Source of the DNA: Ulota crispa
Taxonomy: Eukaryota > Streptophyta > Bryopsida > Orthotrichales > Orthotrichaceae
Assembly (NCBI GenBank): GCA_963920765.1
Contig: OY987244.1
Location: forward strand, 6,884,501-6,948,500
Reading direction: 5' to 3'
Length of the DNA stretch: 64,000 bases
The notes under the pieces were generated by a model, which did no database searches, had not been told where the DNA came from, and saw only the letters and a list, made by a program, of their open reading frames with translations. Both the position numbers and the translations under genes were made by a program. Shown one piece after another: positions 1 through 64,000 of this stretch (positions are counted from its first letter, which is position 1; each line of letters opens with the position of its first letter).

Positions 1-38
1 TATTTTTTTGCAATTTTAAGTAGTTGACAATACGTTAA

Positions 39-130
39 GGGTGTCCTCCCATGTGAGAGGGTGGGGGGTGTAAAAGTAGGGCAGGCCGCCTCACCAATGA
101 TCAGTAGAAACAAGGAAGAACGAATCCAAA
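39..130. repeat. Partial copy of PIF-like inverted-repeat family (N)
   Basis: The stretch carrying CCATGTGAG, a G-rich run and a CACCAATGATCA-like block resembles the left half of the hairpin at 24932-25096 (CCATGTGAGGGGGTGG, then CCACCAATAATCA). Only one arm is visible here. It is either a truncated copy or a related element cut by the window edge. Confidence 0.4.
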
Positions 131-1330
131 ACTCTAAAATGCCCAATACACTGGAAATCAAGCGTGCTTGACGCTAAATCCATTTTCATGAGCACTAATC
201 ATGCAAACTCTTGTTGTGTGTCACTTTGACCAATTGCCGATCCTGCATGGAAGAACTCTCTAAATGCTGTGTTCTCCTTGAACATAGACTTTGTCTCATG
301 GCCTATGAATTAATGGATCCATCTGTCATTGGCACTATTCACATTGTTATTTTGTGAATTTTCATTCCCATTAAGTTGATAATGAAATTTAATTTTGACA
401 ACTCTAATTACAAATAGTAACTCTAAATGTGAAAATCATTGATGATGTTAACAATTACAAGTGTCAAAATGGCCACTAGTTGTCAATTATATTTCAGTAA
501 TATATCCATAATTAAATCATAGGTAGTTCATCATACTCAAAGGCACTATCCATCTCGAACACTAATCGTTAACCAAATGAGAATTGGAGTGAGTTGCATA
601 ATAATCAAATAAAATTATAGGTGCCGTAATATAAAAATAATAATATTGATGTAGCAAGAAGTGTTATAAGAATAGATGTGAACAAAAAGGGAAGAAAGTT
701 TCTATGTACTCACATTAGAAAAGAATGACAATAAATTTAAAAAAAAACCCACACATTGGACAATACAAATGGGCCTCTAGTAAAAGGGCTTCAAAGGTCA
801 ATATTCTTTTTAGATAAATTTGGATTTCCTTTGTTTTGTTGGCCCAAAAAATATATATATACCACAATGGTTTCAAGACTAGATTTGTCATGTTTCTTGT
901 TTTCTTTAGCAAGAGAGCCCATACTTGTGCTTATACAAACTTTGTTACGGGCACAAAACTTTTTATCCTTCTTGTGACATAATGCAATTTTGTGTGAAAA
1001 AATTGCTATTTTTTTCTAGAATAAAAACACCCTTTAAACTTTTTTTCTCCTAGGTTTAAAACCCTGTGGTGACAAGCAACCAACTCTTTTAGTTTTTTTT
1101 GAGTTATGTCAAATAGCACACATCCTACAAGACATGTGGGTAAAAATTATTGTTTGAAATCACCTATGGGTACATGTTCATGCATACACTCAATACCTTC
1201 ATAAATTTTTATTCAAATACTAACAAACTCCAAGGGTTTCTTTTTATATATTTGGAGCATTTCTGTCTTTAGTTTGCTATGTTGTTAATATCAATGTTTT
1301 TAATATCAATATTTATAGTATAAAAAGAAG
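131..1330. other. AT-rich intergenic DNA, no feature seen
   Basis: I find no coding similarity, no RNA gene and no clear inverted repeat. Short open frames here have no recognisable protein. Confidence 0.6.
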
Positions 1331-2026
1331 TTAACCCCTAAGTGCCCAAGGCCTTTCTGAGTTTCTTGGAGATTGCATGAAATTGAACAATCAACCAACT
1401 TTTTCATAAATCTCATCAAGTTTTTTTTTTTGTAATTGTACAGTGGGGTTGAAGACAATTACTTCTTCAACCCCACTATATTGTACATATTTAAACAAAA
1501 CATGTTAGAGGTTATATGGAAAAAGAAAACACAACAATATCACTTATAGTTTGAAAAATTATAATGTTTGAACATGAGGGTGTTAAAATTGTAAAAGTGA
1601 CTTAAATATGCTAATCTTCATTTCACATGTCAAATCTAGAAAGTTGGTCACAAAAAAAAATTGAGGTTTAAGGTCATTGTATCTCTAACTTTAATCAATT
1701 TATGGCTTCCAAAATCTATTCCTATATTATTTTTAAATGGATTTCTAAAATATAATTTTCTCCAAGCTCTAGTGTATTTGAGGCTCATTTTCAAGATCTT
1801 TTAACACTAGAAAACTCAAGATTGCAGTGGACACCCTTGTACAAAATCTTGAGTAGAAAAATCATCAATATACGTTTTCAAAATCAGACTTTTGATGTTG
1901 AAAATAGACTTGAAAACGAACTTGTATTGAATAATAAATACTAGAAATAATGATTTGATAAGGTTTAATACATCTTCAAAGTTTTGTAAACACCCAAATC
2001 AAGTTGTTTGGGCATTTAGGGGTTAA
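1331..2026. mobile_element. TTAA-bounded piggyBac-like MITE, family A copy 1
   Basis: The element begins TTAACCCCTAAGTGCCCAAG and ends GGGCATTTAGGGGTTAA, so it has terminal inverted repeats inside a duplicated TTAA. A second copy lies in opposite orientation at 7050-7700. TTAA targets and CCC-starting ends are the signature of the piggyBac superfamily. There is no transposase frame, so it is non-autonomous. It carries a 38-bp hairpin insert at 1441-1478. Confidence 0.75.
1441..1478. mobile_element. 38-bp hairpin insert flanked by TA
   Basis: CAGTGGGGTTGAAG is followed ten bases later by its complement CTTCAACCCCACT, with TA on both sides. The homologous place in the inverted family A copy at 7050-7700 lacks it, so it is an insertion rather than part of family A. 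The CAGTGG start recalls Tc1/mariner-type ends, as in the element at 44533-44854. Confidence 0.6.
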
Positions 2027-2089
2027 AAATACATAGAGTAAGTTCTCAACATTTACAATTCACAACCATTTGATATTTTTAATCAAAAA

Positions 2090-2117
2090 TTTGTTGGTTA
2101 ATGGTGTCTTGCATTAT
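2090..2117. repeat. Fragment of the V-family TA element
   Basis: The words ATGGTGTCTTGCATTATA resemble the right end of the TA-flanked element at 17052-17486 (ATGGTGTCTTGCACCGTA). The matching left end was not found, so this is probably a truncated remnant. Confidence 0.35.
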
Positions 2118-2484
2118 AGCATGCCTTCTAAGGTGTGTTGCCCAACCAATGAAATAAGAAAAAAAAACGTGGAATTTTTTTTTTCTTACTTGGAACCCAA
2201 AAATCCGAACACTAAGAAACTTTTTGGGCTAATTTTCACCAAAATCTTATCTCTTTTTGATACTAGCTACCCTAACCAATGAAAAATAATGAAAATTGTT
2301 TAGAAAATTGGATAGAATTGCCAAATTCCTCTAAAAAGAACTTTGCATAAACCAAATATGGACAATATCTATATGTATAAAATAATCCCTCCAACTTAGC
2401 CACCAACTTAGGGTCTGGTGAAGCAGCTCATTTTAAAGAGAGAGTGCTGTGGTTAAACTTCTAATGACCCATTGTACATTGTTA

Positions 2485-3608
2485 TTAACCCCTAAAGTAA
2501 AAAGCTCTGTTTTTGGCATCATAGCAATTTTGGGCAACTCACTACAAATGGGGTTTTTTTTTTTTGAAATTCTCACACATGATGTGTCCAAGGAGTAGCT
2601 TTGAGGTCCAATAGTTTTCATAACTTTTAACTACATGGTTGAGAAGTTATTGCATGATATGTAGTTTTTTCTATTTGTTGGGCAGCCTAGGCAGCTCAAA
2701 AAACTTCTTCAACCCCTAAACATCGAGGAGGACAAAAAACGTCCTCCGGCTTTGAAAAAAGATTATATGATTTAGAAAAAAGTTGTTTTTCATCTAATTT
2801 TTTTTCAGAAGTGACCATAAACACATGGTTCATCATAGGAGACAAAAATTAACATCTTGAGATGCATTCATTTTTTTTTGCAACCTAAATTGTGATAAGA
2901 TTTAGAAACGTGGTGTTAGCTTCTAAGCTGCCCTTCTTGCAATTTTCATGAGGGCACCATGCAGTGTTAGCTTTTCCAACTTTTTGAAGGAATACTATTG
3001 GTCCCATTTGCAAAACATTGTAGAATGCTACAAGCAAGGCAAGCCACAATGATCCATCTGTCTTTTAAGGGTTAAAACTACATTTTATTTTTATTTTTAT
3101 TTTTATTTTTTTTTTAAATTAGTTCTTTAGACTTATATATACAAGAAGCTTTTGGATCATTCAATTTTGATAAAAAAGATAAAAGTTATGAGAAGTTTTA
3201 GTTTGCGGGTAGGTATTGTTTTGAGAGACTCCATACCTACCTACAAACTAAAACTTCTCATAACTTTTATCTCAATTAATCAAAATTAAAAGATTCAAGG
3301 CTTCCCATGTATATATAAATCTAAAGAACCAATTTCAAAAAACATTGAAATTAAAATATATTAAAAAAAGTCTTTTGAGCTACCTAAGTTGCCCAACAAA
3401 CAAAGAGAACTACATATCATGCAATAACTTATGAACCATGTAGTCAAAATTTATGAAAACTATTGGAACTTAAAGCTACTCCTTGGAAACATCATGTGTG
3501 AGAATTTCAACAAAAAAAAAAAAAAAAAAAAAAAATCAGTTGTAGTAGTTAAGTTACCCAAAATTGCCATGTTGCCAAAAAAATGTTGTTTAGGCCTTTA
3601 GGGGTTAA
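2485..3608. mobile_element. TTAA-bounded fold-back element, family D copy 1
   Basis: Starts TTAACCCCTAAAG and ends CCTTTAGGGGTTAA. About 220 bases of the left arm (2485-2708) are repeated in reverse at 3370-3608, and the centre (3111-3345) is itself a near-perfect hairpin around ATAAAAGTTATGAGAAG. Without the nested element at 2709-3075 the unit is a palindrome of about 757 bases. A second copy lies at 12245-14441. It has no coding capacity. Confidence 0.75.
2709..3075. mobile_element. piggyBac-like MITE, family B copy 1, nested in D
   Basis: Begins TCAACCCCTAAACATCGAGG and ends TTAAGGGTTAA. It interrupts the left arm of the family D palindrome. It is related along its length to 23533-23889 (shared GAGGACAAAAAACGTCCT near the start, AAACACATGGTT in the middle). 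The left TTAA has decayed to TCAA. Confidence 0.65.
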
Positions 3609-4210
3609 CCACCACATGAGTCATGAAATTGCTCATTTTGATTGGTTGAGAGAGAGTGTCATGGTGCAACTTCATGTGACATGCTTGCCCTTTTAGCAGA
3701 GGACCAACAAGAGAGAGAAGCTACACACATAAAGTGGTTTACATTGAGATTTTACTTTGAATCAAGTTGATGTCAATCATTCATGGTTCAAATTTTTAAA
3801 TTGCCCACATTTTGTAACAAGATTGCTACATCAAAACTTGCTGGTTGCAAGGATATTCCTATTATCTCAATTGATACAATGGATACCCAGAATTGTTTAC
3901 TAATGATTGTGTGGATGAGCATTCACTCATGAATGGTCCTATCCGTTTTCTTTTGGCCCTTACTTGCATGCATTCTAAGGTTTATGTCGCTCAACCAATA
4001 AAAAGTAGAAACAAAATCCTTACTTTTAGTTATTTTTCTTCACGAAAGCCCCAAAGATACTCTACTACTATTGACCTATTGTAGCATAAATGGAATGGCA
4101 CCCCACAGCCCCCAGCTATTAGGGGATGGTGTTATAAGGGGAGGGCGACATGCAGACGATGCCATTGGCTGCAAGAGGGGAGCAATTTCGACCGTTGGGC
4201 TATAAAAAAA
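3609..4210. other. Intergenic, no feature seen
   Basis: AT-rich DNA with short open frames only. No homology recognised and no clear terminal repeats. Confidence 0.55.
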
Positions 4211-4320
4211 GGAAAAAACTCCTGGATAGCCCTGAAATTTGCAATATCTACATAGATATACCTGCTTTTTCAGAAATCACACAAAGTACTCTTGGATCAA
4301 AATTTTCAGATTTTTGTTTT
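4211..4320. repeat. Truncated copy of Mutator-like MITE family T
   Basis: GGAAAAAACTCCTGGATAGC followed by CCTGAAATTTGCAATAT matches the left end of the complete element at 41888-42177. The opposite terminal repeat is missing. Confidence 0.5.
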
Positions 4321-4495
4321 GTTGTGCATGTCATTTCTCTTCATCCTTTGTGCACACATCGTTTCTTTTTTGTTTCATTGCATTCCCTTCGTCAGCATTG
4401 GTCATGAGGGAAGTATAAGCACAACAAAAAAATGCCTATTTTTTTTGGCCCAATAGCATTTGTGTAATTTTTCAAAAAGTAGGGAATTCTATGTA

Positions 4496-4819
4496 AGGTA
4501 GGAGGCTCATGAATGGACCATCTAAGGGTTGAAACTGAATTTTGGGGAGGTGAAACTTCTTAAACTATTTTTCAGTAATTTTCCTTGAAAGATAAGAAGA
4601 ATTGACATCTAACCCAAGTTGTTTCACATTTTTTGGAGTTTTATGAAATTAGTTATAAAATTTTGAAAAGAAAGGCCATAGGACTCTATAATGGTTCACC
4701 TTCTCAAATGTACACTACTTGTACATTTTTGAAACCTATGAAAAATAGCATGTACAAATGAGATACATTTAAAAAGGTGGACCAATTTTAAGCTTGAGCA
4801 GAATATGAACCTCCTACCT
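4496..4819. mobile_element. TA-flanked MITE, family P copy 1
   Basis: Terminal inverted repeats AGGTAGGAGGCTC and GAACCTCCTACCT lie inside TA dinucleotides. A second, very similar copy occurs at 43651-43979 in the same orientation, sharing CTGAATTTTGGGGAGGTGAA and an internal CATGTACAAA block. TA target duplication points to a Tc1/mariner (Stowaway-like) non-autonomous element. Confidence 0.75.
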
Positions 4820-4849
4820 TAAAGACTGCAAACTTCAGGGTATCCATAA

Positions 4850-5220
4850 AATATTCCCTCTATATATATGACGGCAATAATACCGGATGAAAATACGTAA
4901 ATATAGACATGAATACGTACGAGAAGGTATATACATGGAGGCTTGCGGCTCAAGAGAGTATAGTATCTTCCTGGAGAATGGAGTCCCCTCCGAGGACCGT
5001 ATTCTATTCTCTGAATAGAAGGAAGGGTGAGTTTTTTAATTCCGACGAGGGGGGTTTCAAGGAAGGCTCCGATGAGGCTTCCGCCCCCATTCCCGGAGCT
5101 TTCGGAATTGCCTTGCTGCCCGAAGGGGCTTTTCCTAGCTGCCCAATTGGGCTTTCCTTGCCATCCAAGCAACTGCTTTTGTCTTTATCGGGTTCTAAGT
5201 TTACCTATCCATCATTAATT
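4850..5220. other. GC-rich island of foreign composition
   Basis: Between AT-rich flanks lies about 350 bases of mixed, GC-richer DNA (for example CCCGAAGGGGCTTTTCC). It is open in overlapping frames on both strands, but I recognise no protein. Plant mitochondrial DNA often looks like this, so a nuclear insertion of organelle DNA is one explanation; a captured gene fragment is another. I cannot confirm either. Confidence 0.35.
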
Positions 5221-5278
5221 CATTACCTTTTTTTTAATTTGAAATTTATTTAAGGGTTTAGCAAAGGTCAATTTATAG

Positions 5279-5995
5279 CAGGCCTCTCTAATTTGTGCAT
5301 TGTCACAAATTAACAAATTAAGCTAATTTGTGCACGTTATGAAAGTTAATTTGTGCATTGTCACAAATTAACAAATTAAGCTTTGTTATGTGTATATTTG
5401 ATATCAAATTAATTGTAACAAAGTATGGAACTGTTTGCACTATAACACCCCCTCAAGTAAGAGGTCAATGAATGATTTATGATGCTCATCCTTCAAAAGT
5501 TAAGAACAGAGAAGTTGGATTCAATTGTGGCTATGTTAGGAAACATGGAGGTTAAGCCGCCAAAAAAGTTGTATAGTGACTCAAAACAACCTTCAACAAT
5601 TTTTCAAGCTTCTTGAAACGAAGTTGCAATGTTGTTGCAACCATCCAATGATACAATCAAAGCCAGTTCACTCGAGTAGGCAACCTTGAGGGCACAAAAA
5701 TCTTGTTCAATGTCAGCAATGGTATGCTCGTCCCATGACTAGTGCAACTGTGCTCAAAAATTCTGGATAATAGAATTCAAATCTCTAGGTCGGAGACAAA
5801 CTAGATGGTGAAGCAAGACTAGAGAGAGGTCTTTGTTAGCTTCATTATTTGCGTCACGCTTGGCTTTTATGCTCACATGCTAATAAGGTCTTTTTTAGTA
5901 AAGGAAAAGTGGGCTTAATTTGTGCATACTCCTCCTGGAAGTTAATTTGTTAATTTGTGCATCTATTTATAGAATGCACAAATTAGAGAGGCCTA
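5279..5995. mobile_element. hAT-type MITE, family G copy 1
   Basis: Ends CAGGCCTCTCTAATTTGTGC and GCACAAATTAGAGAGGCCTA form terminal inverted repeats. The flanking octamers ATTTATAG (5271-5278) and GTTTATAG (5996-6003) differ at one base, as expected of an aged 8-bp hAT duplication. Internal words such as CAAATTAACAAATTAA recur in the copy at 50427-50856, which lies in inverse orientation. No transposase. Confidence 0.78.
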
Positions 5996-6152
5996 GTTTA
6001 TAGTTGACGTGCTGACCAAGAATTTTTATATTTTTCAAATGGGCCCACTATTGGCTCTATACTGCAAGGGTGGAGGCTTTTGCAGGCTGTGATTTGATGC
6101 CAGGGGTAAACTGACCCAATCATTGCCGGCTGAGGTTGTATGGCATCACCCT

Positions 6153-6614
6153 TTAACCCCTAAAGGACTAAGCGTGCCGCTGCGACCAATACAATACGGG
6201 GTATTTTTCTTGTATTTGGAATGGATTCACACCTTTAATATATTTGAGATTAACAAAAAAGTTGGAGAATAGGTCAAAGCGGTTCTAGTGAGCTACTTGA
6301 GATCCCAAATTAACCCCTGAACGTCTCAAATGCCCTTTGTGGCCGTATATATGGCCGTATGTTCAAACGCATTTGAGCTACTCTAAGGGCTTTCCAAATT
6401 TTTTTATGCACCCCCCATCATACAACCCTTCAATATGTATGGTTGTAACACTTAATTTCCAACTGATTCAAACTTCTGAATGCTGGTTGCGACCGTATTT
6501 GGTACCGTAACTTCAAAGCCCAAGGGCCCTTCAAGGATTAAAACTTCTTACTCGTAGCAAATACCAATTATATGGCAGCGTATATAGTATGCCCTATGGT
6601 CCTTTAAGGGTTAA
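6153..6614. mobile_element. piggyBac-like MITE, family E copy 1 (host of F)
   Basis: Begins TTAACCCCTAAAGGACT and ends GGTCCTTTAAGGGTTAA. Copies at 15921-16176 and 40787-41020 share the ends and the internal block GATCCCAAATT. Relative to those copies this one has a second element inserted at an internal TTAA (6310-6541). Confidence 0.78.
6310..6541. mobile_element. piggyBac-like MITE F nested in E, TTAA duplicated
   Basis: Element TTAACCCCTGAACGTC ... CCCTTCAAGGATTAA. The host reads CCCAAA-TTAA-insert-TTAA-AACTT, while the copy at 15921-16176 reads CCCAAATTAAAACTT uninterrupted. One TTAA has become two, which shows the target site directly. Confidence 0.8.
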
Positions 6615-7049
6615 AATTGGTTTTTTCATTGGTAGCGCAACATGCACCCGTCAATGCAAGCATGTAAGGAAATATTGGCCGGATGGAAATGGACATAGTC
6701 ATCCAAGTGTGCACGTCCATGAATCAAATCTACTAATTGCCACTACAAAAAGTTACCCAAGGACATGTGGCGCTTCAAGATCCTCCCCTAAAATTGTGTT
6801 GCACACCCTTGTTGCTACCGCACACACATAAACGTGCTAGCAAGATTGCACACCCAATGCTCATTCCTATTTTTACTCCAAAGTTATAGGATGTCTAGTT
6901 TAGTATTGTTTCTCCCTGCACACGCATATGCACACGCTTGTGTAACGCCCTATGAGATACGATGCTTCAAAGTTGTAAACTTCTCCCAAAACCCTGATTT
7001 TGGTGAAAATGGCATGGGTGCTCAAGTGTTACGGCATGCCAACTAGCCT
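6615..7049. other. Intergenic, no feature seen
   Basis: Short stretch with repeated GCACAC/GCATAT words. No gene or terminal repeat seen. Confidence 0.5.
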
Positions 7050-7700
7050 TTAACCCTTAAATGCCCAAGCAACTTGATTTGGGTCTTTACAAAACTTGAA
7101 GATGAATAAAATCTTATCAAATCATTATTTTCTGGTATTTTATCTTTAATATAAGCTTTTTTTGAAGTCTATTTTCAACATCAAAAATTGGATTTTGAAA
7201 ATGAAAGTTGATGATTTTTCTACTCAAGATTTTGTACAAGGGTGTCCGCTGCAATCTTGAGTTTTCTAGTGCTGGAAGATCTTGAAAATGAGCCTCAACT
7301 ATACTAGAGCTTGGAGGAAATTCTTCATTAGGAATTCATTCAAATTTTTTATATATAGGTAAATTTTGAAAGCCGTAAATTGATTAAAGTTAGACATGTA
7401 ATGACCTTAAATCTCGTATTTTTTTGGAGACCAACTTTTTAAATTTGACATGTGAAATGAGGATTGGAAGACTTCAAGTCACTTTTGCAATTTTAACACC
7501 CTCATGTTCAAACGTTATAATCTTTCAAACTATAAGTGATGTTGTTGAGTTTTCTTTTTCCATGTAATCTTTAACACGTTTAGTCTAAATTTGTATGGTT
7601 ACATTATAAAAAATTGATTAGATTTATGAAAAGGGTTTAGGGTTGTTCAATTTCATGGAAATTTCAAAAAGCTCACAAAGTCCTTGGGCATTTAGGGATC
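7050..7700. mobile_element. piggyBac-like MITE, family A copy 2 (inverted)
   Basis: Reverse-complement relative of 1331-2026: starts TTAACCCTTAAATGCCCAAG, ends TTGGGCATTTAGGGATC. The right TTAA has mutated. It lacks the 38-bp hairpin seen in copy 1, so it serves as the empty site for that insertion. Confidence 0.72.
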
Positions 7701-7785
7701 ACTTTGTTATTGTACTTAATATACCAATTAATGAAAACAGATTAACCAAATTTGTATTAATTTATGATTTATCTTCATTATTAGG

Positions 7786-8193
7786 AAATTGATATATATG
7801 CCATTGCTTTTTACTATTCTACTACACCTACTATATGTGGCCAATATTTATGATATTAAAATAGAAGTAGACCACAAGAATAACATTAATAATTTGAAAA
7901 TATGACTTGACATAGAAGTTGGAACTTGAATTTTGTTTTTTTAGCTATGGACCCTGCTCGTAATATCACTTAAAACATCTAAATTATGCTGTTTAGTTTA
8001 TTTATTTTTAAATTGATATTATGAGCAAGATAAAGACCTAAAAAATAAAACTATAGTTGCAACTTCTATGTGAAGATATATTTTCATATTGATGATATTT
8101 TTCCTGTGGTCCTCACCTACTTTGATATTGTAAATGTTGGTCATATATAGTAGGTGTGGTAGAATAGTAAAAAAGGTGAGATATATATCAATT
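7786..8193. mobile_element. Fold-back MITE, about 400 bp
   Basis: Left arm AATTGATATATATG, TTTTTACTATTCTAC, ACACCTACTATAT is mirrored on the right as ATATAGTAGGTGTG, GTAGAATAGTAAAAA, ATATATATCAATT. The arms run almost to the centre near 7990, so a transcript would fold into a long hairpin. Superfamily unclear. Confidence 0.65.
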
Positions 8194-10948
8194 CTCTTGT
8201 AATTATCTTTATAAATACCTATGTGTTTTTATTTATCTATTGTTAAGGAATTTGATTTTTCAAATTTTGTGGTGTTATTGTATACCATATTTGTGAAGAT
8301 ATATCATATCTATTAAAATTTTGTAAATATTTTTAAAGTTTTATTCTCTTTAAAATCTTCAAATATTATCACAAAAAATTCTTTACTTTTTCAAAATCTT
8401 AACTATAATTATTGATAAAGTCAAATTTGATGTCCAAAGTTTTACTAGCTCTGTAGAATTATGTTTATTTATTACTTTGTTCGCCAAATTTTAATCAACT
8501 AAATATTGCAATGCATATCAAGTATGAAATATTCAATATGAATTATGAAGAAAACAATCATAAATTGAAACTTATTCTAACCACTTAAAGTTAGTTGAAG
8601 TTGATTGTGAATTGAGAATTTTTATTTTCCAAAATTATGGACATGGAAAGTGAAAGCAACTCTTGACATGCATCTAATGAGGTTAGAATTGGAGTTACCC
8701 TTCTAGATACTTACCCATGTGTGCGCAAGAAGTATATATCACAATGAAAATGAAATTGGGTGTGCATGCGTGTGCATGGGTGTGCAACCTTTCCAAAATT
8801 GCTTCCGCATTTGCTTTTGCTAACACTTGTGTAAATGGCCCTTTTGTCAATTGAATGATCCACAAAAAGTGATCTTTGACAATAGTAGAATATCTACTTA
8901 GAAAATAGCTAGCAAATTATGGGAATAATTGACCATGGAAGATGGGAGATTATAAAATTTGATCAAACAACATGTGATGGCAAAATCTCAAATTTTGGCT
9001 AGTAATTGTTATTTAATGATTTTTACAAAATTCTATAAGCCCTTGATTCATCTCAATATGGAGAGTAGCAAGATTAGATATGAATGCACACCCTTGCAAA
9101 TTATTGAAGATTGTGCTTCTTTTTATATTAAATTTTAGGGTTCAAACTGCTATTGCATGGAATACAATGACCATCACAAATGGTGGGTTGTCACGATAAG
9201 GGTCTAAAACATGCTTGAACTCTTGCCAGCAAATTTCCTACTACCATAAACAAAGCACACACAAGGAAGTTTGCAAGGGGTATTGACCGGTTGCGGCATG
9301 TAAGACATTGCTTGCCACCATGCCCCATATGGTGTTTCACCCAATTGAGGCTCTTGAGGTACTTGTACGATGTTTGGCTTGCCTCACCCATTACTCCACT
9401 TGCATGGCCCACTTGAATGCCTTCATAATTATAGTTTATTGCAAGATCAAAAAATTAGATCCAATGCCTCAAACAAGCCTATGAAATTACGTGAGAACAT
9501 TTTTGGTCCTCTAGAGCATTCATGGGTTAATGTAGATACATCCATTCCCGACCAATTCCCAATTTTGCACCCTCCTTTTGAGGGTTTCACCACACATTGT
9601 TGAACCCATAGTGGAGCAACAAACTCTACTCAACACCAAATTTGTTAATTTGGGAAAAACAGGTGTCTCACTTTGTAATCCACCTTAAACCCAAAAAGTT
9701 ATCTTAAACCAAATTCAAAGGTATCAAATTCAGTGTGAGCTACTAAGAATTTTTCCCTTACAAATTCCTCCTCTTAGGTGAGGACACGTGTACAAAACAA
9801 AGACGCTAAGCTTGGTTTTAGATGATCACCTAAAACCTTCACCTCAAAATTTGAAAGTCCTAAAATGTACCATTTTTCCCAAATTAACGAATATGGTGTT
9901 ACTTGCATAAGCAAATCTTGCCATATGCCAATTGCTTTAGCAATTGCAAGAAACGCTTGTACTATTTTCTGTCCCCTTCACCTCCCGCAAGTGGTTTTTG
10001 GCTTCTATCTTTTGCGTAGCAAGTTATTTTGACCTGGAATTTCATAGTAATGTTCACTTCAAAGTTATAGAGGTTCCTTAATTTTTTCCTTTACAAAAAA
10101 TGGATTTTACAATTTTTAAATAGCCCCAAAATAGGTGTCTTCCTTGGCCATTTTAGGGGTTTATAAAACTATTTTGGGTCCAAAAAAGCAAACCTCGTGC
10201 CACAAATCAGGGAAATTGTTTATTGTAGGCATTACATGGATGTCTAGAAGGGTTTCACAAAATTCTAAATTCCATGCCATGCACATTGTCTCAAAGTGGG
10301 CATCCATTCTCCTAGCAGTGGTGAAATTAAAAAAACTTCCTCCAAAAATCACTTGCATCGAGTGAAGCTACTCAAAGAGATCAAAAATTGCGTTTTTTGT
10401 TTTATTTTTTTGAAATTTTCTACTATTTTCAAAAAAGCAAAAATGAAGTTGTCTTTTTGTTGGTAATTTCTATCCCTCTATTTTTGTGCATAACTTTTAG
10501 AATAAATATTTCTAGGTCTGAATTCTCACAAGTATGCTATTTTAAGTGCTTTACAAATTTTCCATATTTTATTTCATTTTTAAAAAGTTTATTTCAAAAA
10601 CTCATAATACTACCTAGTACTACCAGTTTTAGAAGTGTTTGAGACAAAGTCGTGAAGTGTTTCTTGCAACTACCCCTAAGCTAGTTTGAGAGGGTTGGGA
10701 TTCAGACCGTCAAGTGCCATTATAGGAACACATCCAAGCAGTTTCAAGGTTAGTTTAGAGTTGCTAATAGGGATCCTATGAGCTGCAACTTTGCCCTTCA
10801 ATAAAAAACAATATACAACACCTTTTTCCACCAAAATTACGTTCCATGATAGCTTGTTGAAAGGCTAACCTATGGATTTTTTTCTTGAATTTTTCAAGAC
10901 CTTGAGTACCACAAACCCTTAAACAGTCGGGTATGGGTCTGTCTACCT
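8194..10948. other. Long intergenic stretch, no gene recognised
   Basis: AT-rich DNA with scattered short open frames and a GTGTGCATG-rich run near 8.76 kb. I see no coding similarity, RNA gene or well-defined element boundaries. Confidence 0.55.
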
Positions 10949-10960
10949 TATGTAGGGCAA

Positions 10961-11214
10961 ATGACGCTATTTTGTGAGCTTAAAATTCTAAGTCCATGAG
11001 CAATGAGCCAAGGTTTTGAGAGCAAGAACCAATTTTGAGCTCACAATCAATGGAAAAACTTAAAAAACAATAAGCTCTCCAAGAGATAAACTTTTATAAT
11101 TCACAATAACACAATCCTATGTACACATTTATAAGTGAAAATTACTATTTTGACAAAAAATCTAGGCTCATGGCTCATTGTTCATGGATACCCGCTCACG
11201 ATTTAGCATTCCCC
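10961..11214. mobile_element. Possible Mutator-like MITE, family R copy 1
   Basis: The segment is flanked on both sides by the direct repeat TATGTAGGGCAA (10949-10960 and 11215-11226), long enough to contain a 9-10 bp Mutator duplication. Its ends carry imperfect inverted repeats (GACGCTATTTTGTGAGC on the left, GCTCACGATTTAGCATT on the right) and inner words CAATGAGCCA / TGGCTCATTG. Similar words recur at 51258-51328. Confidence 0.5.
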
Positions 11215-11234
11215 TATGTAGGGCAAGGGTAACT

Positions 11235-12125
11235 TTTAGCTTTTTCACTTGCCTAAAAATGTGAGCATTTAGATATTTATCATCAAGAGATTAACTTTGG
11301 GAATTTTGAATTTAGATTTGGATTCAAAGACCTTGGTTTACTTTAAACACTAGAGGAGGATATCATTGAACAATACCAAAATAGAAAGCAAATTATTACT
11401 CTTACCTTGGTTTGTAAAAAAGGTTGGAATTGTGCCTTTTTGATCCTACCATACAACATGTCATCTAACCCTAGCCCTCATTGCCCCCCACCTAGATGAA
11501 TGAGGCGCTAGATTCTATCTAGCGCACATCCACGTCTTTTGGCCAAGGTGGAAATAGTTTGTAAATCTCAAGAAGTAACAATTTACCTCCTATTTTTATT
11601 TTTGTAGTGTTCCATTATATATTTATCCCGGGTTCAAGAATAATTGAGGGTTTTTGAATGCAAACATGAAGTCAAAACTTCCAAATCCAATCACCCGATG
11701 ATAAATCTCCAAACTCTCAAATTTTTTGAAATGTGAAAAAGTATAGTTTTTTCACTTTGGATCCACAACCTCCTAAAATAGTTGACAAAGCTCCCGGCTC
11801 CATTCATCCAAGAAAAGGGCAATGAGGGGGTCACTTCACCATGGTTAGATTCAATGGCATGATGTTTTGTGGGGCCAAGGTGGAAAAATCTCATCTCAAC
11901 TTTTTTTCCAATCACAAAATGTAAGTGTTTAAATATATACCATTGAGGAGAGTGAATTTGGGAATTTTGTATTTAAATCTATTCAAAGACCTTAGTTTTG
12001 TTTGAAATTATAGAGGAGGATAAACCTAACCCACTCCAATATAGGGGGCACATTAACAGTTTTATCCTCGTTTATTCAAAGATCTAAGATTTTCCACCCT
12101 AGGCTCACAAATCATCTAACCTAAC
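11235..12125. repeat. Pair of direct repeats about 650 bp apart
   Basis: The block 11235-11480 (GGGAATTTTGAATTTAGAT, TTCAAAGACCTTGGTTT, TAGAGGAGGATA, TCATCTAACC) recurs in the same order at 11885-12125 with many substitutions. This could be a duplicated segment or the ends of an old terminal-repeat element. No primer-binding site or coding region is visible between them. Confidence 0.5.
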
Positions 12126-12428
12126 CACCTTTGCATCAACAAATGTTATCCAAGAAAGTTTGAACAAGTATTTTACTCAAAAAGTGAGCTAGTGCTACAA
12201 AGGATGGAGTCTCTGATAGTGAAGTTGCTTGTTTTGATATCTTGTCAACCCCTAAAGCCCTAAACAACATTTTTTTGACAACATAGCAATTTTGGGTAGC
12301 TCAATACAAATGAGGTTTCCTTTTATTTTCTCTTGAGATTTTCACACATGATGTATCTAAGGAGTTGCTTTAAAGTCCAACAAATTTCATGACTTTTGAT
12401 TTCATGGTTCAAAAGTTATTGCATGATA

Positions 12429-13020
12429 CTCCCTTTGTCTAAAAGAAAACCCCTTTTATTTATTTATTTTTTGTCTAAAAAAAAACTTGTGTTTGTATAT
12501 TGACTTGATTTTTGTCACAAAAAAACCTACGCCTATCTCTAAAATAAGCATTAACTTTGCTTGGCATGTCTAGTGATAGTTTTTGGGCATTTTATGCTCA
12601 TTAATTGCTAATGCTAGCATTGCAAACTTGATTTGGTGATTTTTCTTTGCGAATTGTGTCTATCATTAACCCATAATCATCAGTAGTATCAACATTAAGA
12701 TTTGGTTTTTTGATAGATGGGACAACTTGGGCAACTAGGCTAACTTGTTCTTTACTTACAATTGCATTGACACACTTCATATCAATCATTTTTCTAATTA
12801 TTAGCAACAATAACAAAACACTTGAAATTTCAAAACTTTGGCACTAAATTCCTTTTCTTTTTAGAAAACATTAATCCTTGAAAAAATCAAAATCGTGTTT
12901 GGAATAGTTTAAACCTAAATATCCAAGAACTTCCAATTACAATTTGTCGGTAATATTTCTTGATCTCTCACAAATTCTCAAACATGGGATTTTTTTGGGA
13001 TTTTTTTGAGACAGAGGGAA
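12429..13020. mobile_element. Stowaway-like MITE, family K copy 2, nested
   Basis: Starts CTCCCTTTGTCTAAAA and ends TTTTGAGACAGAGGGAA. TA precedes it and TC follows, a decayed TA. The end sequence is the one familiar from Tc1/mariner-derived plant MITEs. The uninterrupted host word is visible in family D copy 1 (GATATGTAGTTTT). Copy 1 of family K is at 22490-22846. Confidence 0.68.
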
Positions 13021-13040
13021 TCTGTAGTTTTATTTGTTCA

Positions 13041-13902
13041 TTAACCCCTAAAGGCCCAAGGAGCCCACTTTGGGCTTTATGAGATCTTGGGTAGGCTCTA
13101 CATGGGAAGCTTTATTTCATGTCATTCTAATAAGTAATGCAAAAGTTATAAGGTTTTTTCAATTTCAATGTCAAACTGAGCACCAAAAAAAAATAAAAAA
13201 ATAAAAAAATAAAAGTATATATATATATATAAAGAACTTTATAGATTAATACCTACTCAAAAAAAATTTAACCACTCAATTCCAAATAATGAGGTAAGAG
13301 TTAAAAGGAGTTTTCTTTTGCGGGCAATGAAGGTAGGAAGAGAGTAGAAAAAACATATAAGGTTATCTTTTACTCTCAATTTTGAAAAATTTCAAATTTC
13401 AAATTTCAAATGAAAGTTGCTAATTGTCTATTAGAGCATACTTACCATTGGGATTAACAATTTTCAAATTCTTCCAAAACTTATTAGCATATTAGTTATA
13501 TCTTTCATTCATCAATACCTTTCACTTTACAATTTTTGTGAAAATGAATCCAAAGTTTTTTTGGTTAATTATTTTTATATTTGCTTTCAACCCATTCTCC
13601 AACATATTGCAAAAATTGCACAAGAATTACAACATACGTGTTTTTCTCTAAAAAGTTTGAAAAACAAAACTTTACCTTCTGGAAGGACTAGAAAAGCCTA
13701 CAGTTTAGGCACATTGATCTTGCAATTGGTGGGGATATTCATTCAGAAATTTTGGGACAATGTACTTGTGCAAGTCAACCAAAAGATCCAATGGTTGGAT
13801 TTGTTAAAAAATAATTTTCAATGAAGATTTTGACCCTGGTCTGGGGACTAGTATTTTGAAGCAGTTTTGGGCCTCTAAACACAAAAGAATTTTAGGGATT
13901 AA
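13041..13902. mobile_element. piggyBac-like element J nested in D copy 2
   Basis: Begins TTAACCCCTAAAGGCCCAAG and ends AATTTTAGGGATTAA, with TTAA at both ends. It splits the family D arm, which resumes as CCAACTTGGGCAACTC. At 862 bp it is one of the larger TTAA units here, but no transposase frame is recognisable. Confidence 0.65.
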
Positions 13903-14441
13903 CCAACTTGGGCAACTCAAAAAGACTCTTTAAAACTTAAATAAAAAAAAAAAACTGAAATTGGTTCTTTAGATTTATCACACATAGGTTGCTCTGAATC
14001 ATTCAATTTCAATTAATAAGATGAAAGTTATGAGGAGTTTTAGTTTGCACCTAGGTACATAATTTCTCAAAACCATACCTACTTGCAAACTAAAACTCCT
14101 CATAACTTTCATCTCATTAATCAAAACTAAAAAATTCAAAGCTTCCTACCTAGATATAAATCTAAAGAACAACTTATTTTTTAATTGTTAAGCAAATGTA
14201 ATATTCAAAGAAGTTTTTGGAGTTGCCCAGATTGCTTGGCAAATAAAGAAAACTACACATCATGCAATAACTTTTGAACCGTGAAGTCAAAAGTTATGAA
14301 AGTTGTTGGACCTTAAAGACATGTCTTGGACACATCTTATGTAAAAATTCAAGGAATAAAAAATGAAAAGCCCGTTTGTAGTGAGTTGCCCAAAATTACT
14401 ATGTTGCCAAAAAAAATATTGTTTAAAACTTTAGGGGTTAA

Positions 14442-15920
14442 ACCCTCTATTGTTGTCTTTCCTTGCTAACAGTACAAAACTTTCAATTAACCACATTGTT
14501 TTTAAAGCTTCATGACCAAAAATGAGAAGGTTTATTATTGATAGTCATAACTCATTATCACATAAAAAATAAAAAATATATGATTATCATAATTTTTGAT
14601 ACAATTTTTATTGATCCAAAGCATCTAAAGTCTACCAAAAAGAAGCGTAGATGGGGCCCAAAATGAAAGAATATTTAAGAAATCAACCTTGAGACAATCG
14701 GTTATTTTCATGTTCATCCATCATTGATAGTTCTATTTTATCATCATTTGCAAGGATAACATCATACTACTAAAATCACCGTGAACTCTGTAATATCACA
14801 CCTTCTCCTCTGTGATATCACATATCTAGTCTCCGTCACATCATACTACTAAAATTACAAGGCTCTCTATAATATCACATGTTTACGTAGTTAGATAATA
14901 TACAGTTCACCAACAACCACTTATTAACGTAATATCACATTGTGTTTGAAAATGTGATATTAGGGACTTCAAACATGAAATCTGGCCCTCGAATTTCTTC
15001 ATCACAGAGGATCTTCGTCACCAGTGAATTGTTTTCGTTCCCTTGCGGGCATAAAGTCTGAGACACCCGTGAGTTTGCGGAAATTTCTACAAGAGAAGTT
15101 TTTGGGTTTGAGGACGCACGTGAATGAGCCACGAGAAGCCACAAAGATGAGTTTCTGAAGTTCACACCTCACGTGAATCATGTTAGGAGTGAAGTCTAGA
15201 GGTGAGTCACGTCAAGGTTCACTAGTGAATTCACAGAGGTGAATCGCAACGTGAGTCACCAAAAAAAATTGATGTCTGAAGCCCCCTTATTATAAAGGTA
15301 CAATGATATTATGGAGGTATGACAACGTGGTATTGTAAAAATCTAATTCAAATCTAATTTTTGAACTTCACACTTCATTTCACCTCCACAATTATTGATT
15401 TGTAAGTTGTAAATCAACAAAATATATCCAATTATATTTCAAGCATTCTTGCCAATTACATTTGGATATTTTTACATTCTAATGTATGCATGTTTTTTGA
15501 TGTACTAATCAATGCATATATTTCATTCCTCAAAAACTCGTATTGTACAATATACTTCAATGTATGCATGTTTGAAAATATTTTTATGAAATCATTAAAA
15601 TCATTTTCCTTAAAGACTTATTGAAATTATTACTTTGCATTCTACTCATATATACCAAAATTTCAGTAATATATACAGTATGGTGAGTGCATACCGTAGC
15701 ACGTGCCAACCGCTATAAAACGCCAACTGCTATAAAGAACCAAAGAAGGCCCATTCCTATACCAATTCCATCCCTAATTATAAGTAAGTTCTAGCAACTT
15801 CTCCACATTCTAGTAAGCTTAGGCAATGAAAATATTCAAAAAAAACTTCAAATTTCTTTGTTTGAAACAAATACAACAAGTGAGGGAATAAAACATACAA
15901 CAAAATGAATGATTCCAACC
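14442..15920. other. Intergenic, no gene recognised
   Basis: Contains repeated TAATATCACA words around 14.76-14.95 kb and a GC-richer patch (14935-15250) with GTGAGTCAC/GTGAATC words. The patch is open on the minus strand for about 75 codons but matches nothing I recognise. Confidence 0.5.
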
Positions 15921-16176
15921 TTAACCCCTAAAGAACCGAGCAACCATTGTACCAAGCAACCATTGTACATACTATGTACAGTGTTGTATAAGTGATATTT
16001 AGAATGCATCCACACCTTTATTACATTTGATATCAACACAAAAGTCAAGATATAAACAAGTGCAATTCTAGCGAGCTAGTCAAGATCCCAAATTAAAACT
16101 TTTTGTTGGTAGGAAATGCCAATTATATGATAGCGTACATCTACGTACAACGGTCACTCGGTCCTTTAGGGGTTAA
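15921..16176. mobile_element. piggyBac-like MITE, family E copy 2 (empty site)
   Basis: TTAACCCCTAAAGAACCGAG ... GGTCCTTTAGGGGTTAA, 256 bp with TTAA at both ends. The internal CCCAAATTAAAACTT is intact and gives the empty-site sequence for the F insertion at 6310-6541. It lies 270 bp downstream of the AFG1 stop codon. Confidence 0.8.
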
Positions 16177-16445
16177 AGTTGGCCATGAATGAAGAGGCAA
16201 TTGGAGGTAGCTCTACAAACTATGCAACTAAACACAAACCCAAGTGACGATGGCAAAACGAAGTACTACTACCATTGATTACATCAACGGACAATATCAT
16301 AGCAAAATTCTTCATGCTTGTAAGGCAGGAAAGCTAACAAGACGATAAACTTAGGACTATTAACATTTTCCCAAAATTGTGGCAAATGAGAATTTGTGCG
16401 ACATGAACAACATCGTAAACGAGCTTTTCTCACGAGTCTCTAATT

Positions 16446-19400
16446 TTAGCAAGTGCTGTTTAAATTCGTGAAGCCTAGGTTTTTTAACTGGAGTTTGATC
16501 TCAGCACTTTTAGATCTAGAAAAATAAGAACCACTTTGCATCTCCAAAAGTCGAGACACAGCACGAGGAGCTGCTTTCCTTGTGAAGCTTGCCCCAGTGA
16601 GCCCCGCCAGTGAAGCGCCCTGCCTCCCCGTGGCGCTCCATTCCATGTTGCCGATCATCAGTGTGGACCTGCCAGAACTGCCTCCCTCACCAATAATTCG
16701 AATTCCTTGGTGTTCCAATGCGCTTACAGTGCTTTCTTTCACAACTTTCTCCGTTTGGGAAACATAAGAGAAGAGAGAATCTGGGGGAACAGCAGCTGAG
16801 CAGATGAGTACCGTGTTGGCTTCGTAGAGTATGTCTATAAGATTGATGAACCGCCGGGCCTCATTCTCACAGCTTGGGTCCGCAAGGCACGGAATCCTGC
16901 GTATCATTGAAACGCTTATGTTTGTCAGATGACATCAGTATCACTTCAAAACATGAAGCTGACATTACACTCTTGAAAGAAGCTGCAACACCTCAGGCCC
17001 AACTGCTAATTCAACATAAGAATATGGGTTTCCAATTCTTTGATTATGGTACAGTGCAAAACACCATAAACCAACAAATATTTTGGCCACAAAATGCCAA
17101 ATAGTGGTCAACTTTGGGTGCTATCAATGTATTTTTGACAAATGAGAATTCAAATCTGTTTTTGTAGTTTTTTTCCTAAGATCTCCTTGCTTATAGTTAC
17201 AAAGAGTTTTAACTTATTGAGGGGTGTTATGAATAGCTTATATGGTTGTTAGGTCTTTGTTGTTCTATGTTGTAATACCTTTCAATAAGTTGAAACTCCT
17301 TGTAATTATAAACCCCTCACTAAGTTTGAAATTCTTTGTAACTATAAGCAGGGAGATCTTAGGAAAAAAAACTACAAAAACGGATTTGAATTCTCATTTG
17401 TCAAAAATACGTTGATAGCACCCAAAGTCGCCCACTATTTGGCATTTTGTGGCCAAATGTTTATTGGTTTATGGTGTCTTGCACCGTAGATTTTCTTACG
17501 ACTTGAGTTTGCGTATTAATGCGTTTCTACTGAACCAACTACTCCAGACATGTGTAGTTACTACCAACCACAATGCCAAGGACAGGCGATCAACACTGTT
17601 TTACAATGCTATGAATATCGTTTGCGATGGATAGTTGATTGGTTCACTTCGTTATACGTCCTCATGTTGAACTAAATTCTTACTTGGGCCAGTGTCTCAC
17701 CTGTCTAGAAGTAAGACCCTGAAGTTTTCAGTGATTGCAATGTAATCTGCAGCTCCAAACGCTGACTTGCACAAGTAAGAGAACGAAGCCCGTGCAACAT
17801 CTTTGGCAGCCAATATCTGAAATAGCCTGCCCATGGGTCCTAGTACAGGCTGAAAAGTCCCTTGTACTCCTGATGTCACACATCATTATATTCACTGAGT
17901 AGCTTCATTGCCACTTGCACTGAACTCTCAAATGTGCGCATGCATGAGAACAATACAGAGCCTTCGGACAAAACTACTGAGAAATGAAATGGAAAGAATA
18001 ACACGATCACTTTTTAAATGTCAGTATATATTGCGTCCAACAGGGAAACACCAAGTAGATGACCGGAGGTCGCCAGACTACATCTTCTGCAAAGACCGTG
18101 ACTTCTTCCAAATAGCTCGTTAAATACTCAACATACACGACCAACTGAGATGATTTACTTCATATTTAATTAGTTCAAACTTTTACCTGTCAGCTTCAAA
18201 AAAATCTGATCCATGATGCCATCAACAGTATCATCTAGAGGGCACTTGTAAAGGTTCTCTGACCAAGCATGGCGACGCCGATAGTCATTTCCATCCGCTG
18301 AATTTAAACTTTTTACATTGCAGTACTCCTTTAGTTGGCGGATGAAAGGCAAGAACTGTCAAGCATATGAAAGTGTAAGTTCGACATAATCTTCACATTA
18401 AGCAATTCCAGAAATGCAGCTGGTCATCCATAGATTTCGAAAGACTAACGTAAAATAAATTAAAAAACAGTTCAACAAGCATGTGGCGTTTGTGAAGCAT
18501 ATCCTAGAGGGCAAAACCAAAATGATAAGTTCACTGACCAGGTAGCAATTCAAACCGTCCTGATAAAGTTGATCCGGAACCGTGTTAGAAGTGGCGACTA
18601 CTACGATGCCCATGGGCCACAGGACTTCAAACAAGCGCCTCAGAATAAGAGCATCCGCTATGTCTGTCACTGTAGTTCCAGTCAGATAGTACACATTTCA
18701 AATAAATACTTATTTAATTTGGCATATAATTGTCAAATCAGAGCATTTGTCGGGGGTAACGTAATGATTCGTTTCAAGACAACGTTTTAAAAAAACAAAA
18801 ACATAATGATTATATCCCATTCAGCAGCTAGAAGCACGAGTAGAAAATCTGCTCTTTAGAGGTATTTAAGAAAACCTATCCACATTTCAATTGACAGAGC
18901 TTATGTGTAAAGAATTGTCTTAAACAGCATTACGGCTGGCAGGGTATAACACAAGTCCTTCTAGGGTATCTCTTGAGAGGGTTGGGATTCAATTACTGAA
19001 AGTTGGTCAATGTAAGCAAACAACTTACCCTCAACTTCGTCTAAACATAGTAGACATGATTGCTCAAAAAGTTGCAAGGCTACCACTTGGATTGGGTTCG
19101 AGACCCCCACATGCTTGTGAAGCCGTTTGTGCACGTCTAGCCTGGCATACACGAATTCCCACCATCAGGTACACTCAGAATACAGCACATTACGGAACAA
19201 GAAAAGACGTATGTTAAAGGAATCCAAACTGCAAGGAGAGGCCAACATGAATGAATGGAAGTGCACACGGCGTTTTCTGCGCACAGGTACTTGGTTGTAA
19301 AACAGATCCATCAGAAATGTCTTGCCGGTTCCCACGGTTCCGTACATGTACATGCCCTTCGTCGCGGGAGGTCGGTACCGCCAGGCCATTGGCTGCCACC

Positions 19401-20890
19401 ACCTGCCAAGCTGATTCTGTGAATAAACTCACAAGCTGAGTCTGCAATTACAAGGTCCATCATTATTGCTAAACTATGCTTAAACCCTAAATGCCGTGCA
19501 ACACATAGTTATTTCATTCAGCACAATCAATTATGCTTTTGTCAAATAAGAAGCTTCGAAAAAGGCATGCTGAATAGTACTAGACCAGAAATGAGCTTCC
19601 TTTCAAAAGACGCTATTTACAACATCAGTGCTTGCTCTCTCAAAAAATGGAAAAGAATCCAAACTCGCAAGTGCATCCATGTTCTCTCTCTGTACTTTAA
19701 AACGATTACATATGCAAAAAACTTATATATGTGCTAAAAATTCAAATTTAACACTGCGGTGTTCAATATTTAGTAAGAGTAAGTTTCAAAACTTTGAAAA
19801 AATGAAACAACAAAATCTTGACAAAAACTTTGTCACAATATTTATAACCTTACAATTTTAGGCTATCCAATCAAAATACACGTACTAATGTTAAAAAATA
19901 ATAAGACAAGTAAACTCTCAAGTTTAAATGCTTCCATATGGATTTGTCAAAGATCTGTGAGGATTTTTTCAAGACCGGCTACGTGGATAGTTCTTATCAG
20001 CATGCTTAACATCTTCGCTTATTACATCAACTTCAAAAATGTTGAGAAAAGCATATACAAAGCCACATCGAAGCCTTTTCCAAGACCTTGTCCGCATTTT
20101 AGGATTAAGATTGTTTTACTATTGCACTGTAAACACACAGATAACTCTCAATTAGGATTAACGTACCTGGCATCCTCAGCCTGTCTCAATTCTTGATGAA
20201 GTTTCTCAAGTACGTCCACAGCTCTTTCCTGCTCATAGCCAAACCTTTACATATCAAATTAACATCAACCTTTCTCATTCACTGAAGGTATCAACAACAA
20301 TACCAGACACATTGATAGAACCTCAAACTATATACACAACTCTCAAGTCAACACCTCCACCTCCAGTGATCTACAGAACTCCTCTTCGCTTTTCTTTGGT
20401 TCGATAAAACTGCAATGAAACAACTGATCCTCGAACTAATATTGCAGCTCCATTGAAGCCAGAAATCAGCACTAAATTCACTAACATTGACATGAATCAC
20501 GGTGCAATTTCCGAATCGAGTGGTTCAAGAATTACGTAACCCTAGACTCTTGAAAAAAGCTTCGCCGGGCTAAAATCACTGAAGAACTATGAAAATCAGG
20601 ACAAATGCACGAAACGATGCCGCACCTGCGCCGAATTGCCAGGTTCCAACTGGCCGTTCCGGATATAGTCTTTGTACGTTTCCAAAGGGCCGGAGCAATA
20701 CCATCGCAATTGCACTCTCTCACCTGCTCCAAAGAAGCTTATTAATACAAACAAACGAGCTGTTTCTAAGCAAACGATCATCTTCTTCCTCAGCAATGAA
20801 CTCCGTATCAAAATGACAAAGAACTAAGACTACAGAAAAGGGATAAGGAAGCTTACTCCATGGAAGGAATGAGCGCATACGCGACGCCAT
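16446..20890 (-). CDS. AFG1: AFG1/LACE1-family mitochondrial AAA ATPase
   Basis: Nine exons by hand: 20857-20890, 20626-20723, 20167-20228, 19247-19402, 19029-19141, 18539-18669, 18187-18355, 17701-17869, 16446-16914. All introns are GT-AG, phases close, and the product is 466 residues. The N-terminus is arginine-rich with no early acidic residue, as in a mitochondrial presequence, and is followed by the family's GPL-Y start. Walker A is GTVGTGKT (86-93). [14 protein letters not shown] follows the P-loop, as in the family. Walker B is LLCLDE (147-152), then VTDIADA, sensor ATSN (180-183) and the FLPFI block. The C-terminal EGGSSGRST / NMEWSATGR segment is, from memory, the plant version. AFG1 proteins act in the mitochondrion in degradation or export of respiratory-chain subunits; the role here is inferred. 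The exon 4 acceptor (GGCAG before RWWQPMAW) was chosen because it alone keeps frame with exon 3. A MITE lies in intron 8. Confidence 0.93.
17052..17486. mobile_element. TA-flanked fold-back MITE V in AFG1 intron 8
   Basis: CAGTGCAAAACACCATAAAC at the left is mirrored by GGTTTATGGTGTCTTGCACCG at the right (one or two differences), with TA outside each end. The inverted arms extend about 190 bases each (ATTTTGGCCACAAAATGCCA, TTAGGAAAAAAACTACAAAA). It fills over half of the intron between 16914 and 17701. Tc1/mariner-type MITE. Confidence 0.78.
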
Positions 20891-21076
20891 TACGAAGCAT
20901 AATTTGAGGTTGATGTTGTCGAAAGAATTCTGGCTATGGCGGATCAGTGAACAATGGAGCTGATGATTGAATGCGTTGCGTGGAAGAGTCGATGGAAATG
21001 TTTTCAGCCATCGCTGTCCGAAGCACGCACTTCAGCGGCACGACTCGGAGGTCCTGTGGAAGTCCTCGCCTTGCCT
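20891..21076 (-). promoter_or_regulatory. AFG1 upstream region
   Basis: The 186 bases before the AFG1 start codon must hold the leader and core promoter if transcription starts close by. I see no distinct TATA box or other motif I can assign. A minisatellite begins at about 21077. Confidence 0.3.
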
Positions 21077-21150
21077 TCAGCTGGCGTTGCAAGTCCAGCT
21101 AGGTCGTATGCGAGTCCAGCTGGGACAAATGCTCGTCCAGCTGGGACATA
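21077..21150. repeat. Short minisatellite, GTCCAGCTGGGAC units
   Basis: Three to four units of about 21 bases around GTCCAGCTGGGACAAATGC, the last two nearly identical. It lies about 190 bp upstream of the AFG1 start codon. Confidence 0.6.
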
Positions 21151-21293
21151 GAGTTGCCACGTCATATGCCACGTGTCAGGTTTTGAAGAAGCTGAAAAGG
21201 GAAAGAATGTAGGAGTGGATATGGGACGTTTTTGTTTTTGATCATTTTTTGCTATACCTCATTTAAATGTGGCTACTTTAAAACCAAAAAAAT

Positions 21294-21373
21294 TGGATGG
21301 AGCCATGGAGGATGGGATGGAGGATGGGATGGAGGATGGGATGGAGGATGGGATGGAGGATGGGATGGAGGAT
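21294..21373. repeat. Minisatellite (GGATGGGATGGA)n
   Basis: About six perfect 12-base units of GATGGGATGGAG follow a degenerate start. Read as protein the array gives repeated WDGG, an artefact of the repeat. A related, more diverged array lies at 22039-22109. Confidence 0.75.
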
Positions 21374-22038
21374 TGCATTTGTTTTTAGCTTTATTTGCCA
21401 CAAACGTGGGTTGTAGGTTGGATTTTTTGTAACCCACCTTGGATTTTAGTAGTGCGCAAAGTTGCAATACTTTCTCATATAGTTTAGTATTTTGGCTACA
21501 AATTTTCTCTTGCCTAAGAATTTTTAGCTATATGCATGGCAGTTTATTAGGTTATAAATGGCAACTTTTAAGTTTAGTTCATATATTCTTCAACTATGTG
21601 AATTGGTGATGTTTTTCAATAGTTGTTTTATTTTGTTAGTTATAATGCTAAACTTGGACATTTGCAAAGTGTACATTAACAATTTTGTCAAGAAGCCGCT
21701 AAAAGACTATTTAGTGCATTTGTACAAGCACCAAACCCTGCCATGACACAATAACTACAAGCAGTTGTTTGAAGGAGGGTAAATGAATAAAATCACATTT
21801 ACATTTTGCATTATAGTTAGGTGTGGGAAAATCAAATATGATTGATGGCTACTCAAGTTGTCTTAATCTGAGGTCTCATCAGCAACATGGCAATACGTCA
21901 AATAGCACCTCACTTCAAGATAGTTTTGCATCTTGAAACTTTGGCTACTTTTTAGATTTTTTTTTTTTTACAATACACTTTTAGCTCAACCAAATTTGAA
22001 ATAAAAATTTTTCTAAATTTAGCCAAATTTATTACCCT
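21374..22038. other. Intergenic spacer between two related minisatellites
   Basis: AT-rich, with no gene recognised. Open frames of 60-65 codons show no similarity to known proteins. Confidence 0.5.
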
Positions 22039-22109
22039 TGGATGGGATGGAGGAGTGGATGGAGGATTGGATGGAGGATTGGACGGAGGAGTGGACGGAG
22101 GGTTGGATG
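22039..22109. repeat. Minisatellite (GGATGGAGGATT)n
   Basis: Five to six 12-13 base units alternating GGATGGAGGATT and GGACGGAGGAGT. Same G-rich strand and similar unit as the array at 21294-21373. Confidence 0.7.
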
Positions 22110-22389
22110 ATATTGTAAAAGAAACAGCGGACGTGTCATATTTTGGATGAAAATTATTAATATTGGTTGATTTTGTGAATGGACATGTAAATATGGATGG
22201 TTCTATCCATTTTTTTGATTTGCATGCAAGGATCAATGAAAAAATTAAATAAACATTCTTTAGGTGTAATCAATTTCTGATTCATAAAACATGACACTTA
22301 GGCAAACCTTGGCTCTCTTAGCAACTTTTTTTTTCTTGCACTTGTATAGCAATGTGAATGCTAGCAATTTTAATCAATTCTATGCTGTA

Positions 22390-22468
22390 TAGTGGCCTCA
22401 CAAAAACATTGTCGCGTTTTTCTCTTTCCTCCAAAGAAAAATGGGACAATGTTTTTGTGAGGCCATTG
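22390..22468. mobile_element. 79-bp hairpin MITE flanked by TA
   Basis: GTGGCCTCACAAAAACATTG at the left and CAATGTTTTTGTGAGGCCAT at the right are inverted repeats around a short loop, with TA on both sides. This is a very small Tc1/mariner-type unit, 21 bp left of the next element. Confidence 0.65.
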
Positions 22469-22489
22469 TACTAGTAGCTATGTATGATA

Positions 22490-22846
22490 CTCCCTTTGTC
22501 TCAAAATGATCTTCCTATTGACCTTTATTTAGTGTCCAAAAATGATCTTCTTGTTGGAGTAGGAAGGGAGCTAGCAACACTTGCACATAGTCCAAAAGTA
22601 TGGGTATGCTAACCAATCCCATGCCATCAAGTGAGTGGCCATTGGTGCTCTTCAAAAATGCCTCAAAAATTCAATTTTCAAGCACTTTGAAACCATTCTT
22701 TGAAAACTAATTTGAAACCCAAAGTTTTAGAACAATAGAAGGACATCGAACTCTATTTGTAGGCCCAAAAAATTGAAAAAGGGTTATTTTTTAACTTAAT
22801 TTATAACATTTTGTGTAATAGGAAGATCATTTTGGGATTGAGGGAG
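22490..22846. mobile_element. Stowaway-like MITE, family K copy 1
   Basis: Starts CTCCCTTTGTCTCAAAATGA and ends TCATTTTGGGATTGAGGGAG, with TA on both sides. The terminal repeats extend to about 30 bases with a few mismatches (TCTTCCTATT / AATAGGAAGA). 357 bp, no coding capacity. Confidence 0.82.
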
Positions 22847-23532
22847 TATCACATTACCTTGTTTAAATGTTAACGATAGCTACCTCCTTGTACGTTTCTA
22901 AAACAAACATGTTGTGATTGCTGAGCTTTTTGATGCCAAAATAGTTTTAAGAGATATCAAAAAGAGTATCAAAAATCAAGGTTTATGGTATATTTTTACA
23001 ATATTGTGAAAAAGCAAATAAAAAACCAATAATTTTTGTTTTGTTTTTGTTCTTTATGATTTAAAACAAGCAACCAGGCATTTGGTGAATGGGTGATTTT
23101 AAAATTTCATTACTCACAATCAATAGCAGTTTTATTATGATGATTTTTGTTGAAAGTACCTTGACTAGGAGATGGTAGCCTCTTATAACATAGCTAAAAC
23201 ATGTACTTTTTTTTTAGTGAAAACCAAAGAATGTGAAAAGAAGTCATTTGATTTTTAACTCAAAAGCGTCCTTGAAAAAATTGGGTAGCAAAAGAAAGTA
23301 ACAAAAAAAATCTCAAAAAAATCACAACAACGAGGCCATCACATTTCAAGTCCATATCAACAAACTCCACTCCAAAATTACCAACATTTTGTCGGTAATA
23401 ATGTTTAAAGAAAATTCGAAGTTTGATGTTTCAAAATTTATACCAATAAAATTGGTGTTGATAAATCCAAACATAGTCTAAATTTCAAAACCTTTAAGGC
23501 CTCACACATCAACTCCAAAATGCAGATATTTG
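22847..23532. other. Intergenic, no feature seen
   Basis: AT-rich with long A and T runs. No gene or element ends recognised. Confidence 0.55.
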
Positions 23533-23889
23533 TTAACCCTTAAATGTCGAGGACAAAAAAACGTCCTTTGGCTCCAGAAAAATATCTTGTATGTCAGATT
23601 TTGTTTTGTTTTTCATTTTATTTCTTTTTAGAGGTGATCTTAAACACATGGTTTATCATGGGAGGCAAAAATTTACCTCGTTAGATGCACTCATATTTTT
23701 AAATAACTCAAATTGTGAGAAAATTTAGAGACACGGGTCTAGGTCCCAAACTGTCCTTGTTGCAAATTTCATGAGGTCAGCATGTACTTTTGACTATCAG
23801 AACTTCCTAAACACTTGATATAACAATGAGAACAACAAATGTACAGTAGATCATTGTAGCCAGGCTGGTCGCAATGACCAGCCCGATGT
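23533..23889. mobile_element. piggyBac-like MITE, family B copy 2
   Basis: Begins TTAACCCTTAAATGTCGAGG and shares blocks in order with 2709-3075 (AAAAAACGTCCT, AAACACATGGTTTATCAT, TTGCAAATTTCATGAGG). Its right terminal repeat is not visible. The next TTAA element starts exactly there, so the end was probably lost or disrupted by that insertion. Confidence 0.6.
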
Positions 23890-24253
23890 TTAACCCCTGA
23901 GTGCCCAGAGTTGTTTTAGGGTTTAGGAAAAAATGGGGGATTTAATGGCCACCAGAGCTTGGAAAACTACATCCAGAAAAAGTGACCGTAGGATTTGAAA
24001 AAGGACTACCTTCTCTGTTGATGGGGACCAGCCCTTTTTTTTTTGGCACTAGAGTGCCAGTTTCCACCACTAGACTTCCGTCCCTCCAATTTTGCTCCAA
24101 TGTGTAGGGAACAAGTAGCACTTTGGTGCCAAAAAAAAAAGGCTCATTGGAGACTAGCCACAACTGCTTTCACCCTACAAATCAAGAGAAAAAGTGAGAT
24201 CTAATCGTGATCCCCAACAATAGGATCCCGTCATTGGGGCGCTTAAGGGTTAA
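23890..24253. mobile_element. piggyBac-like MITE C
   Basis: TTAACCCCTGAGTGCCCAGA at the left and GGGGCGCTTAAGGGTTAA at the right, 364 bp with TTAA at both ends. It abuts family B copy 2. No coding region. Confidence 0.65.
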
Positions 24254-24331
24254 ATTGTTTTTTATGGATATATAAAATATCTTTAAAATGGAGAGACCTT
24301 GTGATCCTTACAAGTTGATGGCGACACCTAA

Positions 24332-24928
24332 GGGCCACTTTTCATTAGGGAAATCGGAGGATAGGTCCGAAGAGGGTGGGAGTTTCCGTTGACAATTCAG
24401 ATCACCTGCATGGCCAATTGGACCTCCAGGTTGCGGCCCATGATTTCAGGGTTTGTAGAGCCGAGAGGCCCTAGAGGGGGGGTTGGAGTTTCTAAATTCA
24501 GTTAACTCAAGCTAATTGCAGTTCAATTTCTACCTGCGGACTTGTGCAAGTAAAATAAAAAGCATGAGGCAGGAAGCGTCCAAGCAACGTGCCCTTCTGA
24601 CTGCTGTTAAATTGGACCCCAATGGAAAGTTTATCAGGGATCTGCTGGCCTGGGTTAGGGTCCGAGCCCCTTCTAGGACTTGGAGGTCCAATGGCCCAAT
24701 GGAAAGAGGCCCTAAGGCTAAGTTTCCATTGAGAGTTGAGACTGGATTGGATGTCCGGCCTAATCGAGGCAAAGGAACAAAAATTTCTAAAATTCCCAAA
24801 TTGTGTACATTTTAAAAAGCAACCTTCAGTCAAAGATCCAGGTGCTACAAGCCTATTGGTCAAGTTTTACGAAGCTAGAGTCTAGACCTCTAGGTCTATA
24901 CCTCCAACCCCTCAATGAAAACTGGCCC
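24332..24928. mobile_element. PIF/Harbinger-like MITE M
   Basis: Ends GGGCCACTTTTCATTAGGG and CCCTCAATGAAAACTGGCCC are imperfect inverted repeats. TAA stands at both borders (24329-24331 and 24929-24931), fitting the 3-bp target of PIF/Harbinger elements, whose ends commonly start GG. The interior holds overlapping open frames on both strands, but none resembles a transposase. Confidence 0.65.
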
Positions 24929-24931
24929 TAA

Positions 24932-25096
24932 GGGACCCCTTCCATGTGAGGGGGTGGCCGTTCAGTGCAAAAACAGGCCACCAATAATCAATTGGATCTA
25001 GTTCCGATTTTTCAGGAGACCGACCCGACCAATTATCGACAGCCTATTTTGGATTGACCGACCACCCCCTCACATGGAACTGATGGAAGGAGGCCC
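24932..25096. mobile_element. PIF/Harbinger-like hairpin MITE N
   Basis: GGGACCCCTTCCATGTGAGG at the left and CCTCACATGGAACTGATGG ... GGCCC at the right form a 165-bp hairpin. It shares the single TAA at 24929-24931 with the preceding element and ends before TGA, so two insertions sit back to back. A partial relative lies at 39-130. Confidence 0.6.
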
Positions 25097-25440
25097 TGAG
25101 ACAGTAGGACCCAATTACAAACGGACAAGCTGAGTTGGCACGCCATGTCATGCGCGCGAGGCTTTCCCGACAAGCAAGAGCCCGAAATCCGAATACTGCA
25201 CGCAACGGATATATAGATGAATGAAACTCTGTTCGCTCGAACAGAATCGTTGATGAAGAAGAATGGAACAGCCTCTCTCTCGCTCCAATGAAGAGCCGTC
25301 GCCAACGCTCGCCTTGCGGCATCTCGCAGTGGCAGTCCTCCATTACAAGCACCACCAGCACTCATTCTGCTCCCCATCGCTTCTCTTTCACTCAATTACT
25401 CGTTTAGAATCTGGACTTGATGAACTCAGAAACCTGGCGA
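25097..25440 (+). promoter_or_regulatory. GC-richer region upstream of exportin-7
   Basis: A moderately GC-rich stretch without inverted repeats, between the MITE pair and the tandem repeats that precede exportin-7. It is a plausible promoter or first non-coding exon. Open frames here run on both strands and resemble nothing known. Confidence 0.35.
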
Positions 25441-26070
25441 TGTTTTAAATCCTAAAGATTTCGGGGAAGATTTGAGCAAGAGTGGAGCTCAAGAGGTGAA
25501 GGTGTGAGACGAGGCTCGATTAGGTTTGAAGTGCATCGGTGTTTGTGAATGAGAGATGTACTTGATGTGTTTTATTACGAAGATCGTGGTGGCGACGTGA
25601 TCCCGAAAGATTTGGCAGAAAAGGTGTTCGGAGTGGAGGCCAGGAGGTGAAAGTGTGAGACGAGACTTTATTAGGGTTTGGAGTGCGTGTGTTCGGAGCT
25701 ATGTTTGTGAATGGGAGAGATGTGCTTGATGTGTTTGTTATGATGATCGTGTTGGCAACGTGATCCCGAAAGATTTGGTAGAAAAAGTGTTAGTAGTGGA
25801 GATCAGGAGGTGAAAGTGTGAGACGAGACTTTTTATTAGGGTTTGGAGTGCGTGAGTTTGGAGCTGTGTTTGTGAATAGGAGAGATGTGCCTGATGTGTT
25901 TATTATGACGATCGTGTTGGCGACGTGAGCCCGAGAGATTTGGCAGAAAAGGTGTTCGGAGTGGAGGTCAGGAGGTGAAAGTGTGAGACGAGACTTTTGA
26001 TTAGGGTTTGGAGAGCGTGTGATCGGAGGCTCAGAGCTGTGTTTGTGAATGGGAGAGATGTGCATGCGGA
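25441..26070 (+). repeat. 150-165 bp tandem repeat forming the exportin-7 leader
   Basis: Units begin AGGTGAAAGTGTGAGACGAG at 25494, 25645, 25808 and 25973, after a decayed half unit from about 25441. Each later unit carries TTAGGGTTTG, the telobox common in plant promoters and leaders; the first unit has a degenerate form. Each also carries GTGAATGGGAGAGATGTG-like sequence with out-of-frame ATGs. The last unit runs to within 15 bases of the exportin-7 start codon, so the array is part of the leader or the promoter. Confidence 0.85.
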
Positions 26071-26105
26071 AACTACTTTTGCTATGGAGAGTCTGGCGCA
26101 ATTGA
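26049..26105 (+). other. Upstream ORF overlapping the exportin-7 start
   Basis: An 18-codon frame with three in-frame ATGs (26049, 26058, 26064) ends at TGA 26103-26105, after the main ATG at 26084 and in another frame. If the mRNA starts upstream of 26049, ribosomes must pass these ATGs, so translation may be damped. Whether the transcript includes them is unknown. Confidence 0.45.
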
Positions 26106-29100
26106 GTGTGCTGTGCGAGCGGCTCTATACATCACAGGACCCGGCGGATAGAGCGCACGCCGAGAGTACATTGGCGTGTTTTAGTGTGAACACCGAGTAC
26201 ATACAGCAGTGTCAGTACATTTTAGACAACAGTAGCAGTCCGTACGCGCAACTGCTCGCGAGTTCGAGCTTGGTGAAGCAGGTGACGGATCATGTGTTGT
26301 CGGTGCAACTCCGGTTGGACATCCGGAACTACGTGGTTACGTTCTTGGCAAGTCACGGGAAGGATCTTCAGGGGTTTGTAACCACGAGCTTGATCCAGTT
26401 GTTGTGCCGGATCACGAAGTTAGGATGGTACGACGAGGATCGGTTTCGGGACATTGTGAAGGAGGCGATGAAGTTCCTCACGCAGGGAATGGTGGAGCAT
26501 TTTCTCATAGGGTTGAAGATCTTCAACCAGCTCGTTTCGGAGATGAATCAATCGAATCCCGGCTTGTCGCTCACGCACCATCGAAAGACCGCTTGTAGCT
26601 TCCGTGACTTGGCATTGTTCCAGATTTTTCAAATTTCATTGACGTCGCTGCAGCAGCTCCAGATTGAGACCGCGGATGAGCGGTTACGGGAGCAAGCAAT
26701 TGCATTGTCGCTTAAATGTTTGTCATTTGATTTCATTGGCACTTCGCTTGATGAAAGCTCAGAGGATCTAGGGACGATTCAGATACCTTCGTCATGGCGG
26801 CCAGTTTTGGAAGAGACGTCAACAATGCAGCTGTTTTTTGATTACTATGCGTCTACGAAGCCACCTCTGTCTAATGAAGCTCTTGAGTGCTTGGTGAGAT
26901 TGGCCTCTGTTCGCCGGTCTCTGTTTTCAGGCGAAACAGAGCGGTCTAAGTTCTTGTCTCATTTGATGAGCGGTACTCGGGAGATTCTTCGGAAGCAGCA
27001 AGGGCTTTCGGAGCATGAGAATTATCATGAGTATTGCCGGTTGCTTGGCCGTTTGAAGACGAATTACCAGCTGTCTGAATTGGTTGGCGTGGAGAATTAT
27101 GCGGAATGGATTCAACTGGTTGCGGAGTTTACGATTCAGAGTTTGAAATCGTGGCAGTGGGCGAGTGGGAGTGTGTACTATTTGCTTGGACTCTGGTCAC
27201 GGTTGGTCTCTTCTGTACCGTATCTGAAGAGCGACTCTCCCAGTCTGCTTGATAGCTATGTTCCGAAAATCACCGAAGCGTATATTACATCACGGCTGGA
27301 CTCTGTACAGGCTGTTATACAGAACAACATTGTAGAAGATCCGCTTGATAATGAGGAGCACCTTCAGGATCAGCTGGATAGCTTACCGTATTTGTGTCGG
27401 TTTCAGTATGAGAAGACGAGCAGCTATATCATCACCCTTCTCGAGCCTATATTACAGGTATGGCAGCTCCCTCTTGAGCGCTACATACCATCCTCTTGAA
27501 TAGCAACATTTCGTACTTACTACATGTTTGGATGTCATCTTGCAGGTGTAGTGAACAATATGCGGGTGAGTGTGCACGGGCGGATTACGCACGTTTGGCC
27601 CAATATTTGCACATGAGATTGGATTTTGACATCTGTTGAATGCTTGCCAGAGGGACTCTGATTGTGGAAAACGGATATTAATTTTGCTCGTTGTTTTGAG
27701 AAGTTCAGAGAATCTAGTGGTTCTGTTTTTTTTTTGTTTGCGATTAGGGGTTAATAGCCCTTGAAGAGAATGTTTGGACCATTTGAAATCTCGTGTTCAT
27801 GTCACTGTGATGTATGTAATTGCTGCAGGCTTTTACAGAAGCTGCCAGAGTACAGACACCAGTGGAGAGCCAGCAGTTACAGGCGATGGAGGGTCAGCTC
27901 ACATGGTTGGTTCATATAATTGGGGCCATTATTAGAGGTCGCCAAAGCTCCAGCAGCAGCGCAGAGCCTCAAGAAGTGATCGACGGAGAGCTGGCAGCTC
28001 GTGTTTTCCAGCTCATTCAAGTAACAGATACAGGTTCTCATGTACAACGATATTCAATCAGTAGTAAACAACGACTGGACCTGGCTATTCTTTCGTTCTT
28101 CCAGAATTTTCGGAGGGTGTACGTGGGTGACCAGGCCATGCATTCTAGTAAACAGCTCTATGCCAGGTTGAATGAGCTATTGGGTCTGCAAGACCATCTG
28201 ATGGTGTTGAACGTCATCGTGGGGAAAATTGCTACAAATCTGAAGTGCTATGCTCAAAGTGAAGAAGTGATCGAGCAAACGCTCAATCTCTTTCAAGAGC
28301 TAGCGGCTGGGTACATGAGTGGCAAGCTACTATTGAAGCTTGATGCAGTGAATTACATTTCGGAACACCATACGAGGGAGTATTTTCCGTTTCTGGACGA
28401 ATATCGGAACTCAAGAAACCGGACAATCTTCTACTTCACTCTCGGGAGGCTACTTTTTATGGAAGACAGCTCAGCAAAATTTAAGGCCTTCATATCCTCT
28501 TTACAGCAAGTCTTTGTGAGCTTAGAAGTTACACCGGAGCAAGCGTTTCGGTCGGATGGGGTGAAGTTTGCTCTCATTGGTTTGATGCGCGACCTTAGAG
28601 GCATAGCGATGGCCACCAACAGCCGAAGGACATATGGACTTTTGTTTGACTGGGTTTATCCTGCGCACACGCCCTTGTTGTTACGAGCTATGGAGCAGTG
28701 GACAGATACCCCGGAGGTCACTACACCTTTGTTGAAGTTTGTAGCAGAATTCGTTGTCAACAAGACACAGCGTTTGACATTCGATTCTTCATCACCAAAC
28801 GGAATCCTTCTCTTCCGCGAAGTCAGTAAACTGATTGTTGCGTATGGCTCCCGTATTCTAGTGCTTCCTACTCCCTCCGACCCGTATACGTACAAGTACA
28901 AGGGCATCTGGGTGGCTTTGACTATTCTCACAAGAGCTCTAGCTGGAAACTACGTTAATTTCGGAGTATTTGAGCTGTATGGCGACCGAGCTTTAGCAGA
29001 TGCTTTGGATATGGCGTTGAAAATGTCACTTGCAATTCCTCTGGCAAGTATCATGGCGTTTCGGAAACTGGCCAGAGCCTACTTTGCGCTCCTGGAAGTC

Positions 29101-29619
29101 CTCTGCCACAACCACACATCAGTCATTGTCAACCTAGATGCAGCTACTTTCGCCCATCTAGTTGGATCTCTGGAAACAGGGGTGAAGTGTCTGGACGTGA
29201 GTATTTCATCGCAGTGCGCTTCTGCTGTAGATAACCTGGCAGCTTTCTACTTCAACAATATTACCATGGAGGAAACTCCCACATCTACGGCCGCCCTCAA
29301 CTTGGCCAGACACATAGCGGAATGTCCAACACTCTTCCCCGAAATTTTGAAGTCCCTCTTTGAGATAGTCTTGTTCGAGGATTGTTCTAACCAATGGAGC
29401 TTGAGCAGGCCTATGCTGTCCCTCACTCTTATCAATGAGATGATCTTCACCGGCTTGAAAGCTCAGATTCTCTCCACACAGCCCCTAGATCAACACCATC
29501 GACTTGCAGGGTGTTTTGACAAACTCATGGCGGATGTCACTCGCACTCTGGAGCCTAAGAACAGAGACAAGTTCACTCAGAACTTGACCGTCTTTCGGCA
29601 TGACTTTCGAGCCAAGTAA
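26084..29619 (+). CDS. XPO7: Exportin-7 (RanBP16-type nuclear export receptor)
   Basis: Two exons, 26084-27457 and 27829-29619, joined in phase 0 across a GT-AG intron of 371 bp, encode 1054 residues, close to the usual 1050-1090 for this family. The protein opens MESLAQLSVLCERLY and holds the conserved blocks FSVNTEYIQQCQYILDN, IPSSWRPVLEE (near 233), GDQAMHSSKQLYARL (near 560) and FDSSSPNGILLFREVSKLIV (near 777). It ends NRDKFTQNLTVFRHDFRAK. Exportin-7 is an importin-beta-type HEAT-repeat receptor that carries cargo out of the nucleus with RanGTP. This start is the first in-frame ATG and matches the family start. From memory, the plant gene usually has many more introns. Upstream lie telobox repeats and an overlapping short ORF. 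Confidence 0.96.
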
Positions 29620-30860
29620 TAAGGTGGTGCTGTGTTTCTGACAAGAGCTCCTCAACAGCCTGAGCGATTTTTGATGGTAATGGATTCCTCCTTCCCTCAG
29701 TCTGCTGTGGCTGCAGGTTAGAGAACTGCGCTCATTGCTTGGGATTGTAGGGGGACTGGTTTTGTACATTTCGTGAAGCCAGGGATGTCAGTTAGTCCAT
29801 TCTGCAATGGACTCACTCCTGGATCATCTCGTCCTCTCGTCCGCTTATGTCTTCTCTTGTCCGGTGGGATGCACAATGGGTATTATTAGGTCAAATCTGG
29901 TTGCTAATCATAGGTGAGGTAATGCTTCTGTTGTGGTCAAGAGCTTTCGAAAACGCCCCTCCCTCTGATGTGGGCGTCCAGAAGCCTCTCCCCCCCAATC
30001 AACGGTTTGTTCTGAACTGAGCTTGCGCTGGTGATGTGACGTGAGACTAATACCGCAACTACAAGTTTTGGTATGAGACCATTCAAATGATCACATGTTC
30101 TACATGTTTATCTTGCATGTGAGTCTCATGTTTTACAATTCCTAGTTTTGTGTGAACTGCATTTATTGCTGGACACTGCTTGCCGGGTTTCCTTGCTTTC
30201 TACTGAATAAGGTACCCCGAGTCCAGTCAGTGAGTTGGATGTGAGTGGCCGCGCTCCCCCGGCGTCTTCGGAGTCCCACCTCTGGCCTGCAACCCCATCA
30301 ACCCTTCACAAGCTGCCCTTCTTTGCAGTCAACTCCCACATACAAAGGGGAGCTCCTGCTTGTGTTGTCCCTTCTTCCCTATTTAATAAAAATTCATGTA
30401 TAATTTCTGCCACAAATGTTGGAAGAAAAAATTAGATGCCCATGTATGTCTTTGAATCATTCTTTGAATCATCTTCAATGAAAATTCAGAAAATCACATA
30501 AACTAGTCTAAGTATAGGTACGTGCTTGAAACCTCACTTGGCCCTTGAGGTGAAGTTGGGGTGAATTGTAAAAGCAAAAGATTTTATATATTCTATTTAC
30601 ACCATCCATGGGGGTGGGTTTGGAAGCTTGAGGAGAAGAGTGTGTTGATTGGAGCAAGATTTTGAAGGAGAAGTTTTACTTTGCACCATTGCAACGGGTG
30701 GAGGATACATTAGTTGTCGTTTAGTGTCAAAAATGTCATCTTTACTAGATATAAAGTAGGGGACTACAAACTTACAAACTATTGTGTCATCCAAAGAAGT
30801 TTGCATGATATAGAATACAACTGGCATTTTTGTAGGGTAAAATACTCTTAGAAATTCTTT
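29620..30860 (+). other. Exportin-7 3' flank and intergenic DNA
   Basis: The first few hundred bases after the stop are mixed in composition, as expected of a 3' UTR, and then grade into AT-rich DNA. An AATAAA occurs near 30384, but it is too far away to assign with confidence. No other gene seen. Confidence 0.4.
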
Positions 30861-31800
30861 GTTGTGCTATTCAATTTTTTTTGCATAATATAGTATACAA
30901 TGGGCATTTTTTATCTTGCATAGTGTACCTCACTAATAGCTTTGGCACACAAGTGCCAAATAATTAATCAAAATGCAAAATTGAAGTAAGGCACCTAAAA
31001 AATTATATAATTTTTTTTGTTATTTCCAGGAAAAAAATGTAATATTTAGGCATTCATCCAAGTCAAACATCATAATTATGGTAATTAGCTATTGTCGTTG
31101 GTTAATATGGTTATAATTTAAGATGACCTTCATTTTAGTATTCATTAATAAGATGGCAATCATGGCATTCATCAAGAAAATGACAACTGATATCTTTTTC
31201 ATGTTGCCTTAATGCTTTCTAGATTTGGACAACAATATTTAGCTTGTATTCACGTATGAGAGTTTTTTTGTATGTGAGATTGTTTTTTTGTAAAAGGAAA
31301 ATGATCAAGCAATGAATACATATTTACAATAGATGACAAAAATGATTTGAAAGTAGGTGTGTTGCTTGATTTTGTAGCTTTGACCACATAATTTATGTTA
31401 TAATTTTTTGTATGTCAACATAACTACAAAATTTATTTGATTTTGGCTCATATTTTAGTACCTATGTGAAGACATTTTATTTTATTTTAGCACTTTTAAA
31501 AATCATTTTACTAAATTTCAGCAATAAGTGGGTATGTTTACAAAAAACACTAGGTAGATATTTTAAAACTTATTTTGTGCCAAAGCTGCTAGGAAGATAT
31601 AGTAGTTAATTTTTATTTCTTATGCAATTCCAATTAATTATATCAGATTTCAATTTTAAAAAATGAAATGACTTTTGCTAAATTATTTCATTTAACATTC
31701 ATAGGTTTATATGATAATTGATTGATAAAAATTGGTGATGAACTTTCTAATTTGATTGCATAAATATGTAGGACACATTTGTACACCTTTCATGTTACAA
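30861..31800. repeat. Degenerate copy of fold-back family L
   Basis: TTTATATGATAATTGATTG, ATTGGTGATGA and GATTGCATAAATATGTAG near 31.71-31.77 kb match in order the arms at 61.05 kb and 61.5 kb. Words near 30.88-30.93 kb (ATAGTATACAATGGGC) resemble its outer end. Boundaries are uncertain. Confidence 0.45.
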
Positions 31801-31959
31801 AACACTCCATTATGTAGAAGTATGATCTAAGAAAAATATGATCTATGAAGAGTTTAGTGTGAGGTGCTATATGACCAAATTTTGTAAAATATATATCTCT
31901 ATATTTTTAATCTTGTGTTTAAAAATAAAACCACAGAGTCAGAGTACATTACAACTGGT

Positions 31960-32317
31960 TTGGCCACCTAGGAAATCCTTTGGATGCAATGCCTGCTACA
32001 CAACATCAAATCACCTCAGCCACGTCCTACGCTGCCCTTCTGTGATAATCAATTTGCTATAAGACTCGTGAAGAATCCGGTATTTCACTAGCAAACCAAG
32101 CATATCAACACCAAGTATCACAAGATCTAAGATGCAAAATCAAATGGCCACATTATTATCACCTATATCTTCATAGAAGATCAATTAGCAGACACCATGA
32201 TGAAGGCATTACTTCACAATCAGTTCTAGCGTTTGCAAGGTTTAGCAGGTCTTCTCATGCGTAACGCATTGTGCTGAAGTGGGAGGTCGGTGTAGGTCAT
32301 CACAATGCAAGGGGGAG
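31960..32317 (+). pseudogene. Decayed Ty1/copia RNase H 3' end
   Basis: Translated with frameshifts and stops, 32041-32230 gives CDNQFAIRLVKNPVFH, then EDQLADTMMKALLHNQF and GLLMRNALC. This is the order and spacing of the C-terminal end of copia reverse transcriptase/RNase H. A polypurine tract, AAGGGGGAG, closes it at 32317, where the LTR starts. Upstream gag and pol were not found, so only the 3' end survives. Confidence 0.75.
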
Positions 32318-32796
32318 TGTAGGATCCTAGACAAAATATCCGCACTGGATGATGTACATCGACGATATCAAGAACGTCCAGCTGAGCAAGAAGGAGAAGC
32401 GTCAAAGCTATTGAGTGATTCTTGATTAGCCATACTTTCTCTCTCTCAGGATGCAAGAGTGTAACTTAGCAAATGTACTTGTGGTAGCAAAGTGTCTGTG
32501 TGTGTCCTAGTGAGTAGGGTAATCTGAATGTTTAGCGTAGGAGTGGTAGGAGTGGTAGAAGCAAGATAGTGTACTCTATACTATGTGATGTACAAAGGCA
32601 TGTGTGTATAACAAGTATATTCAAGATAATATATCTGCTTGCTTTAACTAAGCGTTTCAAGAGTACTTGTCTTTGTACATTGGGATTTGTTCATTGTTGC
32701 TGTTCAGGTTTACTACGCTGCATTAGCATACAACAGCTAAGCTTTTTCATTGGGTGTTGTTCAATTGCAACCTTTTTTAGGTTCTAGACTAAATCA
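32318..32796 (+). repeat. 3' LTR of the copia remnant
   Basis: Starts TGTAGGATCCTAG immediately after the polypurine tract. Its end is uncertain: either the ACAACA near 32735 or the CA near 32795. The middle has GTGTGTGTCC and GGAGTGGTAGGAGTGGTAG words. No second LTR is in the window. Confidence 0.6.
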
Positions 32797-33238
32797 TGGT
32801 CTTTGAGTCCAATTCTGAATTCAAAATTCTCAAATTCAGCTTTTTGATGGTAGAAATCCATAATTTACCCCCCAGGGGAAGTGCAAATATCAACCCCCAG
32901 TGTGCACATATCAATTCTCTAGCTTCTCTTTCCAATTGCTGGTTTTCTTTTTCCAATACTTTGTTTTTTATTTACAGTCTAGAAAATAGTAACGAGCCAT
33001 TCTGACACGATCTTAAAATAGTGACACGTGGTGACTAGTATTATAACCTATCAGATGTGGTGTATTTAGCAAAAAAGGTAGTGGATATAGCAATTTCCTA
33101 TTGGAAACCGTTGAAATTTTTAGCCGGTTGTTTTTATTAGGATTTTAGACTGATTTTTTTGTAGCATATTATATGTCTTGGTAGCTTGAGTTTAATTTGA
33201 GACACTAAAAAATGTTCTCTATTTATGCTTTGAATTAG

Positions 33239-33925
33239 GCTTACTTCTTGGATAGGGCATTTGATGTTCTTGAGTACCATTCAAGACAATGGCCATGTGG
33301 TCAGGTAAGTTCTTAGACCGTGTATCAAATTGTCTTCCAATGCTCTGTAAATTCAAATATACATTGAGCTACTATTTTGCAATTGGGCTAATTTTGGTTA
33401 TCAATCTCTTAGTCTTTTGTATCCAAATTAATGCTTCAATTTTGATAATCTTTCTAAATATTCAAGAATTGGTTCAACGTAAACTAATGTATGCTTGCTA
33501 GGTGGCAATAATCAATGCCTTCAAACTTTCCACTATAAAATCTCGCTATCCATGTTTTGGGTGCATTGTGTATGGGAAATAAGCCAATATTGAAGGCTGA
33601 CATCAAGGTTGTTTTTTTCCTCCTAAATCTTACATGCTTAAAAAAGATAATAAGTTGAACTCAATAATAAGTTCATTGTTGAGGTATTATCAACTTAGCC
33701 TAAAATATTATTATTTGCTTTTTGGCATTTTATGAGGCCAACATTGCCTTTGATTGTCAATGAGTAAAAAGTAGTAGATTTTTGCTGCAAATTATTGTTG
33801 TCATGGAACAATTCGTAATTTTTTTGCATAAATGCGAGATGCCATAGGTTGACATGGACTTCATTACCTCTGATAGTTCAGTTATGAATAAACTTCTGCT
33901 AGAAGTCAATATCAAGAAGACATTT
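33239..33925 (+). pseudogene. P5C dehydrogenase (ALDH12) pseudogene fragment
   Basis: Three exon-like pieces line up with plant delta-1-pyrroline-5-carboxylate dehydrogenase, the mitochondrial enzyme that oxidises pyrroline-5-carboxylate to glutamate. 33239-33304 (ends HSRQWPCGQ before GTAAGT) and 33502-33607 (VAIINAF, frameshift, then NFPL, a stop, and LGALCMGNKPILKADIK) join in phase 0 across a GT-AG intron. 33772-33925 gives IVVMEQF, HKCEMP, a stop, then DFITSDSSVMNKLLLEVN. Similarity fades after about 33925, although the frame stays open to 34144. Catalytic exons are absent. Retained introns show a copied genomic segment, not a processed mRNA. The family call rests on remembered sequence. 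Confidence 0.65.
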
Positions 33926-34160
33926 ATTAAGCTTGCTATAGTTAGTGTTACCACAAGTGTTACATATGCTCATTATTATAATCTTATTTTGAATACCATG
34001 TGTCATACATTTACTAGGTTCAATATGAACTTTCAATCCAAGTTATATTTGTCTCTCAATGTTTGTGTTACAAGGCCCAAGTTTGAGGAGATCACTAGCC
34101 TATGTCTAAAAAAGCTACACGAGTTAAAAGATAAGGTACATTGAATTCACAAAAAATGTG

Positions 34161-34186
34161 TATATATATATATATATATATATTAT
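34161..34186. repeat. (TA)n microsatellite
   Basis: Short TA run at the left border of the MITE at 34190-34589. The larger (TA)n tract follows that element, so the insertion split one microsatellite. Confidence 0.7.
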
Positions 34187-34189
34187 ATA

Positions 34190-34589
34190 GGGAATTACTA
34201 CCACTAACACCATAAATTGCTAACAAGACACCCTTTGCAAGCATGAAATATGTTTTTTAATGCTGATTTTTTTATTTGGATAAAAAGATTTGTTCCACCT
34301 TTATCAATCTAAGGTTATACTAAAAAAAATAGGTTTACTTAAATTTGAAACTAAAAATACAAGGCTTTTGAGTTAATTAAAGCAAGAATGTATCAAAAAA
34401 ATGGTGTTGGTGCAATAATATTTCAACAAAAATTTGTATTTGTCATTTTTTCTTTTGAGGAGGTGGTAATGCCTTGATTGAATGTATGATGAACCACTTG
34501 AATAAATAAAAAATAGAACTAAATGATCAAATTTCATGCTCAAAGGGGCTGTCCCATTATCAATTTAGAGTGTTGATGTAGTAATTCCC
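34190..34589. mobile_element. MITE Y inserted in a (TA)n microsatellite
   Basis: GGGAATTACTACCACTAACAC at the left pairs with GTGTTGATGTAGTAATTCCC at the right, with TA on both sides, 400 bp. Target choice in a TA run fits a Tc1/mariner-type element. No open frame of note. Confidence 0.65.
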
Positions 34590-34596
34590 TATATAT

Positions 34597-34664
<68 letters not shown>
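34590..34664. repeat. (TA)n microsatellite
   Basis: An almost pure TA run of about 70 bases, interrupted near its left by TACATACA. Confidence 0.9.
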
Positions 34665-34667
<3 letters not shown>

Positions 34668-35209
34668 ACACATAGAACTACTATATGATTCATGAAATAC
34701 TATAGATTTTAGTAATAGAAAGAAAGATTAATTATTTTGAAAAATTGTTGAGACAGGATAAATTTGGACAAATAAATTATATACATAAAAATGCCCTTTT
34801 TAATGTCAAATGAATGCATTTACAAAAAAAATACGGAAATATTGTCACTTCATCCTTACAAATTAGCAACGCCCCTTATGCATTGCCAAAAAAACCAGTG
34901 GTTCTCTCTGCCCCCTCTACACAGCAAAATGAATATTACATTTCCATCACCTCTAGTTAGCACACACATTATACAAATTTAGTGACACATTGCACCTTTA
35001 AAATAGCGTACCTTGCAAATTGCATTGCAGCCATTTTTAGTCTTATAATACTCTCCTCTTGGTATTTTGAAATGTGCATGGTTGCCCCTCTTTGTCCTCA
35101 TCCTCATTGGTCGCATTGTCCTATACACAAATTACCTAACAAGTAATTAGTAACTAATGCAATACATATTGCAAAGAGAGACATGCTTATAAGAAGGGAA
35201 CACCATTAT
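34665..35209. other. Intergenic, no feature seen
   Basis: AT-rich DNA without recognised coding or repeat structure. Confidence 0.5.
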
Positions 35210-36990
35210 TGTGTAAGACCAAAAATTCCACGTAGGCCATTGTAAAGACAAGGCATCCTTGCCATCAACGTCACTTACAATAGGAACCCAACTCTTCTTC
35301 TGCTTTGAAGCAACCTTTTTTGCATTATAGTCTTCTGATTTTGTTCTATGTTTTGCACAAGTATGGCCGCTGGATGATGCTTCGGCCCGTTTCTCTTATT
35401 CAAAGGCTTCAAGCCTTTGCTTCACCGCTATCATTCTAGGGTCACTGAAAATATGCTCCTCTAATAGTGATTGACGTTTTCCAACGTTTGTGTTCTCATC
35501 TTTGTAGTTCTCAAGCAATTCTCCTTCAACATTGTCTTGATCACTATTGTCTTCTTCTAATCCCTTCTCTTTTGCACTTGCATGCTTTGATAACATAAAA
35601 GGTCTACCTCCAATTGGAAAAATGCGTACCTTCTCTTTGTTTTTCTTGGAACAACTACCATACCCTTTGTCCCGTCGCATCTCATGATTGATCTTCTCTG
35701 GTTCCAACGATCTATGTAGTTTGTTCTCCAATCTTTGCTTCACACCAACCAATCTTAATGGGCCTGTTCTCCCAAAGTTCACTCTACATGCGTTGGCATG
35801 TCTACAATATTTGTTGTAGTCATCACCATCACTAATGTTGTTTTCATTTTGCAAACGTGACTGCCTCTCATAATCTTTGTCAGTTTTAGAATTATGGACC
35901 TCCTCTGTTGTACAGATTTCACGAAGCTTGAGCAAACCCACTTGTTTATACGCATTGAAACAATCAGTTTGTCATATGAAGTTGACTTCTCACCAATAAA
36001 CAAAACATAACTTGAAACATGTGAAGGTCGGAGCTTTACAAGAAAAGGAAACGCGGTACTGGCATATTAACTTCCTGAAACGTATACACAGCGGTCATCC
36101 ACATGGACACTATAATACAAGCATGAGAAGCAAACAATATTTACCGCAGTCTCCTGCACAACAATCCTTGCAGCCGTAGACTGTCCACCTCTCTTTGGAT
36201 GTTCAAGGGTACCTTTTTGGAACAATGACTGCATCGACTCCTTGTTGTGATTCTCAATTTCCCACCATTTTGAAGATTCTGGTCTTCCACTACTAACACA
36301 ATTTTTGTGAAAATAGACATCATCAGATTGCTTCTGTTTGCCTCGATGCTCCCCCTTACGTTTTGAACTACAACTGGTGTCAGCAGGTAGTCCTTTCAAC
36401 GTTTTCCTAGTCATTCTCAGGAGCTTAGTGGAAACTATTTGCTTCCCTTTCACTGCACTGGGCAATGCATCCTCATCTGCAAAAATTTCAAGGCCTCACA
36501 TAACATAACACTGTACTTAATGTAAAAAAATTGCCTGACCTAACGACTACATTGCCTTTTGAAACTTCTTGCATATGTAACAAAAAAAGTTATATTGCAA
36601 TCATCATGAAAATAAGTGTTGACATGCATAATAATAAACAAAAATAGCATTTATACCATTGTCCTGCGCATCCGCCGTCTGCAACTTCGTCTCTCCTCGG
36701 TGAATACAACTCTTGCAGGTCATTGCTCCTTGTCTCCCTCAACCTCAAGATTGTTTATGTGTAGAAGGCCCCATTGTTGTCTCAGTAGGCTTCTTCACTA
36801 CCTCAGCTTTGTAGGTCACTTCTCTCCCTGAATAATTTGTTGTAGTCTTCAAATTTGATGTACTGAGAATTATTGGTATAGCAGAAGCAATCAGAGCACT
36901 TCTTTTCTTTCTCGATTTCTTGAAAGGAAGATTGCTAGTCAATGACACAAATTCCTCTCTTGATTTTAGAGACTTTTTGTTACTTCCCAT
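35210..36990 (-). CDS. Unrecognised lysine-rich protein gene, possibly a young pseudogene
   Basis: I do not recognise the product. From ATG 36990 the frame runs to about 36750 (MGSNKKSLKSREEF, then FKKSRKKRSAL, basic and nuclear-like). An exon ending at 36657 (CIHRGETKLQTADAQD) joins the exon 36145-36476 (DEDALPSAVKGKQ) in phase 1 over GT-AG borders. That exon continues with KWWEIENHNKESMQS. A long exon, 35396-35941, is rich in K, E, D and N and repeats VKQRLE twice (VGVKQRLENKL, IAVKQRLEAFE). Its TAA stop at 35396 is followed in the same frame by EKRAEASSSGHTCAKHR ... KKSWVPI, ending before GTAAGT. The stop is therefore probably a recent nonsense mutation, or the true end of a shortened protein. 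I could not fix the junctions near 36.72 and 35.95 kb. Confidence 0.45.
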
Positions 36991-38420
36991 AGCAAAATTT
37001 TATAGAGAAGTTGAAGATTATGGTAGTAAGATGAAAGCTGTATGACCTTACCTTTGGTCCTATTCTAATGGTAGTCTCATGGCTTCTTTATATAATTTTT
37101 TTTCTTATAGCATTGTCCACACTTCAAAAATTGGAGATATGAAATTTTTATAAGAGGTCTTCTAATAAATCCATATATGTGAATTTTTGAATGTTTTTTA
37201 TGCTTTCAAGTGAAAATAGAGAGGATATGAGATTACACATATAAAAAATTGGCAATCCTAGGCGTACGCCTCAAATTTGATGGAAAAATCTTTAAAAAAT
37301 CATAGCAATCCGGAGGTGTCTGGCGGTATGGAGCCGATTGTAGTCTTCTTTCCATTGAAAGAGATTTTAAACAATGAGAATTTTTTGCTCTTGCTAAGGC
37401 TTAGATTTTGGTTCCATTGCAAGTGAATTGGCAACTATGTATAAATTAATTGGTCTTGGATCAACAATATTATCAATGGCCTCTCACATTATCTCAAAAT
37501 GTTGATGTGATGGTAATTTTGTAATTGTTAACTATGGTTTGCAATTAATCATAGAATATAAGGATGGAGACTTTGTGTGGTTTTTAGTTGCTTTTGAGCA
37601 CATACATGTACACTGTACTGCTGCTGTTGTCTATGATGATGCTTTTTTTGTACATGTACTTAGCTTTTGCCTTTTGCTAGATTGCTTGACATTTTTGTGG
37701 CAGCTGCTATTAATTATTTTGTCTTTTGTATTGTCATGAATTGAGCCTTGAACTGTAATGACCTCATGAGCAAGAGTATGAATTCGACAACTCATGTTTA
37801 GAGAGCAATGAGCAACACCATGAATTTGATAATTTTCTATGGGATCCAAATCTATACAACTCTTTTGCACAAGAATTTTTGGTATTTTAAATACTACCCA
37901 CTTCATGATTCCATAAAAGAGTTACACGGGGTGTTGGCACGTGAACGTTATCGTGTTGCTTGTTTGTTGTACAATGGGATACAAGAACCTTACAAACTTT
38001 GGCACTAGCACTCTTCCTATCTTGTTGTCAATTGGTCACTTCCATGTTAATTGCATGCATTATATTGCACCCCCGGTCATGAAATTTGGTAGCCTCATCT
38101 TTACACTTGTCTTGCACATCTTAGGATTTTTTTTAGATTTATTGACTCCTACCATTACATGTTGTGGCGCTTGATTTACACCTACTTTTAAGTTTTTCGA
38201 GAGGTGCATTGGCAATAATGGCTGCCACAATCAATTTGGTTCTTATTGGCAAAGGTTGGGCTTCTTTACAAAGTGCATTGCCAATTGATGTGCTTCTTTC
38301 CTATATATGTTTTGCGCAAGCTTGTTCATGGTGCAGGCTTCAATCAGTCTTGTATTTTTTGGCTTCCATTTCTGCCTTTTTCACTTCCAATCTGCTTTAG
38401 TTGATTTTGATTTTGGTCCA
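36991..38420. other. Intergenic, no gene recognised
   Basis: Open frames of 60-90 codons occur on both strands but match nothing known and lack coding-like composition. The 5' flank of the minus-strand gene at 35210-36990 would lie here. Confidence 0.45.
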
Positions 38421-38434
38421 CTTTTTTTCAAAGG

Positions 38435-38458
38435 GGCGAGGGGGGGGGGGAAGGGGGG
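38435..38458. repeat. Poly-G tract
   Basis: A run of about twelve G, then AA and six more G, on the + strand, unusual in this AT-rich DNA. A G-quadruplex is possible. Confidence 0.7.
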
Positions 38459-38560
38459 CTTATACTTCCGCGTGTGAGGGTAATTATGGCATCCGCCAAC
38501 AACACTTTTGGTTCAAATGTCTAATCTGCAATGTCAAGAGCTTGTTTTGCGCAATCATTG

Positions 38561-38648
38561 CCGGAGGGAGGCACTGTTGCTGCTACCGAAGGGAGGCGCT
38601 ATTGCTACTGCCGGAGGGAGGCGCTGTTGCTGCTGCCGGAGGGAGCAA
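38561..38648. repeat. 25-bp tandem repeat
   Basis: Three and a half units of CCGGAGGGAGGCGCTGTTGC plus TGCTG, with few substitutions. The period is not a multiple of three, so it is unlikely to be coding. Confidence 0.8.
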
Positions 38649-38989
38649 GCTTGCTACACTTGTTTTGCTATTGTTTTGTTATTGTAGTTGTTTTGAGCTG
38701 CTGATCCATGCTGCAACATACTTTGCATCCCTTTCAGTCAAATTTTTTATACACATTTAATTTATTTTTCTTTAAGGGTTTAGAATAGGATTTACTAAAT
38801 TTATTTGTTTTTGATCAAATCAATCAATATTCCACAATGCAAATACAAACTTTAAGCATAGATGAAAGGTCTCTCATAATTTGATAGCAAAAATACAGAA
38901 TCAAAATTTAAAAACATAACAATATTATTGGAGATGCTTCAATTCACAATGTTTGTTGTCCTAACAAAATAGACAACAATTGGATGTTT

Positions 38990-40465
38990 ATGAATTGAAA
39001 AACAAAGTCAGCGTATTGTAAAACTATTTGCACATACACAATGTGATTTAGGTTGGGTGGTCAATCATGATTGCCAAAAAACTCTTGCCATGCTTGCAAA
39101 TAGTTTTCAAGTCCATTGTAATACTATACATAAATATATCCGTATGATAGGTTTTGAAAATAGAATTGCTCATAATAAACCTCATCTCAATATAATCCAA
39201 CAAACAAAAAGATTAGCTTTTGCTTGAAAACATCATCACTAGCTTGTAAAAGATTGAAAAAAAGAAATCTAGATAGACAAATCTTCATTTGAATTAGAAA
39301 AAAACTCTTGCCAAATTTGAGTATAGCAAATGTGCATCTCATTTTATTGGGCCTATCTTTAAATTTGGTAGATCATTGATCATGGTTTGAGAGGCTTCAA
39401 CAATTTTGACAAAAGTTTTATAGTTATGATTCCAAAAAAACAAAAACAACTAAAGATTTCGCTCACAATGTATACAATGGCACATTGAGTGGCTTCTACT
39501 TTATGCATGACCATCCCAAAAAACTCACACTTATAGAAGATGGTGCTCCAGTCCATTGTGAATTTGTGACAAGTTTCCAGATGAAAGAAAAAAAACTCAC
39601 TATACACAAAAGTAAGTTTGGCCTACTAACTCACTTGATCTAAATCCCATCGAGAACTTGTAGAAGTAATGAAAGATTTGCTACGCCACCACAACTGGCC
39701 ATAGAACAAGCAAAAAATGATACATGTAGTTTACCCTATTATCATTGGGCCTTAGATAAAAAACCAATAAAAAAATAGTTATAATATATCAAACGACATG
39801 GTTATGGTCTCATCTGAAAGATAATCAAGTCAAGGTTTTGCATCAAGTTCCAAATTTGTAAATGAGTGAAGTATGAGTTAGTTATCAAGGTTTCAATGAG
39901 ATAAGGTCAAGGTTCTGCTCAAATTTGAAGTTACCCTATTATCACTTCCTTATCATTTCCTTAGAGGTTTTTCATTGTCATACATGATAATATTTTGTCA
40001 TTTTCATTTTTGAACTTCTTCCTTTCCTTAACCTTTGTGGTCATCCATAAGTGCTAACTTAGTTGACAATTTTCATTTTTTTAGGGTATTTTGCAACTAA
40101 CATTACTATAGCTAAGGTGTTGGGGCAATAAATTGTATATCTAACTAAGGTCTTCATAGGTAATACGTTATATCTTTTGAAAATTTTGGTCAAATGGAAC
40201 AAAAATTGCTTGACTAGTAAAGGACTCTAGAACCTTTCTTGCAATACTTGTAAACTTGGATTCGAAACTAAACCCTAAAAAATATGAATTTTTGAAGATA
40301 GAGAAGTGATAATAGGAGCGGTGTGATAATAGGGTAAACTACCTATACACATAATTCAAAGAACATGGGTTGAAATATTTATGGAGCAATTACACAAACT
40401 TACTGCAAGTATGCCCAATTGAATACAAGCAGTGATTTCAGCAAGAGGTGGAAATACTAGGTGGT
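38990..40465 (+). pseudogene. Tc1/mariner transposase pseudogene, split by a MITE
   Basis: Read through stops and frameshifts, the order of Tc1 transposase blocks is clear. NTIHKYIRMIGFENRIAHNK, QTKRLAFA and IDKSSFELEK (39.11-39.30 kb) correspond to the end of the DNA-binding part and the first catalytic region. LIEDGAPVHC (about 39.53 kb) follows, and WPTNSLDLNPIENL (about 39.62 kb) is the DPNPIE-type signature. After the insert at 39729-40339 the tail resumes with WVEIFMEQLHKLTASMPN and VISARGGNTR. At least five stops are present, so it is dead. It may be related to the transposase that once moved some of the TA-flanked MITEs here; that is inference. Confidence 0.8.
39729..40339. mobile_element. 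TA-flanked MITE Z inside the transposase relic
   Basis: GTTTACCCTATTATCA begins it and TGATAATAGGGTAAAC ends it, a perfect 16-bp terminal repeat, with TA on both sides. It separates the two halves of the transposase relic. A further CTATTATCA word lies inside, near 39.94 kb. 611 bp, no coding region. Confidence 0.8.
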
Positions 40466-40630
40466 AGATAGTATATAGAAATTATCCAAACTCTATTATC
40501 ACTTGTACAATTTCATGTATATATTTGTCAAATCATATAGTACTCTTTTGTGTAATTCCAATGCAATTTTTAATTTCAAAATTAAACAATTTTTGGAAAG
40601 ATATGGTTTCCTAAAGTTTTTGTATTGTTA

Positions 40631-41268
40631 AGGTAGGAGTACCCCTCACCGTTAGTGTCTCCATCCTCAATATCTACTTGTGTTAGTAATGTTAGTGACT
40701 GATAATTTTTAAAAAATTGATTATAGGTGACAAAGTGATGGTTTTGGGTGACTTGCATGATAGTATTGAGTGCTCCATCTCACTATTTAATCCTTAAAAG
40801 ATGAGAGAGCATTGTATATACACTGCCATATAATGGGTATTTGCTACCAACAAAAGGTTGTAATTTGGGATCTCAAATAGCTCACTATGACCGCATGGAT
40901 CTATTCTCCAACTTCTTTGTTGATCTCAAATGTAATAAAGGTGTGGATGCACTCCAAATACAAGAAAAATACATTGTATTGTACTAGTCGCAAAGGGCTG
41001 CCTTGTCCTTTAGGGATTAAGAACTCCTCAAGTTAGTGTTTTGAGCGTATGAGCACACTAAAGACATCTCCTACACACAACTATACATTTTCATTGATTT
41101 AGGACTTTAAAAAATCTTTGTGAACAAATGCTTGCAATGGGAACTTTCAAATTGATGCCAATATTTTTGATTTCCTCTTCCTAACTTAACACTACTTTTT
41201 TCAAAGTTCATCAACTGATTTTCCTACCCAAAACTCTTAGTTTCACGCTTATGGGTGGTACTACCTTA
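40631..41268. mobile_element. TA-flanked MITE, family W copy 1 (host of E3)
   Basis: Ends AGGTAGGAGTACCCC and GGGTGGTACTACCT, with TA outside. It matches 42391-42747 in order (CAAAGTGATGGTT, AAAAATCTTTGTGAACAAATG, CTTATGGGTG). A TTAA element of family E sits inside it at 40787-41020. The terminal hexamer AGGTAG is shared with family P. Confidence 0.75.
40787..41020. mobile_element. piggyBac-like MITE, family E copy 3, nested in W
   Basis: TTAATCCTTAAAAGATGAG ... GTCCTTTAGGGATTAA, 234 bp, in inverse orientation to copies 1 and 2. The host reads CACTAT-TTAA-insert-TTAA-GAAC, while the related copy at 42391-42747 reads CACTATTTAAGAAC. This is a second direct example of TTAA duplication. Confidence 0.8.
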
Positions 41269-41887
41269 GCTAAAGTTGCACTGCAAAAAAAAATTGTAAG
41301 ATTATTGTACTCAACTGTACAAACAAACCCATCTCTAATCTTTTAGAGTCAAATTTTTGAGAAGGAAGCAAAACATAGCAGTTTCTTTTGTATTTTCTTC
41401 CATGATAGACAAGGGTTTAGCATCTTCTCACAAGGCCTAGATCCAACATCTCTAAAAGAATTTCACAAATTTTTTATCTCTAAATCATACCTTCTTATCC
41501 ACTTTCATAACTTATGTTGTTTCAATTGCTATTTCGATCCTCCAACAACAACCACTTGCACTACATGTTTTTGTGAAGCAATAAGGCTATTTCAAGTATC
41601 TTGTCTTAGTAATCCTACGCTACAAGAAAAAAAATCCTTACTCTATTCATTTTGCATAGTGAAAAACAAGAATTTTAGGGTGATGTTGTTTGTCAACAAA
41701 AAAACAAAATGAAAGTTTTAATCCTAAATACCTAGTTGTGCGTCATCCATGGAAGTGTTGGACATTTGTTTATGGTTGAACGTACTTTCGGAAATTTTGT
41801 CAATGTTATTGTAAACTTAATTATAAGTTTTGTTACATAAGTTATAGTTAATGGTCATTATACTATCAATATTGGAATTAAAATTTA

Positions 41888-42177
41888 GGAAAAACTTGAT
41901 GGATATCCCTGAAATTTGCAATATTTGAAATTGCACAAATACCCTTAACACCTCAAAGGAGCATCTCAAGTAGTTTTGCAAGTAATTTTTTCAATTATTT
42001 TGTTCCATCTTTGTGAGTTCCTATGCTTCAAACAATAAGGTATTCATTGCAAGATCTAGAAACAATGATTTTGAGGAGCAAAGTAATTGTGTCAAGGGTA
42101 TTTGTGCAATTTCTGAAAAACCAAGGGTATCTAGATACAAATATTGCAAATTTCAAGGGTATCTATTGAATTTTTCC
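41888..42177. mobile_element. Mutator-like MITE, family T copy 2
   Basis: GGAAAAACTTGATGGATATC and GGGTATCTATTGAATTTTTCC form the outer part of long inverted repeats (ATTTGCAATAT / ATATTGCAAAT, TTGCACAAATACCCTT / AAGGGTATTTGTGCAA). The flanking nonamers TAAAATTTA and TAGAATTTA differ at one base, as expected for a 9-bp Mutator-type duplication. Confidence 0.75.
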
Positions 42178-42390
42178 TAGAATTTACTAAAAATTGGTAA
42201 TTGTGAGAATTCCAAAGCCACTTGCAAAGCCACCTAGTTGACACTGCTACATTTTATCATAATTTTAGAATCATCTCAAAATGTTTGTTTGATAGAAAAC
42301 AACACCAACGCCTACAATGTCTACTTTCTCTCTTCCTCTCAAAAGAGACTTCATCATAACAATTCTACCTAGAAAACTCCACTAAATGTA

Positions 42391-42747
42391 AGGTAGCCAC
42401 ACCCATGGGCGTCACTGACATAATCAGGGTGCTTATGGATACTTAAGTGATAATCATGGGTGGCAAAGTGATGGTTGTGGGTGACTCCATGACAGTTTTG
42501 AGTACCCATCTCACTATTTAAGAACCAACAAGCCTTGTTTTTAGCATCTCTTACACATGGTTCCTACAATTTTGGTGATTTTGGACTTTGAAAAATCTTT
42601 GTGAACAAATGTTTGCAATTGGAACCTTGAATTTGATACCAATACTTTTGGTTTCCATTTCCCAACTTACAATATTTTTTTCAAAGTTAGTCAATTGTTT
42701 TACCTACTTCAAAACCCTTATTTCTACACTTATGGGTGCGCCTACCT
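42391..42747. mobile_element. TA-flanked MITE, family W copy 2 (empty site)
   Basis: AGGTAGCCACACCCATGGG ... CTTATGGGTGCGCCTACCT with TA on both sides. It is intact at TTAA 42518-42521, the position where copy 1 is interrupted. Confidence 0.75.
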
Positions 42748-43650
42748 TACTACAACAAAAAGTAGAAATGAGAACCCACAAAAATAAATCGCCATAAAAT
42801 ACAAATTTGCTACAATATTTTTGCTTATGAGGGCTTAATCAAACCCAACTTCAACTAATTATTGAAGAAAAATACATTCCAGACTGCCAAGTGATGTAAA
42901 CCTATATTTCATTAGGCCTTGTACATAATTTTTGTATGCGGCCCTCCAAAGTTAACGCATACATGAAATCAATCGTTGAAGTGACTTTACAAACATACAT
43001 TACCAATTCCAACAAATGTCTTCACTCTTTCGGAGAGATTGAAGTCTAGCAAAAGCAAAATGCATACTACCATTTATTGGAACATCTTGGTAATTGTAAA
43101 GGAGATAGTAATTGCAACAAATGCCATATTTGATAATGGATCCGAGCATTGAATGCACACTATATCATTTGAAACAATATATTGGTACTGTACTACCAAC
43201 AGTGGCAGTGGCATCATCCATATTCCATATTTTTGGAATCAAAAATCAGATTCCCATTTATTGGCTCTGGATTGAAAGGGAGGAGAGGGTGGAAGCTCAA
43301 TAAGTTTATAGACAAAAGCTACATTAACAGAGGAAGTTTGATTGCACCAATGCTACTTCAGCCAGTTCTACAATTTGCAAGGAACGATCCTATACAGTAG
43401 TAGCATGAACTTGGAAAGGATTTAAGCCATTTGATAGAAGTGGGTGTTCAACCCATAAGCGCCATTGGAGATGATCAAAGTTGTGAAGACGTGAAGTGAA
43501 AGTCTCTGAATTATCTGAACACCCCATTATGAAACAATCACACTCTAATACGTCCTTCCAAATCAACATCGTTTAAAGACCCAGGCCTTCAATCAATAAA
43601 AGATAGGCTCCATGATGTAGTACTATCCATGAGAATTCCGCTTCGAGCTA
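42748..43650. other. Intergenic, no feature seen
   Basis: No gene or clear repeat. Open frames of 60-70 codons on the + strand match nothing known. Confidence 0.5.
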
Positions 43651-43979
43651 AGGTAGGAGGCTCATAAACCGACCATCTAAGGGCTGAAACTGAATTTTGG
43701 GGAGGTGAAACTTTTTGAAATATTTTTCAGTAAATTTTCCTTGAAAGACAAGAGGAATTAGCATCTAACCCCCAAGTTGTTTCATATTTTTTGGAGCTTT
43801 GTGGAATTAGTTATGAAAATTTGAAGTTGAAGTGGCATACGGCTCTAAAACCGTCCACCTCCTCAAATGTACTCTTACTTATACATTGTTGAAGCCTATA
43901 AAAAACAGCATGTACAAAAGGCGTACATTTGAGAAGGTGGACGGTTTTAGTACCCGGACGGTTTCAGAGCCTCCTACCT
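43651..43979. mobile_element. TA-flanked MITE, family P copy 2
   Basis: AGGTAGGAGGCTCATAAACC at the left and GAGCCTCCTACCT at the right, TA outside. Very similar to 4496-4819. It also contains an inner pair CCGTCCACCT / AGGTGGACGG. It lies about 290 bp downstream of the E2 stop codon. Confidence 0.8.
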
Positions 43980-44267
43980 TAGGAAACAATCCCAAAGACT
44001 CAAATCATTTCACATGATTCGCAGCAGCTCAACAATGTAACTAGAGGGCAACTGATATTGCATGCCGGTGGTTACAAGTTATGCCTCATTCTCAACCTCA
44101 GCCTCTCGAATCCTCAAAGCACAAGCACAAGCACAACAGTGTCTCCCAAGTTGACACTTGCGGTAGCCCCACGTGTGGACGAACTCTCGGATGACGCTTT
44201 GAAAGATAATACCTTATAATACGTCCCCAAATTCAGAAGTGCAAAACAAATGAAGCTACACTGACCT

Positions 44268-47200
44268 CTAGATGTCTAACATCAGCCGGCGAGGGTCCTC
44301 CACGTTGTCTTTGACGGCCCTTAGAAATAGAACGGCTTCTCTTCCATCAATGAGTCGGTGATCGTACGTGAGGGCCACATACATCATAGGTTTGGCAACA
44401 ATATCATTGCCCACCACCATGGGGCGCTTTTGAATTGAGTGCATACCCAAAATTGCAGACTGCATTCACATACCGTAAAATCGTAAGAAAAACCAGGTAA
44501 GGTGTGGAAATCAAAAAGTATCCAACCTACTACAGCGGTGCTTGGTTAGCGTCGACCTTTGTAACAGCTCACACTCCCACTCCCCTTTTGCCCAAAGCAT
44601 GTATTATGAGCTTGGTTAAGGTCAAGTGCTTGCATATGGTCAACGTTTTCTCTTCCTCGATGCCCATTCTTACTCATCAGTTAGAAAGGTGTTTGGTTAA
44701 TGTACCAAAAACATGGGTGGAAAAGCACCTCCAAAGTTGCAACCACTAGAACTAGGGAAAGTAATGCAAATGGAGTGTTTCTTTATGATCAATGCTTGGA
44801 TAAGGTCAACAATTTTTTCCAGCCCAAAGTGTTGACCTTATCCAAGCACCACTGTAGTAGACTACCTTAAAATATGTTGGATCTCTTTCACTTGAAGGAC
44901 TCCAATAAAAAGACTTCTCTCCCTTCATTCAGGATTTACTACAGAACGAAATGCCACAGGATATGATTGAAAGCTTCAAAATGTTTCAATGAGTTACCTG
45001 TGGGGGGTTAATGATAGGCGTGCTAATGAGACTTCCATAGACGCCGCCGTTAGATATGGTAAATGTACCGCCAGCCATATCATCTATTGAGATGCTCCCA
45101 TCGTTTGCCTTCTTGCCAAGTGTGTTGATGGTCTTCTCAATTTGCGCAAAATTAAGATGCTCTGCTCCCCGGATCACTGGTACAACAAGTCCCTACATGT
45201 GTAGACACTCGAATACTCAGAAACACCATCAAACTGACCTTTTGAACATAACTCACAGATGACGAATAAACTAAATATTCACTTCAAGATTCTTTACCTT
45301 GGCAGTTCCAACAGCAATACTGATGTCTACGTAGTCTCTGTAGATGATGTCATCTCCATCGATTACTGCATTCACTGCAGGAAACTGCTTGAGTGCACTG
45401 ACGGCTGCCTGTAAAACCGCATTCCAGGCCAATAATTCAGCATAAGAAAGTTTTGATCAGAATTCAGCAACAGTATTAAGCAAAACTATGCTGACGGTTC
45501 ATCTCAAAAGAACGCAATTGGAAACTAGAACAAGCACCTACGTAACAAGAGGCGCTGCCTTTAATACTATCACCAAAATATAAAGCTCTCTTCTTGCCAT
45601 CGTATATAATACCACATTTGTAACGTATGAGAAGTATATCAAGGCAGCAATCGGTGTTACGAGATTGCAAAAATATTGCTCTAGAGTTTGCAATACATGC
45701 AGCTCTGTGTTGCACGATTATTGGTGACCACACGAACAAGTGGCTCAACAAAACCTTTTCTTAGAATCACATACTCTCCTACACTACTTAATTTTCACCA
45801 AATTTCTATTTATTAGAATTCACAACATGCAATGTTCCCGCATTGCCTCTATCCGGAAGGACAGAGCCAATACAATCACTATCCCTTCATTGCCGATGAA
45901 CCTTGAACAAATTTATGTTAAAGTTGTAGTAGATAATTTTCATGCCTTGAGATAACAGAAATCAAACATAAGTACAAACTGCATCAAGTAAGTGCTGAAC
46001 GTCAGGTACCTTCACAAATCCAGACATAAAACCCAACTTCACACCATGTTTCTCTTGAAACAAATCCTTGTGCTGGGTGCGCATCTGCATCAAGTTAGAC
46101 CTGCAAAAACAAACAAAAAAGCATGCTCAAAAATGGTAATTGCTGTCGTGGTATATATATCTAATCACCCTTGGCTTGAGAATCAACAAAGACATTCACT
46201 ACCGGCAGCTCACACGAATACTACCCAACATGACTCAACGACAGAAACAAAGTTATAATGAAGTCAAACCAGTTCGAGGTAAGAACCAGAAGCTCACATG
46301 TCAATCTCATTGAAGGTAGTGAGCAATGCAAAGGTATTTTGAGAATCCTTTAGCCTAGTGGCCACTCTCTTTCGCAACCGGGTCATTGGAACCTGAAAAC
46401 AAAAAGTAGACAATATGAAACCCCCCTTGGAACCACATTCCATGCCACAACACACTGCAAGTGTACTACCATGAACAATGTCACGTTAGAGAATCAGACA
46501 ATCAAAACACATGCAAGTATCCAAGCCACTGTCAAAGTTTCACTAGCAGAGAAAGCCCTAGCGGTATTCTAAAAAACCTAGCCGCGTTAAAATCCTACTA
46601 GTCAAAGCAGTTTCTAACGTCAACCTGACCGATTGTTAAGCAGCTAGATTTTCTAGAATACCTCAGGAGGGTGGAATCTCTAATAGTGATTTGTAGCAAC
46701 TACCAGATGAATGAACTTACCCTTCGTTCTCCTCCTTTTAAGGGCATGTGTACTTCAGTTCCAGATGTAGATTTGGGTTGGGCGGGTTTTGGAGGTGGTG
46801 CTTTAGGTTCAGCCGGAGGAGTACGTGGAGAGTCCTTATTAGGAGAAGAGCTCGAAGCAGCTGCGGTTTTAGGAGGAAGTGGAGGGACAGAGTCATCTTT
46901 TGAAGGAGTGGCCGACTCTTTCGGAGGAGGAGCTACTGACTCTTTCGAAGGAGAAGCCGCTGGAGTTCCAGCTTCACCAACGGCCACTCGTGCCAGTTGT
47001 GTTCCAGCTTTAACTGTGTCGCCTTCTTTGGCTAGAATCTGCAATATGAGCCCAGTTTAGTACAACTGACTTGATGATTGTGGAGCTCAAACTTTATCCA
47101 GACAGGAGAAGCTCAGCATAATTGCACTATGACATACACATGTTCAACCACAGCATAATCGAAGTGTGACAGAAACATGTTCTACCAGAAACTATAAAAT

Positions 47201-49967
47201 TCCAGATCCAATATACGTAAACTGCAGCAAAGAAAGTTATAACTAGTCATTCTAAACATGAAGCTTATCATAGCAACTACACCTCGCTAAGAAAAGCATT
47301 AAAATGCATACTGGTGGATGCCAAACTATAAAAGCACAAGACATGGAGTTGTACATATCAACCGAAACCAGGCTACAATTTCTAACATTTTCTATATCGA
47401 GTTCATCTTAGATATTGATAGATGCAGAGACAAGATCCTTGGTTCCAAGAAATAGTACCTCGTCGATCTTCCCAGCAACATCACTACGTACATCGATTGT
47501 GACCTGGGGATCACATCAGAGTCAAACAATCAATCGACAACGGGTAACAAAAGTATGTTATATTAGAATACCATTTCGAACGCAAGAAAAATGAGGGAGG
47601 GGGGTTAACTTATATCACCATACCTATTGCATGTCGACATACCAAAGTAAGCTTAAAACCACAAACTGCTGATCAAAAGGAAAGAAGATAAAAAGAGAGG
47701 GCGAGAGTAAGTTATAAATGAACCTTATCAGTTTCAATCTGAGCAATGACCTCATCCACAGCCACAGCATCACCAGGTTCTGTACCCCCAAAAATCCATT
47801 TGTCGTTTCACTTGTTTTCCCACATTTTCCCTCAAACTGAAATGTTCTTTCAAAGTGAATAACATAGAAAGGATGGTGCCGGATAGGTGAGTAAAACAGC
47901 TTGTTGTCCATCAGGTGATCACTTACTCTTTAGAATCGCAATCAGCGAGCCATCTTCAATAGATTCCCCCATGAACGGAACAACCACCACCCCAGGTTCC
48001 GCTGCAATTGTTTCCATAAGAAGCAGACACACAATCTAGGTAAATATCCCACAACCCTACAACACAAAGGCTTAAAGAATACTAAAGAAGATCCACTGGG
48101 GAGACCAGGTTCCTTAAGGTATGGAAGACGACAACGTCCTCTGAAGTATAGAAAACCTTGGTGTGTTTATAAAACCAAAGGTTAATGAAAGCAACCCCTA
48201 GGGGAGCATATTTGTAAATTCATTACTATACCATAAGCAGGACGGCGTGCACAGCCTAGTGGCTATTCCAATCTTTTCACAAACCCTACTTACTTAGTTC
48301 CATAGGATTTGTGATTTATGAGGGCCTTCAAAGAGCACTCTAAAGCTGGAATGAGAGTCTTCGTATAGTATATTAAGCGATATTCCCTACTATGTATTGA
48401 GTTTCTTCCTCCAAGTTCATCTATAGTACAAACCAACCATCCTGCACTTCGACTGTAACATTCAACCCACACACTTATGTGCGCAGATCTGGAAAAAAAC
48501 ATAATAGTTATAGCCATTAGCACTCAATCGGCAGTCCTAGTCATACCTGATCCTGATGCGTAACCTCTGGTCCATTCTTGCCAAACTGGTCGCTTACCAC
48601 CAATAAACGACTCGCTGCAATGAAAAACACCCAAACAAACATCTCAAACTTCCAGCTATTAGATTCACGAAGACGTTGATGATAAGTTCATATGAATCTC
48701 ATAGAACATTAAATCAGCATCAACAAGTTAACGGTAAGTTCATATTCCCTAACTAGTTGAAAATGTATTACCAAGTTAATGTCAATGTCACTAGCACCGA
48801 AAAAACATTAAGCTAACGTAGTTTGCACTGTACTAACACAAACCTCGAAAGAACACATCTAACTAAATCTAGCGTCAATCAACTACACAGTAAGTCAACT
48901 TGTCATTTCTAATGAAATCCTGCTGTGATGAAATGAACGAGCTCAAAAACCAGAATAACCCCTAGCTTAGAGCACTAGATTCACAATTACGCACCTTGTA
49001 AACCCTAATCGAACAAACATCAATCCGTAAAGTTCACAAAAAACGTAGAAAACGATAAACCTCTCACAAACCTTACATCAATTCAGTTCCTTACTCTATA
49101 AAATGCTTTCTAAAGTCTAAAAGTAGTCTACAGTACCATCCATACCTCAGCTCCGTGCGGGAAACTCCATCTGCAGCACAGAAAAACAATTTACAAAGCC
49201 TAAGCAAAAAGTACTACAGTTTCACTTCATTGTGAAGCATTAGAATTTAAATAAAGAATCGCATCATCATCAAAATTTCAGTAGAACATAATTCGTAGAC
49301 AAAACTCCAAAGAGCTAGCTGGTGAGTGCAGGTCACACATCCACCTTACCATACCTAAGGAAAGTAATCCCAAGCAAATTCATAATAAATCTAATCAATC
49401 AGACATGATCATGGAAACCTAGAAAAACAATTCACAAAGCCTAAGCAGAAGTACTAGTTTCACTTGATTGTGAAGCATTAAAATTCTAATAAAAAAATCG
49501 CATCACCAAAAATTTCAGCAGAACATAATTCGTAGACAAAACTCCAAATAGCTAGCTAGTGAATGCAAGTCACACATCCACCTTACCATACCTAAGAAAC
49601 AGTAATCGCAAGCTAATTCACAATAAACCTAATCAATCAGACATGATCCGTACATACAGATCGTGAAAACCTAGAAAGACTGGACTTGTTTTAAAAACTA
49701 AGCAAACAAGAAGATTACCTAGGGTTGAAGTAGGCGACGTTATATACTCCCGCACCGACGCCACCGGTCCTCTCTGTCATCAATCCACACGAAACGCTAA
49801 CTATCAAATCACAGGCGTCAAATCACACGCGTAGCCGATCGCAACAAACCGAAGGGAAGAAGGATGAGGGAGGAAAAGGGAACCTGGAGAAGAGCAGCGG
49901 AGGACGATGAAGTTGCACGCAGCGCTTGAGATCGCAACAAGCGCACCAGAGCGCGCTCCATCACCAT
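44268..49967 (-). CDS. DLST: 2-oxoglutarate dehydrogenase E2, dihydrolipoamide succinyltransferase
   Basis: Thirteen exons: 49884-49967, 49719-49773, 49146-49170, 48547-48614, 47927-48001, 47724-47779, 47459-47503, 46721-47038, 46298-46392, 46010-46100, 45298-45408, 44998-45192, 44268-44459. All introns are GT-AG, phases close, and the product is 469 residues. The start ATG sits in GCCATGG. The first 28 residues are arginine- and serine-rich without acids beyond E4, a mitochondrial presequence. The lipoyl domain (about 78-145) has [13 protein letters not shown] and lipoyl lysine 121 in IETDKV. A long Pro/Ala/Ser linker fills 137-242, with no E3-binding domain, as in other succinyltransferases. 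The catalytic domain starts [11 protein letters not shown] and ends with the HxxxD site DHRLIDG (His440, Asp444). It transfers succinyl groups from lipoamide to CoA in the TCA cycle. Intron 2 holds a tandem duplication and intron 12 a MITE. Confidence 0.96.
44533..44854. mobile_element. TA-flanked MITE Q in DLST intron 12
   Basis: CAGCGGTGCTTGGTTAGCGT at the left and ACCTTATCCAAGCACCACTG at the right are inverted repeats of about 30 bases, with TA outside. It lies wholly between the last two exons. The CAGTGG-type end suggests Tc1/mariner. Confidence 0.78.
49182..49672. repeat. 241-bp tandem duplication in DLST intron 2
   Basis: AAAAACAATTTACAAAGCC at 49182 recurs at 49423. The two units share long blocks (CAGAACATAATTCGTAGACA, CACACATCCACCTTACCATA) with scattered differences, so it is an old duplication confined to the intron. 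Confidence 0.85.
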
Positions 49968-50221
49968 GGCCGCCTAGCTAGAGCTCTGGAGGTGCTGAGA
50001 CTAGGAGCTTTGCGGGTACGGCGATCTGAGTAAAGAAGCACGGCGATCGAGTACAACAACGCCTGGATTTTAGGGAAGCATGAGTGCGGCGTGGAGAGGA
50101 GCAAGCAGAGGCGAGGGTTTTGTTGCAATGCCAGTCTTCGGGGGAAATCGGCGATGGAAATGTGCGCGACGGACGCTGGGAGGCACAGCCGCGAAGAGCG
50201 CCTGGGAGCATCAAGGAAAAA
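49968..50221 (-). promoter_or_regulatory. DLST upstream region
   Basis: GC-richer than its surroundings and free of transposon ends, this 254-bp stretch between the start codon and the tandem array is the likely leader and core promoter. No TATA box can be assigned. Confidence 0.4.
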
Positions 50222-51062
50222 GCATCGGGAAAGAAAAGTACCAAAGATAGAGAAAAGTGTCGGGAAAGAAATTTACCGAAGATTTAAAGAGAAGTGTCGG
50301 GAAAGAAAAGTATCGAAGATCTAAAGAGAAGTGTCGCGAAAGAAGAGTACCAAAGATCTAAAGAGAAGTGTCGGGAAAGAAAAGTACCGAGAAGTGTTGA
50401 GAAAGAAAAGTACCAAAGGTCTAAAGCAGGCCTTTTTAATTTAATTTTTATAAAAATAAATGCACAAATTAACAAATTAATCCACAATGTGCATAAATTA
50501 AGTTCATTGGTTCCTTATAAAAAAAAGTTTGCACTTGGTATATGCCACATGGTAATTACTGTGCAACTTTTGTAGTGGCAAGGCCACCATGTTCCTTAGC
50601 ATGGCCAGAGTTGAATCCGACTTCTCTACTCTTAAACTCTCAAAAGATGAGCATTATAAATTGTTAACTAACCTCTCACTTGAAAGGGGTCGAAATGCAA
50701 GCAATTTCATGCTTTGCCACATTTAATATGATATCAAGTATGCAAATATAAAAAACAAGTTTGTTAATTTATGACAATACACAAATTAACTTTCATGATG
50801 TGCATAAATTAAGCTAATTTGTTAATATATGAAAAAACGTAAATTAAAGAGACCTGGTCTAAAGAGAAGTATCGGGAAAGAAAAGTACCAAAGATTAAAG
50901 AAAAGTGTTAGGAAAGAAAAGTACCAAAGAGAAAGAGAAGTGTCGGGAAAGAAAAGTACCAAAGAGAAAGAGAAGTGTTGGGAAGAAAAGTACCAAAGAT
51001 AAAGAAAAATGTCAGGAAAGAAAAGTACCGGAAAAGAAAGTACAAAGATAAAGAGAAGTGTC
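50222..51062. repeat. 37-bp purine-rich tandem array, split by a hAT MITE
   Basis: Degenerate units of AGTGTCGGGAAAGAAAAGTA followed by CCAAAGATCTAAAGAGA run from 50222 to 50426 and resume at 50857-51062, with the hAT-type element between. One strand is almost free of pyrimidine runs. A related array lies at 63290-63510. Confidence 0.8.
50427..50856. mobile_element. hAT-type MITE, family G copy 2, perfect 8-bp TSD
   Basis: CAGGCCTTTTTAATTTA ... TAAATTAAAGAGACCTG, flanked on both sides by GTCTAAAG (50419-50426, 50857-50864). Internal words (AGAGTTGAATCCGACTTCTC, GATGAGCATTATAAATT) are the complement of those in copy 1 at 5279-5995. The perfect duplication within a tandem array shows that it is the younger copy. 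Confidence 0.85.
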
Positions 51063-51257
51063 AATCAGCGATGACTAAGGCAGATTACCCATAGCTGTTT
51101 GTCCATGGTCATAGGGCTTTCAATTTCCACGGTCTTAGGAAAAATATTACACAACAATACAAATTGAAAAAATTGTGTCACCTCGATCTCTACAAAAATA
51201 AGTCATTCTTTGAAAAAAGAAAAAAATCTTTTGCAATATTTTTGTTGCCCATCAAAT

Positions 51258-51328
51258 CTTGGCTCATTGCTCACATATTCTTGGCTCACCGCTCTTTGCT
51301 CACTAAGTTATGCTCACCAAATAGCGTC
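51258..51328. repeat. Partial copy of family R
   Basis: TTGGCTCATTGCTCAC, TTTGCTCACTAAGTTATG and CTCACCAAATAGCGTC are the complement of the left end of 10961-11214. The other end was not located. Confidence 0.45.
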
Positions 51329-53339
51329 TTCTTGGACGGAATCTGTTTGTAATTTACATATGTAACAAAGCTAGAGAGCCAAAATGCTCTACAAAGGAGA
51401 TTGAACTTGGACATCAATATCAACCGCTCCACCATTTTCAGGCTCAAAGCGTAGACAAGATTTTCTTGCATTTTGAGAGAGGACCATCTTTGCTATTATC
51501 AAATTGTGATTTTTGGTCCTTGCAACAAGGGCAAACATCACTAAGAAATATAAACATTTGAAGAGATGCTTTTTTTGTGATATGTATTTGCATCTTGTTT
51601 GGGTTTCATTATTATATGTGTGGCTTTTCTTGATTATAAGTTTGCAAAACTTGGAGTTAGATAAAGTAAAAGAAGAGATATGAAGTTATATTTAAAGCTA
51701 GTGTACTCACCCGTTGTACCAATGTTTTAATCTTACCCCATGCATCCACTATCCTTGTGCCCCTATCCCTGTGCCCATGTGAGCCCTTGATTTAACACCA
51801 AGAGCTTTGAATCTATTTTTTACTGAACTCAATTCAAGTTTAGCATTACTTTAGATAAAATTACCTTTTATGTTACATTAGATTAGATAGACCAAATGTT
51901 TAGCATTACACTATTTACCCTAATCCATTCTACACAATATTAGAGTGATCTTGTGAGGCTTAGTAGCTTTTAGACTATTCTACTGAGATCCTACATGGGG
52001 TTTGGGATCCCCTCTAAATTCTCCACTGACCTAATTAGAGAAGGTTGGTTTAGGAGTAGATTAGATTATGAAATGACCAATGACCACACTACTTGAATCG
52101 CAATTTGACAAACATCCCAAGCTAACTTTCTACTTCAAATATGTCCTACTCTCTGCACAGAGGTCACATCCTGAGACATATCATTGGTACGTCATAAACA
52201 GCTCAAATCCGAGCTGTCAAACCTACCAAGCTTTCGATCAAACCGACCAAGGAATTTGGCATTTGGCAATAAAATGCCACCAAAATTCATGAACAAGTTT
52301 CCAAATCTGAAGTCATTTCAATAGCGGCAAGGCCCTCAAACAATAAACGATAAATGAAGTTTAGATATTCAAGCGACAACAAATTGCAATATATCATACA
52401 TCCGGAGTTTGATTGACAAAAGCAAGGAGTGCTTTTTGGCTCCCCCAACAAATTCAAAGAATCTTGGGAAGTCAAATCCATGAAAAGGAATGAAACTCCA
52501 ATACTAGTATTTCATCCATTCCCTCCTAACCTTTCATTTTAAGCTCCTAATGACCTATATATTGGAATTAGATGTGTGGCATACCAAACCAACTATTTTG
52601 GGCCATAGGAAGCTAATGGCACCATTCATTTGTCATTTAGAGCTACGCTCCAAAAGTTACCAGTTTTTCATCTAAATTTCATCCATTTTGAGTTTTCCTT
52701 TAGGTTTTAGGTAGATTTAGGGGAATCCACCGATTTCCTAGATAGATGGCCAAGGTGGTCCCTTAGTAATGTATCAAAGGAGCCTCACTTCCTTTCCATA
52801 AGCAATTCTCATACCTCTCACCATTATCATCACTTCCATCACTTTTACTTGTCCTTCACATTCCTTTCCATACTTTTTGGTGTCTAAACTCTAAGGGGAT
52901 TATCCCCTTGTGTAGTTGTGTGTATATATTGTGTATCCAAGCCTTTCTAGTAGGGATAGAACTTCTTGCAATTAGTTAGGAGTGTTTGAGCTTAGAGGGT
53001 GTCGGTGCCCTCAAGTTAGTAGTGGAAGTTAGGGGCTTGGTTGTCATTGCATTTTGGTCCCACTAACCCCTAGGAAGTTGGATTAAGACCTGGCAATGCC
53101 ACTTTTCCATACTTCTTAGAAGTCCTAGTTTAGTTGATGAAGTCCTTAAGATCCTTGTTTTGGTCATTAGAGCCTACGATTAATTTATGATAGATACCTT
53201 GCCTTCTAGACTTAGCTTATTGCTATCTACTCACTTCCGTTACCAGAACTTCAATTCTCACATAATCATAGTACCAGAATAAGTCCTCTTAGCAGCTCTA
53301 TCGGAATCCTTTCAGCTTAGGTTTGGCCAGCTCTATTGA
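51329..53339. other. Intergenic, no gene recognised
   Basis: Unique-looking AT-rich DNA with open frames up to 70 codons. No protein, RNA or element ends recognised. Confidence 0.5.
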
Positions 53340-54300
53340 TTCCATTGGTAGCTCTCTGAGATGCCGCCTTGCGCATTGACTTCTCTCACCTTGTGGCATT
53401 GCCTTTGCTCATAGATTTCTCTCTGCTTGCAACCATGCTCACAACTCTCTCAACTCTAATCTCTCTTCTAGATCACAAGATCCTTGCTCTCTCAGCTTGT
53501 GCATTGCCTGCTCACTCCTGCTTCACAGCTCTAATTCCTCTCAACCTAGCATTGATTCTTCTCAGCCAGCGCAAATATCTCCTTGGCCACTTCAAATTCT
53601 CTCTCTTGGATCACTCCTCTCTCAGCTTGTGCTTGCCTTGCTCATTGCTCTCTCAGTTCTGATTCCTCTCCGCCTAGCTCTAAATCCTCTCAGCCTAACT
53701 CAGAATTTGCCCACTCCAAATTCTTCTCTGCCTAGCTCAGATTCCTATCTCAGCCGCTCAAAATCTCTTCCTTTGACCACTGCTCTCTTAGCTTAGGCAT
53801 TGCCGCTAACATTTCTCTCTTAGCTCAAAATCTCTTCCTTGCCCACTCCAAATTCTTTCCTTCAACCAGCTCAAAATCTCTCTCTCTCTCTCATCACTAC
53901 TCCCTCAGCTCAAAATCTCTCCCTGGTCTGCTCCAAATTCTCTCCTTTAGTGAGCTCAAAATCTTTCTCGCTCTAATCAATACTCTCTCAACTCAAAATC
54001 TCTCCTTGGCTTACTCCGAATTTTCTTTGTCTAGCTTACAGTCCTCTCTCAACCGCTTAGAATCTCTTCCTTTTGCATTGCCATCGACCTTTCTCTCTTG
54101 GCTCAGAGTCTCTCTCTTACCCGCTCCAAATTCTTCTCTCTCATCCGCTCAGAATCTGCCCTTGGCTGTTCCGAATTCTTCTTTGCCTAGTTTAGATTCC
54201 TCTTCTAGCCGCTCGGAATCTCTTCCTTTGATCACTACTTTCTCAGCTTGTTCATTGCCGCTAACCTTTCTCTCTCAACTCTAATCCGCTGCCTCCAGCA
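53340..54300. repeat. Degenerate CT-rich minisatellite
   Basis: Dozens of imperfect units built on CTCAGCTCAAAATCTCTTCC and CCACTCCAAATTCTTCTC fill nearly 1 kb. The + strand stays open for about 100 codons in several frames, giving Leu/Ser-rich translations in more than one frame. This marks a repeat rather than a gene. Confidence 0.75.
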
Positions 54301-55480
54301 GCAATGGCTCTTGGCCGTAGTGCCGCCAAGACTTGCAGCGCTGCCACGCCCATCCAATACATTGACCCTATCCAAACCCTACTCGCACTAGTCCTAGCTC
54401 GGTTCTAGCCTATACCTGGTCCTTACCTAGTCCTCTATGGTTCCTCCAGTCACTGCTTGTTACTACTGGTCCTTCTTACTTTGGGTTGGTCTAGCCCCTC
54501 TAGTGGTCCCCAAAGCTAATTAAAGCCAAAAAAAATAAAGACAAGGAAGAGGGAAGAGGGCAAAAGCCTTAATTCCCCCAACCAACTCTTTTGACCTTTG
54601 TAGTCTAAATTATCTAACAATTGCAATTAATAGTAGGGAATTGAATATCAATTCCTAAACACTAGTAAAAAGCAACATCCTATATGATCGCTTGTTTTAT
54701 GACTAGACATCCTAAACAACTGTAAAACAACTATGATGTGACTAAAAAATGACTAACATTGAGATAGTTGTTCTCTAGTCATTCTTTTGAATGGTTCATC
54801 TAAAACTCTTCATAGAATTGCATTCTCCTAAATTTGTAAGTACATTCACATCCATAAGCAGATGAGGTTATTGTTGTGTCTGACATCTATTAGCTTAGGT
54901 TGTGGTTTAGTCGTATGCCCAAAATATGAGTTTATAGTACTACTAAGGTGTTATTAATGAACTACTAAAGAGTTACAACTTTCATTCCACCTCATTTTCA
55001 TGCAGAAACACCTCTTTCATGGTTTTCTCTCAAAATTTTGGGACTGCCCGATAGCATTATTTTTAGCTCCTTTTTGTTTTCTTGAGACCAAGTGAAAGTA
55101 GTCCACTATAGGAGACATTTTTTAGTTGTTTAGCACATTCTATGGCACTACTAATCTACTACTAGAATATGACTGTTGTAATTAAATTGGTTTAGGGTTA
55201 GGGTAGGTAGGCTATTTAAGTAGTTAGGGGAATAAGCGGTCTAGGGGTTGGACATTGCTAGGTACATGTTCTATACCTATTACTATGCGACTAACCCATG
55301 ACTAATAAATGACTTTCATGTGATTTTAGTATGCAACTAATTGAAAACTAATAAATGACTTCTATATGGTTTTGCCTCTCTTGCTTAGTTAATATTGTTC
55401 TTTCTATTGCATTTATTTCCTAATTAGGATTTGGTCTTATTTCATTGGACATGGGTGAGGGGCAAGGAATTTTCTAGGAT
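54301..55480. other. Intergenic, no gene recognised
   Basis: Simple, repetitive words (GACTAA, ACTACTA) recur, but no unit, gene or element boundary can be defined. Confidence 0.45.
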
Positions 55481-55484
55481 ATAG

Positions 55485-55530
55485 GATTTAGGGTGAAGGG
55501 ATTTAGGGTTTAGGGTTTAATGGGATTTAA
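55485..55530. repeat. Short interstitial plant-type telomere-like repeat
   Basis: Four degenerate TTTAGGG-type words, two of them exactly adjacent, between GGATTTAGGGTGAAGG and TTTAATGGG. Too short to be an old chromosome end, but it is the plant telomere word. Confidence 0.55.
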
Positions 55531-56179
55531 AGAAAAGTGGTCATAGGCAATATGTTACCACATCAGTTAAATGACTACAAGATGACTACGGAAGAACCCA
55601 ATTATAGTCATGCATTTGAGTTGTAGTTAGGTCACTATAATCTTCTTCAAGCATGTGTTAGTCGTATATTAGTTGTATTTGAGTCATACATTCAATACAT
55701 ATTTATTATTGTTGTTGTTGCTATTATTATTATTATGATAATAATTAACAATTTAAAAGTTACAATTAAAGTTCTTTGAAAGCTTAAAAAATAATTATTC
55801 ATAAATATATTTATTTTTGTATCACGATTTTGATTATTTTTTAAAGATAGAAGTCAAACAAAATTAAAAAAGAAATCATTTGTTTTAAAAAAGAAATTTT
55901 AATCCGTTCAAGTATTAAAAGCTAAAACTTTAAAATTTGCAAAAAAATTGTTTCTAATGCTTTACAATTTAGATTTTAGCATGTAAATAGTTCATTTTGA
56001 TGCAAATATGTAATTTAAACACGTTGTTGATGTTAAATTTGCCAAAAATATATTATCTAAGTTTTAATAGGAATTACCCCTAAAATTAGGTTGTAGTTGT
56101 AGAGAGTTTGGACCCTTCATTGAGATTAGGGTTGGTAGTTTGTAAGGTGAAGATGCGCCTGCCACTTTTGAGTTTAAGG
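55531..56179. other. Intergenic, no feature seen
   Basis: AT-rich DNA with a TTATTATTA run near 55.71 kb. Confidence 0.5.
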
Positions 56180-56405
56180 TTTAGCTCCATGGACTTGATT
56201 TGTTGGCTCTGTGATCTTCAGAGAGTTTGTTGACTCTATACACTTGTCAAGGTTTGTTGGATCCACGCTCTTCTCAAGTTTGTTTGCTCTGCGCACTTGT
56301 TAAAGTTTGTTAGCTTTGTGCACTTCTCTGATTTAGTTGGTTCTATGTTCTTTGCACATTTGTTTGCTCCGCGCACTTGTCAAGATTTGTTGGCTTTGCA
56401 TGCTA
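56180..56405. repeat. Minisatellite with GTTTGTTGGCTCTG units
   Basis: Seven to eight degenerate units of roughly 30 bases carrying GTTTGTTGGCTCTG and GCGCACTTGTCAA. Confidence 0.65.
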
Positions 56406-58298
56406 CTACATTGTAACTCATTTTTAGGTTGTGCTTTCATTGTTTATATAAAATTGCAAGTGTGTGCAAATGATGTTGACTGGGTATAGAAATCAATGTG
56501 TGTAATAGTTTGTGAGTGCTAAATAAGCAATGGATACACTTTGGGATTTCAAAAGCCTTGAACTATATATCTAATTTTAAATGAAGTTTGCAATAAACTG
56601 TGAGTGAATAGCAATTGTAAATCAATTGGATTGTAATTGCATAGCAACTGCTCTTTGACTGCATTGCAACTAAATTGTGATTGTATCGTGACTGTAATGA
56701 GACTTCATAGGAAATGCATAAGGACTTTATTGTGACTGTAATGTAACCTCAATTTGATTGTGTGATTAGACTACAGTGTGACAATGTTATGTCTAAATGG
56801 TGTCTGCATTTGTGACTAGTTTGTGACTAAATTTTGTATGTTGTTATGAATGGTTGGTGATTGTATTCTGCTTGAGGAGTTATTGCATTGTACCCCCAAA
56901 CCTCATGTGACTGTATGATGACTGTGTTGTCACTTCAATTTTGCTTCAACTCCATTCTATAGTAACCGAGCTGAGACTATATTATAATAATTAAACCACC
57001 AACATTGGAACTAAAAATGACAACTATGTGGTGACTAATATAGAACAACCCTCTACCATTAGAGGTAAATCAAACTATTTCTACACAACATGCAATTATC
57101 CTAAACTCTAAATGCCCAAAACCAAACAGTAATCAACTTAAGAACAACTAAGATACGACTAAGTGGAATGTGTAAACGACTATGTTAGTTTAGCCTAAAC
57201 CCAAACAGTGTAATTCAACTAGAAAACAATTAACCGGACACTACAAAATGAATGTACGTGCTTGTTGGAGCATCGTAGCACCTTAATTCAAAACTAACAA
57301 ACAATTAATACATGACTACTGAAAACTATGTGGCCACTTATCTACTATTAATACATGACTAAACGAGAATTATGTGGTCACTTATCCGTTACTGAATGTG
57401 GATTGACGCTATGATAGCAAATGTGGATTTCATAAAGCAATTACTGAGATCAAAACACGTTGCACATGATAGTTTGATTTTGTTAGTGGAAACGTAATGG
57501 CACCCTTGGGAACTGGGAAATTTTAAATGCTTGCATGAAAAAAAGGGCAGTTGGGTTTAAAGAGAGAACATTTCTTTCTCCTTGATAAAGACAAAGTTCA
57601 TAAGACGTAAATGATGAGATACTGTAATGTCCTAAATGATTGAATGACAAAAACTACTAAACAATTGAAGAATGACTAAATTGCGACCAAATGAGATCAA
57701 TCATGATATAGTCATTTAAAAATAAACGACTCATTTTGTAATTATTTTTAGCAGTCACATGGGACGTTGATTTTACTTGTAAAACTACCTTAAACCACAA
57801 AATAATTCTTTTTTAGAATTTCTTTGTTTGCATCATAGCTTTGTATGTGGAATAGTGAACCCATCATATTTTTCCTATTAGTTAGGCAAGGAGTTATTTT
57901 GCGTCATCTTTGATACTATTGTGGTCATTTAAGGGTGGTTGAGGTTGTCTTTAGCCCTCTTCCAATATTCAAACTATGTTGTGACTATTTGTCGACGTCA
58001 CAATCACATGGTATAAGCCGGTCCACTACTGGATTCTTACCAAACAACCCATTGGTATGTTGTGATTATTTGTCAATAAATTAGAGTTACCTCCTAGATT
58101 AGCGCCACCTACATCTACATCTAAGGAAGAGTAGAAGCCATCACCGATTAAGCTTTGGGATATGTAGAGTCCCAAGACAAGGTATGATCACTCATATTTC
58201 CTATTTAACTTTCCCCACGTAATTTCAACCTTTGGCTCATTAGGTAACTGCTTCGCTTTGTTTATTGTTATTTTGTAGAATTGTTAAAAAGATCCATT
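56406..58298. other. Intergenic, low-complexity, no gene recognised
   Basis: Many GTGACTGTA, TTGCAACTA and ACTAATACATGACT words recur without a fixed period. No gene or element boundary identified. Confidence 0.45.
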
Positions 58299-58535
58299 AA
58301 CACCATATTTGTTATAATGAGAGTTTTCCAGTGAAATGAGAGGTAATTTACCCAAAATTCCAAAAAAAAAGTCAATTCAACAAAAGGTTTTAGGTAAATT
58401 CAGCTTGATTTGAGCTGAAAACTCTCATTTTAATGGAAATTGATGATTTTGGATGGAAATTTGTGATTTTGGTCAAACCTAACATGTTTAAATTCCGAGA
58501 GGTCCTCATTCTCTCATTATAACAAATATGGTGTT
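58299..58535. mobile_element. MITE U with 4-bp duplication
   Basis: AACACCATATTTGTTATAAT and ATTATAACAAATATGGTGTT are perfect inverted repeats, extending to GAGAG / CTCTC. CATT flanks both ends. A second internal pair lies near GAAAACTCTCATT. The superfamily is unclear. Confidence 0.7.
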
Positions 58536-58750
58536 CATTGCTTGGAAGGCATCTTTAGTTGGAAACCTCCAAACCAAACCACCATATTGTTATTCTCTTA
58601 TTTTAAATTTATTCTCTAACTTACCCCATAGTTAAAACCCCTAAACCCAATTGTGCTTGCATTTACCTCTAAATGGGGAGGTTTGAGCTCTCACAACCCC
58701 CTATTTGGCTATTTGTATGTCCCCCTACTTCTGAGCCCCCTACCCTCCAA

Positions 58751-58946
58751 ATTTTACTTTATTTCATTTACAACTTTAGTTAACTTGTACTCTACTCTAT
58801 TTTACTTTATTCATTTATGACTTTAGTTAATTTGTAGTCTACTCTATTTTACTTTATTCCATTTGTAACTTAATTTGTACTTTATTGAATTTTACTTTAT
58901 TCCATTTATAACTTTAGTTAAACTTGCACTCTATTCTATTTTTTAA
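58751..58946. repeat. 48-bp tandem repeat, four copies
   Basis: Units begin ATTTTACTTTATTCCATTTA and continue AACTTTAGTTAACTTGTACTC, with small length differences. Confidence 0.75.
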
Positions 58947-59688
58947 GTGGAACTAAAGATGAACTTTGCATAATCATCCTCTTCACCTACAAAATTGTCA
59001 ACTACTACCACTGCACAATATTCAATTATTTAGAGGAGAAGGTTCTAAATATAACTAAGATTTTTACTTCAGCAAAGGTTGAGGTTGAAAGCTAAAGATA
59101 AAAGTTAAAAATAACTAAAGAAGTTATATTTTATTAAAGGACCAATAGTTAATTAGTTATTGAGGATATAAGATGGGGTTTGGAGGATGAGGAAGTGAAT
59201 TCATTTGGGAATTAATCGTTTGTGTTTCCAAAGCGCCGCCCAACCTTCTAGAGCGTTGCCCTCACTCCTTGACGTAGTTTTATTTTGGAGTTTTTTGAGC
59301 TTCAAGTGATTTGCATGCCATGGCATTTGAACGAAAAACCTTGGGTGCTTAGATTGAATGTGCAACAAAAGTTGGCATTTATTATTATATATATAGCACC
59401 ATCAATGGGGGGTTGCAAGTAGCTAATTGCTGGCAAGAGCATTGGCAGGAGGTAGCAAAGCAGAGACTGGAAATAGCAAAAGCAACGCATGAATTGATGG
59501 TTGCCTTATGCGAAGCAAAGGCTAGAGGTAGCAATAGCCAGGCATGAATTGATGATTGCCTTGCAAGCCTTAATACCGCATGTGGCTCAAGTGTTCACTC
59601 AAGAAACTTAGGTCTATTTTTGCAATGCTAGATTAGGATTTGGCCTTGAATTGATGCATTGGTGAACTATTTGCTTAGTGAGAACTAC
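58947..59688. other. Intergenic with a short direct repeat
   Basis: A block with GCATGAATTGATGGTTGCCTT occurs twice between about 59455 and 59570. No gene recognised. Confidence 0.45.
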
Positions 59689-60627
59689 TTAACCCTTAAA
59701 GGCCTAGATGTCCCTTGGGGGACAAATGGATTTTGGGCATGTACCTATAGCAAATATAGCTTTTGTGATTTTTTAATACTTTTATTGAAGGTGGGGAATT
59801 CCAAGACCTATGCAAGCATCTAATTTTTTTGTCATTTTGACATTTGACAAAGAAGCAATGTAAGAATTTCAGCTGCCCAGGGGAGGGAGGGCAATCCGGG
59901 CAACCCAAAAACTTCTTAGAAATTTGTATTTTCTAAAAATAGAAATCTGAAATTGGCTCTCTAGATTTTTTCATATGTGGGAAGCTTTGAATCATTCAAC
60001 TTCAATCAATGAGATGACAGTTATGAGATGCTTTAGTTTGTAGGCAGTTATGGATTCTCTACTCTAAAATAAACTTTGAAGTCCTTTATTTCTTCACAAT
60101 TTTCAATGTTTTGGAAAAAAAGTAAACCTAAGGAAGAAAATTGTTTATTACAATATTATAATTGTTGGATTTGCATTTTTCATTTTAATAATTAAATTCT
60201 TAACAATTTAGTGATTTGACTCATTCTCTACTTCTTTTTACTTACTATTTTTCCCCATGTGTTGTATAGTTCTAGTTGATTTGAAAATTCTCCCACACAT
60301 ACCTACCTTGGTCTTCTACATGGAAAAAATAAAGTACAACTTTGTGTAGAGTAATTTTTTTCATGTAAGAGTGGTCAAAGGCTTCTAAAATTTACTAGCA
60401 ATAAGGAAAAGTAACATTTTTCCTTTACCTCAAATGTAAATATCTCCCTCCTCTCCATTTAGAATGACCTAATTTTTTCCCACAAGTACCTCTTTTATTC
60501 TAAGGCAAGATCCTACGGTTGAATTTGCAAAAAAAACTTTATTTTCTACTTTTCTACTCATTCCCCCAAAGTGGCAGTTATTAGTGACTTTCATTGGAAT
60601 AAAGGACTTGGGACTTTAGGGATTAAG
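59689..60627. mobile_element. TTAA-bounded element H, related to families D and J
   Basis: Begins TTAACCCTTAAAGGCCTAGA and ends GGGACTTTAGGGATTAA, 939 bp. Its interior near 59.94-60.06 kb holds one arm of the family D core (GAAATTGGCTCTCTAGATT, ATGACAGTTATGAGATGC). It may be a chimera or a relative of the fold-back elements. No transposase. Confidence 0.6.
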
Positions 60628-60844
60628 CCATCTATGATTTATGTCACTACTTCTGGAACATGTAAACTGCAAATTTAACAAAAGTGACGTTAATCCAAGT
60701 TGTCGTTGCTACACATTCTTAAAATATTATCTACCAAGCCATGCCATATCCTTGAGTTTGAAGAACAAAGAACACATGTTTTGATCATGAAAGATTTTGT
60801 TGCTGAACACAAAATACGTTGGCATCTCTGATAACCGTACTGTT

Positions 60845-61745
60845 GTGGTGGGGCTTGTGTACACTGGGGTAAAATAAGTTCATGTCCTCCTCATTCTACT
60901 ATTCAAAGGACTTGGTATTTTATAGAATGCAGTTGGTCTTTTTGTATCTTGTATCATTAAGTTTTAATTCCTACAAGATCCTAATCAAGCATACCAAATT
61001 TGAGTTTCAAAAAAATCAAAATCCTATTTTTGGTGAATTATTTTAGAAAAAATTCATGGTTTTATATGATAATTGATTAAAAAACATTGGTGATGAGTTT
61101 TTGAGATTTGATTGCATGGGTATGTAGAAAGCATCTATGTACACATCTTTCCTTCTAACAAAAATCTCCAAATAGTTTTAAAAATATTCCTATAGAGATT
61201 TTAATATTGAAGTGGTCATAACCAAATTTAGTAAAATTGATATTTCTTTATGGTAATTAGATTTTGCTAATTGACTCATACACTATGATTAAGTTTGTAC
61301 CTTTGAGCATGATGATATCTTTACTTTGCCAAAAGCTAACTAAAAAATAAAAATAATTTTTTTACTAAATTTGGTCATAATCACCCAACACTAAAAACTC
61401 TATAGAAGGAAATTTGAAACTTTTTTAAGATTCTTGTTAGAAGGAAAGATGTGCTTATGGATGTTTCCTACATACCCATGCAATCAAATCTCAAAAACTC
61501 GTCACTAATTTTTTTTAATCAATTATCATATAAAACCATGAATTTTTTCTAAAATAATTCACCAAAAATAGGATTTTGATTTTTTGGAACTCAAATTTGG
61601 TATGCTTGATTAGGGTCCTGTAGGAATTAAAGCTTAGTGATACAAGATACAAAAAGACCAATTGCATTCTATAAAATGCTAAGCCCTTTGTATAGTAGAA
61701 TGGGGGTGGACAATAACTTATTCTATCCCATTGTACAGTGGCCTC
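60845..61745. mobile_element. Large fold-back element, family L copy 1
   Basis: The left arm (about 60850-61200) is repeated in reverse at about 61400-61745. Examples are CCTAATCAAGCATACCAAAT / ATTTGGTATGCTTGATTAGG and GATTTGATTGCATGGGTATG / CATACCCATGCAATCAAATC. The outer ends share GTACA-TGGG-TA-AATAAGTT. A third arm-like copy lies at 61990-62295. No coding frame. Confidence 0.7.
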
Positions 61746-61989
61746 CAACAAGTCCTCAGGTTTTCAAAATCAAATCATCTTGCTCTTTGTTTATTTTTCA
61801 ACTAGCTTTTAATTAGTTTTTCACCAAGTAAACTAAACATCATGTGCAAAGGTACAAACTTAGTCACAATGTATGAACCAAATAGTAAAATTTGAATGTC
61901 ATAGAAAAATATCAAATTTACAGAATTTGGGCATGTCACAAATACCATTGAATTCTTTGTAGATCAAGTTTTTGTTACTTAAGGGGTCC

Positions 61990-62295
61990 TTTTTAGCATA
62001 GGTGATGTGTGTGTAGATGTTTCCTACATACCCATGCAATCAAATTTCAAAAATTCATCACCAACATTTTTTAATCGATTATCATGTAAAACCATGAATT
62101 TAATACAAAACAATTCACCAAAAATAGGGATTTGATTTTGAGGAATCAAAATTTGGCATACTTAATTGGAATTGCATAAGGATCAAATTTCTATGATTAA
62201 AAACAAAAAAATGCCAATTATGTTCTGTATTAGGAAAGTTCTTTGAATGGCAAAAGTAGGGTGTATGAGGACTTATTGGAGGGCATTGTACACTT
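61990..62295. repeat. Solo arm of fold-back family L
   Basis: Same orientation as the right arm of the element at 60845-61745: TTTCCTACATACCCATGCAA, TTAATCGATTATCATG, CAATTCACCAAAAATAGG and GGCATTGTACA follow in the same order. Confidence 0.65.
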
Positions 62296-63289
62296 ACAAA
62301 ATCCAAACCATGGATCATGATTGAAACTGTTGAGCTTTGGTTCACGTCATTGAATTTTCCTTGCAGAGGCCAACACTACAACAGTTTAGTCACATAAAAT
62401 TCAGTAGTTTGAAGAGAGGTTGCCTTTCCCTCTCTTCAGGTCTCATCCACGAACTTCATCATGTCAATTTTTTTTTTTTTTAATATTTTTCTTACATGGC
62501 TAGCCCCCACATCGACGTATGTGCACTAAACTGAACCTCTTCTTCATACACTCTTTGACAAATTCAGTCAAGTGTCCTCTTAGCTATTGATGGGTGTAAA
62601 ATATTCCACACTCTTCAGTTGGAGGGAGGGCAGGCCTGCTAAATGCTACTGAATGTTATGAATGTTCAAAGTCCTTTACGTAATGTATATTTCTTCTTGA
62701 TTTCTTCGCCACAACTTACGATTTATGTTTTATTTGTTCTAATAGAGGAAATAATGAAACCGTGAATCACACGTCTCCTTTGTCACATATCCTTTGTCCT
62801 TTCAGATTTTTGGTTAACTGGTTTGAAATTATCACAGAAATTACTGTCAAAAAAGTTGTGAAAGTTCATATAAAATTAAAATATGAGTAAAATATCTAAT
62901 CCATGTTGTAAAACATCATTGTGCAAACCAAAATTTCAAGTCATTAGAAACGTGGTCAGAGGTTTTTAACTTTTTGCCTCTAAAACAAAACAAACTATTT
63001 TTTAGAAATTTCTCAAATGTTGCTCACAAGCAAAAATAGAATCAAATAGATGTGTGCACTATATATGCATATAGATATGTGTGTGTCTATATATATGGTC
63101 TTGATATTACCACCCTTTTTGATACTATGATCACCCCTCTTTTACATCATTATTCAATTTTTAGTGGTTTATGGGGACATTTAAAAAATATATATAATTA
63201 AATATGTATAAAACCAAGTGATTTTTTATTGGTGTTCTTTAAAATGACAAATTGCAATCAAAATTTCTGATAAGAAAAGACAACACAAT
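62296..63289. other. Intergenic, no feature seen
   Basis: AT-rich DNA with a TATATGTGTGTG run near 63.07 kb. No gene recognised. Confidence 0.5.
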
Positions 63290-63510
63290 TTATAAAGAGC
63301 AGTGTTGGGAAAGAAAAGTATTAGAAAAGAAAAACACCAAAGATAAAGAGAGGTGTTGCGAAAGTAAAATATTGGAAAAGCAAAACACCGGGAAAGAAAT
63401 GTACCGAGGAAGCAAAGTATTGGGAAAGGAAATTATTGAGAAAGCAAAGTATCTAGGAAGGAAAGTATCAAAGAAAGGAAAGAGTCAAAGAGAAAGAAAA
63501 GTATTGAGCG
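63290..63510. repeat. Purine-rich tandem array related to 50.2-51.1 kb
   Basis: Degenerate units with GTGTTGGGAAAGAAAAGTAT and CACCAAAGATAAAGAGAG match the array upstream of DLST. The + strand is open for over 100 codons only because it is nearly all purines. Confidence 0.7.
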
Positions 63511-63523
63511 TTAAAAAGAGTAA

Positions 63524-63981
63524 GAGCATCCGCACCTTGCCTGCTGGCCTGGCTTATGATGCTTGCCTAACGGGTTGGGGGCAAAAAAGCGGTCCCCTTT
63601 GCGCGCCTGCAACGCGGGGCCGGGGTGAGTCAATGCCCAAAGAGCATTGAAACCCTGATATTTTCCCTCTCCATGGCAAGGCGAGAGGGAAAATGCAGGG
63701 GTTGCAAGGCCATTTAATTCTTGACACATGTCAAGCCCTGATTGGTTGCTATATTTAGAATTTGGGAGCTTGAGCAATCTCAAGGGACTCTTGGATGGGT
63801 AGCTACAACATGCAATAGCAAAGAGCAGCTGACAAGAGAAATTATAATATCTAGCAGGGCAACGGCTTGAGCCTTTGGCCCTAGTGGGGCGGGGCAAGTC
63901 ACCCCACCAGCTCGTTGTCGCTCCCACCCAGCTGCTTGCCGAGCTGCGGTACTTGGCCTAGCGGCCGGGTTAGAGATGCTC
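63524..63981. mobile_element. PIF/Harbinger-like MITE X
   Basis: GAGCATCCGCACCTTGCC at the left and GGCCGGGTTAGAGATGCTC at the right are imperfect inverted repeats, with TAA on both sides (63521-63523 and 63982-63984). GC-rich compared with its surroundings. Open frames inside match no known protein. Confidence 0.65.
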
Positions 63982-64000
63982 TAAGAACATTTCCGCTAGT

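Follow-up and report, generated by a model that had tools for sequence, protein, structure and literature searches.

Miniature piggyBac-type transposons with TTAA-bounded ends in the genome of the moss Ulota crispa

A stretch of the genome of the moss Ulota crispa (OY987244.1:6,884,501-6,948,500, forward strand; 64,000 nt, hereafter the window) contains units that share ends of the TTAACCC type, raising the question of which transposon superfamily they belong to. The original prediction, made from the letters of the window, was that they form a swarm of TTAA-bounded, piggyBac-like miniature elements (MITEs). We conclude that the units are almost certainly miniature non-coding piggyBac transposons, elements of a familiar kind in a host where they were not expected.

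Units of the window and their abundance in the genome

All 12 of the units originally listed are present, and all 12 carry TTAACCC-type ends, with one or a few bases decayed in some of them. The last unit ends at 60626 rather than 60627, the one placed at 7050-7700 reaches 7702, and a partial unit starting at 23533 had been missed. The units, to which no strand is assigned, are as follows:

1331..2026, 696-bp MITE of family A, bounded by TTAA on either side; family shared with 7050-7702
2485..3608, fold-back MITE B; 757 bp once the nested insert is subtracted; the two arms are about 80% alike
2709..3075, MITE nested inside B, with TCAACCC on the left and TTAACCC on the right
6153..6614, MITE C, 234 bp when the nested insert is left out, related to 40787-41020 and 15921-16176
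6310..6541, MITE nested in C; single TTAA in six unoccupied paralogues
7050..7702, MITE of family A in the opposite orientation; its right-hand TTAA has decayed to TCAC (+ strand)
12245..14441, B-type composite MITE; a Stowaway-like insert (about 12429-13019) and 13041-13902 lie within it
13041..13902, MITE nested in 12245-14441
15921..16176, MITE F, 256 bp, related to C, with one TTAA where C holds its insert
23533..23784, partial MITE, left end only, related to 2709-3075
23890..24253, MITE G, 364 bp, with ends TTAACCCCTGAGTGCCC and TTAACCCTTAAGCGCCC
40787..41020, MITE H, 234 bp, related to C, with TTAC where C holds its insert
59689..60626, MITE I, 938 bp

The two ends of a unit form an imperfect inverted repeat with the pattern TTAA-CCC(C/T)T(A/G)A(A/G), starting with CC(C/Y) as piggyBac MITE derivatives do. 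Left ends at 2709 and 12245 have TCAA instead of TTAA, and TTAATCC is found at the left end at 40787 and at the right ends at 6541, 13902, 41020 and 60626. Scored with the motif T[TC]AA[CT]CC[CT]T[AG]A[AG], the window holds 25 degenerate ends (14 left, 11 right), one of which, at 12871, lies outside every definable unit, whereas 200 Markov-1 simulations yielded 0.6 on average and 4 at most. Both sides of 12245-14441 are relatives of 2485-3608. The partial unit is 73.5% identical to the nested MITE of B (23535-23784 against 2711-2961), and no right end could be placed for it. Together the units take up about 7.3 kb, or 11.4% of the window, a somewhat high sum, as it takes in 23533-23889 and the Stowaway-like insert. 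An Rfam search of the window returned no matches.

The same ends recur throughout the genome. The sequence TTAACCCCTAAAG occurs 17,656 times, compared with 16 times for its reversed control. For a degenerate end of 17 positions the count is 28,528, compared with 6 for the control; if every element has two ends, this corresponds to at least about 14,000 elements. Thousands of short non-coding copies are present, some nested in one another. The family A unit 1331-2026 has at least 48 matches in the genome (40 of 3879 candidates scored).

piggyBac transposases and the ends of their elements

The window had been described as containing no transposase, and an autonomous partner had been predicted to exist, or to have existed, elsewhere. 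The prediction is borne out, and the searches agree with the description. No listed locus matching the piggyBac transposase profile (PF13843, DDE_Tnp_1_7) lies inside the window (116 of 528 candidates scored). A tblastn search of the window with five transposase pieces gave just two matches, both at chance level (E = 0.19 and 0.32). Across the genome, the profile search produced 120 matches at 116 loci among the scored candidates, and none in 14 control genomes. The genes are mostly broken, stops being present in 110 of the 120 matches. Pfam confirmed the DDE_Tnp_1_7 identity of four loci, and matches in the PDB include piggyBat (9c0f, E = 3.6e-18) and insect piggyBac (6x67, E = 6.6e-16). The transposases of the 12 loci examined closely, out of 116, fall into three clades with about 28 to 37% protein identity between them (L004 and L007 left out). 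All aligned catalytic aspartates (DDD) are kept in eight of these 12 transposases and positions of the triad are changed in L002, L007, L008 and L069.

The suggested genome-wide search for such transposases flanked by swarm-like ends was likewise productive. In the 5.5-kb L072 family, the transposase lies between CCC...GGACC ends at TTAA. The left end of L072 is well delimited, since 36 of 39 other matches start within positions 197-202 and the TTAA is at 201; in the C6 and C7 copies the right end falls inside the predicted stretch, and homology to L072 stops at the last base of L072. In two further transposase elements, L001 and L069, the right end is common to the base with other copies, in two of three long matches for L001 and in all three for L069. 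A 774-bp element, L076:975-1748, retains only the two termini of the L072 family and is an internally deleted copy of a larger transposase element.

This deletion-derivative link is seen for L076:975-1748, whereas for the units of the window the agreement of ends is partial. Of 17 positions, between 11 and 15 are identical when the placeable ends of transposase elements are compared with the two main MITE ends, and in several cases the first seven bases agree by design, as TTAACCC had served to select the ends. Among the loci examined (12 of 116), none carries a transposase element whose end is exactly the commonest one of the MITEs (TTAACCCCTAAAGGACC), the best agreeing at 15 of 17 positions. 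The piggyBac interpretation of the MITEs is supported by ends of the same form around a DDE_Tnp_1_7 transposase.

TTAA as the duplicated target

Two observations had been named in advance as arguing against piggyBac: TTAA being part of the element, and the ends belonging to another superfamily. Both were looked for, and neither refuted the piggyBac reading. As regards the first, unoccupied paralogues with a single TTAA were found at seven insertion loci, clean at four or five of them and mixed at the rest. In a gapped alignment, the site matching the insert 2709-3075 is a single TTAA in the other arm of B. At the site of 6310-6541, the unoccupied paralogues other than the six with a single TTAA have TTAC or TTAT. 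Empty-site paralogues of L018 and L038 are mixed and mostly not TTAA, and no clean single-TTAA empty site was obtained from 13041-13902, L010 or L034. Ends of family A have an exact TTAA in 52 of 60 cases, with unrelated flanks. TTAA, single in unoccupied paralogues and present on either side of the insert, is thus a duplicated target and not a fixed sequence of the element, with the reservation that, TTAA being palindromic, duplication of TA alone (2 bp) under a strict preference for TTAA would look identical.

This ambiguity bears on the first of the other superfamilies. Stowaway MITEs depend on a mariner-type transposase and target TA, with no need for a flanking T and A. The units might accordingly be Tc1/mariner (Stowaway-like) MITEs duplicating TA, with ACCC ends and a TTAA target arising by chance, and the palindrome alone cannot separate the 4-bp from the 2-bp duplication. 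We consider this very improbable. The flanking T and A are retained, the 16-mer CCCCTAAAGGACCAAG being preceded by TTAA in 3038 of its 3614 copies, and the transposases found inside elements with ends of the swarm form are of the PF13843 type; it is the transposase type that decides between the two duplications. Less probable still is an origin as PIF/Harbinger (Tourist-like) MITEs. Tourist MITEs are common in plants and have symmetric ends flanked by a 3-bp TTA/TAA direct duplication, and TTAA contains both trinucleotides. The ends, however, are symmetric only if the target is TTAA or TA, whereas a TTA direct duplication would make the inverted ends asymmetric (left ACCCC, right GGGG), and the transposase between such ends is again PF13843. 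The chance that the ends derive from plant telomere repeats (CCCTAAA) captured at breaks is negligible: one telomere unit does lie inside CCCCTAAA, but it is single, TTAA-bounded and paired with an inverted partner, and the family interiors are related in unrelated flanks.

Origin of the swarm and relation to known systems

We return to the piggyBac reading. The piggyBac transposase binds the ends of the element, cuts at TTAA and rejoins the element at a new TTAA. By analogy, an enzyme encoded elsewhere would have bound the ends of the short copies in trans, excised each copy from one TTAA and joined it to another. Separate transposase clades might even have driven MITEs of separate end dialects (...GGACC and ...TGCCC). 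A possible fuller history, which we put forward tentatively, is that several old piggyBac lineages colonised the moss genome, that their MITEs are now a common repeat with dialects tracking the clades, and that some lineage may still be active. Should a native active copy exist, its seamless excision from TTAA would make it a useful mutagen for moss genetics; more generally, the genome offers a place to study piggyBac entry and silencing in bryophytes.

Domain with aligned DDD, TTAA duplication and CCC-starting ends are all shared with the known piggyBac superfamily (PF13843; 9c0f, 6x67), from which the present elements differ in their plant host, three clades and mostly short non-coding copies. 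Insect piggyBac-type MITEs are also short, non-coding, TTAA-bounded and driven in trans; they differ in host kingdom, and the likeness is one of descriptions, not of sequences. PiggyBac has been described as absent from plants, and newer reviews mention plant piggyBac loosely. A land plant that has three clades of the transposase, and matching ends in the tens of thousands, speaks against its absence. The plastid psaB, closest to entries of the moss Physcomitrium, likewise points to a moss as the host. Among the matches listed for open-access titles and abstract starts, no paper dealing with piggyBac elements or MITEs native to a moss was found; PMC10619864 matched solely through the word piggybacking and PMC4938662 solely in its references. 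PiggyBac MITEs are named for angiosperms in a 2023 review (PMC10004981) and PiggyBac-labelled fragments are tabulated for the fern Ceratopteris (PMC6890710). These entries have the label and a plant host in common with the Ulota swarm; the transposase and target-site tests made here do not figure in the passages concerned. A parallel in a moss is offered by PpTc1 and PpTc2, Tc1-like elements of Physcomitrella (PMC4054914): there, too, a superfamily previously unknown from plants has been amplified in a moss, although superfamily and target are different and amplification in Ulota has proceeded mostly via MITEs.

Element ends and the TTAA target

All 12 units originally listed from the sequence alone proved to be real, having TTAACCC-type ends, some decayed by one to a few bases, and an additional left end, absent from that list, lies at window position 23533. 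Within the window (G000:C3:6884501-6948500 of the 274.8 Mb, 157-contig assembly), 25 instances of the degenerate end were counted, against a mean of 0.6 and a maximum of 4 in 200 first-order Markov simulations. Genome-wide, TTAACCCCTAAAG is matched exactly 8816 times in forward and 8840 times in reverse orientation versus 8 + 8 for the reversed pattern, and TYAAYCCYTRARNGNCC has 14,303 + 14,225 versus 3 + 3 for the control. Since these stricter patterns catch 7 and 9 ends in the window, compared with 25 for the looser degenerate pattern, the genome-wide number of ends, extrapolated from this one window, is probably larger than the pattern counts. With a strict script pattern, a downstream partner end was found in 20 of 30 loci, which were taken consecutively starting at one end of contig 1 and do not form a random sample, the first partner being 827 to 963 bp distant in 16 of the 20.

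TTAA had been predicted to be a duplicated target rather than part of the element, and unoccupied paralogues with a single TTAA at seven loci bear this out. A scan covering 98 candidate end pairs, a few of which may be disregarded as falsely paired, produced 108 alignments across the junction and at least one such paralogue for window 6310-6541 and for the genomic loci L018, L032, L036, L038, L043 and L057:564-2154, the last being two adjoining elements. Paralogues of L018 and L038 are mixed, mostly not TTAA, and those of L075 and L080 are one base off. A single TTAA was not seen in the alignments across the junctions of window 13041-13902, L010, L034 and L050:1501-2384; the other rows of the scan were self-matches, adjoining elements or false pairs. 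At the site of 6310-6541, nested in the MITE at 6153-6614, a single TTAA is present in the uninterrupted relatives at window 15921-16176 and in L032, L050, L052, L058 and L064, with TTAC in the relative at 40787-41020 and TTAT at two places in L065. The insertion site of 2709-3075 corresponds, in a gapped alignment, to one TTAA in the opposite arm of its host element.

Copies of family A (the MITE family including window 1331-2026 and 7050-7702) at 30 loci have unrelated flanks, and exact TTAA is present in 52 of their 60 ends, which include loci whose BLAST match ended early or shifted at an end. TTAA directly precedes 3038 of 3614 copies of CCCCTAAAGGACCAAG. Window 61903-62061, a paralogue of the site hit by the family A copy of L043, carries no insertion. 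The MITE at L072:6347-7315 abuts the right TTAA of a transposase element, the target being common to both, and end-to-end insertion is also found at L057:1501-1504.

The divergence of 29 family A copies from their majority consensus has a median of 5.7% (3.8 to 10.3%; pairwise, 5.8 to 14.9%). Because only best-scoring copies were measured, the whole family may be older than these suggest. Copies of the MITE family adjoining L072 are 89-94% identical over ~200 bp (best 40 of 1423 candidates).

PiggyBac transposases and their elements

The transposase partner predicted to exist elsewhere in the genome is present: PF13843 (DDE_Tnp_1_7, the piggyBac transposase domain) gave at least 120 matches, grouped into 116 loci (116 of 528 candidates scored), and no match in 14 control genomes. 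Stops interrupt 110 of the 120. Four loci were assigned to DDE_Tnp_1_7 by Pfam, and the L072 protein matches the piggyBat structure 9c0f (E 3.6e-18) and 6x67 (E 6.6e-16), an entry labelled only 'Transposase', which we take to be piggyBac. In a tree with 16 nameless homologues, the 12 examined loci form three clades:

L005, L069 and L072
L001, L002, L006, L007, L070 and L071
L003, L004 and L008

The branch uniting the last two has a support of only 0.47, and protein identity between clades is ~28 to 37% (L004 and L007 left out). Aligned aspartates, presumably the catalytic residues, are all kept in 8 of the 12 and altered in L002, L007, L008 and L069.

L072, positions 695-6350: element with a transposase between TTAA ends, TTAACCCATTAAGGATC and TTGACCCTTTAAGGACC

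When the L072 left flank and end served as a query, with 40 of 174 candidates scored, 39 further matches were obtained, and 36 began at positions 197-202, TTAA being at 201. Three of them, on contigs C5, C6 and C7, have a listed transposase 2.7 to 4.9 kb downstream on the same strand; the left ends on C5 and C6 were read as letters (L074, L075), that on C7 was placed by homology only. Right ends on C6 and C7 lie within the predicted stretch (20/21 and 19/21 positions), and homology to L072 stops at the last base of the L072 element. With both ends located, the copies on C8 (L072), C6 and C7 measure 5656, 5516 and 5472 bp, and each encloses a transposase. A 774 bp element, L076:975-1748, aligns with the family's first 248 bases and with two segments close to the family's other end, reaching to five bases short of the last base; it is an internally deleted derivative.

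For the right end of L001, in the second clade, two of three long matches stop at 501-502, where TTAA ends; they are 93 and 95% identical, and each has a listed transposase upstream of it (C8 and C10). The third (C11, 70%) stops at 484, and six short matches fall in the flank. The L069 right end has three further matches, each ending at 501-502, and two lie close to listed transposases.

The expectation that the transposase is flanked by the MITE ends held in part: the ends are of the same form, but the two main MITE ends (GGACC and TGCCC) are matched at only 11 to 15 of 17 positions, seven of which agree by construction in the several transposase ends that were chosen by TTAACCC. L072-family ends are nearer to GGACC (14-15 versus 12-13 positions), L001 and L006 ends are nearer to TGCCC (13 and 12 versus 11), and the L071 end and L069 left end favour neither. 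A score of 13 for the GGACC end is reached by 22 of 824 window TTAA sites, MITE ends themselves counted. From this agreement it is inferred that different transposase clades may have driven MITEs with different end dialects.

Host genome and other repeats

Listed transposases are spread over contigs C1-C11 and listed family A copies over C1-C10, so contamination is an unlikely source of either. The window contains an exportin-7-like gene. Over 720 positions, the psaB of plastid contig C157 (112.5 kb) has 8 differences, counted on the printed alignment, from 7ksq/6l35/8htu, entries presumably from Physcomitrium; these score 1681 bits and the next entry 1643. A moss is therefore the likeliest host. 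At least 46 psaA/psaB fragment matches lie on C1 to C10, outside the plastid contig, pointing to frequent transfer of plastid DNA to the nucleus.

Other repeats in the window are as follows:

12429-13019: insert within a B-type element (a relative of the fold-back MITE 2485-3608), ends CTCCCTTTGTCT / TCCCTCTGTCTC; resembles what we take to be a Stowaway (Tc1/mariner) MITE
17050-17488: near-palindrome (82% over its length), ends TACAGTGCAAAACACC / TACGGTGCAAGACACC; a different inverted-repeat element type
60858-61737 and 61807-62229: 880 bp inverted-repeat family (83%), ends TGTACACTGGG / TGTACAATGGG; further relative at 31606-31904
7787-8193: palindromic repeat (75%), ends AATTGATATATAT
50220-51030 and 63273-63521: related tandem arrays 12 kb apart, unit ~34-37 bp
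25480-26066: ~165 bp in three tandem copies, continuing into the first exportin-7-like open frame

Relation to described plant elements

According to PMC2528002 (2008), the superfamilies described in plants are five others only. PMC10004981 (2023) includes PiggyBac among angiosperm MITE superfamilies, PMC10794571 (2024) has PiggyBac in a superfamily list, and PMC6890710 reports a fern with 1230 fragments labelled PiggyBac. Given these labels, the kind of element was already known and even named for plants; within the literature searchable, what seems new is that such elements occur in this host and in such numbers, and that their link to a transposase was tested.
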